Positions 1 to 64,000 of a DNA stretch of 64,000 nt are shown here, in pieces. The notes below the pieces were generated by a model, which saw only the letters and a program-made list of their open reading frames with translations, was not told the origin of the DNA and made no database searches. The DNA comes from Sinohyriopsis cumingii (Eukaryota; Mollusca; Bivalvia; Unionida; Unionidae): positions 124,441,928-124,505,927 of the forward strand of contig CM068838.1 of NCBI GenBank assembly GCA_028554795.2, read 5' to 3'. The number at the start of each line of letters is the position of its first letter. Position 1 is the stretch's first letter. The translations under genes were made by a program, and so were the position numbers.

Positions 1-456
1 GTGTTCTATGCTATTTATAGAGGTTCATAGTAGAAATCATGATGGAAGAGAGATTTTCAAGGTTATTATGGTGTTACTACTAGTCGAGGTGTTTAGGGTG
101 TGCTTCCTACGTTATGTTATTTATAAGTTTTTAGATATTGCCTCTTTAAATTATTTATTTATTAATGTTTTTAGAGATTGAATGTTATTTATACTTTATT
201 TAGCAAGAGACCGGAGTCCCAGCCTACACGGTTCGTTAAGGACATCTAGGACCGGAGTCCTAGCTGATTACTCGGTTCGTTAAGGACATCTAGGACATCC
301 GATTTTGCGGTTTCCTTAGTTTTTGATAGGTGCTTCGTAAGTGAATTATTTATTAATATTTTTATAAAATTTAATGATATGTTATGGGGTTTTATGTGGG
401 GGCTTCTAAATTTATTTAGCTAGTTACTGGGTCTTTTGGTTTTGTGGGGATAGTAA
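1..456 (-). mobile_element. LINE 3' untranslated region
   Basis: AT-rich sequence downstream of the LINE stop codon, read on the minus strand. It holds two imperfect copies of a GC-richer unit around 206-295 that share CGGTTCGTTAAGGACATC and the phrase ACCGGAGTCC. The far end of the element, and any poly-A tail or target duplication, lies outside the window. Confidence 0.6.
206..295. repeat. Two-copy direct repeat in the LINE 3' UTR
   Basis: Two tandem units of about 45 bp, each with ACCGGAGTCC followed by GGTTCGTTAAGGACATCTAG. A short GC-rich repeat in otherwise AT-rich sequence near a LINE 3' end may be the part its own reverse transcriptase recognises; that role is inference. Confidence 0.55.
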
Positions 457-1717
457 TTATATTTTGTTCCTAAGTCCTGCTGAGTCTATGAATTTATTTA
501 TATTTTTATATGCTGATTGTTTATTTTTATTAGAGTCCATAAGTAACTCTGTGTATGTGTGTGGTGATCCAATCTCTTTTTGGTTTTTGATAAATAGTTT
601 CCTAGCGGGTTGATATTTTGGGCATATATTGAATACGTGGTGTAGATCTTCGGTGGTGTGGCAGTTAAAGCAGTTAATGGTTGCTGGTTTGGGTCCTATA
701 AACGTTCCAAAACTGTTTGCTAGTTTAGTTTTTTCTTTTTGGTCTATATATGTTTGTGCGAAGCTTAGTGCTTCTGTAGAGCTATAGTTAAGCTTGATAG
801 AGTTTTGATCTCCGAGTTTGGTTTGTGCAACTTTGTCTGCTGTTTCGTTGCCAGAGATTCCAATGTGCGACGGTATCCACATGAACTCGACTAATTGATG
901 TGCTGTGGTGATATCGTCAATTAACTGGCATGCTCTGTCGAGAAATTGTTCCCTAGAGTGTTTATTGCAATTTTGGATCAATTTGATAACGCTTATAATG
1001 ACTGCTTTAGTAGGTATTTGGTTGTCTTTGATCCATTGTAGTGATTCAAGTATAGCCCAGAATTCAGTTGTGTAAGTGGGGCAATAGTTAGGTAATCTGG
1101 ATCCCGTTTGTATATCGAATTCAGGGATGATTATTGCTGCTGCTGTTCTTGGTGGGTTGTTTGTTTTTGATCCATCGGTATATATTTTAACATAGTCCGG
1201 GTATTTTTGGTTGATTTCGTTTACCAGTACAGGTTTTAGAACGTTTTCTTGTCCTTCTTTATTGCCTAATTTGGTTGCTTCACTGTTAATCTTTGGTGGT
1301 TTTTGTAACCATGGTGATTTGTTCTGGTCTGTATTGTTTGTTACCTGTTTGTTTTAGTAGAGGTATCTTTTCTCTTAGTTCAAGGATTACTTTGCCACTT
1401 GGTGTGCTGGGTATGATTTTGGGTTTGAAGACAACTTTACACTTGTTTATAGCTATTTTAGTGGGATGGTTGTCTGGGTGGGTATCTAATCGAATGGAGT
1501 ATCGGAGGAGCAGTTCTTGCCTACGTAAATTTAAGGGTAGTTCTCCTGTTAGTGTTTGGAGTTCTTCTAATGATGTTGAGGGGAGTGTTCCTGTGCATAA
1601 TAGTAAAGCTTTTCTCTGGATAGTGTCAAGTTTTTGTAGCACAGGTTGCTTAGCCGAGTTATATGCGTGGCAACCAGAATCCAGTTTTGATTGAATTAGG
1701 GTTTTATATATCGTGAG
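457..1717 (-). pseudogene. LINE ORF2, C-terminal part: connector and RNase H domain
   Basis: C-terminal part of a non-LTR retrotransposon polyprotein. RNase HI motifs are visible: IYTDGSK (first Asp), TTEFWAILESL (Glu) and WIPSHIGISGNETAD (last Asp). They are followed by a Cys/His cluster (CFNCHTTEDLHHVFNICPK) typical of such tails. The third catalytic Asp is missing: the strand that usually reads SDS reads IISVIK, as if about four codons were lost. A frame change lies near 1320-1345, between the connector (LDTIQRKALLLCTG) and the RNase H part. RNase H places the element among the I/Nimb/Jockey-like families, not RTE or L1. Its reading frame continues at 20691 beyond the Polinton. The copy is dead. 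Confidence 0.85.
1711..1717. repeat. Target site duplication of the Polinton, left copy
   Basis: TCGTGAG directly abuts the left TIR and recurs at 20691-20697 directly outside the right TIR. Counting one terminal base differently gives 8 bp. Polintons usually make 6-bp duplications. Confidence 0.8.
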
Positions 1718-1738
1718 TAGTAGTATAGTGGGTTAGAT

Positions 1739-1945
1739 TAGCCTCAATGGGAATTAGCATTACAGACCCCCCTGGGCCTGTTTAGCCTCAATGGAAATTT
1801 AACATTAACCACCCTGGGCCTGTTTAGCCTCAATGGAAATTTAACATGGGCAAAAAACCCTGGGCCTGTTTAGCCTCAAGGGAATTTAACATTGGAAGAA
1901 AAAGACGTTTGGGCCTGTTGAGCCTCAAGGGGAAATGGAATGGGA
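1739..1945. repeat. Sub-terminal repeats inside the TIR
   Basis: Five imperfect copies of a unit containing AGCCTCAATGGRAAWTTAACAT, spaced 40-47 bp, mostly introduced by CCCTGGGCCTGTTT. The mirror set lies in the right TIR (about 20463-20669). Regular sub-terminal repeats of this kind are candidate binding sites for the element's integrase or replication proteins; that role is inference. Confidence 0.8.
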
Positions 1946-2012
1946 CCCTATTTTTTTAAAAGAAAAAAAGGGTAGGCAATGGAAAGTCATTCTCTTTTCG
2001 AGACCTATGAGT

Positions 2013-2028
2013 GGCCCTGAAAAGGGCC
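2013..2028 (-). terminator. Histone-type 3' stem-loop 1 (in left TIR)
   Basis: The minus-strand RNA would read AAAGGCCCUUUUCAGGGCC followed by ACUCA: a 6-bp stem with a UUUC loop, A-rich before and ACYYA-like after. A purine tract GAAAAGAGAA lies 13 nt downstream (1990-1999), where histone pre-mRNAs have the U7-binding element. It follows the leftmost gene. Confidence 0.8.
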
Positions 2029-2055
2029 TTTGGGTTTCTTCTTCTTCTTCTTCTT

Positions 2056-2653
2056 TTAGTTCCTCCACTTCTTCATCCATCCCCTTATCTTTTCTAATAA
2101 TCCTTTCTTCTTCTTCTTTATATCTGACTCCGGTAACCAGTCAGGATGGCCCAACTCTCTAAACTTCGTCTGTATCTTCATCCAATTGTTGTTAAGCCTC
2201 TCAAACTCTTCCTTTTTCTTTTTGTTTTCCACATCTTTTCTTTCTTCCCTCCATCTCTCTTTAATCTTCTCTACTTCCTCCTCCATTACTTTTCTCATCA
2301 GATCTTCCCCTTTCTTCACCTTGTCCAACCCCCATTTTACATTCCTCCACTCTGTCCAGTGCAATATCTTTTCTAGGAAGCACCGGACTTGGATGACATG
2401 GTCCAGTGCTTCCTTCAAACTTCCCACTCTGAAGTAAGGTGGGTTAATGAAGCCTCTTGACTTATTGACTTCTTCTTCTATCATCCCTGCTGATATCTCT
2501 TGCTGTCTTTAGGCCTTGAACTTGACTGGTTACCAAGTGTTTCATATCTCCATGCCTCCATTCCTCTTCTATTCTTCCTACAACATATTCTACATCCATT
2601 ATCCAAAAATAGATGTCTCTCAATAGATTAAATAAAACTGATACTTGAGTCAT
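2056..2653 (-). CDS. Polinton end-module gene 1, small charged coiled-coil protein (broken)
   Basis: Leftmost gene of the element, read toward the left TIR. The ATG at 2653 lies about 50 nt below a TATA-like CTATAAG (2704-2710) inside a repeated promoter. The body is rich in Lys and Glu and predicted helical. Its segment GEDLMRKVMEEEVEKIKERW resembles TEDLIEELFREEVNRKKEEW in the third gene of this series, so the three are probably paralogs. It ends just before stem-loop 1. It is interrupted about once. No function is recognised. Confidence 0.5.
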
Positions 2654-2703
2654 TTTGTCTCAGTTATTCCTTAGAATGGTTCCAACATCAAACTTTGTGG
2701 GTA

Positions 2704-2811
2704 CTTATAGTGAAAGCGCGGACGTGATGGAAAACATGCCCCTAAGACATAAAATTGATATTACCTAGATCATGACCAAACAACGCGCGGACGTGAAGGA
2801 AAACATCCCCC
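2704..2811 (-). promoter_or_regulatory. Repeated promoter, copy 1
   Basis: Read on the minus strand: two copies of ATGTTTTCCWTCACGTCCGC (inside 2785-2811 and 2716-2742; the second varies at one base) about 70 bp apart, then CTATAAG (2704-2710). The same box followed by a TATA-like sequence precedes the next two genes. Confidence 0.65.
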
Positions 2812-3135
2812 TACTTTCTCATTTCTTATAATCTACTATTCACATAAGTGAAGCAACATTTAACAAACCCCAAATCTACTATTTACACACTCAAATCATT
2901 AAAACAAAATCCATAATTTACTATCCACACAATCGTACGTGACCGGTTACAAAACCCTAACTATACTCTCCACATACGCTAAGAAACAATAAACAAACCC
3001 ATAATCTACTATTCACACAAACGTACGTGAGCGCTTACAAACACAAACACACAAACACAAACACAAACACATACCCTCACACTATAAAAAAAGAGTCAGT
3101 GTTTATATTCACACTAGTCTACCTACACACACTGG
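2812..3135. other. AT-rich spacer with short repeats
   Basis: Non-coding spacer of the left end module. It holds several copies of AATCTACTATTCACAC-like sequence and ACGTACGTGA, and ends in an ACAAACAC run. A related spacer lies at 3690-3925, so spacer, gene and stem-loop were duplicated together. Confidence 0.6.
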
Positions 3136-3171
3136 CAAATGGATTGTTATTTCTTTTCTAAAGGTTTGGGT

Positions 3172-3187
3172 AGCCCTGAAAAGGGCT
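3172..3187 (-). terminator. Histone-type 3' stem-loop 2
   Basis: The minus-strand RNA reads AGCCCUUUUCAGGGCU followed by ACCCA. The second base pair is G-C, as in histone stem-loops. A purine tract TAGAAAAGAA (3151-3160) lies 11 nt downstream. Confidence 0.8.
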
Positions 3188-3277
3188 GTTTGTTTTTGAA
3201 CTCCAGATGCACCTATCTAATGCTGGCACCTTCCTGGTCTGGCGCCACACACACACATCTTCTTCCCCAGTCTCCTT

Positions 3278-3532
3278 TTACCTTTGTTCTTGGGAGTGCA
3301 GAGGCGGGATAAGTGGCTTCAGAATCCCAATTTTCTGTCTCTGGGATTCTGAAATTTCTTCTCTCCTTTTCCTCCTCTTCTTTTTTCTTCTTTCCTCCTC
3401 CTCTCTCATCCTTCCCTCTTCGACAATGGCCTCCGCGGCCAGTTCATTTAACAGGCGCCTGGCATATTCCAGGTGCATCTGGAGTTCTAGCAGTTTCACA
3501 ATTCTGGTGTTCATTCTGGTGGTGTTGATCAA
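3278..3532 (-). CDS. Polinton end-module gene 2, 84-residue charged protein
   Basis: Starts 37 nt below CTATAAA (3569-3575) of the second promoter copy and ends about 90 bp before stem-loop 2. It has an N-terminal helix (LLELQMHLEYARRLLNELAA) followed by a very basic and acidic tract (EEEERRKKKRRKRREE). Position, size, promoter and 3' end match the flanking genes, so it is probably a member of the same small family. The basic tract could act in nuclear localisation or nucleic-acid binding. Function unknown. Confidence 0.55.
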   Translation of the reverse strand: MINTTRMNTRIVKLLELQMHLEYARRLLNELAAEAIVEEGRMREEEERRKKKRRKRREEISESQRQKIGILKPLIPPLHSQEQR

Positions 3533-3568
3533 TCAACAAGGGTAGCTAGACTGCCGAACGAGTTTCAA

Positions 3569-3660
3569 TTTATAGTAAAAGCGCGGACGTGATGGAAAAC
3601 ATCCCCCTAAAAACATAAAATTGATCTTACCTAGATCATGACCAAACAACGCGCGGACCT
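3569..3660 (-). promoter_or_regulatory. Repeated promoter, copy 2
   Basis: Contains ATGTTTTCCATCACGTCCGC (inside 3581-3607) and CTATAAA (3569-3575). A second, decayed upstream box begins at 3651. The 60 bp between them are nearly the same as in copy 1. Confidence 0.65.
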
Positions 3661-3689
3661 AAAAGAAACACTCACTTTTTTATACTACC

Positions 3690-3925
3690 CATTACTATTC
3701 TAAAAAATTTTCATTAATCACTTCAATATACTATCCACATACGCAAAGCAATCAAACCCCAAATGTACTCTCCCCACACCTCTAACAGCCAAAAAACATG
3801 ATCTTAATCTACTATCCACACCAACGTATTTGAGCACTTACAAACACACAATCCTATACACAAACACATACACTCACATCACAAAAGAGTCGGTGTTTAT
3901 ATTTACACTACTCTACCTACACACA
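3690..3925. other. AT-rich spacer, second copy
   Basis: Related to the spacer at 2812-3135: AATCTACTATCCACAC, GAGCACTTACAAACACA and a shared downstream stretch ending TGGCAAATGGATTGTTATT. No open frame of note. Confidence 0.55.
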
Positions 3926-3965
3926 TTGGCAAATGGATTGTTATTTTTTTTCTAGAGTATTGGGT

Positions 3966-3981
3966 AGCCCTGAAAAGGGCT
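3966..3981 (-). terminator. Histone-type 3' stem-loop 3
   Basis: Same stem and UUUC loop as stem-loop 2, followed by ACCCA. An A-rich purine tract (3943-3953) lies 12 nt downstream. Confidence 0.75.
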
Positions 3982-4008
3982 GTTTTTTTTGTTTGCTATG
4001 GCAATCTT

Positions 4009-4374
4009 TTAGTTTCTAAGAATGCGACGTCCTTTGAGGATAGACTTTCTGACGATAGGTCTGCTTCTTCGGAAAGAGAAGAAGAACTCTTTGGTGTCGA
4101 TACGACAATCGACAAAGCCTCTGTCAGGTTCAGGTTGCTGCTGCTGATGCTGCTGCTGTTGTTGTTGCTGTTGCTGCTGTCTCTGAAGTCTGTACTTATC
4201 TGTCCATTCTTCTTTCTTCCTGTTCACTTCTTCTCTGAAGAGCTCTTCTATCAGGTCTTCAGTGACTTTTAACATTCTCACATTCTCTATCTCTTCTGGC
4301 TTCGGTATCAGACTGTGTCTGACCCTATGCAAATTCACGTAGGCTTCGTTTAGCTTAGCTAGTTTGGAGCACAT
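4009..4374 (-). CDS. Polinton end-module gene 3, glutamine-rich charged protein
   Basis: 121 residues from the ATG at 4374. A longer frame opens at 4503, but it would run through the promoter box at 4441-4467, so the inner ATG is preferred. The N-terminal half is helical, with TEDLIEELFREEVNRKKEEW like gene 1. A polyglutamine tract follows, mostly CAG/CAA with one His, then a basic C-terminus. It ends 28 bp before stem-loop 3. It may regulate the element or bind nucleic acid; no known domain is recognised. Confidence 0.6.
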   Translation of the reverse strand: MCSKLAKLNEAYVNLHRVRHSLIPKPEEIENVRMLKVTEDLIEELFREEVNRKKEEWTDKYRLQRQQQQQQQQQQHQQQQPEPDRGFVDCRIDTKEFFFSFRRSRPIVRKSILKGRRILRN

Positions 4375-4428
4375 CTTCGTAGGAGGATGAGTCGACAATG
4401 GATGGTTAGACTGAAGGCTACCCCGGTT

Positions 4429-4467
4429 CTTAAAGTCAAAGCGCGGACGTGAAGGAAAACATCCCTC
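4429..4467 (-). promoter_or_regulatory. Repeated promoter, copy 3
   Basis: One box ATGTTTTCCTTCACGTCCGC (inside 4441-4467) followed by CTTTAAG (4429-4435) in place of the TATA. It lies about 55-95 nt above the ATG at 4374, the same layout as copies 1 and 2. Confidence 0.55.
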
Positions 4468-4593
4468 CACGGTTTTCGAGCCGCAACGTTCAATGAGTGT
4501 CATGAGAGGGATAGTAAGAAGTCAAAGAGCATGAATCAAAATTCTTATAGCCAAACAAAAGACAAAGGCATGTTTTTTCAAAACACAACATTT

Positions 4594-4599
4594 TTTATT
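4594..4599 (-). terminator. Polyadenylation signal after the capsid/protease genes
   Basis: AATAAA on the minus strand, 88 nt beyond the protease stop, in AT-rich sequence. No histone-type hairpin is seen here, so this transcript appears to end by ordinary polyadenylation. Confidence 0.55.
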
Positions 4600-4686
4600 C
4601 AAAATCACTTAACACTAACCAACAACTCTAACATTTTTAACAATAATCCAACAATATAACATCAAATATATTTTTCAATTTACACA

Positions 4687-5247
4687 TTATTTTGGACAGG
4701 GTTGGCAACGTTGTGAATGAAATTGTGATTTCCACTGTTGGAAGTCATTAGGCCATTGATGGACACTACGTTTCCTAGCTTGAGACAAAAGATAAGCATA
4801 ATGGTCACAAAACCATTGATTTACTTTCACATCGTTTCTAGAAGAAGAACGAGGATCAAAATGAGTCACTAAATGTTCTAAAGAATAGCCCATGCTGCGA
4901 TGATGCAGAAAATACACACAATATTGTCCACACACCAAGGAATCTGTTCCTTGTATTTTCACATTATTAAATCGGGTGGTCTGAGCATTTCTTCTCATAA
5001 AGTCAATGATATCGTCTTCCAAAGGGGGCAATCCGTACGAATCAAAATATTCCACACATCCTTCTTGAGGAAAGTTGACGGCTACACAGTGGGTTCCTGG
5101 GAGATGACTGTCGTCCGTGTTGATGACATAAGCTTGATGGTCTTGAGGTTTGCGATGAGGGAGTTCATCTTTAGCACAGACGACAGGATTCCATGAAGCC
5201 GTGTACGAACTGTGGTTCAAAAGATAATAAAGTTCCCAGGTATCCAT
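4687..5247 (-). CDS. Adenovirus-type cysteine protease (adenain-like)
   Basis: 186 residues in one open frame. The catalytic pattern of the adenain family is visible: GTHCVAV (His53), VEYFDSYG (Asp69) and CGQYC (Gln108, Cys110). Family members cleave virion precursor proteins during maturation; Polintons call this gene PRO. Length is close to the family norm of about 200. It is the last gene of the leftward morphogenesis block, downstream of a conserved HPSQ-motif gene. It looks whole. Confidence 0.9.
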   Translation of the reverse strand: MDTWELYYLLNHSSYTASWNPVVCAKDELPHRKPQDHQAYVINTDDSHLPGTHCVAVNFPQEGCVEYFDSYGLPPLEDDIIDFMRRNAQTTRFNNVKIQGTDSLVCGQYCVYFLHHRSMGYSLEHLVTHFDPRSSSRNDVKVNQWFCDHYAYLLSQARKRSVHQWPNDFQQWKSQFHSQRCQPCPK

Positions 5248-5265
5248 TGATTTGTATGGTTTTCT

Positions 5266-5753
5266 TCACAGGTAATAATAAGTGATCAATTCGATCCTGA
5301 CTTTTTGCTTGAAAATGTCTGACAAGTAAAAGGCGTTTAGCTTCGTCTCCCCACTCGGATTCAGGACAGCTTCGATACGGTGAATCTCTTGAGTGGTTAA
5401 TGGTGGACAAGAATGTTCACGCAAGTCTTTATACCACTGATGCAACACGACTTCGTCCGAGATGAGACTCCAAGCTTCGTCCAGATACTCGTCCAATTTT
5501 TCTTCTTGACTCAGCATCAGGCATTTATCGTGTTGAATTTGACTGGGATGATCGTTTTGACATCCATAGCAATCTTCCTTGATCAATTCCATCATTTTTT
5601 CCACCAAGTGTTTGGCAAAACAGGAGACTAAATGGGCTTCTTGTTCTGGCTATCTTGACTTCATCATGATCACTTCTTCTTTTTCCAGGGTCTCCTCACA
5701 TTCCATCTCCAAAGTTTCTCCACTAGGTAAAGAGGGATAACAGTCTTCCATGG
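5266..5753 (-). CDS. Conserved Polinton protein with CYGC...HPSQ motif (broken)
   Basis: The downstream part has CYGCQNDHPSQIQHDKCLML, a Cys/His-rich motif I recognise as recurring in Polinton-like elements between the major capsid and protease genes. The spacing of Cys and His suggests a small metal-binding site. The rest is acidic and helical. It is interrupted about once. Function unknown; from position, it probably acts in particle assembly. Confidence 0.55.
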
Positions 5754-5756
5754 CTT

Positions 5757-6085
5757 CTAATAATCTAGAATGACTTCTCTCAAACTGTTGATTTCTATCG
5801 TATTGTCGAATTCTGCATACAGGATGACGTTCACCGTTTTATCAGGCTCTCGTTTTGCAAACTGAATTTCCACACGAATCTGGCCGGATTTTATAGGGTG
5901 GAAATGTCCCTCTCCGCTGCCTTGGGCTGACCTTTGATGTCAAACTCGATGGGAGCAGAATCCGTCAAAGAGGAGACCGGGTGAAATTCCACCCATTGGG
6001 ATTCTTGCATGGTCATCATGGTAGGGGGCATGGCAAACAGATCCAGTTCCGACTTGGAACAATCGCAAGACTCTCGGTGCATCAT
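5757..6085 (-). pseudogene. Major capsid protein, short remnant
   Basis: The start region has the hallmark N-terminus of Polinton major capsid proteins (KSELDLFAMPPT, WVEFHPVSSL, SAPIEFDI). The end region has VNVILYAEFDNTIEIN and REVILDY, typical of the family's C-terminus. At about 330 bp it is far shorter than a double jelly-roll capsid gene (about 600 codons), so this is a broken remnant. Confidence 0.8.
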
Positions 6086-6106
6086 TTTTTTATTTTTTGT
6101 TCTTTC

Positions 6107-6532
6107 TCAGTAATCGAAAACGTCTAAGTCTCGAACGGTTCTTCTTTTCTTGGCCTTTCTAGCTTTAGAAGTGTGAAGTCTGGTGAAAGGGTGTTTTCTT
6201 CGTCGTCTCTTTCTGCCTTGTCCTTGCTGAATGCCTGACTCGGTAGCGTGCAGGGCATTTATAGGTGTGTCTCGTCGACCCAAAAGGTCTTTGCCCGTTT
6301 GCAGCAAGACATTTTTGCCTGCCCTTATGAAGGCTTCTTTGGGGTTTTGTTTGTCGATGATGACATTTTGGAGAAATTCTTTGCCTTGCGTCAGTGCCGC
6401 ATCTTTCAAGGCGTGCAATCCGCGTGTCGCCATCGGTTTCAACACCGGGGCCACCGAACGAAAGGCCGATTTTAACATATCTCCTAAACCGTGTCCTCGC
6501 TGTCGAGCAACCCCTCGGTACACTGGATACAT
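6107..6532 (-). CDS. Small basic virion protein (core/pVI-pX-like)
   Basis: 141 residues. The N-terminal PVYRGVARQRGHGLGDML and the following hydrophobic-amphipathic stretch (FRSVAPVLKPMATRG) resemble small minor virion proteins that sit beside the penton in Polintons and adintoviruses. These have been compared with adenovirus pVI or pX. The C-terminal third is strongly basic (GRKRRRRKH, SKARKAKKRRT), suiting DNA or capsid contact. It lies between the penton and the capsid remnant. The exact role is inferred. Confidence 0.65.
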   Translation of the reverse strand: MYPVYRGVARQRGHGLGDMLKSAFRSVAPVLKPMATRGLHALKDAALTQGKEFLQNVIIDKQNPKEAFIRAGKNVLLQTGKDLLGRRDTPINALHATESGIQQGQGRKRRRRKHPFTRLHTSKARKAKKRRTVRDLDVFDY

Positions 6533-6535
6533 GAC

Positions 6536-7465
6536 TTACGAGTCGTGAGAGAACCGTTTTCGAAAATGGAGTTTCACCGTGACTTTTCCTTTGGTGAATG
6601 GAATATTTTGTCCCAGATCTCCTTTTATAGCAATGTTGACCGTGTCCAAATACGACTTGCTCACAGGCAAATAGTGAGGATGTACAAATTCGCGGTGGAC
6701 GTGGTAAGTGTTTCCACCTTCCTCGTCAGTGACCGTGACAGAATCCACTTTGAAAGGAATGACACGCAGTAACGGTACGGAGGTGTGTCCCACCACGTTA
6801 TACTCCACCACATCGGAGTACACAAACATCAAATTCAGTCCTTGGTTCAGTTCTACCGGGGCACGAAAAAACTTGCCAAAAGACTCGTTGTCGTAAATGG
6901 CTGCTGATTCGGGTTTTTGTTCTGTTTTCTTCCTCAGCTCCATGTCCCCGCCCAACATGTCAAACAATTCAGGACAAAATAAAATGGACACGATTTTACT
7001 CCGGTCAAATTTCATCAAGAAGCGACGAGCTGCTTTGTGGTATTCCATGGTGACACTTTTTTGGGCACTTTCCAAAGCTTTCAGAAACGCGACATTAAAC
7101 CTGGAGGCTATGGTGCTCACCAAATGTTGACCACTAAAATAATAGCCTGGGGGAATAAACAAGTGGTAGGTCCACGTTTGAGTTTTGTCATTATAGGCTT
7201 TGTGATCATATTTGACATGGGTATTCAAGTACTTTTGCAATGACTCGTCATGAACTTCCACCGTAAAAATATTTTGATTGGGAAGGACATTGAGGACTTG
7301 GGTCGGGTGAATGATTTCCACTAAAGCCACTTCCCAATGGGCTTCATGATCTAATGGGATGGCCTGAGGTAATTTGGACGTGTAACAGCACAACATGTTA
7401 TGGGGAAACACCTCCATGGAACTGTCACTGGGTAAGGTTAAGTAAAATTGGTTTTGGTGACTCAT
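6536..7465 (-). CDS. Penton/minor capsid protein (Polinton PX-type)
   Basis: 309 residues in one open frame. The start FYLTLPSDSSMEVFPHN, with HWEVALVEIIHPTQ soon after, is characteristic of the Polinton minor capsid protein, a single jelly-roll that forms the vertex. No membrane segment or signal peptide. The ATG at 7465 is supported by the motif beginning within seven residues. Its 5' end overlaps the stop of the upstream membrane-protein gene by a few bases. It looks whole. Confidence 0.8.
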   Translation of the reverse strand: MSHQNQFYLTLPSDSSMEVFPHNMLCCYTSKLPQAIPLDHEAHWEVALVEIIHPTQVLNVLPNQNIFTVEVHDESLQKYLNTHVKYDHKAYNDKTQTWTYHLFIPPGYYFSGQHLVSTIASRFNVAFLKALESAQKSVTMEYHKAARRFLMKFDRSKIVSILFCPELFDMLGGDMELRKKTEQKPESAAIYDNESFGKFFRAPVELNQGLNLMFVYSDVVEYNVVGHTSVPLLRVIPFKVDSVTVTDEEGGNTYHVHREFVHPHYLPVSKSYLDTVNIAIKGDLGQNIPFTKGKVTVKLHFRKRFSHDS

Positions 7466-7872
7466 AATTCCAGAGTTCTGTGGCTGTCCGAGGGGTTACT
7501 GGACGTCAGAGGCGTGTCTCCGCCCAAAATGGGGTTCTGGTTGTTGTTGAAGTGGTGACTGGCACTGACACTGGACACAAGGTTCCCGTGGTTCCCGTTC
7601 GAAGAGAATTTCAGGGAGGGATTGGGAAGCAGGTAACCGATGCAACTGCTCAATAAAATGGTCCACAATTGTTTGTCTCCTTGTTGCAGACTCAGATTGG
7701 CGATGGCTGCCCCGATGACACAATACACCACAAAGATTTGGCAGAAAAAGACGATTTGCGTTTTAGGCACACGTTCTCCACACCACGCCCACAAGGGTTG
7801 TTTTTGTAAATCTTGCACAGAAGAACTGGGTGAAGGAGTGGACGACGTAGCTGCGTCTGTGTGAAAGGGCAT
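7462..7872 (-). CDS. Small membrane protein of the capsid gene block
   Basis: 136 residues from the ATG at 7872. It has a Ser/Thr-rich N-terminus, then CGERVPKTQIVFFCQ leading into a hydrophobic segment (VVYCVIGAAIANLSL) and a second weaker one (LWTILLSSCIGYLLPNPSLK). The latter motif recurs in invertebrate Polinton-like elements next to the penton gene. It could be a virion or entry membrane protein; no enzyme motif is seen. CTATAAAAAG lies at 7884-7893, unusually close to the ATG. Confidence 0.6.
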   Translation of the reverse strand: MPFHTDAATSSTPSPSSSVQDLQKQPLWAWCGERVPKTQIVFFCQIFVVYCVIGAAIANLSLQQGDKQLWTILLSSCIGYLLPNPSLKFSSNGNHGNLVSSVSASHHFNNNQNPILGGDTPLTSSNPSDSHRTLEL

Positions 7873-7877
7873 GATGG

Positions 7878-8987
7878 TCACTTCTTTTTATAGTCGATGA
7901 CTTGCGAAGCGTCGATCCAATAATCAAAACTGGGTGGATGTCCTTTCCAACGTACTTTGACTTCTTTGACACGTCGTTTTCCCACTTTACGAGTTCTGCG
8001 TTCGAGAATGCTTTCGATGTTGTACACGTCGTCTTCTTTTTTGGTGACACGTTGTAACTCGGGTAAATAAAACGTTCCTTTGAGCACTTCTCCGTTCATG
8101 TCTTCTAATTTATAGACGGCAGGATGACGGCCATGCACTCGTCCAGTGACACGAAACAATTCGGTCGTCCAGTTAGGTAAGTAACCTTTGCCAAAAGTGC
8201 GTTTGGTTTTGCCAATGCGCACCCAATCTCCTACGGTCAACACTCCACTTTTCTTGGGGAAGCTCTCGTCGGGGACGTACCAAACAGGCGCTCAAACACC
8301 AACACTTCGTTCTCGGGAGTCACTTCTTGCGGGGCACGTCCGATGCTTCGATGGTAAGATTGGTTGTACGCTTGTACCAGGTGCGGTAAGATGTCGATGT
8401 ACTTCAGAGTGTGGTGATGCGTAAAATATTTCCACATGCGTTCTTTCAAAGTGCGTTGAAAACGTTCCACGATGCTGGCTTTGGTTTCGGGATTCTCGGT
8501 GGTAAAAAAGATGAATGTCACGTTTCTTTAATTCTTTTTGGAAAGCTTGGTTCAGAAATTCGGTGCCTTTGTCCGTTTGCCATCGAAGAGGGTGACGACC
8601 GCTTTGTTTCAACACTCGTTGCAGGGCTCGCACTAACTCGCTGCTCGATTTGGAAGTCAAGGGTACGACCCAGGCAAATTTGGAAAAGACGTCGATGACA
8701 CAAAACAAATATTTGTAGCCACGATTGTAGCTGGCCAAATGAGAGACATCGGCTAAATCGGCTTGCCATTGATGATCGATGCCTTCCACTCGGGTGCGAC
8801 TTTTGCCAAACTTGCGTCGAATGGGTTTGTGTAAAGTGTAGGTAGCTTGTTCTTGTAACCATCGTTGCACTTGAGGTAAACGGAGACTTTTCAGTCGAGT
8901 TTTGGCAGCACGATACAATTTTTGAACTCCTGCGTAACCTGCAGGATGCGAGGGATCGTAGTAAATGCTGGCTAACACTTTTTCCAT
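7878..8987 (-). pseudogene. Polinton integrase with C-terminal chromodomain (broken)
   Basis: DDE-type integrase (rve family), which joins element ends to host DNA. Visible parts in order are an N-terminal region (YDPSHPAGYAG), the catalytic core (WQADLADVSHLA with first Asp, LRWQTDKGTEFLNQ with second Asp), and a C-terminal chromodomain-like segment (YNIESILERR, VKVRWKGHPPSFDYWI). Chromodomains can steer insertion by reading histone marks. The likely start is the ATG at 8987; an earlier ATG at 9092 would overlap the preceding gene heavily. It is interrupted about twice. Confidence 0.9.
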
Positions 8988-9003
8988 TTTTTGTGTTTGT
9001 GTG

Positions 9004-9627
9004 TTAATAAGGTACCCACTCTTGGAAGATGCTACTGTTTTTTTCTTGGGGTACTTTCTTGGATTGCAATGCTTTGCGTGTGCGACCGGCAATAGGTGTT
9101 GAAGAGGAGGATGTCTGAGCGGGGGATATCGGTTCTTGTTTCACTTCTGTCTTCACTTCTGTCTTCACTTTCTTTTTCTCTTGTGATGAAGAAGGGGTGG
9201 TCATCATCTTTTTAATCCATCCAATTCTGGAGGTAGGTGGTGTTGTTAACTTGCGTACTTTTTCTGGTGGAGTTTGAAACCCTTCTTCTTCTTCTCCTTT
9301 TTCTGTCTTGGTCACTGGTAGTGGTGGTACTGGTGATGGTGCTGGACTTTTCATCATGGTCTTAAAATCTTTCAGAGTGGGTAGAGCTGTTTCGTTTAAA
9401 GCTTTCTGGTGAAAGAGTTGCATTCGTTGTAAGAGTTGACCGTACTTTTGCGATTTTTCTGTTTCGGACAAATCTTGGCGATGCATCAAGGACTGCAATT
9501 CGTGTTGTAACTGGGACATCTCGCTCAAATGGGGATTGGGAGGTAAATGCGGGGTGCGTTGTTCTTGCCAACGATGGTGTTCCATCCATCGTTTGTAAGG
9601 CACTAAACCTAGTTTTCGTCCTTCCAT
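9004..9627 (-). CDS. Conserved Polinton protein with N-terminal LVPYKRW motif
   Basis: 207 residues. The N-terminal third is helical, with LGLVPYKRWMEH, PNPHLSEMSQL and LSETEKSQKYGQLLQRMQ. I recognise this layout from Polinton-like elements, where it precedes the integrase. The remainder is low-complexity: Pro/Ser-rich, an EKGEEEE stretch, and a VKTEVKTEVKQEP repeat ending in EWVPY. A GATAAAAAGG box lies about 45 nt upstream. Function unknown; perhaps a virion scaffold or DNA-associated protein. One open frame. Confidence 0.6.
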   Translation of the reverse strand: MEGRKLGLVPYKRWMEHHRWQEQRTPHLPPNPHLSEMSQLQHELQSLMHRQDLSETEKSQKYGQLLQRMQLFHQKALNETALPTLKDFKTMMKSPAPSPVPPLPVTKTEKGEEEEGFQTPPEKVRKLTTPPTSRIGWIKKMMTTPSSSQEKKKVKTEVKTEVKQEPISPAQTSSSSTPIAGRTRKALQSKKVPQEKNSSIFQEWVPY

Positions 9628-9676
9628 GGGGTTGTCAGGGGTCGATTCTGAGATCTTGGGACTTCAGAGGGCCTTT

Positions 9677-10081
9677 TTATCTTGCTCCCACCAGTCCTCC
9701 CAACATGGTTCCCAAGACTCCTTTCAGTAAGGGGCCTAACAAGAGGGGTAAAATGCCTCCACGTTGGACCAACATCTTCTTCTTTTGACGAATGGGAATT
9801 TTCTTTTGAACCATTTGGCGAAGAACGTGACGATGTTTGCCTAAGCATTGTTTCTGGTGTTTGGACAAAGGGATCGTGCCTTTCAAGACGTTCAAACAGC
9901 ATTCGCACACGGTATCGATGACCTCTTTGGAGGCTGATTGAATGAGTTTTTTTCGTAGAGGTGGAGAAGCTTTGGACAGGACAGGTAACATGTCCCCATG
10001 TTTGACTAAACGAGGAGGCAGTCCTTTTCTTTTCTTTCCTTGGGGTTGTTTAGAAGAGGGATGTTTTCTGGAGGGTGACAT
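9677..10081 (-). CDS. Basic protein with Gly-Leu-rich C-terminus, Polinton core family
   Basis: 134 residues. A Lys/Arg-rich N-terminus (SRKHPSSKQPQGKKRKG) leads to a helical middle (SASKEVIDTVCECCLNVLKG, RQKKKMLVQRGG) and a hydrophobic end (LLLGPLLKGVLGTMLGGLVGA). This family is common in Polintons and adintoviruses, usually near the ATPase; the end could insert in membrane or pack in the virion. It aligns with the protein at 10530-11082 over the central 70 residues. TATAAAAAAGG lies at 10132-10142, about 50 nt above the ATG. It looks whole. Confidence 0.65.
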   Translation of the reverse strand: MSPSRKHPSSKQPQGKKRKGLPPRLVKHGDMLPVLSKASPPLRKKLIQSASKEVIDTVCECCLNVLKGTIPLSKHQKQCLGKHRHVLRQMVQKKIPIRQKKKMLVQRGGILPLLLGPLLKGVLGTMLGGLVGAR

Positions 10082-10130
10082 CTTTGAGTCTTCAGCACCA
10101 AAAACACTGATACCCCGACTTGGTCACAGG

Positions 10131-10142
10131 CCTTTTTTATAC
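10131..10142 (-). promoter_or_regulatory. TATA box of the basic core-protein gene
   Basis: TATAAAAAAGG on the minus strand, about 50 nt above the ATG at 10081. Similar boxes sit at 11119-11128 (before 11082) and 11925-11934 (before the ATPase), so neighbouring genes appear to have their own promoters. Confidence 0.55.
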
Positions 10143-10484
10143 TGGAACGCGTCGCCACTGATTGTCTTTACGTCGTATCAATTTGAGGACAGGCATGACA
10201 CGTCGTGCAGGGGTACGCAACGGACTAAATCGAGCCAGTTCTTGCTTGGACAAATCCAGTAAACTTTGTAACATGCCCGATCTTTCTTGGACTTTGATTT
10301 TGGAAGAAGGTACTTTGTGAGCAGCAGCCACTGCCACTAAATTGAAGGGTCCTGCCACTGGGGAAGTTCTTGGGGTCATCAACGGAGAAGTTCTTGGTGT
10401 GATCAACGTCTCCAAGTACTCTTCAGTTCTTGGTGTCATCAACGGAGAAGTGGATGAACGTGAGGCTGCCGGAGACGCGGTCAC
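10137..10484 (-). CDS. Ser/Thr-Pro-rich protein with TPRTSP repeats
   Basis: 115 residues in the frame shown; no clear ATG marks the start, since the frame opens on GTG and extends a little upstream. It has four copies of a TPRT motif (PLMTPRTEE, ITPRTSP, LMTPRTSPVAG), which are possible proline-directed kinase sites. The phrase RTSPVAG also occurs in the Lys-rich neighbour, hinting at shared origin. The C-terminus is basic. Function unknown. Confidence 0.45.
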   Translation of the reverse strand: MTASPAASRSSTSPLMTPRTEEYLETLITPRTSPLMTPRTSPVAGPFNLVAVAAAHKVPSSKIKVQERSGMLQSLLDLSKQELARFSPLRTPARRVMPVLKLIRRKDNQWRRVPV

Positions 10485-10529
10485 CGCCGTGGCAGGTCGT
10501 GGTTTGCGAGCGTAAGGTTGCGTCCTGGC

Positions 10530-11082
10530 CTAAGTGCCTCTCTTGCGACTAGTTTTCTTCTGTGGGCTTTTCTTTTTCTGGGGACTTTTTCTCTGTTTCT
10601 TTTTCTGGGGGCTTCTTTTCTTTTTCCGGGGTGGTGTTTGGTAAGAGGAGTGTCCCGCCACTGGAGAAGTTCTCCTTGGGGACCTGGTCTTTTTCTTCTT
10701 CTTGGAGCTTCGTTTGACTTTTTTCTTGGGGATAAGTTTGGGGGCATTAGGATCCCATCTTAAGAGAGAGCGAATGATGACCCCTCCTAGAGTACCGCTC
10801 CCTCCAGGTTTCAAAATGATTTGTTTTTTGGTTTGAGTGTCGATGCGGGGATCGGCCAGTTGGGTCAAAGCGACTTTGTTTCGATCAAAAAAGGGTTTGG
10901 TTTGATGAGGAATCTGAATGATTCCTTGGAGTAATTGACGTGCCGTCACCGTGAACCATCGTAAGACTTCTTTGAGACTAGCTTCTAAGACACGAGCTCG
11001 TGTTTGTGGATTTTTTTTCTCGACTGATGCCATACAAGGCACGAATCAATTTGACGGGAAGATGCGACTGAAGGGACGTCAT
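10530..11082 (-). CDS. Lys-rich DNA-binding-type protein, paralog of the 9677-10081 protein (broken)
   Basis: A central block (LKEVLRWFTVTARQLLQGII, TQTKKQIILKPGG) aligns with the same block of the neighbour at 9677-10081. Instead of a hydrophobic end it carries a long tail of Lys/Arg/Ser/Pro with RSPQKKK, KSPQKKK and SPRRTSP repeats, like histone H1 tails or protamines. A role in packing the element's DNA is likely but inferred. The first ATG below a CTATAAAAAC box (11119-11128) is at 11082. It is interrupted about once. Confidence 0.55.
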
Positions 11083-11890
11083 GTTCAAACTGTGTGTGAG
11101 ACAGACGAAAAGGGTCTGAGGTTTTTATAGATTTTTTTGTGGAGTGAAATGCAGTCGAGGACGGAGACGTGTACAGGACAGGCCCTCCGTCTTGGCACCA
11201 GTGGTGAAACAAGTGGGTACGAAATCGCAAATCATCGGGGGTCGTAGGTTTCAAATCGACTAGTAAATAGGCGTGTGGAGTTTGAGTGGCATCGTCGTAC
11301 GCCTGAGTCAGCCAAGGCGTTCCTAACTGTTTGGCTAAGACTTGCACTTGCGATTTATCTCGAGGGCTTTTAAACAAGACCACGTAATGCGCATTGAGAC
11401 TGATGGTGCGATGGGCTTTACTTTGTTGAAACAAATTTTGGGTGATGTAAACGACACTGGCATTACGGTGATGCCCTTTGCGCGTGAACCACAGTTTAAT
11501 TTCTTCTTCGTCTTCTCCTAACATGTCGTCAAAAATGACCAAATGGGTTTGACGGGAGTCAGAGACGATGCCGTCGTCTTCTTTAGGAATGCCTTCCACA
11601 AACACGATGGAATCGCCTTGACTTTCTAGCAAGAGGCTGTACGCCGATTGCCACTCTTTGTAACACCACACGATCCGCTGAGGTGGCCGATCGATCAAAT
11701 GATGTTTATGTTCGATCAAACGTTTGACGAATTCGGTTTTGCCTGAACCGCTAGGTTCGGCAATGAGCATGTTAAAGGGATGACGAAGATACAAAGCCTC
11801 CCAACTGGCACGATCTAAGTGTTCGTCGATGACTTTGACAGTAGAGGAAGAGGGAGCAGAGACAGCAGAGCTAGCGATAGTGTTAGGAAT
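10985..11890 (-). CDS. FtsK/HerA-type packaging ATPase (Polinton ATP)
   Basis: A P-loop ATPase of the A32/FtsK-HerA group that pumps DNA into capsids. It has the Walker A motif AEPSGSGKTEF, Walker B HLVIFDDML, and downstream VVYITQNLFQQ, all in the expected order and spacing. The conserved part spans about 200 codons. The C-terminal tail overlaps the start of the next gene, so the functional end may be nearer 11100. The start is unresolved: the frame stays open upstream of 11794 toward the GTATATAAAC box at 11925-11934. Confidence 0.85.
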   Translation of the reverse strand: MPNTIASSAVSAPSSSTVKVIDEHLDRASWEALYLRHPFNMLIAEPSGSGKTEFVKRLIEHKHHLIDRPPQRIVWCYKEWQSAYSLLLESQGDSIVFVEGIPKEDDGIVSDSRQTHLVIFDDMLGEDEEEIKLWFTRKGHHRNASVVYITQNLFQQSKAHRTISLNAHYVVLFKSPRDKSQVQVLAKQLGTPWLTQAYDDATQTPHAYLLVDLKPTTPDDLRFRTHLFHHWCQDGGPVLYTSPSSTAFHSTKKSIKTSDPFRLSHTQFEHDVPSVASSRQIDSCLVWHQSRKKIHKHELVS

Positions 11891-11924
11891 GTCACTTGTG
11901 ACACGAAAACAAACAAGACGAGAG

Positions 11925-11934
11925 TTTATATACT
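11925..11934 (-). promoter_or_regulatory. TATA box of the packaging ATPase gene
   Basis: GTATATAAAC on the minus strand. It lies immediately beyond the polyadenylation signal of the next upstream gene (11950-11955), so the two transcription units abut. Confidence 0.5.
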
Positions 11935-11949
11935 TTTTTTCAGAACACG

Positions 11950-11955
11950 TTTATT
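11950..11955 (-). terminator. Polyadenylation signal of the F-box-like/IAP gene block
   Basis: AATAAA on the minus strand just past the stop at 11963. It is placed to end transcripts from the host-interaction genes upstream, with no histone-type hairpin nearby. Confidence 0.5.
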
Positions 11956-11962
11956 GAATGTT

Positions 11963-12346
11963 TTAAACATGAATACGAAAGACAAATATGCATAGAAGCC
12001 AAAGGTTTAAGTACAAGGATAAAAGGCACATGATAACCATTAACGTGGAATAAAAACAAGTGTCTGTACAACATGTTTTGGGTAATGTTCTGACCAGTTC
12101 TATAGGGGGTAAGGTCACACAAGTGTCCTCCCGAAAGGGTCTTTCAGGTCTGTCCACGACAGTCCTGTCCTGGGTGACGAGTTCTTCTGGCACCGTCACT
12201 AACACAGGTTGAAAAGTAACTTTTTTCTTTGGACGTTGAAAGGAAGGATCACAACTCTCGAGCATACTGGGCCACTTCTTGGGTCCAAGCCTCAAAATCC
12301 CATTTTTTCCGGTCGCGGACATCTGTCCAATGGGGGTGTAAGTCAC
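11963..12346 (-). CDS. Small protein with C-terminal membrane segment
   Basis: 127-codon frame whose first codon is GTG; ATGs occur at residues 9 and 27. The middle is polar (KKKVTFQPVLVTVPEELVTQ). The end is one hydrophobic segment (LMVIMCLLSLYLNLWLLCIF), as in tail-anchored proteins. It lies between the F-box-like relic and the ATPase and may be a part of that relic rather than a separate gene. Function unknown. Confidence 0.35.
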   Translation of the reverse strand: MTYTPIGQMSATGKNGILRLGPKKWPSMLESCDPSFQRPKKKVTFQPVLVTVPEELVTQDRTVVDRPERPFREDTCVTLPPIELVRTLPKTCCTDTCFYSTLMVIMCLLSLYLNLWLLCIFVFRIHV

Positions 12347-12382
12347 AAGCTACACACACATCGTCATACACGTCTTGGGTAG

Positions 12383-12714
12383 CTAAAAGTTGACGAATCT
12401 TTTTTCCCGTAGAGGTCGAGAAGTATCCAGATGAAAACGTAAGGTTTTGAGCAAAAAGAGTCTCTCGTGAACATTTAAAGGCACCACTTTCATGTTGAAT
12501 GGGGTGGTAAATACTGATCGTAAAGAGTCCACAAAGAATCGGCTGGCAAACGAAATCCCAGAAAACAAGTCACTAAGACACACACCACTTGTCGACCCAA
12601 ATTGAATGGATACAGTTCTTGTAATAATCGATGGTAATGATCCACGGTTTGAATATGGTCATTGAGTTCCTTCCACGGAATGTGATGGATTACATGTGAT
12701 AAAAGTCGTGGCAT
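12383..12714 (-). pseudogene. Relic of a third F-box-like paralog
   Basis: A short region whose text (VIHHIPWKELNDH, YHRLLQELYPF) parallels the middle of the two intact neighbours (VLHRIPQEELTNYQHLVHNV in the nearest). It lacks their N-terminal F-box-like block. CTATAAAAACAG lies just above the ATG at 12714. It is interrupted and divergent, so it is probably a decayed tandem copy. Confidence 0.4.
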
Positions 12715-13133
12715 GGCAGCCTGTTTTTATAGTGTCTTTGTTTCGAAAAGAATTTAAATGTTGCATACTGTAACCGAAACGTCAGAGATCGTTTAGAAGT
12801 TTCCTCTTCCACTAAGTAGATTCCACGTAAAATATGTCGGTAATCCTTTACCTTGTCTTCCTCAATGTGTTGTACTAGGTGAATCTCGAAGTAACCAAAA
12901 TGATCAACACGTCGATCATCGGGTGCCTGGAAGTATTGAACAAGGTCTGGCCACTGAAACAATTTCTGACGAATCAGTTCTTTTATACCATTCAGGTACC
13001 AGTGGTTAAAAATCTGGCGACGTAACGGATGCAACTGTTCTTTACGTTTGACTTGTATTTTGACCAGCTCTCGGTAAATGCGTTCTCTGAACTCCACAGG
13101 TAAAGCACGAATATTCTCTAGCAAAGTATCCAT
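12690..13133 (-). CDS. F-box-like protein, tandem copy 1
   Basis: 147 residues. The N-terminus (NIRALPVEFRERIYREL) has the LPxE...I..L pattern of an F-box helix, followed by VKIQVKRKEQLHPLRR. The rest is a family-specific domain with VEEETSKRSLTFRLQYATFKF near the end. F-box proteins join substrates to SCF ubiquitin ligases, so this could redirect host protein turnover; without an alignment the F-box call is tentative. The N-terminal 33 residues are nearly identical to the next gene, with much lower identity afterwards. Confidence 0.6.
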   Translation of the reverse strand: MDTLLENIRALPVEFRERIYRELVKIQVKRKEQLHPLRRQIFNHWYLNGIKELIRQKLFQWPDLVQYFQAPDDRRVDHFGYFEIHLVQHIEEDKVKDYRHILRGIYLVEEETSKRSLTFRLQYATFKFFSKQRHYKNRLPCHDFYHM

Positions 13134-13145
13134 GAATAGGTCATA

Positions 13146-13601
13146 CTAAATCCTCTTTTGTCTGACAGAAGAAATGTACCGTTTGCACAGACGTGGTTTT
13201 ACTTCAGTGCCAAATTTAAATCGTTTAGTCACTAATTTACACATTACAATTCGTTCAGAAGTTTCCTCTTTCACTAAGTTGACATTGTGTACAAGATGTT
13301 GGTAATTCGTTAACTCTTCCTGTGGAATTCGATGCAGTACGTTTACAATGTAGTAGATAGAATCATCAATAACAAACCAATCCTTTTTAAAACTAGGGGA
13401 TCGTTGATCAATGTCTGTCCAATGGAACACTTTCAACTGAATCAGTCCTTGTATAGCATTCAGGTACCAGTGGTTCAAACACCGGTGACGTAACGGATGA
13501 AATTGTTCTTTACGTTTGACTTGTATTTTGACCAGCTCTCGGTAAATCCTTTCTCTCAACTCCACAGGCAAAGCACGAATGTTCTCTTGTAAAGTATCCA
13601 T
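13146..13601 (-). CDS. F-box-like protein, tandem copy 2
   Basis: 151 residues. It begins NIRALPVELRERIYRELVKI, nearly the same as copy 1, then diverges (HWYLNAIQGLIQ, VLHRIPQEELTNYQHL, VKEETSERIVMCKLVTKRF). The gene spacing and the sequence just before each ATG are also similar, so the pair arose by tandem duplication within the element. One open frame. The most likely role is host interaction through ubiquitin ligases; this is inference from the N-terminal motif. Confidence 0.6.
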   Translation of the reverse strand: MDTLQENIRALPVELRERIYRELVKIQVKRKEQFHPLRHRCLNHWYLNAIQGLIQLKVFHWTDIDQRSPSFKKDWFVIDDSIYYIVNVLHRIPQEELTNYQHLVHNVNLVKEETSERIVMCKLVTKRFKFGTEVKPRLCKRYISSVRQKRI

Positions 13602-13623
13602 AAACAGGTTATGGTAAGTTACT

Positions 13624-14367
13624 TCAATGTCTCGGTCCCACTAAGGGTAAGTAATGACAATTCGGTGACCATCGAGCATGTTCTACGTAGGCCGAATCTT
13701 GCGGTTCCCAGTGGTGAAGTGACACACCGCAACTGAAGCACTTGACTTTATCTCCTTCGCCCAAGTAGAACAATCCGGCTCTGGCTAATTCTTCGGGGGT
13801 CGGTCCTCCCAGATACTTAGGCCATTTTCCTATGAACGATTGAAGACGATTTTCAAAGTCGCAGTATTCCGACAAACGCACAGGAAACGAATATTCGTCT
13901 TTCACAGGTTCGTTTCGATGAGGGTTGGGTGACATGAACAGGAGTTTGCCCAGGGCTGGATGACATCCGTAGGGAGGTAAACGTGAAGGTCGACATTCCC
14001 CTTTAAAACGAAACCCAGTAAAATGTCCAAGAGGACGAGTGGCATCGCGTTCGCATCCCTCAGGTTTGACACGCACAGCATCACTTTCCATGATAGGGGT
14101 AGTGAGAACAAAGTTCCCATGATGCTTTACGGCATCGCTAAGGTCACAACGTACAGCATCGTACCCATCGCAAGGCTCACAATCGCACTCGTCTGCAACC
14201 TCCGTTACGCAATTACAATGGTAACCACATGGACAATCGCAGTTTCCTTCCGGACATTTTCCGTCGCAATGCCTGGGTCTTATCCATCCAGTATTAGTCA
14301 CACTAGAGGAAGATACAACTTTTTTACACTCCCCAAACTGAAACGATGTCTCTTTCAAAGTATTCAT
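13624..14367 (-). CDS. Single-BIR inhibitor-of-apoptosis protein
   Basis: 247 residues in one open frame. The C-terminal 80 residues are a BIR zinc domain: RLQSFIGKWPKYLGG, then LARAGLFYLGEGDKVKCFSC, HHWEPQDSAYVEHARWSPNC. The zinc ligands are about Cys210, Cys213, His230 and Cys237. No RING or CARD follows. Residues 33-66 form a cysteine cluster (CDGKCPEGNCDCPCGYHC) of unknown fold. BIR proteins bind caspases or their antagonists, so an anti-death role in infected cells is likely. A strong TATATAAAAGG (14421-14431) lies about 55 nt upstream, inside the polymerase 3' end. Confidence 0.85.
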   Translation of the reverse strand: MNTLKETSFQFGECKKVVSSSSVTNTGWIRPRHCDGKCPEGNCDCPCGYHCNCVTEVADECDCEPCDGYDAVRCDLSDAVKHHGNFVLTTPIMESDAVRVKPEGCERDATRPLGHFTGFRFKGECRPSRLPPYGCHPALGKLLFMSPNPHRNEPVKDEYSFPVRLSEYCDFENRLQSFIGKWPKYLGGPTPEELARAGLFYLGEGDKVKCFSCGVSLHHWEPQDSAYVEHARWSPNCHYLPLVGPRH

Positions 14368-14389
14368 CTTGTTCGCTTGGTCTTGGTAG

Positions 14390-17300
14390 TCACAATGAAC
14401 TATCGATCTTGCCTAGGGTTCCTTTTATATACAGACCAATACCAACGTGTCCATACGGTAAGGTGAAATGATTGGGAAGTCGCACTCGCTTCTGGTACAC
14501 AATTTGATAGACTTTTTCCAAGGGTCGACTGACGATGTGGTGAGTAGGTAAACGTACAACCTTGTTCGGTTGATAGGTGGTCACTTTAAAGTTTCCATCC
14601 TCTCCCGATTGCAAGGCTTCTTTCAGTACCCCAAAGTTGACCATTCGACTGGTACGATAATTCAGAGTCAATCCTTTCACTTTGCACTGCGTGTGCACTT
14701 CTCCTTGTTTGTCCCGGTATTCGTAACCGTAATTCTTAGGACCGCCACTGGCGAAACTTAGAATCTTGTCGTCGGGATGCTCGTCTGTCCAGGCTCCTAA
14801 ACGGTCTCCTTCGATGTCAGGCTGCTGTTGACTCGGGTGATGGATGTAAATGCAACTGTCCGTGTCAAAGTACAGGACGCGTTCCCCTAACAGTTCTAAA
14901 GCTTCGTGCAATTTTAAGCGAGCATGAGCTGTCACGTAAGCTGCAATGATGACATTTCCAAAAGGGTCGTCTTGTACAAAGTCCAGATCTTCTTCGTAAT
15001 TGACCAAGATCAAATCCTCGCGAACGACGTCCACGTGTTTCATGTATTTGGTTTTGTCGTGAATCATCTGGAAGTAGCGGAAAGGTTCGGTCAAATACTC
15101 CATCTTGGGTAAACATGGTCGTTGTGCCATTTTACCCCACAAGCAATTTAACATCACTTTGGCAAACGATCGCCTGCCTTCGTTTTTCTCGATGTGGTCT
15201 AAAGAGATGCCTTCTTGTTCATAGTATTTCTCTTTGAATTTTATTTGGTCTTCGGGAGTGTGACACCAGGAAGGATAGCCGCTGGCTTCTTTGCTTCAGT
15301 TTCAAAAAGACATCCACGTAGTCAGCGAAAATGCCTTTCTGCGTGGGGTCACCCTTGTGGTATTATTGTTTCTTGGGAAAGTGGCAAATTGCGTACACTT
15401 CTAACAGTTGGTATCCCATGTCCAGAGCTTTGAACAATTCTACGCTGACCCAGGTTCCCGTCAAGGCCCGTTCTTCCTGGGTGTGCTGACAAGGCTGATC
15501 TTGGTTGCACGTTTCGGCACAAGTACGACACAAAGGAAACATCAGTTTGCCTTGGCAATGGTGAGGTAACACAGGATGGTACAAGTCCGTGGGAGGCAAA
15601 ACTTTACACTTGATCAGACCTTCGTATTGTCGAATGTTTTTCAGGTCAATGTGTTCCGTCAACAATTGTGGGTGCCCTGCAGGAAAGCGACAATATTTGC
15701 ACACGTAGGGATACAGCGAACACACGTCCAAGTATTTCATTTCTTCTCCTTTCTCTTCGTCGGCTTGGTACAGAAAACAGGTGGCATTGGCTCTTTCTCC
15801 GTACAAACTATCCCTCGGTTTCAGCGGGTCCATGAACTGGTAACTTTCCACGAGGCATTTAAACTCGGGATCGGTTTTCAAACGGTGATCGTACTCGTGT
15901 TCCCACATTTCCACCACTTGGTATCCTTCCTGTTCTAACTGTAGGCGTCGCTGACAAGTGGCCTGGTACAAGTCTTCCATGGTTCGTTGTAAAAACTGAT
16001 TTTTAGTGTCACGATCAGGGTAACAGACGGGACATCCGTGAAATAAGCAACCGTTAAACTCGTACACGATCTTGGGGTTTTCTAAGTCCCAACCATCGAC
16101 CGAATGCGTTCCGATGCTCTTTTCGCCTCCTCCGTTGCGGGCATGCTGAATCCATTTGTCTTCCTTGTCGCACAAGTAACGTAACCAGCGTGGGGCTTTG
16201 ACCGAGTATTGACGTTTGACATAGTGGGTCGTTTGAGGACTGATGATAGCCACGGTCTTTTGAGGCATGAATCGTTGCCGGTACACTAAGGAACACGCTT
16301 TGGCAATGGTGCAAACTTCTTTCAAAGGATCGACCCCTCCGTGTTCCATGAACAGTTCTCGAAATTTTCCACAGCATCGCCGTAAAAGGTCCACGTCGGA
16401 ACGACAATACTTTAGCATTTCTTCCTGAAAGTCGAAAGGGTCCGAGGCGTGAGCCTGGTACCAAGCATAGAAAGCTTCTCGTTGTTCGGTACGCATGTTG
16501 TCGGGGTCGTAATAGTGAGCCTCGGGTAAATGGGGTATAACGGCGTGTTGATTGGCTTCCGTATTGAAAAAGTGTGGAAAGTACCCTTTAGCCATTTCTG
16601 TCATTCCAGACGTTTTAGGCATTCGACTCAAAGGCATGGCCAAGTAACTCATCGAATCTTTAAACTGTACTTGTCCCACTTGCATGAAAATGATTTTGGC
16701 TCCGTTCGAAGTGACTTTAGGACGTTCGGTGCCTTGTTCCGTATAGTATCTCAAAAGAAACTGTCCATCGTATCCGAGAAATTGTGAGCCATCACTGTGG
16801 CATGACGATGACAATCTCCGTAACGTTCGATGTCCTCTTGGCTCCACGTCTTGTCGATGGGGTCTAAGACCCATTGGGCAAAATCGGCTAACGTGTTCGG
16901 TCCTCGAAAGATTTTTTCACGTCCTCCAGGAATCTTGCTGCAGTGAGGGCAATGACTGAAGATAGGTTCTTGAATGCACTTCTCGCACGCTCGATGAGCC
17001 ACGCAGAAATTAGGAATGTGAATACCGGTCTCTTGCATGCATTCGAAATCGAAAAAGATGAAATTGCCTTTCTTCTTGTGACCATCCTCTTTCTCTGGTG
17101 GGGGTTGGTATTTTTGCACGTAGCATTCGTGTTCCAAGTCCACGATGTGGTGACAAATGTGACATTTTTCTTTCCTGAACATACGTGTGCCTTGGCATTA
17201 TTGGTACGTAGGCCTTGTCCACACGTAGGACACAATCTCAGGAGTTGACAAGCACATTTCTGCTGTGAACCTTGCGTCTTCAGATGTTGTTGGTAACAGG

Positions 17301-18468
17301 CATGGCTGACAAACGTACGCAGACAAGCAGGACAATGTACTCTTTCTTGTCCTTCGCTCAGACAGGGTGGAGAGGTCAAACATCCTGTGCATTTCCATCC
17401 GCAATGTTTGGGTTGCTCTCGATTGTTATAGCCAAACTCGCATTTCTCACAGTAATAACTGTATCCTAGGAATCCGGGGATGGCGGTAATGGTATCAAAA
17501 TGGTCATCGTGATAATAGACATGAATGTATTTTCCGTCCTTAAAGTCTTTCCCGCGAAACAACAGAGGTCCGCGCACTTCTTGAGGGTGCACTTTCAAGG
17601 TGTAGAGTGAAGCTAGGGCATCTTGCAATTTTTGCATCTCAGAAATGCCACAGGGTGTGTCTTTGGACAGTCCGGCTTGTTGTAACAGGAGTTCTGCTTC
17701 ATTTCGTTGTTTGGCTCGGTCCGATTGTCGAATAGTTTTCCAGGCTGTTTTCCATTCTACCGTGTCGTTCTTGTTGGCATAGGTTCGTCCCACCACGATG
17801 GCACGGGCTAAACACATCTGGTCTTGAGGGTTGTTAATTCGGACGAGACTCTTTTTGGTGCTGCGAAGCTCGTTCACCAGTAACACCTTATTGCGTTGTC
17901 CGGTCCCTTGAGGAGGAGAGACGTGGGTCATGTCCAGTGTGGCTTTACCATCGGTGATGTCAAACTGGTCATTAGATTGTTGCACGTGTTGAATCTTGTC
18001 CATGACTTTGGAAGCAGTTAGTTCTGCGGGTCTGCTAAACTCGATCCAAACAGAGGATTTCAAACCGTCGTGTTGTATGGAAAGTCTCAAGCGATCGTCT
18101 TCTTTGGGTTGACATTGTCGCTTGAGTGCGGTGAGCAAAGAATCCCACACCCCAGTGATGAACCCTTCTGCTTTCTGTAACGGTACTTCAGCCTTGAAAT
18201 CTTTAAACTTCACCGTGTATTTGTAAGCCGTGGTTCTAAATTTTCTAGAGGAGCGCTTTTCCGTCTCTCGAATGGAATAGTACTTTTCGGGGTTGACTAA
18301 GGGTGGTGAACTTTGTTTAGAGGATTCGGATTCTGGTTCACTCATGTCCTTTTCAAAATCACTGACATGAATTTGTGCCAAGACTTCAACCCTGGTACGA
18401 GGCGATAGATCACGTTTCTGCCTCTTACTTTCTTCTTCTTTCTTCTCGAATGAATTGGATCGTTTCAT
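14390..18468 (-). pseudogene. Protein-primed type B DNA polymerase of Polinton (broken)
   Basis: The replicase of the element. In order: an N-terminal Lys/Ser-rich part; the region with QDQMCLARAIVVGRTYAN that I associate with Polinton polymerase N-termini; Cys/His clusters (YCEKCEFGY, CPTCGQGL); the exonuclease motif FIFFDFECMQETG; polymerase motif A (YLDVCSLYPY); motif B (LNCLWGKMAQR); and motif C (YFDTDSCIYIH). About 1,300 codons, normal for the family. It is interrupted about three times. CTATAAATTAG (about 18513-18523) lies about 50 nt above the ATG at 18468. The 3' end carries the promoter of the IAP gene. Confidence 0.92.
14421..14431 (-). promoter_or_regulatory. TATA box of the IAP gene
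   Basis: TATATAAAAGG on the minus strand, 54 nt above the IAP ATG and just inside the polymerase coding end. This layout implies separate transcription of the IAP gene. Confidence 0.65.
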
Positions 18469-18602
18469 CTTGAGTGCAAAACGTCAAATGACTCAAGTTT
18501 AAACACCATAGACTAATTTATAGTCATGGCAGACCAGCGTATATAAAAGGGTGTGTGTCTTGTCCTTTCACTATTCATTTCACTCTCAAACCGAGCACAA
18601 CG
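18469..18602. promoter_or_regulatory. Divergent promoter: polymerase (left) and zinc-knuckle gene (right)
   Basis: 134 bp between the two start codons with one TATA box for each direction: ACTATAAATTAG on the minus strand near 18513-18524 and TATATAAAAGG on the plus strand at 18540-18550. The two genes would share this control region. Confidence 0.7.
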
Positions 18603-19055
18603 ATGGAAGAGACTAGACAGATCGAACATTTCATCAGAGCTTTGCGAGGGGTCATTAGAAAATTCTCTTCAGACCAGCCGACGGACTACTCTCCTTCCTT
18701 TCGAGATAAAAGTCAAGATACTTGCTATATCTGTCAGAAGAAAGGGCATTGGTCTTCAGAGTGTCCAGACCGTCAAAAAAGAAAAAAAGGGGCTAGAAAA
18801 GACAAAAGTCAAGATACCTGTTATTATTGTCAAGAAAAAGGACATTGGTCTCCAGATTGCCCAAAAAAGAAACAAGAGGAGTCAGAAGAAAAGATGGATT
18901 CTTCAGAAGAAGAGAGGGATTCTTCAGAGGAAGAAAGCAGCCAGGTAAAGAAAAAGAAACAGGAGAAGAAAAGAAGAAGGGAAGAAAGTGAGGAAGAAGA
19001 GGAGGAGGAGGAAAAGACTGTGACGGTGAAGAAATTTAAAAAACAGAGAGACTAA
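18603..19055 (+). CDS. Zinc-knuckle protein with acidic/basic tail
   Basis: 150 residues from the ATG at 18603, about 55 nt below a strong TATA box; an upstream in-frame GTG would fall before the likely transcription start. It carries two CCHC zinc knuckles in near-repeat (CYICQKKGHWSSEC and CYYCQEKGHWSPDC), each preceded by DKSQDTC, so one arose from the other. The tail alternates Ser-Glu-Glu and Lys runs. CCHC knuckles bind single-stranded nucleic acid. It runs against the polymerase gene. It may bind replication intermediates or RNA; the role is inferred. One open frame. Confidence 0.75.
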   Translation: MEETRQIEHFIRALRGVIRKFSSDQPTDYSPSFRDKSQDTCYICQKKGHWSSECPDRQKRKKGARKDKSQDTCYYCQEKGHWSPDCPKKKQEESEEKMDSSEEERDSSEEESSQVKKKKQEKKRRREESEEEEEEEEKTVTVKKFKKQRD

Positions 19056-19293
19056 ACAATGAGACAGAAGAAATGTATGAACTTTTTAAAGTGCTCTGTT
19101 GTGAATTGGATTGTAACTATTGATGAAAGAATACATTAATTATATAAGGTAAGTGTCTTTGAGTTTTGATTTTAAAATAAGAAGCTACACTCACGCACTC
19201 ATATACACGTACTATAGGGGTAAAATGTTTTTTTTTTTTTTGTTTTTTTGAGTAATTGGCAATTGAAAGTTTATCTCTTCGAGAGACGTGGGT

Positions 19294-19309
19294 GGCCCTG
19301 AAAAGGGCC
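19294..19309 (-). terminator. Histone-type 3' stem-loop 4
   Basis: The minus-strand RNA reads AAAGGCCCUUUUCAGGGCC followed by ACCCA, the best match of the five to the metazoan histone consensus. A purine tract GAAGAGATAA (19271-19280) lies 13 nt downstream. It follows the gene at 19449-19901. Confidence 0.85.
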
Positions 19310-19448
19310 TTTTTTGGTGAAGGGGTGAGTTTAAGCAATCAACTTTAACTGTCTTAAGCCTTTGCCACGGCCAAGGCCTACTTCTAGACTGCGTACTGTT
19401 GATGATGATGATGATTTGGTTGAAATCACTAAGGGTGGTACGACAGGC

Positions 19449-19901
19449 TTAGTCAGGGTTGACGTGTTTAGCTCGGGAAGGTCGTATTCTCTTTGGTCGT
19501 GATAAAGAAGTCTGATATATTTGTTTCAGACTTCTTAACTCCGCTAAAATGTCTAACAGTACCGTGACCGTTTGATTTTCACCCTCTTGTTTCTTTGCTG
19601 CTACTTCTTCTTGTTGTTGTTTTCTTCTTACCTCTTCTTCTTGCTGCTGTTGCTGTGGGAGAAAAGCTTGTTCCGCTTCCTTTTGTCGTTGTATATATTT
19701 CTCCAATTCTCCTTTCTGTCTCTGTCTAAAATTCTCCACTTGCGGTAATGAAGAAGGTGACGAAGGTTCCGGAACAAATTCTTGCGAGGTAAGAAAATCC
19801 ACAAAATCCCAATTTACCTCTTCTGAAAGTAAGTCCGGGTTCCCTTGGGCGGTCTCCACTGCTGGTGCACCCCAATGGATCGTTTTCTGAGTTTCCGTCA
19901 T
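19449..19901 (-). CDS. Gln/Glu-rich coiled-coil protein of the right end module
   Basis: 150 residues. An acidic N-terminus (SEEVNWDFVDFLTSQEF) resembles activation-type segments. A Gln/Glu/Lys coiled coil follows (LPQQQQQEEEVRRKQQQEEV), then a leucine-rich helix (VTVLLDILAELRSLKQIY) and a basic end (RPKRIRPSRAK). This fits a regulatory protein, but no known domain is recognised. It has a TATATAGA box with CACGTG/TGACGTCA above and a histone-type stem-loop below. One open frame. Confidence 0.55.
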   Translation of the reverse strand: MTETQKTIHWGAPAVETAQGNPDLLSEEVNWDFVDFLTSQEFVPEPSSPSSLPQVENFRQRQKGELEKYIQRQKEAEQAFLPQQQQQEEEVRRKQQQEEVAAKKQEGENQTVTVLLDILAELRSLKQIYQTSLSRPKRIRPSRAKHVNPD

Positions 19902-20120
19902 GTTGAATCACTGTCGCATAGATTGACTGCACACAGGCGCTAGCGAATCTATATAGACCACGTGACGTCACAGACTGCTCTCTTCGGATTGGATGCGGGC
20001 TGACTGAATTTTGTCACGCGTGTTTGGATTGGTGAATGAACTCAATCCGTTTCAATCCTTCCTCTACCTATAAATAAGCGCAGTTGACTGCATTGATTCA
20101 CCTGTTCTCGTCGCCTCAAG
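19902..20120. promoter_or_regulatory. Bidirectional control region with E-box and CRE
   Basis: Lies between the divergent right-end genes. TATA-like boxes point both ways: CTATATAGA on the minus strand near 19947-19957 and TATAAATA on the plus strand at 20069-20076. CACGTG (19959-19964) overlaps TGACGTCA (19963-19970), a full CREB/ATF site. Two perfect factor sites beside a TATA box suggest host-factor-driven transcription of both end genes. Confidence 0.65.
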
Positions 20121-20354
20121 ATGTGGACCACAGTTGAATCATCCACCCTTGTGTCTTCAATGATGTTTAGGACGGACATGCTCATGTATGTCCGATCCAG
20201 GTGGACCGTTGTCCATAGGACAGACACCAGTCTGTGGATACGTAGGATCTACGTAGAAAGACAAGGATGCCTCAAAAGAGTGCTGATTTACGGTCCTACA
20301 GTGAGACGCAGCCTAAGGACAAGAAGAAGACCAATGCGGTGCCCCTTATGTTAA
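20121..20354 (+). CDS. Small Arg-rich protein of the right end
   Basis: 77 residues. The ATG lies 45 nt below TATAAATA (20069-20076), and the stop lies about 25 bp before the stem-loop in the right TIR. It is rich in Arg, Val, Thr and Met, ending RRSLRTRRRPMRCPLC. No known domain. A small gene set between a clean TATA box and a histone-type 3' end is credible as a real transcription unit, and it mirrors the leftmost gene by running toward its TIR. Confidence 0.5.
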   Translation: MWTTVESSTLVSSMMFRTDMLMYVRSRWTVVHRTDTSLWIRRIYVERQGCLKRVLIYGPTVRRSLRTRRRPMRCPLC

Positions 20355-20370
20355 TGGATACATTAACATA

Positions 20371-20690
20371 AACCCAAAGGCCCTTTTCAGGGCCACTTAT
20401 AGGTCTCGAAAAGAGAATGAATTTCCATTGCCTACCCTTTTTTTTCTTTTAAAAAAATAGGGTCCCATTCCATTTCCCCTTGAGGCTCAACAGGCCCAAA
20501 CGTCTTTTTCTTCCAATGTTAAATTCCCTTGAGGCTAAACAGGCCCAGGGTTTTTTGCCCATGTTAAATTTCCATTGAGGCTAAACAGGCCCAGGGTGGT
20601 TAATGTTAAATTTCCATTGAGGCTAAACAGGCCCAGGGGGGTCTGTAATGCTAATTCCCATTGAGGCTAATCTAACCCACTATACTACTA
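20371..20690 (-). repeat. Polinton right terminal inverted repeat
   Basis: Reverse complement of 1718-2037 with about two base differences and one A-run length difference. It contains the same sub-terminal repeats and stem-loop. Confidence 0.95.
20379..20394 (+). terminator. Histone-type 3' stem-loop 5 (in right TIR)
   Basis: The plus-strand RNA reads AAAGGCCCUUUUCAGGGCC followed by ACUUA. The purine tract GAAAAGAGAA (20408-20417) lies 13 nt downstream. It follows the small gene at 20121-20354. Confidence 0.8.
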
Positions 20691-20697
20691 TCGTGAG
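20691..20697. repeat. Target site duplication of the Polinton, right copy
   Basis: TCGTGAG, the same as 1711-1717. Confidence 0.8.
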
Positions 20698-22340
20698 GAG
20701 GGTTTCCTGGTTGGATCCTCTGTCAGTCCATGTGATGTTCCTGAGTGCCTGTATATTGATATCTTTGTTACAATTCTGGGTGAGTTGTTCAATGTGCTGT
20801 TTCCATGTGAGGTGGTTGTCAAAGAACATTCCTAGGAATTTTACTACTGTTACGTATTTGATTAATTGATTTTGTATGTAGAAGTTTGGATAGACTAGGT
20901 TGTTATTTCGTTTGGGGGTGAATATGATTGCCACAGTTTTTTCATGAGATATTTTGAAACCCCATTTGTCCTCCCATCTCCCTATGTTGTCTAGGCTCTG
21001 CTGGATTTCTTTAACTACTGTTTTATTGGCAGGATTTCCATTCCTCCATATGCCACTATCATCTGTAAATTGTGACAAGTTTATTTTTGTGGAGGCTGCA
21101 TTGAGGTCAAGGTCGTTAACCATTAGGTTAAATAGTAGGGGACTTATTACACTGCCTTGCGGTGTTCCATTTTCAAGTGAAAATTCTTCCGAATGGGTGG
21201 TGCCTATTCTTGTGGTAATTTTCCGGCCTGTGAGGAAATCGCCAATCCAGTTGAACAAGCGTCCGGTTATTCCAAATTGGTTTAATTTGGCCATTAGTCC
21301 ATTGGTCCATACTAAGTCGAACACTTTTTCTAGGTCTAGAAAAACCGCTATGAGGTTGCGATCGGTTTTCCTATGTGCGTTAAAAGCGAGTTTGATGTCT
21401 GTTTCCAATCTGAGAAGTTGGTCAGTGGTGGACCGTTTGTTTCGAAAGCCACATTGATTTATGGAGAGTATGTTATTGGTTTCTAGGTGGTGTTTTAACC
21501 TATTTGCGATTATTGTCTCCATTATTTTGCAAATATTGTTTGTAAGGGAGATGGGTCGGTACGAATTTATGTTGTTGGGATATTTACCTAGCTTGGGGAT
21601 TGGTATTACTATAGCCTGTTTCCATTTGGTGGGTAGTTGGCCTTTATCCCATATCCTATTAAAGAGTTTGATTATGGTTATTGTTATATTGTTGGGTAGT
21701 TCTTTTATAGATAATGTAACTTAACTGATCCTTACCAGGGGATGTTTCGTTTTTGGATATTAGGGCGATCTCCCATTCATGTACTGTGATGTCGCTATTT
21801 AGGGGAGATTCTTTTGTTCCTTGGTCTTGAAACATTTGAGGTTGTGTTTCCTCCATTAGTTTTTTGTGTTCTTGAAAGTTTCTGGTGTGGTTATTGTTGC
21901 TACTCATGTTCGAAAAATGCTTCGCTAGGAGGTCTGCCTTATCTTTATTTGTTATGGCATTTTTAATTTTTGGGGCTGAAGTAGTTGCTTTCCCTTTTAT
22001 GTCTTTTATCTTGCCCCATATTTGTTTTGAGTTTGATTTTAGACTCAGTTTAGAGCAAAAGGTTTGCAATATATTAATTTAAACAGTTTTTATAGTTTTT
22101 TTTAGTGCTTTTTCTTTGTCTTTATATTGCTGGAAGTAGATAGAATTTTTGGTGCGCTTATGTTTATTTAAGGCTCTTTTTTTTGTCTTTATGTGCTCTA
22201 GTGCACTGTTTAGTCCGCCATGGTACAGGGTTTTTATTTTGGATATTAATTGTCTTTGGGATGCATCGGTTAGCTGCCTCTATATTTGTGTCTTTTATGT
22301 TATCATAATACATGCCAAATAGCGGTAAAAATATAAAGTG
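20691..22340 (-). pseudogene. LINE ORF2, reverse transcriptase part, 5'-truncated
   Basis: Reverse transcriptase of a non-LTR retrotransposon. Its linker (PVPWRTKQCTRAHKDKKKSL) and N-terminal RT part (WDKGQLPTKWKQAIVIP, NSYRPISL) precede the palm motifs VFLDLEKVFD, NGTPQGSVISPLLFN and QFTDDSGIW. The catalytic box reads FTDD where FADD is usual. The frame runs into the Polinton at 20690 and resumes at 1717 (LLTI then YKTLIQSKLDSGC). One frame change lies near 21700-21720, and a stop near 22080 breaks the linker. The endonuclease domain is absent, so the copy was truncated at its 5' end before or at insertion. Confidence 0.9.
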
Positions 22341-22503
22341 TACAGTAACGTTCAATGATGAGCACATGACGTACGTTTAAAGATATCTTATAAGCAGAGA
22401 TCGACCGACACTATTAATTGCTAAAAATAGCTCGCATATTAATAGCTCGCAGACTCAGCTGCAGAATGTAGGACAAATAAACCGGCTTTGTACTATAATA
22501 TAA

Positions 22504-22850
22504 ATGGCGGAACACACTGTAGAGATTGCATCTATCCCTCAAGAGCAAAAATATCGCGGTGCTTCAAGACATTGTTGCTCTGGACTTTGTAACAGCGATA
22601 GTAGATATTCAGATCGTGAACATATGACGTGTGTATTTTGGATTCCATTTCCAAAACCGAACAAAAATATCGAGAAGTGCGGGCGTTAGGTGCGTGCTTG
22701 TGGAAGGGGTACTTTTACTACTAACAAAATCACAAGATGAACATATATCTGCAGTAAAGATTTCGTAGGTGGGAATATACCGACAAGGGATCATCCCGAC
22801 CCTATCCCAGCAACACTTACACCAAATCAGGATCGTCATTTACATCTATT
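22504..22850 (+). pseudogene. THAP zinc-finger domain, decayed
   Basis: The frame starting at the ATG at 22504 reads RHCCSGLCNSDSRYSDREHM, VFWIPFPKPNKNIEKC, then VRACGRGTFTTNKITR, TYICSKDF and GNIPTRDHPDPIPAT. These are the C2CH and downstream motifs of THAP domains. Two in-frame stops interrupt it: a TAG near 22690 where Trp is expected (KC..W) and a TGA near 22737. The final zinc His of the CSKHF motif reads Asp (CSKDF). It is therefore non-functional. No transposase domain follows. Confidence 0.75.
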
Positions 22851-23040
22851 TAGAAACTAGACCATGTTCGATTAACATCGGGAGTGGGGGATCTTTTTAA
22901 TCAACAGATGTGCTAGTAATGCAAAGCCTTTCAGTTCCGTGATACAGGGGCGGATCCAAGAATGAAACAAAGAGGGTCTAGATAATAATAAAAATAAAAA
23001 AGTACACAAGGGCTTAAACTTTAAGGAGTATATAAATATA

Positions 23041-23073
<33 letters not shown>

Positions 23074-23077
23074 TATT
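23041..23077. repeat. CATA/TA microsatellite
   Basis: ATAC repeats passing into TA repeats beside the right end of the THAP element. Confidence 0.9.
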
Positions 23078-23179
23078 CTACATTCTGCAGCTGAGTCTGC
23101 GAGCTATTTTTAGGCGGGCTATTTTTAGCAATATATATATATATGGAGTCCTGCCGCCTCACTTATTTGTATACTTCAG

Positions 23180-24060
23180 AATTATATACAGGCCTGTTCA
23201 GTGCAAGGGGGGTGTACTTGGGGTCACGCCATCAACTCAGATATCAGAAGAAACAAATATTTTAACAATAAGTTGCCAAATGTTATCCTTGTCTAAATAA
23301 TGGTAGTATTACTACAGGCTTGATATACAAAACTGTACAAAGATGTTTATATACAAAAAATAAACTAGTAGTGGGACCCATGGTGCATAATTTATGTATT
23401 ACCAAAATTTGCAGTTTATATATTACATAGTAAGACAATGTTACTATTCAAATGGCAGCTTATTTAATATGTAGGAGCCTTTATTCAGATATTTCTTTTT
23501 AAGTGTAAAAAAAAAAAACCAACAACAACACGAGTAAACAAACTCATAAATCTCACACATTTAAAATTCAACTGTGATATGTAACATATTTACTTATGTC
23601 TTCTGATTCGTTTTGTAGATACCAGAGGAGGCCATTATGTATAGAGCAACCCCTGTTTGTGATGCTGGGACACAAACTACCTAATCTGGCAGTGATGTAG
23701 ATGCCAATAAAAATATATAGGAAACAATGATTCAAAATGGTGGAAACTTTCTTAAAAAAAAGACGAAAGTTACATCACCAACAGATTTTATTTTGATATT
23801 CTATCTAAAAGTAAAATGATTCATGAATATTTCAGGATGGCATGTTATTTACTAATGATAAACATTTCTACATTGTCATCAGTTTTAAAACTTCTTGTGC
23901 GTACAAGTGTATTATCACTAAAAAAAATATACAATTTTATTATTTTGAAATGTATGTTAACTCTTCAAACTGTTCTAAAACATGAATTAAAACTGTCTTC
24001 AGTATAGACTAAATCAAAACAGAGAATCATGTCAATTACTTCATTATATTTATATATATT
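23180..24060. other. Non-coding host DNA
   Basis: AT-rich; no supported gene or element seen. Confidence 0.5.
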
Positions 24061-24066
24061 TTCCTG

Positions 24067-24154
<88 letters not shown>

Positions 24155-24178
24155 GTGTGTGTGTGTGTGTGTGTGTAC
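24067..24178. repeat. TA then TG microsatellite
   Basis: About 40 TA units followed by about 14 TG units. Open frames of alternating Ile-Tyr across it are artefacts. Confidence 0.95.
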
Positions 24179-24459
24179 ACACTATGGACATAAATTTTCC
24201 ATTTTCCATTGTTAAAGGCTGTAAGATAAAAGCAGCAATAAAAATGCAGTTCCATACCATTGTTTAGCAGTTCCTTACGCATGCTATATTATCAGCCGCT
24301 GTCATTGTTTGACCTACATTTTCACTTTTGTGTATCACGTGATACGCATAACACATTTACATGACGCGTCGCCGATCTCTGCTTACAACGATTCTCCTTG
24401 ATGAACCTAAGATTCAGGTTTAAGATATCAAGTGTGCAGCTATACCGCGCATGCTCGCT

Positions 24460-24560
24460 TATACGACGAGTTCAACTGCAAACTATACAGACTCATATCT
24501 GCGTCGCATCATGTGCCGGCAGATCTGGGTCTGTTCAGTTTGTTAGGAGTATTCCGTAGA
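24460..24560. repeat. Imperfect hairpin repeat, copy 1
   Basis: CAAACTATACAGACTCATATCTG and its rough reverse complement CAGATCTGGGTCTGTTCAGTTTG flank a short loop, followed by TTAGGAGTA. A shorter relative lies at 57600-57650. Probably a small foldback repeat family. Confidence 0.45.
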
Positions 24561-24699
24561 ACAAATATTTTCCCTTATCTGCAGGCGTATTGTGCGACGA
24601 TAGACCAATATCTTCGTTGTTTGCAGTTTGACCCGGCTTATAAGCGAGGATATACGGTAGTTGTTGACTGACTATGGTATTTTTCTCATGACTAAAAGT

Positions 24700-27600
24700 G
24701 GAATTCGCAGTGGCATATGAACCATTCCTAACATTTGCTAAAGACAGCCTCGAATTATATTTATCTGATGACCGACAAATTAAAGATGATAGAGACTATG
24801 ATAAAACCAAACAAAGTCATTCATTTACCATGTGAAAATAAGCTGCTGATTTGTACCAACGGGTAATTACTCAACGTTTACCGGTAAACGACTTAAAATG
24901 GGGAAATGAACAACAAATATAATGGATAGAAGCAAATCTACAGAAGCTACCTGGCGTTGTTGCGAAGCAACAAGGCTCGTCCCGTTGGAACAACGACTGT
25001 TAACCCCTGAGAAACTATCTTGAAAAACAATTTATAAAAGAAAAAAAGAACAAAAAAAAACACACACACACAGAAAAAGAAAATAAATATCCAGTACATT
25101 AAATAAATTTAAAATTGGGAGGGGGAGAGGAGAGAGATTTGAAAAAGTATTTTCAACCCAAACCGCAACTAAAGTCTGTGATAGAGTGTTCAAATAATTC
25201 GTTTACGTAAAAAAGCGACTAACGACTCTGTGAAGCGCTACGTTAGAAACACTGATGATTTTTTGGAAGCGGACAACCGTACAATGTGTAGGCCTACAGA
25301 TGAAAAGAAATATAGCAAACTACAAATGGCTGTATCGTGTGCTACAAGCGAATTATAAATGAGAATTTGGCATTGTTTAGTAAGGAGAAGAAAATCACAT
25401 GTATAACTTAAGTAGCAAAGAAAAAGTGGATAGAAATACTGGTGACGTTGCACATTGAATGAATATTCCAGAATAAATGAATGTCTGAGCTAGTTGTTCG
25501 CCAAAATGAGCCAGATGAAAGGAATCATTAATCGCGTATTTTCACACAGCACTAAATACAGCCTTTCTCATGCTGAAAAACAACAGATGATTTCTAACTG
25601 GCACACCGTACAACTATCTTTCAGAGAAATAATAAAGTGTTGTGTTTAATTACCGAGTTAAATGAATCGTCATGACTGTCGAAAGTGGTACTTCGTTATT
25701 ATATTGCGTGGATCATTACTTATATGTGGTAATTTCATCATTAGATGATGCTGTATCTTTATTAAATGCGGTATAAAAAGAGGACACACCGTATGACATT
25801 TATCGCGTTCCAAGTCGCCAACAGTGTACTATTTAATTCGATGTTGTCGATCACCTATCAAGATTCTGCCGTGGCAATTTATGTAATTGTCGTGTAGCAT
25901 GGAATAGGCATATGGGAGTAATGGGACAAATCGTGAATAAATAAAGATAAGGGGGGTGGGGGATGGAGGGCATACAAAAATATCATTAGGATGCTCGTAA
26001 TCTTGCGAATATTAGCATAGTAGGTAAGGACTTGCAGATTTTCAAATTATAAGCTATTGTTTTTACTTACTTTTCGTTAAAATCTGGCAGTTAGAAATGA
26101 GTATTTATAAATAATGTACGTGTAACAGTGTAACGGAGCTGCTCTGACATCTGTTAAATTTTGAATTAAGTCAATTGTATCTAAACCACGCTGAAAATTG
26201 AAAAATTATTTAGAAAATAAAACATAAACAAATTTGATGGGGGGAAAAGATAATAAAACAAAACCACAGTATGTATTCTTAAATGAGTCAACATGGTCAT
26301 GCAGGCGTATTTACTCAAATTAAACAAAATATCAATTGTTGTTGCAAAATACTAATATAGTTTAACCAAAGTCTAATTCAATTCCGACTGCCGACTGCTC
26401 CGCACCTTACATGTCATCCAAAAACCTCCAGACGAAAGGTGCAGATAGCTATCGACTTCTACAATGGTGGCCAGGTACTAAACTGGTTCAAGAAAAGAAG
26501 GCGTCGAGTCTAGCCTAACAAATAACAGGGTAATACGAATTGTGTTAAGTACGTTCAGCTTTCGTGATAATCATGCATTAATATTGGTTCATACCTTTAG
26601 GATGACCTCGTCCACAAATGGCTACGTACTTTTAACATTAATTTTGACGTATGTATTTCTCCTCGCGTGGCCTTGCAAAGAGTATAACTGTATGAAGATC
26701 CAAATAAAGCGAGTAATCGCCATTTAAAGGTATGTGTAATCAAATTGTACAAAGTGAAAGCTAGTATAGTCGGCAATATACGCCAACATAACAGTTATGT
26801 TTTGTGCTACAGACGTTTATTAATGTACAACTTACGACGGCAGCTATTCTAAAGCATACGGGTACACACATGTATGTGTAATAAAGATACCGCCTATGTC
26901 ATACCAGATTAAATTACTCTCAACTTGGGTATAAACACATTTATTTACATATCTGCTTTAAATTTATTTGCACTTCCTTAGTCTACAACTTAGTTAGTTT
27001 AAATTGCTTTCATGTAACCAAATACCTAGTTATCTTCCAATTTAATTGTTTTCTTTTTTGTCCGGGTTGCTATTGTTCGTTCCGCAACACTTAGGTTATT
27101 ACCAGGTAAGTATAAAATGCCAAAAGGCTTTCTTTCCTTTTTTGGCAAAATGAACTCTTAATTTGGTTGCAATTGCCGCACAGTATTTTTTCTAAGAAAA
27201 TGATTTAAGACATTTAACTTTAATGGAACATTGTTTATAAAAATTTTATCAATCTAGATTTTAAAAAATAGTATGTAGACAAACCAAAATTGTTGCGTAG
27301 GGCATACTCAGTACGGAGAAAGGACCACCTGACTGCAGAAAGACCGAAAAACTCCTGTCATTAAAAACTGATGTTAACTGAATCACAAAAGAAGTAATCA
27401 CCTACGTGCTTCTAATAAAGTGGTGATCAATAAAGCTGTGATAATCCAATCTGATAGCTAATTGGATCGATAAAAAGCAATCAACATCATGATTAAACAA
27501 ACAGAAGATCAATAAAGGTGTGATAAGCCGTCTTAGCTTTCACCTGTTTGGTTACTTATGTGACAACTTAATTAAAGTATCACCAATTAAGATACCGGTT

Positions 27601-28780
27601 TCGCCGAGAGTATCTGGCTTTGAATTAATTTGGGTTTTACTAATAGAAATATAGAATAATAGCAGAATAACCGCAGACTGTAATTTAAAAATGAAATAAA
27701 GACAGCAGTATTTATACATTGCAAACATCTTGTAATATTCTAAGTTAAATATATTTAATGAAAATTATTATAGAAAAAACACGTTTATTGATGAATAATA
27801 TATTTTATCACTTTACTTATCTATAAAAAATAAAATAAATTGTTTAATCAACTTCATATTTAACACAAAAATACATTGTGTGAAATCATTAGCAAGTCCT
27901 ATTTGCATGCGGGAAAATATTTTTTGTAACCAAAAATCTCAAGAATATTAACATAAAGGATCTTTTGTACCCGGGGCATTCCTTGCCATAAAATAGTCCA
28001 GTTAGTATTAACATAACAGGCCCTTTGTTGTACACAGGGAAATACATTTGTGTGTGTGTGTGAAACGTTTTATTTACTCTCATTCATTATTAAATACAAA
28101 ATAAGTTATTTCAAGGGTCCTTTTTATACATGGGGAAATTCTCTTTGCAGACGAGAAGCCCTTTTTCCGACAAAAAGTCTTGTAAGTATTATTATAAAGG
28201 GTACTTTTTGTATACGAGAGTCCTTTTTGCAGCAACAATTCCAGTTAGTACGTAACATAAAAGATCCTTTTTGAAGAATTAAATATTTTAATCATGCATT
28301 TAGATCTACACAGAAAAATAAAACATTATTAAACTCATATCTAGTCTCATAAATAAACTCTGAAAATAATAAATGGAAGAAGACAAAAAAAAATCCCACT
28401 TAATTATGAGATTTTTATTCTGCTTCGTGTATTGTAAAACATCTTTTTAATCATTCATATTAATATTTAGGGTCCTTTTGTATACGGCAAATAATTTTTG
28501 CAGACGACAGGATTTTTTTTAGCGAGAATAAAATGTTAAGCCTTTTACCTTCACGAAATGGACTCATTTTTTGCTTAAGGTTTGCCGAAAAATTCCTTTT
28601 TGCAAAATGGAGTCCTTGTCGCATTTGGGATCGGGTTACAATTAATACTTCCAGTTCAGTACCCGTAGTTCTAGTCTATTTGTAGAACATTTTTCTACTC
28701 TCATTTTGGTGGTGATAGAAGAGTTTTATTCATGCATTTTTGGTAGGGATTTAAAGGTAACTGTTTATTCTTGATAATAT
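24700..28780. other. Non-coding host DNA with degenerate repeats near 27.9-28.6 kb
   Basis: AT-rich, no supported genes. From about 27895 to 28640 a loose repeat appears, with phrases such as AAGGGTCCTTTTTATAC, TTTTTGCAGACGA and TCCAGTTAGTA recurring every 70-160 bp. Confidence 0.45.
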
Positions 28781-28839
28781 GAGCTCAGGGTGTTCTTGTC
28801 TGTGTGTACTTCGGCGACAGTGCACAGTGAGTAATAAGG

Positions 28840-28921
28840 CCTGGGTGATGATCCGGAAGTGAAATCTGTGTTCTGTTTACATGCTGCTATGTTGACTGTC
28901 CAGCATCTCAAAAAAGAGCAG
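28840..28921 (+). promoter_or_regulatory. Probable core promoter and non-coding first exon of the kappaB-Ras gene
   Basis: CCGGAAGTGA (28853-28862) is a consensus ETS/GABP site, common at housekeeping promoters. About 60 bp later, GAGCAG is followed by GTAAAC, a good splice donor after 28921. The nearest matching acceptor is at 35003. The joining of these two is inference; RNA reads would settle it. Confidence 0.35.
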
Positions 28922-28929
28922 GTAAACCT

Positions 28930-30199
28930 TTGACAAGAACTTCACCGTGAAGTCATCTTTGAAGGTATTTTAGATTAACATATGATTTGCATTGATTGAC
29001 ACACAGTGGAAAGGTCAGTACTGAGAAACAAATGTAGAAAACATAGTAAAATTAATTGTGTTCTATGTCCATTTTATACATACCGATTAGTAGGAGTTAT
29101 TTCCCATACATGCTCTTTACGTGAGAGGTAGCTGCGAAAGTATGTAGTGTCAGCTGATTTGCCACCATCATGTAAATATTGTTATTGATTATGTTTTTTG
29201 TCACCTAATTCATTTACTGTTGTATCTGATTTTGAAACAATGGTATTTAGCCATTTCTGAGATATATTCATAATGCATTGATTATATTAAGTTAGAAACT
29301 GTACTATATAGTCTCTGTACAGTACAGGCAAGGTTTGCGATTTGGCAGGCACTACATAGTACAGTTCAGGAGAGGCGTCTTGCATTGTAGAGTTTAAATT
29401 AATGTTAGACGCCCCCTCAGATATATATTTTTTTGGGGGGGGGGGCGGCGACCGAAAACATAAACACCAGGATCAATGTCTTACTTTGTAGTTCTATCTT
29501 GCTTGGCAAGTGGAAGCGGAAAAGAATACGGTAATAATAATAATAATAAAAAAAGCAAGTAAACGTTTAGAATGCTACAACGAAATATCAGATATATCAT
29601 AAAAAATAATATAAAGGCAGTTCCTGACAAAACTTTAGTACGCCACAGCTGGAATGTGCATTTACTGCCTGATGTGGAATACTTCGTCTTTCAGCAACGT
29701 TACTGTCTACTGATATGATTTTTGGTGGGAGCCCCATAATGCATGTCAGTGTCGACGTTTTACATTGTAGCACAGCCCCCAAGACACTCTGCCAGAGACA
29801 ATCCAAAAATTGCCACAATTCTTCCAGAAATTACCATAATTCTGCATATAGACACAGGCAAACTTCTACAGTTCTGTAAAAACTCCATCTTTCCTATAGT
29901 AAAAGTCATGTGGGTCATGTAACGGTTCAGTACCTAGTAATGGGTGAATTTTTAGAATATGATTTTATATACCTTTTGATGGCAGTTGTTCACTTTATTT
30001 TGATCTCATACATCCATATTCCTTTGGAAGGCTATTATTTTTATAAGCCCCGAAAAGTAAATTCGACAAAACCAATGTTAAAGTACATGGACGTTTTTGT
30101 ACAAGATCAACCTAAAGGTGTGATCCAGTACAATCAGAGGTCTCACTAGTATTCTACAGCTAGGAGTCCTACTAGCGAAAGTTAAAGTCCCCTCCCATA
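28930..30199. other. Non-coding host DNA
   Basis: Likely first intron. A G-run near 29435-29446 and a short AAT repeat near 29530 are the only features seen. Confidence 0.45.
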
Positions 30200-30209
30200 A
30201 ACATATTGG

Positions 30210-30527
30210 GTGGCCTAGTGGTTAGAGCGTCCGCCTCGGATGCGGGAGGTCGTGGGTTCGATCCCCGGCCGAGTCATACCAGAGACTTAAAAAATGGTAC
30301 TAAGAGCTGCCTCGCTTGGCGTTCAGCATTAAGAGGTTAGTGTTAGGACTGGTTGGCCTGGTGTCAGGATAATGTGACTGGGTGGGACATCATGCTACAT
30401 GTCTGCAGCATGATGCCCCAGTGCTAGACATCACTATAAACTGCCACATTGCAGACATCGTAGCGATATGACTGAAAAATTGTTAAAGCTACGTTAAAAA
30501 TAAAAATCACATCACATCACATCACAT
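30210..30527 (+). mobile_element. tRNA-derived SINE, family A, copy 1
   Basis: The head has an A-box (TGGCCTAGTGG) and B-box (GGTTCGATCCC) in tRNA spacing. A conserved body follows, then a TAAAAATCACATCACATCAC tail. A perfect 10-bp target duplication AACATATTGG flanks it (30200-30209 and 30528-30537). About 318 bp. Only the head resembles a tRNA, so it is not a tRNA gene. Confidence 0.85.
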
Positions 30528-30539
30528 AACATATTGGCA

Positions 30540-31480
30540 TACCTGAAGTGGCTGAATGTCCAGATGAGAAAAACCAGTGGTTGTCATTGAGTTTAATTTA
30601 ACAAATTCCTTATACCACTGACATATAGCTCTTGTTTGTCCATTAAAGTCAGACTGAATTTTGTCAATTCAAGGAAAGGCCTTATTCCAAAACACTTAGC
30701 CAGGCATCACACACTTTCTTACACATGGCTACTGTTCCATCTCAACTATCAATTCTAGCAACTATAGCACTCTTCTGAATCCCATTTCAGTCTTTGTCAG
30801 TTTGCCCTTTAACCCCAAATACTTATTCAAATTTGCAAATGGCATTTTGTCTAAGTCTTGACATGTCTTGGTTTTGTGGTAATATGCACTACATGTTTGG
30901 CTACACTATGAAATGAACACGATGAAAGTTAACGTTCACTTAATGTACTCTTTTAATGACCACATGTACATCTCTGGGACATTGTGCATCTGAATTCAGT
31001 TATTGTAAATATCAGCACATTTTCCCACCACTCAGCAGCTAGTCTAAGTCTTTGAACTTTCCACCCAGCTATTGCATCATGTTTTTTTTATGTACTTTAA
31101 CAATAACAACATGTACATCTGTGGTCCTTTCAGCCACTGAATTAAGTCATTGTAAATATCAGCACAGCTAAAATGATCAATAGATCAACATATTTTCCCC
31201 ACTCAACTGGTGGTTGAAGTAGGACTGGCAAGCCATTAAATTTGCTACCCGGCTGTTGCATGCTTATGGACAATTCCTACATAAGTGATTTTTCTGGGAG
31301 CCATATAAAAAATTTGCATCCCAATACATGTGATTAAGCATTTCCAAGATCTCTGACAATCCAGATTGAATGTTGCACACTGCTGTCACAAAGAAAGCTA
31401 TGCATGTTGATAAATAAATTTTTACCACCCTATATTGTGACAATTAGATTCAGCATGCTCTTTTCTTGAACCAGTTTTGT
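30540..31480. other. Non-coding host DNA
   Basis: No supported features. Two stretches (about 30940-31060 and 31090-31200) share phrases such as ACATGTACATCT and TTGTAAATATCAGCACA, suggesting an old duplication. Confidence 0.4.
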
Positions 31481-31483
31481 AAT

Positions 31484-31983
31484 TTTTGCTGATGAAATAG
31501 TAATAGTTGCTGTCAGTACAGTATTATTTGCTGATGATAGAATAATTGATGATGATAAAATGACATTTGCTGATGATACAGTAATATTTGCTGATGATAC
31601 ATAATATTTTCTGATGATACAGTAATATTTGCTGATGATAAAGTAACATTTGCTGATGATACAGTAATATTGGCTGATGATACATTAATATTTGCTGATG
31701 ATAGAATAATTGCTGATCATAAAATAACATTTGCTGATGATACAGTAATATTTGCTGATGATACATTAATATTTGCTGATGATACAGTAGCATTTGCTGT
31801 TGGTAGAGTAACATTTGCTGATAATACAATATTATTTGCTGATGATACACTAATATTTGCTGATGATATGCTAATATTTGCTGATGATACAGTAATATTT
31901 GCTAATGATACAGTAATTGTTGATGATACACCAATATTTGCTGATGATACAGTAATATTTGCTGATGATAGAGCAATAATTTT
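31484..31983. repeat. 21-bp minisatellite
   Basis: About 23 units of ATTTGCTGATGATACAGTAAT. Because 21 is a multiple of three, frames stay open on both strands (FADDTVI on plus, YHQQILL on minus). The FADD look-alike of reverse transcriptases here is only repeat text. Confidence 0.95.
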
Positions 31984-31987
31984 TGTT

Positions 31988-32265
31988 TAGTATTAATAGA
32001 TCTGAGAGACTGACCTCGCTGACAAACAATATGTTAGTAGATTGTTTAGTACATGTATTCATAGATCTAAGAAACTTTGCTCTCTCTGACAAACAAGATG
32101 TTGATAGATTGTTTAGCAATTGATAGATCTGAGAGACTTTTCTTTCTTTGACAAACAAGACGTTGGTAGATTGTTTAGCATTGATAGATCTGACGGACTT
32201 TGCTTTCTTAACAAACAAGATATGGGTATATTGTTTAGTATAGTTTATTGTTAGAGCTGAGAGGC
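31988..32265. repeat. About 60-bp minisatellite, four to five units
   Basis: Units share GATAGATCTGAGAGACTTTG and TTGACAAACAAGATGTTGGT. It directly follows the 21-bp array. Confidence 0.9.
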
Positions 32266-32841
32266 TTTGTCTAGGTGACGCATCAGGGAATGTGCTATAT
32301 TATTACATGCATATTTTCTTACTAAACCAAACACTGTCAAACTCTGAAACACTTACAAGTAACAGAGATACTTTTGTACTAACTGGATGAGCAAAATTTG
32401 TACATTTTTAATGTAAGACAACATTGTGATGATGCCTTCCTCTTGTTGCTTTACATGTTGTTATTGTACATAGCTCAGTGTATCCACCTTTATGCATTTA
32501 TTTGTACTAACATGTGGGGTCTGTCACATGTTTAAAATAAATCACACAATAGTTATTTTCCCACAAATGTAATGATAGTCGAGGAAACTCTGAATACGTA
32601 TTGCAGAAGATCTACTTTCAAAAGATTCATATTTTGAAAAAATTGTAGATTTGATTTCAGAGCATTTCAATAAGGTCAGCAACACTGATTGGTTCTGGTA
32701 ACCTGACCTACAATATTGAAATGTTTCCAACCCTGTAACTTTTCATCACATCTGCAAAGAGGTCAGTACCAACTTTACCACTGTTTTTACCTCCAGACTG
32801 GTAAATTTTAGATCGGAAACCGTGACTTTACCTTACCTGAA

Positions 32842-33317
32842 GGGGCCTCGAGTGGAGGAGTGGTCAAAAGCACTTGCTGTTAAGGATCACTGCCATCGCA
32901 CCTCTGTGTGGGTTAGAGTGGCGGATTCGGCCAATGTGGGTATATGAGAAGGCTTGCCAGTAGCTTCTTGTGGGTTAGTGGTTCCGGGGTTTTCCAGAGT
33001 TCTTCCTCCACCATTTATACTGACCGCCATGTATAGCCTATTTTGTGCTGAAAAATGGCATTAAACCCTACAACAACAGCAACAACTGGGGCCCCAAGTT
33101 GTCGAGTGATCTGTTTTGGATCACTGCCATCTCACGTCTGTTTGGGTTCAAGTCTAGGATTCAGCCAATGTGGGTATGTGAGAAAGCTTGCCAGTAGCTT
33201 CTCGTGGGTCGGTGGTTCTTCCAGGGGTTTTCCAGGGTTCTTCCTCCACCATTAATACTGGCTGCCATGCATAGCCTATTGTGTGCTGAAAAATGGTGTT
33301 AAACCCCAGAACAACAA
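32842..33317 (+). mobile_element. tRNA-derived SINE, family B, head-to-tail dimer
   Basis: Two full SINE copies (about 32842-33086 and 33087-33317) in the same orientation. Each has a tRNA-like head, GTGGGTATGTGAGAAAGCTT-like body, CGCCATGTATAGCC and a CAACAACAAC tail. One 11-bp duplication CCTTACCTGAA flanks the whole pair (32831-32841 and 33318-33328), so they entered as one unit, or the second formed at the first's tail. Confidence 0.85.
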
Positions 33318-33477
33318 CCTTACCTGAACTATATTGAAAAATGTAACTATAACAGCATAGTGCCAACCTTTCTATTTGATCATTTTCACACTATTACAAG
33401 AACCATACACATATTTTTGTTTGACTAATGGAATATTAAAGACTGGTAAAGTTGGTCAAGAATTGCTTATTAACACA

Positions 33478-34082
33478 TTAACCCCTGTTGACGAGTTTAT
33501 GTGGCAGGAGGTAGTAGCCTACTGCCGAGCTCTGTAGTGTCAAGGTCATGTATGATTCACTAAATTGGGTGGTATTATAGAAAGGTAGTCAGATGTAGCT
33601 CTACAATGATACCAAATAATATGGAAGTTCTAGTTGCACTACAAAATACATAGGGAAAAACCTCATTTTTCAGACCTGATTTCTTTTCTCCCCCAAATTT
33701 GCCCATGGTCGGAATCCATTTTTGTGTCAGGATTTAAGACTTTTTGGTCTAAGATTTAAGACAGACCATTACGAACTGCAAACAGACAGATGAACCGTTG
33801 CAAAAAGTAGGATAAGATGGGCGTTTGAATAAAGAGGGTCTTGATACGAAAATAATGGGTCCATAAGGCAAAAAAATAAAAATTAAAGAACTCCAGTTTT
33901 AGGCTTCTGATCATGCAGAAGCCAAATAGCCAATGAAAAACAATGTGTCTAACACAACTCGGCATTAGGTTATTTGAAAATCACCTGAAAGTTGATGTAT
34001 TAGGATGTATTCAGAAATAGCTTTCAAAATGTGTTTCCTACTCGAATTTCAGGCAAAACCAACAAAAACCTCCAGGGGTTAA
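33478..34082. mobile_element. piggyBac-type MITE
   Basis: TTAACCCCTG at the left and CAGGGGTTAA at the right. TTAA is the piggyBac target duplication. The inverted match extends outward (ACACA/TGTGT), giving an 18-bp perfect inverted repeat. About 605 bp with no transposase. Confidence 0.65.
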
Positions 34083-34284
34083 TGTGTTAAAATATTTTGG
34101 AAAAAAATTCACCTGTTTACTACTGTTATCTTCCTTTATGGCAGGTTGATCTTACCAATACTAAGAAAAGTGAAATCCTTGCAAAAACTTGTGATTGCAC
34201 ACTCCTTGTTAAGTGACATTTTGAGGACCATGAAGAAAAAGAAACAGTCTGTTTTACATCATATATCATTTCAGTCTTCAGTGT

Positions 34285-34467
34285 TCATAGTTCAGTTGTT
34301 TGAGTGCTGGACTCATGCTTCAGGGGTTTTAGGTTCATTAACCGATCATATCAGCCCAGGTCAGCTGCCTCTGTGTTTTCATGGGAATGGCACTTGTCTT
34401 CCATTTTCTCGGCCTGATATAGCCATTAATATGTGAAAAAAGTGCCTTAAAAACCAACCAACCAGCC
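34285..34467 (+). mobile_element. Degenerate SINE-like sequence
   Basis: GTTCAGTTGTTTGAGTGCTGGACTC followed by AGGTTCATTAACCGA is reminiscent of a decayed tRNA head. It ends in AACCAACCAACCAGCC. A weak call. Confidence 0.35.
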
Positions 34468-35003
34468 AACATCATCTTCAGAGCAATTATCAAGTTACAA
34501 GTAATACACAGTTTGCACATAGGTGCCATTAAAAGCTGGAGGTTGAAGTTTTTCTTCGACTAGTTTAGCTTCATACGCATTGTACCTAATGTGGGCTGTT
34601 GACCTAAATAATACTTTAACCCCAAAATCACTCTTCTGAAAATGATGGCAACCCAAGTTGGGTCTCTTGTCTTTAAAACTTTGTTTCATGTCTTGGGACT
34701 TGAAGCATAAATATATAGGCTAATCAAGCAAAATGACTTGACTCTTCACTGAAAGTTATGAAAGGAAAAAAAAGGATCTTTCTTTATGTCAAATTTGGCA
34801 TGTAATCATAGAAACTCTTTCACTGTTATGTCTGTGTCTCCAGTGAAGACAAAGTTCAAACTTTCTATGGATCTAAATGCATGCTCAATACATTCACCCA
34901 TCCCCTTCATGTGACTAATGGCAAAATAGGCAAGGAGGGTGACTTTTTCTTAAACAAAGAGTAGACAGTAAGTCATTTTTATTTAACATCTCTTGTATTG
35001 CAG

Positions 35004-35197
35004 GATGAGTAACTTAAAATTGTTTGAGGCCTGCTAAACACATAGACAATTTGTGGCTCTCACAGTTGTGAGAGGATGATAAGTGAGGATCTCTGAGAAT
35101 GGGGAAGATAAGCAAGATCCTTATTTGTGGCCATGCTGGAGTTGGGAAAACAGCCATGATTGAACAGCTGATCTATGGCAACCATTTGATTGGCACG
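35004..35197 (+). CDS. NKIRAS: kappaB-Ras gene, exon 2 (first coding exon; CDS from 35099)
   Basis: An acceptor after TTGTATTGCAG (35003), 95 nt of 5' UTR, then ATG at 35099. Codes for residues 1-33 with the P-loop CGHAGVGKTAMIEQL. The donor GTAAGT follows 35197, phase 0. Confidence 0.85.
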
Positions 35198-36092
35198 GTA
35201 AGTAAGATCATACTGGAGTTCAGAAATGATTCTTATTGGACAGCAGTTCTATCTCATTGGACTATCTCATTGGACTATCTCGTTGGACAGCTGATCAGTG
35301 GTATGTTATGATCTGTCTCTGCCTTCATTGGATTTTGTTTCACCTCTCTGTCTCTGATAAATTGGACTTGTTGTTTATTTGGTTCCTTCCATGAAAATCA
35401 TAAGTGATGATAATGGAAAACTTTTTTAATTTCAGAGATATTTAGTCAAGGTATTTTATCATATTGGCTTCTTTAATGTTTACACTGCTTGTTTTCTATT
35501 CCAATTATTTTGGAAGAAATTCATACATAGCTACAGGTATAAATTGCAACAAGTTTCATAACCATTTCGTATGTGTCAGTTTAACTCGAATATTTGCCAA
35601 CCAGTAGATTACTGATCTGTACTGTTGCTGGAAAAGATGGAGGAATAACATAATCACAGATAAGCTGAAAGCTTGCTGGCATTCTGGTCTGATGCCCATC
35701 ACCTATGTGACTGGTCTTATTCAGTTTAAATGGTGATAGTTTAAGTATTTTTCACACCATATTGTCCGATTAGATTTTAAATAACCGCTTCAGTTGCCTA
35801 AGTAGTTAGAGTGTCTGCCTTGTATGTGGTAGTTCGTGGGTTCGAACCCTGGCTGAGTCATACCAAAGACTTATACAAATGGTACTAATAGCTGCCTCAC
35901 TAGGCGCTCAGCATTAAGAGGTTAGTGTTAGGACTGGTTGGCCTGGTGTCTGGATAATGTGACTGGCTGGGACATCATGCCATATGTCTGCTGCATGATG
36001 CCCCAGTGCTAGACATCACTATAAACTGCCACACTGCAGACATCATTGCCATATGACTGAAAAATTATTAAAGCTGTTAAAAATCCAAATCA

Positions 36093-36158
<66 letters not shown>

Positions 36159-39100
36159 CACAGCTTTTTAATTGTAAGGGTTATTTTCAGTAAAACATTC
36201 TTGGGACCCAGTCAAGGCGTTTTTAAGATGGAGTTTTTACCAATCAGTGCAGTGTAGAATTTTGTATAATATTCATAAAAACTATTTGAGTATCAGATTA
36301 GCCTGGTCTATATTTAAAAAAAAAATGCTTTCCCAGGGCACCTTGTGTGTTTATATGGAAAAACTCATTTAGGTATTTACTGTACCAAAGAAAACAAAAT
36401 TCATGATAGTTTCATTTCATTCCATCATTCAGTGAGTTCTGATAGTTATTTATGTATTTTACATGCTTTATTATCTGTTTTACATCCTTTTGTCTTTGCA
36501 TATTTCACCATGTGAATTTATGGTTTGAGGAATTTTACACTGTATGAGTAATAACTTCGTACATTTTGTTTCTACAGCCAATGCATTCAACCATTGAGGA
36601 CATTTACACAGCGATGATAGAAACAGATCGTGGGGTGAAGGAAAAAGTCAGGATATTTGACACAGGAGGTTTGGTGAGTTATGCTTTTGTGCTAATGTGT
36701 ATTTTAATATTGGGTTTGGATGCAGAGTGGTTTGTCTGCTACTTTGCTTTTCTTCTGTCACGAGTTTGATCCTTGGTGCCATCATAAGCAGTGGTTATTG
36801 TGCATGCAGTTTTCTCCAGATTGTATAGTTGTCTTGACCTGAAAGATGAACAACTTGCATGATATTTTTGCATACATTGTTAGAAGATGGTGCACAGTCT
36901 ATGCAGAATAAATGAAGTTTAGTTACATGTAAGTTGGCATTTCATTTTGTGGGTAGTTTTGTTATTTGTCTGTTCATAATGTACACATTCAATTTACATA
37001 ATTGTTCTAGTATTTGATGCAGATTTTCTATCTGTAGTTTCGTACAACACCTAGCTTGAGCTACTTATTTACTCTGCCATTTGCCTATTGATAGTCTTAG
37101 ATGCACCAAATCTGGCTTTTATAAGTATCAATTCATTTTTGGCTCCATGTCAGCCAAACCTTGATTCCTATGTGTCTCATTGGTATGCCTTTATATGTCT
37201 CTTTGAAATTTCAATTATCTTCATGATTTGAGAGACAAGGAACATGTCCAAATCACATTGGTTTCCATGTTAAACACTGAAAGATAACAATATTTTTATA
37301 CTTTTTTAAATGTATTTTGTTCTGAGTGAGTGAAAGAACTTTTTGATAATTCATATGAATACATCTTGTTTTAATGATTTTTGCACATCCCTACTGCAAA
37401 TCCAGTTTGTTTTTGTATTTAGTTTCTGTATGTATAACATGTACATATTGTAAACAATAGTAAATCTAGATATGCATTCACATAGAACTCTGGGATATCA
37501 AGCTATGATCTCCTGTCAATTAACACTGTGATATTGGGCTATGATCTACTCTCACATTACATTCTTGGAGATCAGGCTATGATCTGCTGTCACATAGCAC
37601 TCTGGGAGATCAGGCTAGATCTGTTGTCAATTAATGATGTGATATTGGGCTATGATCTACTCTCACATAACAATCTTGGAGATCAGGCTATGATCTGCTG
37701 TCATATAACACTCTGGGAGATCAGGCTAGATCTGCTGTCAATTAACGCTGTGATATTGGGCTATGATCTACTCTCACATAACACTCTTGGATATCAGGCT
37801 ATGATCTGTCAATTAACACTGATACTGGGCTATGATTTACTCTCACGTAATACTCCTGGAGATCAGGCTATGATCTGCAGTCACATAACACTGGGAGATC
37901 AGGCTAGATCTGCTGTCAGTTAACACTGATATTGGGCTATGATCTACTCTCACATAACACTCTTGAAGATCAGGCTATGATCTGCTGTCCCATAACACTC
38001 TGGGAGATCAGGCTAGATCTACTGTCAATTAACACTGATACTGGGCTATGATCTACTCTCACATAATACTCTTGGAGATCAGGCTATGATCTGCAGTCAC
38101 ATAACACTGGGAGATCAGGCTAGATCTTGTGTCAGTTAACACTTTGATATTGGGTTATGATCTACTCTCACATAACACTCTTGGAAATCAGGCTATGATC
38201 TGCTGTCACATAACACTCAGAGAGGAGGCTAGATATGCTGTCAATTAACACTGTGATATTGGGCCATGATCTACTCTCACATAACACTCTTGGAGATCAG
38301 GCTATGATCTGCTGTCACATAACACTCTGGGAGATAACACTCTGGGAGATCATGCTATTACCTGCTATCACATAACACTTTGGGAGATCAGGTTGTTACC
38401 TGCCATGACATACTACTCTGGGAGATCAGGCTATGATCTGCCATCACATAATACTCTGGGAAATCCGGCTATTTTCTGTTGCCACATAACACTCTGGGAG
38501 ATCAGGCTATGATCTGCCATCACATAACAGTCTGGGAGATCAGGTTATGATCTGCCATCACATAATACTCTGGGAAATCAGGCTATTACCTGCCATCACA
38601 TAACACTGTGAGATCATTCTATGACCGGTCATCATATAACACTCTTGGAAATCAGACTATTATCTGCTATCACATAACACTCTGAGAGATCTAGCTATGA
38701 TCTGCCATCACATAACACTCTGTGAGGACAGGTTTTGATCTGCTGTCATGTAACCCTAGGAGACCAGGCTATGATCTGGTATCACATAACACTCAGGGTC
38801 TTTGTAGATGTATCTCTACTATTACATAATGCTGAGAGATCATGGTCTGTTTAGATCTGCCATCACATAACTGTCTTGATGATCAGGGTCTGTGTCAACC
38901 TAGATTTGATATCATGTAATTTTGTGGGTGATTCTGGCTTGTGTAGACAAGATCTGTAGTCACATAACTCTATCATGTAATATATTGGGTGATCATTGTC
39001 TTTGTTCTTACAGTTCACTTAAAAATACAAAAAGATCCAACCTGGTGTTGAAATTCGTCTAAAATTTAAAGTCTAACCTTTAAAGAATGTTGAAGATACA

Positions 39101-41324
39101 GGAAATGTACTTTCTGGGCTTTTAGCATTATCCATGTATTTTATCATGTACTATGAATTTTCTCTGTTAGAAACCCAGAATCTGATTTTATTCTTGGTGT
39201 ATATTGTTTCTTTGCAGGATGGTAACAAAACAGATTTACCGAAGCACTACCTCACTTTCCCTGATGTAAGTTTTTTTATGGCTGGATTGCTCTTTTTGAT
39301 AGCAACTAATATAATGTGTCTTAAGTGTTGAAAAGAAGCATGCTGACAACTAACTACATATAATATAATAGGTTGTCAGTGTTGAAAAAAAGCCTGATGA
39401 CAACTGACTACATATAATAACATAATAGGTTGTCAGTAATGAATAGAAGAGCGCTGACAACTGACTCGACAGAAGTCCTATATCAATACCAGTTTTAAAA
39501 TTTGAATCTGTATTTAATTGTAGTCATTAAAATATGGATAATAGAACGTTCACAAGCTGTTACGTTGAATTGTAACAACACTGACAAGTTACCAGACTCA
39601 CAAGAATCAGAATTTTATTTATTCTAATAGTGAATCAGAGCTTTATATGAAATTGGTTAAAATAAACAAAACAATGTTCAATCTCTATTGTTCTCACATG
39701 CTAATGGTATATTTATTTTAAATGAAATAATTGTCAGATATGCCTTGAATAAATGCACTCAATGAATGGAAATATATACAAAATTTGTATTCAAATTCAT
39801 TGAACAATTTTAAAGATATGGCTGATTAATTTTAAACATATGTATAGATAATCTGGACTGTGTAAGCTGCCATGATGGATATAGCTGTGATATCACTAGG
39901 TAATCTGGGCTGTGTAAGCTGCCATAATTGATATAGCTGTGATATCACTAGGTAATCTGGGCTGTGTAAGCTGCCATGATGGATATAGCTGTGATATCAC
40001 TAGGTAATCTGGGCTTATTAAGCTGCCATAATGGATATAGCTGTGATACCACTAGGTAATCAGGGCTGTGTAAGCTGCCATGATGGATATAGCTGTGATA
40101 TCACTAGGTAATCTGGGCTTATTAAGCTGCCATAATGGATATAGCTGTGATACCACTAGGTAATCAGGGCTGTGTAAGCTGCCATGATGGATATAGCTGT
40201 GATATCACTTGATAATCTGGGCTGAGTTAGCTGCCCTGATGGATATAGCTGTGAAATCACAAGGTCACATCTGATCTATCACAGATACATTTACTATTTC
40301 AATAAAGTTTAGTTTGTAATTGTTGAAAACAAAAGTCACTCAGAATAATGATCTTAAACTACAGAGTAAATAGTGAAGAGGAATTTAAATTTTGGAAAGA
40401 CATTAAGAACCAGTTTATAAGTTTGTCAGATTGGTGCAGCATACAACAGGAACCAAAAACACTTGTAAAAATGTTTGTAAACTTGGAATCTCAAATTAGT
40501 GATCCGTTTGGCATCCATGTGCATATCCGTCCATATGCCATTCTGCATGTATGTCTGACTACTTTCATCCACACCCTAGATTACTCTGTGTTGTTTACTT
40601 TCCATATGTTTCAATACTATTTTATCCCACCCCCTTCAAGTCTGGAATATAACTTCAGGATACATGTATCGTTATCATGTTTGTCCTGGTTCATGGGTCA
40701 ACCCATGGGGTTAAGATTTTTCAGTTTTTCACAGCAACAGTAATGCAAGCTTGAAAGTAACTTTGATCTTAAAGCTTTTGTTCTTTGTACTTCAGTAATG
40801 TGATCAGTTCATTTGGCCTCAGAGTCATGTTATATAGTATGTGGATATAGATGTATACAAATGCATTTTACCAAAATTAGGTCAGTATGGCCTAAATTCA
40901 CAGGTCATGCTTCCCTTTTTTTATTTTAAGCTGTTCATTTACGTCAGTTTCTTATTTATTATTGGTTATAAGTCATGCAGCTTTGTTCATGGATACAGTT
41001 GATAAAATTACTCCATTGTATTGAAGTTTCTTATTATGTGATGCAGCTCGGACTTTAAATAACATTTGTCAGTGTCTATACATTTTGATGGATATATAAT
41101 GTCAGATTGACAAGAATAGGTCAGTTTGACCTTGATTTCACTTTAGGTTTTGCATTTTGCTCACTTGTTTTGTTCTGTTGGCAACAGAGTGATGGACATT
41201 GATATGTCAGTGTGTCTTGGTGAGATTAACTATTTCCACCAAAAGTGGGTCACTGTGAGATATATATTACAATTTTGGAGCTCATGGGCATGCATGGCTT
41301 GCAGCCCACAACCAGCTTCATGTT

Positions 41325-41415
<91 letters not shown>

Positions 41416-44400
41416 ATAATATCTTAAATATTAAAATTTTTAGCATATGCCTATGCCAGGAACCTTCCATTTTTCACTATGGCATTATTGTTAATGGAGA
41501 TTTCGTCACAAACTAAGACTTTGATCACAACATTACTAAGATCTTCCAAAACAGTAGTTATTTTCAGTTGAGTGTCAACTTCTTGCAGAAGAGGAATGAA
41601 CCAAGGTTACAATTCTGACTATTACAGCTTTTGCATATGAAGAGCTTTACATTCATATCGAAATCTTGTGCATTTAAGAAAGTTGTCCATGGTGGAAAAG
41701 AAAGTGGGAAATTATTCTTGACAAGAGTGCATAAAAAAATTGCTTAATTTTCACTAAATACTGAATTGTTCAAACATTTTACATTGAGTAAATTTATTTG
41801 TCAGAAGCATTTCATTTTCCTGAAATAAAGGACCACAAATCTGTAAGGAATGATTCAAACCTGTTTATCATGAAAAGGATCTTAAAAATGTATTTGATAA
41901 AACCTTTCAACCAAATTATATGTATATATATGTAACTCAAGCAAATGAGGACTCCTCTAGAATATTCACAAGCCCAATAGGAGACATATTTCTTGTTGAT
42001 AAAGGGCAATAACTCTAAAGAACATGGCCAAATTTACTCGGCCAGTTTCTTTATGAGATTAAATGTCACACCAAATTTGTTTCAAACAAAACCATGCTAG
42101 ATTGTTCTCCATATTGCACATTTTGATATATGAACAGATAGGTGCTGTTTTTCTTTTTTTCTTTACCAATTTGGGATACAACTAAACTTAATGTACTGTA
42201 ATTGAAGAATTGGTACCTCAGATGATAATATTTGTGTTTTTGCAGGTTGCCTTCCAGTAGAGAGAGTTCTAATATACTTGGACGCATTGCATTACTCCAT
42301 CTTAAAGTGTTAGCAATCTACCCTATATACAGCTAAATGTTTTGTCATGAAGTCACTGGAAATACACATCATGTGTGTCAATGTGCCTGGAAATACACAT
42401 CATTTGTGTCAGTGTGCCTGGAAATACACATCATTTGTGTCAGTGTGCCTGGAAATACACATCATTTGTATCAGTGTGCCTGGAAATACACATCTTGTGC
42501 ATCAATATGCCTGGAAATACACATCTTAAATGTGCCTTCTGTTCTCACTTGGAATACACATCTTTTATAGCTACACTCCTACCAATTTCATAGACATTGG
42601 AAATAAACATCTTCAAAATCTCAAGGATATTTTGCAGATTTTAAGAGTCTCACAATCTTCATGAAAATGTTTTCCTTGTGAAAATGATTTACACATGAGT
42701 CACCAAATTTATTATGCATGATAGTAATTTGCAAATACACCATTTGATACTTGCTGATTTACTTAATGTGTCTTATTAATGACCATTGTTTTTACTATTA
42801 TTGTTCACATAAAGCTTTATGCTGTATTTTGACACTTTGATATAAACGATGGTTTTTGTTTTATTTGTCACGATAAATTCGGGAAAATGTTATGTTTGTG
42901 AAAATATTATAATGGATGGTACGCTGTATGCTAAGCAAGATAACTGTTCATTGTTCTTTGAGTTTACCATGAAGTAATATGCTTGATCATTACTTGTGGT
43001 ATTGGTGATAATTAATAAAGTAGTCATCTTAGTAGTGAATGCTCTGTTGTAATTGCTTTAAATCCCATGTCATTTGTTTATCTGTCTGCAGGGGTTTGTC
43101 TTGGTATATGACGTGACGAAATGGGAGTCCTTCCAGAAACTTGACAAGTTGAAGAAAGACATAGACAAGAGCAGAGATAAAAAGGAGGTATACACAAGCA
43201 TTAAGTTGGAGAGGTCTTATTTGACCTTAGCCTTAACAAGGGGGAGTATAGGAGGAACTGGTTGCAGGGACTTTTTAAAAAAAATTGTCCATTGTCCCAA
43301 TAAAAAAGTATTTTAAAATCGTACATAATTTTAATTTTAAACTAGTTAGTGCAGGAAAATTGCTGTTTTCTTTTCTTCCAACATGATGGCTGCAGGCCCA
43401 ACTTCACGTCACACTTGGAAAGGGTTGGAGCAGTGAGTAAGATAGATCAGATGGTGTAACGGAAGTCTAGAGTTTAAATCCTAGCTTAGCTGAATATTGT
43501 TCTTCATTGTGAGATTGAAAAACAGAGCGTCATTACTGGGTTTTTGTCTGTTATCATACTGGTAGTATTTATAGTGTTGAGAAATATGTGTCACAATAAT
43601 GTTTATGAAAGTTGAGGTAAATTGACTATGATTTAATTAATATGCAGATTTTCATGAATTGGAATTGTCCGTACTAAAGTAATTACTCTTTTTTTTTGTG
43701 CTATAGAAATACATGCAAAATTGCCCATTTTGTGTTCTCCCATACTGACCTAATCACTTATATCCATTTATAATTGTTATTACTCACAAAAACTTTATGC
43801 ACACGTTTGATATTAGGAAAATGTTTGAAAAACATGAGTGCATTTAAGTTAAAAACAAATTATCAGAGTTTTAGGCCTTTTTTTTAGCAATTGTTGCCAT
43901 GAGTGACAGTAGCTATTTATCCATGAAAATATCTAACATAATGTATGGATTAAGGAGCACTGCATTAGCTACTGTTCCATACTGAATAGACATATGAGAG
44001 TGAAGGCAGTTACCATGTCTGATTCAATCATTAGTCATTTTGAAAATGAAAAGATTTGTTCACTGCATTTTTAAGTTTGTTTATCACAGCTGTGTTTCAC
44101 TATTCCATTGATTTTCACTATTCCATTGAGCAAACAGAAGACAAGTGCTCAATTTGTTACTAAATATGTTCTTGTATATAACTCTTTGCTAAATAAGCCA
44201 TATAAAACCAATCGGTCCCACCTATTGAATGGAAAAGATAAAAGCTTTGCCTTTAAAAAGTTTTCATGTTATTTATCTCCTAATATAGAATTGTCAGGAG
44301 TTTTGTTTTCCCATGGTCTTTATAAACTTTTAAACAGAACTAATCGCAGTCGAAATAAAGAAGTAGAATCAGGGATTTTTTAAAAAATACATGTGCAAAA

Positions 44401-47400
44401 GGATGTCTGTTCCATTTTTGATTCAGATCTCCATATTAATGCCAAGTGTTGGCAATGTTATCTAATCAATCCTAAATAGTGCAGTAGACTATCAGTTTAG
44501 TGCCCAGAAATACATAGAAGTAAATATCGGTATACATATACACATCATTACACGGTATCTTATATTTTTTTCTTCTTCAAAATGACAGATCCATGAAAGT
44601 ATCTTCAAATATCCATTTTCTAACCGAACCATGAAATGAAACACCCACAAATATCCATTTTCTAACCAATCCATGAAATTAGGAACCCACAAATATCCAT
44701 TTCTAACCAAAACCATAAAATTTAAAGTGATTCACAGCATGTCGCATATTAAGGTCATATACAGTGTCAGCAAGCATAACATCTTTTGACAGAACTTTTT
44801 AAATACTGCTGTATGGTTCTGTTCTACAGGTTCACATCATAGCAATAGGTAATAAGAATGAGTTGCAGGAAGGGAGACAAGTGGACATCAACACAGCACA
44901 GGCCTGGGCCACCCGGGAAAAAGGTAGGGATGTCATTATTATTCACAATATTTATGTATCTGAATATTTATGTCCACTAATTCGTTCATAATTGTAATGG
45001 GGTGGGTGTTTTTTCTTTAGAAAATGAATCAGTTTGTGTTTTAAAAACTCTTTTCCCCATCAGTAAAAACAATCTTTATCAAAATGAATTACAAAAACAA
45101 TATGTGTGACATCTGTTTCTCCCCTCCAATCACTGCCATTAGTTATTTTTTTATATACATAAATGGATATGACACCCAAGTAGATTCACTTACGAAACAG
45201 AACACACTGCTGCAGTGAAATCTTTGGCAAATGCCAGATTTTGAAAACATTATGAAGCTTGTTTGAAAATTATTGAATAGATCTATGTATAATGGTACCT
45301 TAGCACGCTTGTATTGCACACAATAGAAAAAAGGTGAAATATCATTGTGTGAAAATTCCACATTCACCGATACATGAATTTCAGCTTTTTATTAATGGCA
45401 TTTTTGGGGGAACATATGGCTTAATAAAGAAGCAGACAGAGAAATTAATTACCTTGCTAGGTTAAGCAACAATTACAGTAGACACCAGAAAAATGTGTGA
45501 TTACAACATCTTGCTCACTTTGGAATGTGTGACAAACAAGAATTTCAAGTTGGCCACCATGGCAGCCATTTTGTGCAATCAGACTTGCATCACTTTCATT
45601 TTAGACAAACTTGATATACTGAGAAGTGTTTCAATGGAATCTCAAAGTCAGTACAGCCTTCCATCCTGATGGCCATCTTATGAGGACAAATTATATATTG
45701 ATAACTCATTTAGACCAACTGTTAAAAGAGAGTAGCATTAACAAGATTCTAGAGATGGACTCTGTAATGGTCATATTTGATGTCTGAGAGGCACAATTTT
45801 TTAATTTAGTACCAAATGATCCTCAAGATAAAACAGTTTGCCAAGTTTTATCAGTTTTCTTCTGGAGTGTATGAGTAGTGGCAATTAAAAACAGTTGCTA
45901 GTGGATGTCAGGGAAAAATGCTAAAATACAAACTCTTTTGGGGACTTTAATTATTTGAGCAGAAATATTTGCTTAATATACATTACAAGTACCTACACTG
46001 AGTCATAAGGCATTCTTTTGGAAAGATTGAAAAGTTATCCGTGGACAATATCTTTTGTTCTGTGTTACTATGTTCTTTGTAACTATGTCTTATGTTTCTA
46101 TTTTCATTATTACTTTATTTCCTGGGGCCCCAGAGTGGCCGAGTGGTCTAAAGCACTCACTGTTACGGATCACTGCCATCTCATCTCTGCCTGTGTGGGT
46201 TCAAGTCTCGGATTTGGCCTATGTGGGTATGTGAGAAAGCTTGCCAGTAGCTTCTCATTGGTTAGTGGTTCTTTCTGGGGTTTTCCAAGGTTCTTCCTCC
46301 ACCATTAATACTGGCCGCCATGTATAGCCTATCCTGTGCTGTAAAATGGCGTTAAACCCCAGAACAACAACTAAAATGACTGCTGCCTTGTGCTACAAAA
46401 AATCAGCCTAAATTAGTCTAAAGTACACTGTCCATAGCAGCTATTAAAATAGAGAAAATGAATTTTGCCAGACTAGACAATACCACCTTCTGAAAGTGCA
46501 AAGAATGAATTATCAAATATATAAAATGTATTAATTAAAAGTTATTGGCTCTTTTTTATACAATTTATCTCTGAAGTTCAGGAAGTGAAAATGGGGCCCC
46601 TTCATTTTAGTTAGCAGTGTGCTCAGATCATGTACAGTTTCCAAAAGTACATTATCCAAAGAAATAACATCCACATTACATTAATGTAACATAGATGTAT
46701 GCCAACATTCTCCCCATTGTGCATGTTTTAAATGCAAATAACTTCACCTTACATATGTCACTCTCTCAAAAGTACATAATAACTGGTGAGCACTCCCTTA
46801 AAGAGAACATTGGTATTATTATTGTACAATTTAATTTTGATTGTATGGCTGAAACATTTATGTCGCAAGCATCAAAACAGTCCTTTTGAATAATTCTCCT
46901 GTATTTCCCCCCACAGAATAGTATTTATGAGTGTCAGAGTCTCTGACAAGTCCAGCCCCCACCCCTTGATAAAAAGTATGCTGTTTTAAAAATGCACATT
47001 ACATTTTGTCAACATAGCAAGCAATGATATGCTGAATGACAGGAACATGAAACTAGTCAGAATTATTTCTGAGATATCAACAATAAATTTTACAGTTTGA
47101 AAAGGGATGGAACAGATCAGGTTCATAGAGGTGAAAGGTCAATGCCTATTGTTTAATATAGAAGAAGCAAATATGCTTTCTCATCATTTTTTTTATTTCA
47201 GTGCAAATAAATGAAAACAAACATTTTCACTATATATTTTTTTGCTTTTTGCAACAATTTTAAATTTGACTCTATTCCTATATTCTAAGACTTATAATTT
47301 CCCCTAATTAAGGTCACTACTCACACAAACATACCTCATTGCAAATTATGTAAGCAAGAGCAAAATGAGCACAATTAGCGTATTTTCATGCTTAACATCA

Positions 47401-50400
47401 ATATGAATGTACCATTTTATTCAGAACATCATACCTAATGATATATTTTTATATTTGTTTTAAGGTGGCGCTCTACAGTTTCATATTTTGCATAGGGTTA
47501 GAATTTTAAAGAAAAAGAATTCCCCTAGCTTTCCTCACAGTTTATACTGGCTACTTAAAAAGACCTTGTACATCTTAGGTTTAATTCAAAGAACCTTTAA
47601 TTCCCTTTATTTTGGTGTATGATTGATGGGTGTAATATGGGTTATAGAGTATACAGCTTGGCCTTACTCCAGATGTGCACCTTTCAAAAAGTGCTAGCTC
47701 CACTTGGTCATTTTCACTTCCTGAACTTCAGAGGTAAATTGTTTAAAAAAGAGCCAATAACTTTTTTTAATATATTTTATATATTTGGCAATTCATTCTT
47801 TGCACTTTCAGAAGCTGGTATTGTCTAGTGTGGCAAAATTCATTTTCCCTATTTTAATAGCTGCTATGGACAGTGTACTTTAAACTAATTCAGGCTGATT
47901 TTTTGTAGCACATGGGAGCTGTCATTTGAGTTAGCAGTGTGCTTAGATCATATACTTTCCAAAAGTACAATATCCAAAGAAATATCATCCACATTACATT
48001 AATGTAACATAGACATATGCCAACATTCTCTCCATTGTGCATGTTTTAATTGCAAACAACTTCACCTTACATACACCACTCTCTCAAAATTACATAATAA
48101 CTGGTGAGCGCCCCCTAAACAGTAATCCTCATGTCCATAAATACATATGTCTGGCACAGCCTCTACAAAAATCTTATGAATATAAATTGTATTTCATTGC
48201 AAGACAGAATTATGTGGATGTAATTTGTATTGCAGTGTTAGACAGAAGTGTGTGAATGCAGCTTGTATTGCAATGTAAGACAGAATCTTGTGAATGTAAT
48301 TTGTATTGCAGTAAGACAGAATCTTGTGATTGTGATTTGTATTGCAGTGTAAGACAGAATCTTGTGATTGTGATTTGTATTGCAGTGTAAGAGTCATGTG
48401 ACTTGTATTGCAGTGCAAGAAACAATTATGTGACTATTATTGCACTGTAAGACAGAATCTTGTGAATGTAACTTCTATTGCAGTGAGACAGAATCTTGTG
48501 AATTTGATTTATATTGTAGTGTAAAACAATCTTATGAATGTGACTTGTATTGCAATGTAAGACAGAATCTTGTGAATGTTATTTGTATTGCAGTATAAGA
48601 CAGAATTTTGTGAATTAATTTGTATTGCAGTGTAAGACAGAATCTTGTGAATGTTATTTGCATTGTAGTGTAGACAGAATCTTGTGAATGTGACTTGTAT
48701 TGCAGTGTAAGACAGAATCTTGTGAATGTGATTTGTATTGCAGTGTAAGACAGCATCTTGTGAATTAATTTGTATTGCAGTATAAGACAGAATTATGTGA
48801 ATTTGTATTGCAGTGTAAGACAGAATCTTGTGAATGTTATTTGTATTGTAGTGTAAGACAGAATCTTGTGAATGTGACTTGTATTGCAGTGTAAGAATCT
48901 TGTGAATTAATTTGTATTGCAGTATAAGACAGAATTTTGTGAATTAATTTGTATTGCAGTGTAAGACAGAATCTTGTGAATGTAACTTGTATTGCAGTGC
49001 AAGACAGAATCTTGTTAATGTGATCTGTATTGCAGCTTTCATGGATTGCTGTGAAATTTGATATATATTATGATCATCACTTTAACATATCCAGGGATTG
49101 AATTTAACACAAATTTCTTTGTAGCTCGAAGGACTAGTATACTGAGAAATTTACTAGTCCTGCCAAATCTTTACTAGTCCTGTCCACAAAACAATGTATC
49201 ACACTTGTATTGAGATTAGCAAACATTTTATTTCATAAATAGCATTATCATATAAGATGCATAAGTACAGAAGTACAAATCCTACATCAAATCCATCAAC
49301 CATTCAATTCACATTTCTTGTTTCTCAAGATAATCTGGATCCAATTCCAGAAAGGGATCCAGGTGTCCTTTCTCGCCCTCCACCTGCACTCTGGGTCCAT
49401 ATGGGGTTTGTTCCAACTCCCTGAAACATTCCACAAATGCATTGCTGTTATGGATCATATGTTGGAATATCATTTGTATGAAACATTATAAAGAGTAGGT
49501 CGGACAGAATCAAGGTTGTGAACATGATCTCCAGTCACTCTTCACCATTTCATCTCTGAGAAACCCCTCTCAGCATTGGCACAGTGGGCTGGTATTGTCA
49601 GGATAAGGTCAGTAAATGCCAGGATATTCTTGCGGTCATCAGCACACGATTTTACAGCTGTGGGCCAAGTCTGCAAGAAACCTTGCTTCATTTATACCTA
49701 TGACAAAATTTCTGCCTTTCACTTTCAGCCATGTAGTGAGTAAATGTAACAACCTGTTTATTATTTCTGTAAGTCTCTCCAACACTCAATTCCTTTCATC
49801 TTACCCAGCTGACACATCCATACAAAATCAATGAAGGCTCTTCTGTTCTTTATGATAGCATGTGCATTTCTAAACAAATTAACGAGCCGGTCAAACACAT
49901 TCCAATTTAAACTTTCCCAGCGGTCGATTCTTCTGGTGGTATCTGCACAGCTGCTTTTCTCTCTTAACTCTTTTTGTGTTGCCCACAGCTTTCATGTATG
50001 TTTACCAATTCAGTTTTAAAGTTCGAACAACCCGCAACAAAACTGGATGTTTTCCGTGTTTGTTTTTGAGAATTATGTATACCAGTTACTCTGCATAAAG
50101 TTCTTTTCATCATAATTCAGCCATTCCCTGTCTATTGTCCATGCCTTCTGAAATGTTTGATTATGCTTTTCCGTATCATAAGAATTACCCCTCTTTTTTA
50201 TGTCATTTTCATTCAACGTTTGCTTTTTTCCAGTGGCTGAACACCTATAAAATGCCACATTTTTGCCTGTCTTATAAGGAGGGAATTGTGCCTTGTTTTG
50301 AAATACAAGATGTTACAGTGTAGCTGACTTGAATTATTTAAAGTAAGAAAAGGAATGGCACAGTGTCCTTTATATAAGAAAGTCAGAGCAAGAAACACGT

Positions 50401-53400
50401 TTCAAGACACGTGCCTTTGCCCCCCTCCCCAATTAAATGGCCTCTCCCCAATAAAGACTTGACTTCAGCAGATGTTCTGCATGATCAAAGCAGTGGCTAT
50501 TGTAAACACTGTTATAAAATATTAGCATCAGAAGATAATGTTAGTTTCAGCTTGGAAAAGGTGTGTTCATATCAAACAAAGCCATCTGACTCGGTGCATT
50601 GTATTTAACAGCTCCAGTTACAGTCTCATCATTAATAGCATAAGTTTGGTAATTGTTCCTAATTAATCAGACCTCAATGTATTGTTGAAATTAATAATAA
50701 GGCAGAAAGTTTTCTTAGACGACCATGCTCAGAGATTTTAATTCCCAACAAATGTACGGCATTCTGCTTGGATATATCCACGTGTATTCAAATTCTTTGT
50801 TCATTCTTGTAAGGGAAAAAAATATAATAAAAACTACTCTTATCAGCCTAGAAAAAGTAGTTGTATGGAAAGGATGTTTCAATAACATAATCATTATAAA
50901 CTGAACTAATTCTTATAATTATTTCAATGCAAATGAAAAATTTTGCAGTTTCCCATTTGTGACTGTTAGAGCATTTGGTTATCGAGCAAAAAAAAATTAA
51001 TTAGGATTAATTACCAAACTTATGTTGTTAATGATGGGACCATAATTTGCGCTGTTAAGCGAAATGCACAAAATCAGATGGCTTCTTGCTATAGAAATGC
51101 ACTTTTCCTAGGCAGAAATTAACTTCATCTTCTCATGCTAATATTTTATAACTTTGCAATGGCCACTGCTTTGATTCTACAGAACATCTGCTGAAGTCAA
51201 GTCTTTATTAGGGAATGGCGTAAACAAACACTGCCTGTTGATAACCAAAACTTACTAGCCCATCGGACTAGTAACATTATAAAAGCTACTAGTCCGACAA
51301 GAAATCTACTAGTCTCAGGCTAGCAGACTATACCGCTCTTTTCGAGCCCTGCATATCGATAAATCTTTTCTTGCAAGACTTTGTAAGTGTTATTGCCCTT
51401 CATTACTTACAACTGGCTGCAATGCAAGACAGAATAGCTTAATAAATTGCTGTGAAATTTAGTTCATATACGGTCATCATTAGTAGATAGACTTGTTGAC
51501 CAATCATTTGTGTTTGCACAGTTTCTGCAAGAGTTATGCCTTTTTTTTTTACAAATGTTTTAACTACAGACTCATCTTTATCGTGGGCTAGGGTTGGGAT
51601 GCAGGAGAGTCGAGAAGTATTTTTGTGAGCACCTGTCTTATCAATCCTCTTGTTTTGAATCTAATTCATACTACTTTCTTTCAGTTCGTCTCTGGGAAGC
51701 CACTGTAACAAACACAAAATCTCTTGTGGACCCTTTTGTATGGTTAACTTCCAGAATAACACAGCCTCAGAGTAAGTTTCAAGTTATGTATTTGATTATG
51801 CAAGCTTTTTGTGAGCAAGGAATTTTTTTCAGATTTGGAGATCATGAGATCAAAGATAAGGTCATCACTGTTTCAGTTTCGTTATTTTACTACCGTACAT
51901 AGTTTACATTCATATAAAATTGTATGTGTTAAGGTTCTTTCTGGGTAGGAAAGAATACCATCACCTACACTTGAAAAATTTAAATGGCCATACAGTGTTA
52001 ACCCTTTCCCTAAACTTTCCTCTGGCTTGAATGAAGAGCAACTTACAAGTTTTTGGCCCTACAATTCACTGGTGCTCCATATTTGCTTTTCATAATCTTG
52101 TAACATTTTCAGCAAACCAGATACTTTAATGTTTTGTTGACCCAACCAGAAAATTGTCAGCATTGGATCATTGACCACTGGGTAGGCCAGGTCAGAGACA
52201 TTCTGTTTAACTGAGTAGTTTCTGCCTTCAGGACTGAAATAAGTAATAATGATGAATATTCACAAACAGGCCTTACTGGTATTGTTTTTCAGATCATTTT
52301 GTAAGATTCTTTTTATCACAATAAAAATATACAGTAAATCAAAGACATTTTATCCAGTATTGATGAACTTAAACATTTTAAACCAGTAGATATGGATGCC
52401 ATTTTAAATTTGAAAAAATGATTTAAGAGTCAGCAGAACTTGTGAAGGGATCTCTTGCTTTTCTTAGGTTCACTAGTCTTTTGCATTGTAACTTATGTGC
52501 ATTGAATGCTTTTGCATTAAATTGGTACAGATTCAGTCTGATAAGTTTCTATTTACTTAAGGTATACATAGTTAAGTGGCAAAGTTGTGGTTACTCAATA
52601 ATGGAGTCCAAATTAAACAGGCATAGTTTGTTTTGATGATGTATGTAGCTGAACACTGGTTGGGAGGCATATAAAATATTGGTTGGGAGGCAGACACAAC
52701 AATTACTCCACAACCTTCCTTTCGATTTCCTTTGTTAGGTGGAAAGATATAGGAATTGTGGAGGTAGGAAGTCCAAGAACTGCCCCATAATCTCTTTGTA
52801 CAGCAACCTTTGCCTTGTACATCATCTCCAGAGGCCGAGTGGTCTAAAGTGCTCTCCGTTATGGATCACTGCCATCTCACCTCTGCTGCGTGGGTTTGAG
52901 TCTAGGCTTCGGCCAGTGTGGGTATGTGAGAAAGCTTGCCAGTAGCTTCTCATGGGTCAGTAGTTTTCCCGGATTCTTCCTCCATCATTAATACTGGCCG
53001 CCATGTATAGCCTATCATGTGCTGAAAAATGGCGTTAAACCCCACAACAACAACATCATCATCTCCGATTAACTCTCAATGGCATGATGACTGGAGACAG
53101 TAGATATAAAATGTTCACTGTTCAGACAAAAAGCCAGCTGTGATTCCAATCTTTTACATGAATACAATTGGCTATTCAGTTTTGGGGATATTCAAGGGGA
53201 TAGGAAACAAGGTTTCCCAACCCCCACTTCTCTGCTCTCTCAAGGTTGACTCATTTTCCTGACCAGCTGCAGACAACTAGGTAGGTGCTAGACTGTTTCC
53301 AAATAGCATTGGATTGGTCTCTTTCCACCAGCTAGTTGGGTGATCCAGATTGTGTCAGAGGGGCTTTGGTTCTCACTTTGACAACCCCCTCCCCTTTAGT

Positions 53401-56400
53401 CATCTCAACTGATTTACGGATCCAAAGTACTGTTAGACTTCTGTAGCAAGACATTTGGATTCTCATCAAGAAATGGGTAGTAGAGATTGTTCAAACTCAG
53501 TATTCCCCCGATTTGTTCTCCAAGCCTTTTCTGGTTAGGAAGGCCATTTCGAGATGGAGACAGCAAGATCAGTCTGACCCTCCATCTGTCCAAACGAATT
53601 TGCAATTGGTCTTGATCTTACAAACGCATATTTTCATGTTTGTGTCCATCCATCCTTACAGCAATTCCAATGGTTTAAATATCAAGGAAATTCTTATCAG
53701 TTTTGCATGTTCTCCTGGTTTGAACATGTGTTCCCGGGCCTTTAAGAAACAATTCCCTGTATTGTGTTACATATATTTGATTTAATTTATATTTGATTTG
53801 ATTTGACTGTTTGTGGGTTTTGGAGTCTTTTTGTTTTCTTTACATGTCAATGTAATGTAATTTTGTTTACTAGGAATTTGATATTTTCCAGAAAATTGTT
53901 TGACCCGAACGTTTCCATAAATACCTAATAATAGAAACACTTGTTTCTGTTTTTGACTTAGTTCCTGGCCTTGATTGAGGGTCAAGTAAACAACTTTTTT
54001 CTAGGAGTAAAATGATTGGTTCTTATCAAGGACATACAGGAGCTATGTGACTTTTACATGTAAACATGATCACGTCATCCTCTATTTCGCAATTAGGCTT
54101 TTCTGAATTACTTAGTATTAATAGTGATGTTTAGAGGTAGAGACTTGATAGTCCGGGCTCTTAAACACTTGATGTCAGGTTGTTTTCTTCTGTTGTGACC
54201 AGTATTGAAGTATTGGAGTTTTTGAGTTATATGTTAATTCTTCTGATTTCTTGGACTCCTGAAGATTAATTCATTTCTCTGAAAATATTGTATGCATACA
54301 GAACTCTTGAAAAACAACTTTCTTGAAAATTTTAATTGGATTTCCAAGACCGGAGGATTAATTATTATGTTTCTACAAGGTACTGTAGACGTCAACACAG
54401 TACAGGCTACAACATACATAATCGCCTTCCATCTTTGATTCTTCGTTGGGACTCAAACTTGTTACCCTTAGAACATTTCGATATTAGGACTTTAAAAATT
54501 TTACTTGTGGATTATTCTTGTATTATTTTTGGATTTGATTCTGGAAACCGTAAGTTCTCATATTTGTTTCATATTTACAGTATTTTTCCAGGGAAATAAT
54601 TTGTTACATTTTTCAAAGCTTGTTGTTTTCACTCTTTCTTGTGTTACTGTTTATTCGCGCCTAAGCACATAACATAAGAATCCTAATTCCTGTTTCATGA
54701 TTATTTCCACAGCAGTGTATTTGAAAGACATCCTCCAAAAACAAATGATCAGTTCCATTCTAGTCAAAGGAAGGAACAATCTCATTTCCCTTTTACATCG
54801 TCTAGGTTTGCTGATCAATTGGGAAGTTACATCTTTGTCCATTTGAGTATGGATTTTCTCATCCACCTCAACCAGGTACATCTTCCTAATATTTAGGAGG
54901 TCTGAATTGCCATCCTTGCACGATCACAACCAGGGAGTTTCTGCAGCTCCTCAGATTGTTCTATGCAGCAGCAGATCTTTTCCTGCTGGATTTCCTCTAA
55001 ATGCACCATATGCAGATGACCTTACTATCTTACTGGATTCCCTCATTACAGGATCAATGTAACGAGTGAGATAGTATCATTCCTGGAACAGTGACGCATC
55101 TTAGGTTGGCTCCCGACAGGAATATCTCTCGAACAGCCACACCCAGATGTGACCATGTACAGATGCAAGCACCTGTGGCTAAGCAATCCATCTGTTACTG
55201 GACTTGAACACTTTCAGTGACCAGTGGGGTCCAGAGGACACAGGTCTACATCAGTCTCTTGGAGATGAAAACTATCATCAGAGCCTTTCATTTTTAAACA
55301 TCTTCAGAATGAGATGGAGACCGTCATGTCAGACAACTTGGTTTTGATGACATACCTCTTCAAACAGGTTGGTACCACAATCACCCCAGCTCTACTTTCT
55401 GGTCTGGACATTTCGTCATTGGTGTGCACAAAACAACATCGATGTTCATATCATATTCCCAGTAGACCAGTGTCTTGGCCAATTCTCTGTCAAGGAGGTA
55501 ACAGATTTTCCATACAGATTGGCCCCTCCATCTGTTGGTTTTTCGTCAATTTGTCAGCTATGGGTGCATCTGATGATTGATCTTTTGTACAACCAGGTGG
55601 ATTCACAAACTGTACTCCTGTATTTCCCCGGTTCCAGATCTCAAGGCTTGGTCTGTCGATGCTCCTTGTCTCACTTGGGAGAGTGTTCTCGATCTAGTGA
55701 TAGATCTAGCCAGGACCATCCTCAACGGGCTGAATCTTCTCAAGCATCTCAAGTACTCTTAAACCACATGTTCCATCTTAACCCAGACCGTCATTTATTT
55801 CTTGTCCAGAGAGCCTTGCAACATAAATAATTCAACTGATCAATCTTAAAGCTAGAAGGCCCTCCACTTTAAATGCATATGATGGGAAAAGCACATTTTC
55901 AGGGACTGGCACAAAGTCAAACATTGTCCCTTTGTCTGCCTCTGGCCCCGCTGACTTTTATCTTTGCCTGTTTGAGGATAAAAGCTTGCCTCTGATTACT
56001 ATTAAAGACATGTTCCATCATTATGATAAGGAGGATCTTGTCCAACTTGGACTTCATAAGGCATAAATTGCTTGCATTGTTTTCCCAAGTGTAATCTTTC
56101 CTGGCTTCTGACTTGGCTGAATTCAAAACCTGCCCCATGATAGCGCTTGCTTTGGCTTGCCACATCATGGAATTACATACCTTCACTGTTGATCCAGCCT
56201 ACCCTCAGTTTCGATCAAAAGACTTGGTGGTTCTTACGATGCAACCGAGTTTCATCACCAAGAATTAGTTGCTGCTCAGAAAGTTGCCATAAGACCTGGT
56301 ACATTTGCTCAGGTTTTATCTGAAGCTAGTTTTTAAACCTGGGAAAAAGGACATAACCCCTCAACCCCCTCAGTTTAAGTGGCAACCTCTGATATATCAC

Positions 56401-57389
56401 TAGACGAATCACCTCTTAAAGATCTCTGCTTGTGAGATAAGAGTAATTTCTGTGAGTCTTGCCTTGACAATAACATTTCTATCAAGATATCAAGGCCATC
56501 AGTTCGCAGGCACAGTCAACCTTCTAAAGTTTTATTATGAGACTTAGCTCCACAGTGACCAACTCTGGACCGGGTAGATTCAGTCACACAAGCAACCACC
56601 AGACAAAATTGACATCAGCATAACCGTGGGACGAGCACCCTGTGCAGCTTGCACTGGTATCTCCCAGAAATGTTATAATAAAGATGATCTTATTATCTCT
56701 TATTTCCAGACATAAACCACATTGCCCCCAATTGTGCTGCTCATACTTATGAGAATGGATTAACATTCATATGCGGAATCCAATATTTTTTACTCAGAGT
56801 TATATGATTGATGCTCAACTTTCCCTCTGTGAAAGCAAACTTTTAGCAACTTACATTTCTACAAGAATACTTACCCATCACATTACTTAAATACCACCCA
56901 ATATCTATGATGCAAGGATACTATTATATGATGTTCTTCTCACCTTAAACTGGTGTCACAAGGGGAGATAGTGTGAAAGAGATACTGCTCTTTGTCTATT
57001 ATACACAATATGAATTTTCGTTTTTGGGAGGGCTGGATTCAGGAGGTAATAGGGCTTATATTCCTAACATTAATGGGATTGGGTGAGTATTCTAGGAGTA
57101 ACATAATTTATTCATTGGGGCAGATAGTGTATTTTTGGAGTTTAAAAATGTAAGGCACAGTTGATTGTTTGCATTGTACTGAGTTGACATCGCTTTTCAA
57201 GCTGTACATAGTTATTTATCAATTCTATATCTACTATACCTCAGAAGAAGTTGATTATCAAAGAACTTGTTTATATTGGGAATTAATGAAATGTTTATAT
57301 TATTTTATTATTATTTAATAGGTAAGTCTACTTTCCTACCAGGACGCAAGGCCAAGGGGACAACTAGCAGCACAAGTGTTGATATCTGA
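35099..57389 (+). CDS. NKIRAS: NF-kappaB inhibitor-interacting Ras-like protein (kappaB-Ras), seven coding exons
   Basis: Spliced CDS: 35099-35197, 36578-36673, 39218-39265, 43092-43187, 44830-44923, 51685-51771, 57322-57389; 195 residues. An atypical small GTPase that binds the PEST region of IkappaB-beta and slows its degradation; vertebrate forms also dampen Ral signalling. Visible: P-loop GHAGVGKT with Ala at the Ras Gly12 position, ETDRGVKEKVRIFDTGGL with Leu at the Gln61 position, GFVLVYDVTKWESFQKL, GNKNEL in place of NKxD, VRLWEATVT and the family tail QPQSKSTFLPGRKAKG. No C-terminal CAAX box, as in the family. All introns are GT-AG. Human paralogs are 191-192 residues; Ala12 and DKS-DKKEV are nearer NKIRAS2. 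It looks intact. Confidence 0.95.
35790..36088 (+). mobile_element. tRNA-derived SINE, family A, copy 2 (intron)
   Basis: Same body as the copy at 30210-30527 (GCATTAAGAGGTTAGTGTTA, GACATCACTATAAACTGCC) with a more diverged head. Its tail runs into a CA microsatellite. Confidence 0.85.
36089..36162. repeat. CA microsatellite
   Basis: About 35 CA units grown from the SINE tail. Confidence 0.95.
36578..36673 (+). CDS. NKIRAS: kappaB-Ras exon 3
   Basis: Residues 34-65: STIEDIYTAMIETDRGVKEK and FDTGGL. Acceptor TTTCTACAG, donor GTGAGT, phase 0 at both ends. Confidence 0.95.
37480..38800. repeat. About 40-bp satellite with higher-order units (intron)
   Basis: Dozens of units like GAGATCAGGCTATGATCTGC followed by TGTCACATAACACTCTGG. 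In the first half, three unit variants alternate (one starts GTCAATTAACACTGTGATAT), forming a higher-order repeat of about 125 bp. The second half is a simpler array that decays rightward to about 38960. Confidence 0.95.
39218..39265 (+). CDS. NKIRAS: kappaB-Ras exon 4
   Basis: 48 nt, residues 66-81 (DGNKTDLPKHYLTFPD), corresponding to the human LPKHYFSFAD region. Acceptor TTTGCAG, donor GTAAGT. Confidence 0.93.
39848..40262. repeat. 60-bp minisatellite, seven units (intron)
   Basis: Unit GGTAATCTGGGCTGTGTAAG then CTGCCATGATGGATATAGCT and GTGATATCACTA. Adjacent pairs of variant units repeat as 120-bp blocks. Confidence 0.95.
41329..41411. repeat. TA microsatellite (intron)
   Basis: About 40 TA units. 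Confidence 0.95.
42352..42562. repeat. About 31-bp minisatellite, six to seven units (intron)
   Basis: Unit CTGGAAATACACATCATTTG followed by TGTCAGTGTGC. Confidence 0.95.
43092..43187 (+). CDS. NKIRAS: kappaB-Ras exon 5
   Basis: Residues 82-113: GFVLVYDVTKWESFQKLDKL and KKDIDKSRDKKE. Acceptor GTCTGCAG, donor GTATAC, phase 0. Confidence 0.95.
44590..44712. repeat. About 42-bp repeat, three units (intron)
   Basis: Units with CAAATATCCATTTTCTAACC and CATGAAAT. Confidence 0.8.
44830..44923 (+). CDS. NKIRAS: kappaB-Ras exon 6
   Basis: Residues 114-144 plus one base: VHIIAIGNKNELQEGRQVDI and AWATREK. Acceptor TTCTACAG, donor GTAGGG, phase 1. Confidence 0.93.
46124..46371 (+). mobile_element. tRNA-derived SINE, family B, copy 3 (intron)
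   Basis: A-box-like TGGCCGAGTGG and B-box-like GGTTCAAGTCTC, the shared body, and a CCCCAGAACAACAAC tail. No clear target duplication. Confidence 0.85.
46377..48115. repeat. Composite repeat with inverted and direct parts (intron)
   Basis: Segment A (about 46377-46600) recurs inverted at 47695-47930 at roughly 90% identity. Segment B (46607-46800) follows A and recurs in direct orientation at 47932-48115. The order is A, B, middle, inverted A, B. No transposase seen. Confidence 0.75.
48190..49040. repeat. About 38-bp minisatellite, some 22 units (intron)
   Basis: Unit TTGTATTGCAGTGTAAGACA followed by GAATCTTGTGAATGTGA. Each unit contains a pyrimidine-poor TTGCAG that looks like a weak splice acceptor. 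Confidence 0.95.
49092..51351 (-). mobile_element. hAT-type DNA transposon remnant (intron)
   Basis: Ends CAGGGATTGAA and, inverted, CAGGGCTCGAA, with further inverted ACTAGTCC-rich sub-terminal sequence. CATATC abuts both ends; hAT normally duplicates 8 bp, so the outer two bases have diverged or the ends are offset. On the minus strand near 49550-49680 a translation gives LAFTDLILTIPAHCANAERG and FSEMKW, the hAT C-terminal dimerisation motif. The rest of the transposase is decayed. Confidence 0.75.
50446..51214. repeat. Foldback element inside the hAT remnant
   Basis: Arms 50446-50668 and 50995-51214 are inverted repeats of about 220 bp (AATAAAGACTTGACTTCAGC outermost, TAAGTTTGGTAATT innermost) around a loop of about 325 bp. 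No coding capacity. Confidence 0.75.
51685..51771 (+). CDS. NKIRAS: kappaB-Ras exon 7
   Basis: Completes Val145, then RLWEATVTNTKSLVDPFVWL and TSRITQPQ, ending one base into the next codon. Acceptor TTTCTTTCAG, donor GTAAGT. The tail SKFQ in the read-through frame is intronic. Confidence 0.95.
52830..53056 (+). mobile_element. tRNA-derived SINE, family B, copy 4 (intron)
   Basis: Shared family-B body and ACAACAACAA tail, with a 10-bp target duplication CATCATCTCC at 52820-52829 and 53057-53066. Confidence 0.85.
53450..56600 (+). mobile_element. DIRS-type tyrosine-recombinase retroelement, decayed
   Basis: An old retroelement relic in the last intron. IGLDLTNAYFHVCVHPS and FKYQGNSYQF near 53600-53700 match the DIRS reverse transcriptase. 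A later part near 55300-55770 has FKQVGTTI and SPVPDLKAWSVDA, typical of the RNase H/methyltransferase side. The segment to about 56600 fits the recombinase region weakly. It is broken many times and clearly ancient. Boundaries are approximate and no terminal repeats were found. Confidence 0.6.
57322..57389 (+). CDS. NKIRAS: kappaB-Ras exon 8 (last coding exon)
   Basis: Completes Ser174, then KSTFLPGRKAKGTTSSTSVDI and TGA at 57387-57389. Acceptor ATTTAATAG. It matches the human tail SKSSFPLPGRKNKG. The 3' UTR continues to an AATAAA at 57558-57563. Confidence 0.92.
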
Positions 57390-57557
57390 TGAGGACTTCC
57401 TAAAACTCCTGATGGAAAACAATATCTTCGGAAGATGTCATTCATTTGAACCATTTAAACTTGCTGTGGGATAGAAAATTTGGAACTAATCAAGTTCAGA
57501 TGTTGAAAACCCTGCCATGGACACAGAATGATTGAAAAGAATTACCAAGAACTGTTT

Positions 57558-57563
57558 AATAAA
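57558..57563 (+). terminator. NKIRAS: Polyadenylation signal of the kappaB-Ras gene
   Basis: First AATAAA after the stop codon, 169 nt downstream. Later AATAAA sites exist (for example near 58646), so a longer 3' UTR is possible. Confidence 0.55.
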
Positions 57564-57599
57564 ACTACACAGAGAAATTGAAGCATTTGTTGAGACCAA

Positions 57600-57650
57600 C
57601 TGCAAACTGCACAGACCCATATCTGGGTCTCTGCAATTAGTTAGGAGTAA
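57600..57650. repeat. Imperfect hairpin repeat, copy 2
   Basis: AACTGCACAGACCCA and TGGGTCTCTGCAATT are imperfect inverted arms around TATC, followed by AGTTAGGAGTA. Related to 24460-24560. Confidence 0.45.
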
Positions 57651-58320
57651 TCATTAAAGAAAAAGATCATCACCCTGATCTGCTGGTGCATTGTTGTTTG
57701 CACTGGGAGTCGACTTACAAGCAAATGTATATGGCATCCAATTCCACAGTGTGCACTAATTAATTTTAATGATGAACCAAGTTTCTTAATTGCAAGTGTA
57801 TGCAGCATGAAAAGATGTGACAAGCAAAAAAAAAATTCATGAAGTAAAAATTTAGATTTGGACCAAAAATTAAAGAATTTGATTGTATTTTTACTCAGAA
57901 AAAAAAGAGTAACTATTATTTGTATGTGTTATCTGACTGCTTAAAAGACTAATACTTCACCTTCTGAATGTTGTTCACAGAAAGCCATAAAATTTGTGAA
58001 ATATGGGCTACATCACATTCATCACTTGAAATTTTTTTGCTTTGACCTAGTCCAATTGAGAAATAGGTATGGTGGCATACATAATTTTGCAACACCTTTA
58101 TGTGAATTATGTAATTTTTCCATGCCATTAAAAGCAAAGGCATGTACAGCAAAATCAGCTATTTTGGTGGACCGTATAAAAAAAAAAATTTAGCTGAATG
58201 TTAAGCTACATTGTCAGTTTTGGTCAAGCTAGTCTGCCAGTTTAAAGCACTGCTTCGATATTACATGGCATCTTTCATAGTTATTAGAGAAAACAAGCCT
58301 TGTCTCACTTCCATGTATGA

Positions 58321-59216
58321 CAGAAAGTCATAGGCAGTTCAACACAAGACAAAGCTACTGTGAATTGGCTATTTTTGTTGTGGAGTACCATTCCTGTCAT
58401 GGTTGCACAAATTTAAAGACCCAACAAAATAATGCCAGGCCACACAAAAAAAGACAGCAGAATTCATAGTATCGTTAATTTCTCACAATCAGTAGGGCTG
58501 TTATCTTACTAGTGTTATGTTTTTAAAAAATTCAGATTTATTTACCTTTCTCACTGTTGTAACATTGTTTTGTAATTGTTTCATTATGATAGTATTTCAC
58601 AATAACCTATATAATAATGACATAGGTTTACATCTTTCTTGACAGAATAAATGTATTCAGTATGTTTTCTTCATATTCATTTTTTACAAATACAAAACAA
58701 TCTTGTTTATCCAGTCTTCTCAGAGGACCCCTCCCCAGGGGTATATTGAAGACTAATTTAAAAAAAACAGAAAGTCATAGGCGGTTCAACACAAGACAAA
58801 GCTACTGTGAATTGGCTATTTTTGTTGTGGAGTACCATTCCTGTCATGGTTGCACAAATTTAAAGACCCAACAAAATAATGCCAGGCCACACAAAAAAAG
58901 ACAGCAGAATTCATAGTATCATTAATTTCTCACAATCAGTAGGGCTGTTATCTTACTAGTGTTATGTTGTTAAAAAATTCAGATTTATTTACCTTTCTCA
59001 CTGTTGTAACATTGTTTTGTAATTGTTTCATTATGATAGTATTTCACAATAACCTATATAATAATGACATAGGTTTACATCTTTCTTGACAGAATAAATG
59101 TATTCAGTATGTTTTCTTCATATTCATTTTTTACAAATACAAAACAATCTTGTTTATCCAGTCTTCTCAGAGGACCCCTCCCCAGGGGTATATTGAAGAC
59201 TAATTTAAAAAAAACT
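58321..59216. repeat. 448-bp tandem duplication
   Basis: 58321-58768 and 58769-59216 are nearly identical, with only about three differences seen (for example AGGCAGTTC versus AGGCGGTTC). The duplication is very recent or an assembly artefact. Confidence 0.95.
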
Positions 59217-59219
59217 TTG

Positions 59220-61669
59220 GTTTCGACCAAATTTGCCTGCTCAGGTTAGCAACCTAGTCTGGATTAAAATGATGACCTGGATGGGAAAAAAGGGTTTATA
59301 AATAAAGTTCTATTGTTATAGTTGAGGAATAAGTATGAAACAATGGAACCTGCCAATAAAAGACAATACAGCCACACAAATTGGCTTTTATAAAGAGATG
59401 GTAAATGAAAATCACACACATATGAGAGAGTATTTAATTGAGCAACTTTACACACTTGTGTTCACCAAGCAAGATTCACTGTAGCTGAGTAGTGAAAGAT
59501 TGTGACAATGTTAATTTCTTCCTATGTTGAAAGACAGCACACAAGGAAAGCATAAGGGACCCACAAGATTCTACCATAAAACTTCCTGAAACTTCTTATA
59601 TTATGGACATGTGGAAAAACAAAATGTAACAAAATCTTATCATTTTGGTCAACTCCAGATATTGGTTTGTGCAGGTTTGATCCATATCTGGCTTTTCATA
59701 TATGAATTGGTGGTGGAGTTGGTCAGGGAATCTGGCTAAGTATACTGGGGTACTTTAGACACTTTATTTATCCATGTTGTTCATGCAATGCTCCTATATT
59801 ATCAAGCTTTAGCTTTTATGTCATAGCATTATATGAAAGTGTTATGCAACAAATGAAATGTCCAGAAGAAGAAGGGGACAGTCAGCCTTTTACAAAGTTG
59901 AAACAATTGGCACAAAAGTGTAAAAGACAATATTCAGATCCTGATCATGCTTGGACAATTATTAGATATCATGTCACCTGGATCTAAATATTGCTCAAGT
60001 CTGGAGAGATGACTACCGCATGAATAAAAACAAGAAAACATGTTGAGAGATCTAACAAAAAGTCATTAAGGCAAAAAATGAACTTTAGAAACTTTTGACT
60101 TGAACATAATGATGCCTTCAGTATATCAGTCCACACATATCAACTTTTCAAATACATATTTTCCAAAGTCAACAATACCAGTGAATGATATTCTATAACA
60201 TGTTCTTGAAAATTTGTCAGATGAACAAAAATGAGCAGTATCTTTAGGTAAGAAGATACATTTGTGTAATACAAGGGAGATAACTTTTATAAAAACGCTG
60301 TAGTAAAGTTCATGGCAATTAAATATATCATGTAGGATTGCAAAGATTACAAAAATTATTACCCCTATAATAAGGTGTCCTTGTTTCAGGATGCATAATC
60401 TCAAGTCAATGTTCCAATATCAATAACAATGTTAGACAAAAAAAACTTGTAATAAATAAGCTGGATCTTACTAAGTGAGAAAATGAAAGTAAACATATCG
60501 CACAGTTACACACTGGTGTAATACCTATTAAAGGCCTTTGAGACGTGTTTCAGATTGGTAATAGAATTACACAGATCCAGTATGTTTAATGAAATGCAGG
60601 TTAGTACATTTAAATTTACTTTGTAAATAGTTAAGAACATACATGAAAAAAATTTAAAATAGCAATAAGAATATCAGAAAACAGTATCTCAATTCAACAG
60701 GAAATACCAAAACTGGATCTGATGTGTCTTCAGAGGCCTGATAATTACTTCTGTGCTGGTTTTTACTTTATTCACAATTAAAAAGGAATTTTGTCTTGCC
60801 TGCTCTGCTGGTGAATCATCTAAAATATTTTAAGGAGAACGGTTGGCAACTATGCCATTATTATGTCATTATTATAAATATTAGTGAGAAATGTTTTTTT
60901 ACAAATGAAAGCCTTTGCCAAGTTTAATGCCTGTTCCAATGACAGAGACTGACAAATGGCCCTTCTATGCAAAGAAAACATTATCACTAAAATCTGAAAA
61001 GTCGGTCACTGTCACTTTTGTCAGCTCTGAGTAATTATCAAAAGATCAAGATTTATAACTATACTGGCAGGTTTTCGCCGAGTTCCAATGATTGACATTG
61101 GAATAGTCTATTGTTAATATGTCATGAACAGATGCAAACCTCGGAAATTAATTCACAAAATGATCTTTCAAAGATAAGCATAATAAATAAAAATTCACAC
61201 CCATTGGTGAGATACTAGTGACATATTAACATAGCGGCAACAACTTATACATAGTTAGAACTGGTCCTTGACCAGCATGGGCAACAGTGTGACAGGTATG
61301 GATCACATTGAAAAAAGCTCAATATAACCACCTGAGGTGAATGTAGGTCATTGTAACCTACTTGTGCTGGTGGTGAAAAGTATTCAGGATGTAATCACTG
61401 AACAAGGTTTTGGCTGTATTTGCAACAAAGTCACATAAATGCAGCTTGCTACCAAAACATTAAAAGCCACAAACAGCACCACTAACAACAACGATTAAAA
61501 CACTGCTAGAAAAGTGATAACATTATCTTCATTCTTGTAAGCTTCACATTATCTTAGAAATGTGATATGGTAATTCACTTCACAGGAAACAGATGATTTG
61601 TATCTCTTTTAAAACTTTCATTCTTCATGTAAAACATAATTGGTCATTTCCCTTGTAAATTTGAAGACA
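59220..61669. other. Non-coding host DNA
   Basis: AT-rich; no supported gene, element or repeat seen on either strand. Confidence 0.5.
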
Positions 61670-62110
61670 TAATCGGTTTCATATCCAGAGATAATATTAT
61701 ATCATCTATGAATGCTTTACATACAGGTCATTTAACATTATACTGAAAACGTTACATCACCTTATGAATGCTTTACATACAGGTCATTTAACATTATACT
61801 GAAAATGTTACATCACCTATGAATGCTTTATATACAGGTTGTTTAACATTATACTGAAAATGTTACATTACCTTATCAATGCTTTACATACAGGTTGTTT
61901 AACATTATACTGAAAATGTTACATCATCTATGAATGCTTTACATACAGGTCATTTAACATTATTTGAAAATGATACATCACCTTATCAATGCTTTACAAT
62001 ACAGTTCGTTTAACATTATACTGAAAATGTTACATCATCTATGAATGCTTTACATACAGGTTGTTTAACATTATATGGAAAATGTTACATCGACTTATGA
62101 ATGTTTTATA
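61670..62110. repeat. About 54-bp minisatellite, eight units
   Basis: Unit ATGAATGCTTTACATACAGG followed by TCATTTAACATTATACTGAA and ATGTTACATCACC. Confidence 0.95.
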
Positions 62111-63014
62111 TAATGGTCATTTAACTTTTATGGAAAATGCACTGAAGCAGCACATACAATTCAGATATAAATCTATATTCACAGTACTATAATAAGCATG
62201 AAATGTAAAATAATCAACTGGATATTTACCTACTTTAAAAGAATGAGGTCAGTTCCAGTATTCCTGCCTGAGGATCAAAACATTTTGTATGCTGAGAGAA
62301 ATTTTTCTTTTTCTTGTTTTCAATGTCAGAATTGTATTCTGTTATTAAAAAAAAGACAACTTTGACTTTATCATTGTTCTGAACGAGCCTGGTGTGCATC
62401 CTATTATAAGAAGGAAACACATTTACATAAAACTCTGGAAATGAACCATAATTTAATATTTGTAGATAACAGCATTCCACTGGCTATAAGAATCAATACA
62501 ATCTTCCAAATGAATGATAAGTTCAAGCAGAAAAATCAGGAGAAACGGCTAGATAGGACTTAATACCTCATAGAATGATCGATGAAGAAAAGTCTAAACT
62601 TGGTTCTTGGCCATTCATATACAGTTACTGTAGAACAACTGAAACTTCCACTTTAAATTTTCTTACAAAAATTGAAAAATGCATTCATTATAGTTAACCC
62701 AATTTCACTGAAGTTATAAAATTGGCCACTGTCTACTTACCATCTACTGTTCTCTGATCTTTGAAAGTAATAGCTCATGCTATATAACATTTGCAGATCA
62801 GTTCAAAATTATATCTAAATCTTCTTAACAAACAATATAAATCAGCATTAGTATCTGTCCATTTTTTCGGCGACTTGAAAAGTAACAGTGTTAACAGGAA
62901 AGGGAAAGGTCAAGAGAAACTCATTTACAACTACATTGATGTTACGTCACACTAAAGATTTTTGTTTCTTCTTTTGTAATGAATGAAGCTGGAAGAAAAA
63001 GAACATCTTAGTGA
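62111..63014. other. Non-coding host DNA
   Basis: No supported feature seen. Confidence 0.5.
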
Positions 63015-64000
63015 TAATGTTCTGAGTTTACCACCGAGAATCTGTTACATGTCTTTATCCACACTCCATTAAGTTCTCTATCCACTGGTGCTAACATGTC
63101 TTTATTCACACTGCATCAAGGTCTATATCATTGGCATTGATGTCTTTGTTTACACTCCATGAATGCCTATATCCAAAGGTATTGTCACATATTTATTCAC
63201 ACCCCATTAAGGTCTATATCCATCGACATTAAGCTGTAATTATTCACAGTCAATTAAGGTATATATCCACTGGCAATAATATGTCTTTATTCACACTCCA
63301 TTAAGGTCTATATCCATTGACATTAAGCTGTAATTATTCACAGTCAATTAAGGTCTATATCCACTGGCAATAATATGTCTTTATTCACACTCCATTAAGG
63401 TCTATATCCACTGGCATTAAGCTATAATTATTCACAGTCAATTAAGGTCTATATCCACTGGCAATAATATGTCTTTATTCACACTCCATTAAGGTCTATA
63501 TCCATCGACATTAAGCTGTAATTATTCACAGTCAATTAAGGTATATATCCACTGGCAATAATATGTCTTTATTCACACCCCATTAAGGTCTATATCCATC
63601 GACATTAAGCTGTAATTATTCACAGTCAATTAAGGTATATATCCACTGGCAATAATATGTCTTTATTCACACCCCATTAAGGTCTATATCCATCGACATT
63701 AAGCTGTAATTATTTGCAGTCAATTAAGGTATATATCCACTGGCAATAATATGTCTTTATTCACACCCCATTAAGGTCTATATCCATCGACATTAAGCTG
63801 TAATTATTCACAGTCAATTAAGGTCTATATCCACTGGCAATAATATGTCTTTATTCACACCCCATTAAGGTCTATATCCATTGGCATTAAGCTGTAATTA
63901 TTCACAGTCAATTAAGGTCTATATCCACTGGCAATAATATGTCTTTATTCACACCCCATTAATATGTCTTTATTCACAGTCAATTAAGGTATACATCCAC
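63015..64000. repeat. About 92-bp minisatellite running off the window
   Basis: Each unit is two related halves of about 46 bp: AAGGTCTATATCCACTGGCA with AATAATATGTCTTTATTCAC, and AAGGTCTATATCCATCGACA with TTAAGCTGTAATTATTCACA. The left part is diverged; units from about 63200 rightward are nearly identical, implying recent expansion at the right. Confidence 0.95.

Follow-up and report, generated by a model that had tools for sequence, protein, structure and literature searches.

The window (the whole 64-kb stretch of Sinohyriopsis cumingii DNA that was analysed) harbours a Polinton of 18,974 bp at positions 1716..20689 (no strand assigned), flanked by a 6-bp target-site duplication, ATCGTG, at 1710-1715 and 20690-20695. 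Its left end was complementary to the right end, at 100% over 255 nt and at 94% over another 87 nt, and inverted terminal repeats, likewise without strand, were delimited at 1718..2037 and 20370..20689 (end about 20690). Part of a DNA polymerase B (PolB) was matched at 15363..16874 on the minus strand (PF03175, 2.8e-26), next to an ORF at about 14390-15157 with a DNA polymerase family match (PHROG 1907, 1.4e-18). A retroviral-type integrase was found at 8292..9092 (minus strand; PF00665, 7e-15), adjoined by a chromodomain ORF, and an A32-type packaging ATPase was partially matched at 10985..11794 (minus strand; PF04665, 3.5e-6; 27.1 bits against a cut-off of 22.8, with 26 aligned residues only). 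The Polinton ORFs scanned gave zero matches to capsid or protease families in Pfam and PHROG; the ORF at 4687-5247 is presumably protease-like, as judged by eye only. The element is a Polinton, abundant in the 2.9-Gb host genome, which shares with Polinton/Maverick elements PolB, the retroviral integrase with its chromodomain ORF, the A32-type ATPase match, the inverted terminal repeats and the 6-bp target duplication, and differs from them in the histone-type gene ends and promoters of its end modules.

Five genes, here called A to E, make up these end modules. Gene A (2056..2484, minus strand) encodes a basic protein of 142 aa (pI 9.7), gene B (3278..3514, minus strand) another of 78 aa (pI 10.2), and the ORF of gene C (4009..4503, minus strand) comprises 164 aa, or 121 aa from an internal start at about 4374. 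Towards the right end, gene D (19449..19901, minus strand) ends early and codes for 150 aa in this copy, and gene E (20121..20354, plus strand) for 77 aa (pI 11.6). ORFs A-E were uninterrupted and no Pfam family was found above cut-off for any of them, histone identity thus receiving no support from this search. Stop codons lay 27 nt before the following hairpin in A and C, 24 nt in E and 90 nt in this copy of B, and the early stop of D left 139 nt; of the 20 copies sampled, 15 had a gene D of 183-194 aa with the stop 21-29 nt before the hairpin. Stop codons of intact D and E copies were situated 18-30 nt before the hairpin (27-38 nt in host histones), and for intact copies of A, C, D and E the distance was usually 18-37 nt. 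Spacing was looser in B, varying from 25 to 207 nt among the fetched A-C loci, where one copy of gene A lacked a hairpin that could be recognised as its own and a second copy was broken.

Hairpins of 16 nt occurred after all five genes: hairpin A at 2013..2028, B at 3172..3187, C at 3966..3981 and D at 19294..19309, all on the minus strand, and E at 20379..20394 on the plus strand. These are the positions given by the first-pass annotation, and scanning of the whole 64-kb window confirmed them, with zero mismatches to RGCCCTTTTCAGGGCY at the five sites, no sixth site in the window with up to two mismatches, and a mean of 0.08 matches in 100 shuffles of the window, none of which reached five. 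Each hairpin, folded alone, formed a 6-bp stem with a 4-nt loop, and a UUUC-type loop and an A-rich 5' flank were present in all cases. The proposal that they represent the metazoan histone-type 3' end was upheld by the Rfam model RF00032 (Histone3; gathering score 34 bits), which detected all five: A (36.5 bits), D (34.5 bits) and E (35.5 bits) passed the cut-off, and B (31.1 bits, E 2e-5) and C (32.0 bits, E 8e-6) fell short of it. Hairpins A and E, the first and the last, sit within the inverted terminal repeats, at their inner edge, and B and C within a 113-nt direct repeat, so that the five are not independent of one another. The first base pair of the stem was A-T in B and C as compared to G-C in A, D and E, and G-T pairs, seen in the sense strand, occurred in the stems of some copies.

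A purine tract had been noted after each hairpin. In this copy its GAAAAG core started at hairpin position 30, 13 nt past the stem, in three of the five sites, namely A (HDE-like, 1988..2000, minus strand), B (3148..3160, minus strand) and E (HDE-like, 20407..20419, plus strand); the tracts after A and E are contained, with their hairpins, in the inner ends of the left and right terminal repeats. The tract after C (3941..3954, minus strand) read GAAAAAA and that after D (19269..19281, minus strand) GAAGAG, site D being CGAAAAG in 19 of the 20 sampled relatives and CGAAAGG in the remaining one. Among loci selected with RF00032, GAAAAG was at position 30 in 52 of 68 sites. The host histone repeat presented the same arrangement: its five genes ended in an RF00032 hairpin (35.0-39.4 bits) with GAAAAG at position 30 or 31, and the Polinton tract matched that of these histones. 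The location of two of the five hairpins within terminal repeats would suit DNA signals for binding, replication or integration that resemble histone ends by chance. We regard this as extremely unlikely, since the repeats do not include hairpins B, C and D, all hairpins share the sense of their preceding gene (5/5), the spacing to stop codon and purine tract is that of host histones, promoter boxes likewise match host histones, and the G-T pairs appear in the sense strand.

When the whole window was compared with the host histone repeat by blastn (E ≤ 1e-3), only the hairpin sites and promoter boxes were recovered. Box 1, a 22-nt motif of genes A-C, is common to the host H2B promoter and has near matches in H1 and H2A. 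Two copies stand upstream of gene A (2716..2737 and 2785..2806, minus strand); the copy of gene B (3581..3602, minus strand) directly precedes a TATA box and is part of a 24-nt exact match to the H2B promoter; a further one (4441..4462, minus strand) precedes the internal start of gene C. Gene B also has a box 2 upstream (3648..3668, minus strand), identical over 21 nt to the host H4 promoter. Box 1 was found in the eight fetched loci spanning the A-C side (8/8), and among the 52 boxes listed a same-strand hairpin followed within 1 kb downstream in 40, an opposite-strand hairpin within 1 kb in none. No histone boxes were detected at the D and E promoters, either by blastn against the host histone repeat or in the fetched loci. 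Exact copies of box 1 amounted to 31,316 genome-wide (0 for the reversed control), and the best element hairpins reached 45.6 bits with RF00032 vs. at most 39.4 in host histones, which could mean that the direction was reversed or mixed, the histone cluster having received its boxes from the far commoner element. This is distinctly unlikely in our judgement: the boxes differ among H2B, H1, H2A and H4, each at the promoter of its own gene, as expected of a native element, and at E ≤ 1e-3 the histone repeat contained no further part of the Polinton.

The hairpin core occurred 56,759 times in the 2.9-Gb genome (3 in the reversed control), and GAAAAG followed at position 30 in 48,130 of these occurrences (0 in the reversed control). 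The check in related elements that the first-pass annotation had proposed was carried out on copies from the same genome, where hairpin and tract, separated by a constant distance, recurred tens of thousands of times, which strongly supports the histone-type interpretation; IMG/VR yielded no relatives from other species. Twenty copies were sampled by their DNA polymerase, independently of the hairpin, among at least 85 PolB copies, and their right ends were read. Both right-end sites (D and E, 40 in total) were recognisable in the 20 copies with one mismatch at most per hairpin; the six base pairs were all kept at 38/40 sites, and GAAAAG was at position 30 in 36/40 and at position 29 in two. 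Hairpin and tract were retained in this sample while the 3'UTR flanks diverged. In the right-end alignment, diversity was 0.012 in hairpin D vs. 0.110 in the rest of its 3'UTR, and 0.023 vs. 0.161 for E, i.e., about 9 and 7 times lower, respectively; some other 16-mers were as invariant or more (D ranks 83rd and E 214th of 1370), and the coding region of gene D also displayed low diversity (0.048). The reading frame of gene E was intact in all but one of the 21 aligned copies, and its pN/pS of 0.18 (pS 0.41; 20/21 copies) indicates purifying selection; pN/pS was 0.40 for gene D (15/21 copies). Because copy number is high, much of the conservation reflects common descent. High copy number, the similarity of element and histone 3' flanks, and damage or atypical spacing in some A and B copies are what would be expected if pieces of a histone gene had been captured once and multiplied passively as a functionless relic. 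Such an origin is nevertheless very unlikely in view of the reduced variation in hairpins D and E relative to the rest of their own 3'UTRs, the selection on gene E, the paired change of the first base in B and C with respect to A, D and E, and the persistence of the hairpin at five gene ends.

The mechanism of histone mRNA 3'-end formation is established (PMC7614891). Genome searches for the host components, for U7 with RF00066 and for the SLBP family, returned 0 matches with equally silent controls. Two U7 patterns gave 7 and 15 matches in the host genome (3 and 13 in the reversed controls), and seven fetched pattern matches corresponded to no Rfam family at E ≤ 1. AATAAA or ATTAAA was absent within 250 nt after genes A-E (5/5); it occurred at that distance in 3 of 18 other Polinton ORFs and was lacking in 15, so that the contrast is weak, and an AATAAA at 15245 is flanked by two ORFs with DNA polymerase matches. 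As some other genes are followed by AATAAA, gene ends in the Polinton may fall into two classes, a proposal that is weakly supported.

Histone-type 3' ends are, to our knowledge, taught as nearly exclusive to replication-dependent histone genes, and we know of no description of histone-type gene ends and promoters in the end modules of Polintons. The earlier statement that nothing of the kind had been reported for Polintons has to be narrowed, given that an RNA scan of Polinton-like virus and virophage genomes counted six histone 3'UTR stem-loops (PMC12220804). They belong to the same RNA family and to related elements, and the section concerned gives the count (n = 6) only, gene context, purine tract, promoter, conservation and function being absent from it. 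Animal viruses with histone-like genes (PMC11071296) likewise link adintovirus relatives to histones; the link described in that part of the work is a protein (Histoid), whereas in the present Polinton non-histone genes carry it in their promoter and in the 3' end of their RNA.

All these features taken together make it likely that genes A-E are modelled on replication-dependent histone genes, A-C in promoter and 3' end, D and E in the 3' end, and that, judging from sequence, their mRNAs would lack poly(A) and probably peak in S phase. They share with those of the host the 6-bp stem, 4-nt loop, A-rich 5' flank, purine tract at position 30 or 31, stop codon near the hairpin, short uninterrupted ORF and, in A-C only, promoter boxes, and differ in encoding non-histone proteins of a mobile element. 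Host SLBP and U7 snRNP would process the A-E transcripts, yielding mRNAs that end in the hairpin and carry no poly(A), and the common boxes would put transcription of A-C under the histone programme. The end-gene proteins would thus be produced mainly during host DNA replication, when an element obliged to copy its own DNA would need them. Histone-type processing might instead serve poly(A)-independent ending, export and translation near the termini with no restriction to S phase, for example in the early embryo or germ line, where SLBP is abundant. Hairpin and tract accompany all five genes, yet D and E have no histone promoter boxes, and hairpins A and E are at the inner edge of the terminal repeats, where stopping transcription before the termini would be useful; the boxes of A-C, including that of B beside its TATA box, would however be needless for processing alone, and we hold this possibility to be rather unlikely. 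With hairpin ends and a histone promoter switch on three genes, copying of histone genes remains the preferred reading, and the outer genes are probably on during host DNA copying. We lean, with some reserve, towards the stronger proposal that expression of the Polinton outer genes, as copies of host histone genes, runs via the histone machinery and is confined to replication, perhaps taking place in the histone locus body.

If this is true, the A-E transcripts would be missed by poly(A)-selected RNA-seq, and the SLBP/U7 pool of the host might also be burdened by hairpin sites numbering in the tens of thousands. A mobile DNA element would then be imitating an entire regulatory class of host genes, this would offer a simple explanation of how a self-copying element matches the timing of its genes to the cell cycle of the host, and it would make histone-locus biology and element control testable on each other.

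The window corresponds to C15:124441928-124505927 of a 2.9-Gb genome. The Polinton occupied window positions 1716-20689 (18,974 bp), was flanked on both sides by the 6-bp target duplication ATCGTG and ended in inverted repeats of about 320 bp. It coded for a type B DNA polymerase (PolB) and a retroviral-type integrase with an adjoining chromodomain ORF, and a match to an A32-type ATPase also fell within it. An ORF with a BIR (inhibitor-of-apoptosis) domain lay inside the element at 13624-14367 (PF00653, 1.3e-21), and a zinc-knuckle (CCHC) ORF on the plus strand (18603-19055) had the polymerase region on one side and gene D, one of five small end-module genes (A-E), on the other; neither a hairpin nor AATAAA was found in the 250 nt 3' of this zinc-knuckle ORF. 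Adjoining ORFs of 147 and 151 aa at 12690-13601 overlapped a 214-nt direct repeat (85% identity), which suggests a gene duplication within the element. Tandem repeats of about 38 nt (37469-38892) and about 21 nt (31421-32019) were observed outside the element. For genes A-E the Pfam search gave no function; genes A and C were weakly similar (E 0.005, one comparison), B and C aligned at chance level only (E 7), and no similarity appeared between A and B.

The first-pass annotation had placed histone-type 16-nt hairpins after these genes at 2013-2028 (A), 3172-3187 (B), 3966-3981 (C), 19294-19309 (D) and 20379-20394 (E). All of these coordinates proved exact, each hairpin folded as claimed when its fold was computed, and the Rfam Histone3 profile (RF00032) detected the five of them, three passing its cut-off. 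Hairpins A and E lie inside the terminal repeats, and a 113-nt direct repeat holds B and C, so that the hairpins are not five independent events. Shuffled sequences and the reversed control run on the whole genome ruled out an origin by chance. A small same-sense ORF preceded each hairpin (142 aa for A, 78 for B, 164 for C or 121 from an internal start, 150 for D in this copy, and 77 for E, on the plus strand), with stop-to-hairpin distances in the window copy of 27, 90, 27, 139, and 24 nt for A to E, respectively. The purine tract proposed after every hairpin was present with its core, GAAAAG, at position 30 from the hairpin start for A, B, and E, but was altered at C and D here.

Host histone genes were arranged in repeats of about 8.3 kb, which suggest that the host is an animal. 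One such repeat contained five genes, each with an RF00032 hairpin at its end (35.0-39.4 bits); H3 was confirmed by Pfam and the other genes were taken by us as H4, H2B, H2A, and H1. GAAAAG started at position 30 or 31 in all five, and 27-38 nt separated the stop codon from the hairpin. Among host histone genes, the exact hairpin core that was counted genome-wide was present in H2B only, the hairpins of H3, H4, H2A, and H1 departing from it in loop or stem. A TTGCC word lay 48-50 nt from the hairpin start at the five element sites and at 52 in host H2A (locus L070), and was absent from the other four host histone genes; it is a possible further 3' signal.

Sequences 5' of genes A-E were also compared with host histone promoters. 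A common word, box 1 (ATGTTTTCCWTCACGTCCGCGC), was found 5' of genes A-C (two copies at A) as well as in host H2B, the promoters of gene B and H2B sharing an exact match of 24 nt; box 1 also occurred in host H1 with one mismatch and in H2A with three, on the other strand. A second word, of 21 nt, was common to the promoters of gene B and host H4. The box of gene B stood directly before a TATA box, gene A had TATAAG in that place, and gene C was without a clear TATA. Genes D and E had a common divergent promoter with TATA motifs, in which no histone-type box was found. When the 64-kb window was compared with the host histone repeat by blastn, matches at E<=1e-3 were confined to the hairpin sites and these boxes; weaker ones (E 0.003-0.45) included further sites of these kinds, one simple repeat and some unrelated positions.

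The element was extremely abundant: the hairpin core occurred 56,759 times in the genome (reversed control, 3), in 48,130 cases (85% of cores) with GAAAAG at exactly position 30 (reversed control, 0), and box 1 had 31,316 exact occurrences (reversed control, 0). Box 1 was present in the eight loci examined that cover the A-C side (8/8), and a box scan found none in L073, one of the 75 loci scored with RF00032, or in L075 and L076. Contig C1 had 52 listed boxes in its first 2.93 Mb. A same-strand hairpin lay within 1 kb downstream of 40 of them and within 1 kb upstream of 23, the upstream one being in our reading that of a tandem neighbour; no box had an opposite-strand hairpin within 1 kb. The first 100 boxes listed formed about 45 clusters by hand count, which extrapolates to about ten thousand end modules in order of magnitude, an expansion unusually large for a Polinton. 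At C9:84674874-84739828 and C9:15380811-15411605, four PolB copies stood in tandem, spaced about 21 kb and about 9.7 kb, respectively, and a group of PolB copies with near-equal scores and long open frames (about 1350 aa) may represent a recent burst.

In the whole-genome search with RF00032, 75 of 589,472 candidates were scored. That the top matches were host histones was wrong for all 20 loci taken as stretches of at least 2 kb and aligned, which matched the element (20/20); 20 more loci, taken as 501-base stretches, went through the hairpin scan only. Of the 68 sites that these 40 loci gave with up to three mismatches, 52 had GAAAAG at position 30 and 16 lacked it. To avoid a hairpin-based choice, copies were sampled by PolB (20 among the 85 PolB matches listed) and the expected right end was read; all 20 aligned to the window, at 86-92% over the main blocks. 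The check on related elements suggested in the first-pass annotation, run on these copies from the same genome, strongly supported its reading: both D and E were present in 20/20, giving 40 sites with at most one mismatch each, of which 34 were the identical 16-mer and 38 kept all six pairs. A stricter scan, with stem bases 2-3 and the loop fixed, found both sites in 17 of the 20 copies. GAAAAG was at position 30 in 36 of the 40 sites, at 29 in two, and missing in two.

Mean pairwise diversity in 21 sequences including the window was 0.012 and 0.023 for hairpins D and E, 0.110 and 0.161 for the rest of their 3'UTRs, 0.082 and 0.062 for their purine tracts, and 0.048 and 0.152 for their coding regions; other 16-mers in the right-end region were equally or more invariant, hairpins D and E ranking 83rd and 214th among 1370 windows. 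Of the 21 copies, 20 had gene E open with a length of 76-78 aa, its stop 18-30 nt ahead of the hairpin; gene D had 183-194 aa in 15 of 21 (21-29 nt), ending early in six copies, that of the window among them. The pN/pS ratio was 0.18 for gene E (20 copies, L103 left out) and 0.40 for gene D (15 copies, six left out). On the A-C side, eight RF00032-selected loci were compared together with the window. The stop of gene C lay 26, 27, 29, and 37 nt from the hairpin in the four copies with an ORF match (4/4). Among four copies of gene A, two had the stop 27 and 21 nt from the hairpin, a broken one had it at 60 nt, and one was without a recognisable hairpin of its own; distances for gene B were 25-207 nt, with several copies broken.

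AATAAA was observed four times on the coding (minus) strand vs. 12.4 expected. Three of these signals come after ORFs, at 4687-5247 (which by eye we take to be protease-like), 6107-6532, and 11963-12346. The fourth, at 15245, lay 118 nt past the PolB ORF and ahead of the ORF at 14390-15157; since the latter also matches DNA polymerase, this signal may be inside the polymerase gene. Neither AATAAA nor ATTAAA was found within 250 nt 3' of any of genes A-E. Since 15 of the 18 other ORFs were likewise without these signals in that range, two classes of gene end in the element are kept only as a weak possibility.

Queries with PolB, integrase or ATPase retrieved no relative from IMG/VR, where a strict hairpin pattern had no matches. 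A looser pattern matched 19 contigs, none of which combined GAAAAG at position 30 with an A-rich 5' flank, and none of the 11 matches to a hairpin-plus-tract pattern formed the full stem. The search for host U7 with RF00066 and two sequence patterns did not identify it and was uninformative (RF00066 control silent); seven candidates from one pattern matched no Rfam family, and the other pattern gave 15 candidates. The host SLBP search was also uninformative (control silent).

SLBP is described as rising before S phase and binding the hairpin, and U7 snRNA as pairing with the downstream element, which leads to cleavage 3' of the hairpin; hairpin-ended histone mRNAs are contrasted with polyadenylated ones (PMC7614891). 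For bivalve histone mRNAs, stem-loops are reported, together with purine elements in a subset of the genes (PMC6210712), and for some animal viruses, histone-like proteins (PMC11071296). The view that such ends had no prior report in Polintons needs narrowing: six histone 3'UTR stem-loops are counted for a collection of Polinton-like viruses and virophages in a section on non-coding RNA, as a bare number not discussed there (PMC12220804). In the literature covered, mostly titles and the first lines of abstracts, this count was the sole mention found of histone-type ends in Polinton-like elements.

The anatomy of these 3' ends supports their reading as histone-type, and the shared promoter boxes strengthen it. 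The end genes of the element carry the parts for SLBP/U7 processing at the spacing seen in the host, and the promoters of A-C match the host histone ones too. As judged from sequence, these results support the view that the end genes of the element have the anatomy of host histone genes, and we infer that they would be expressed in S phase.
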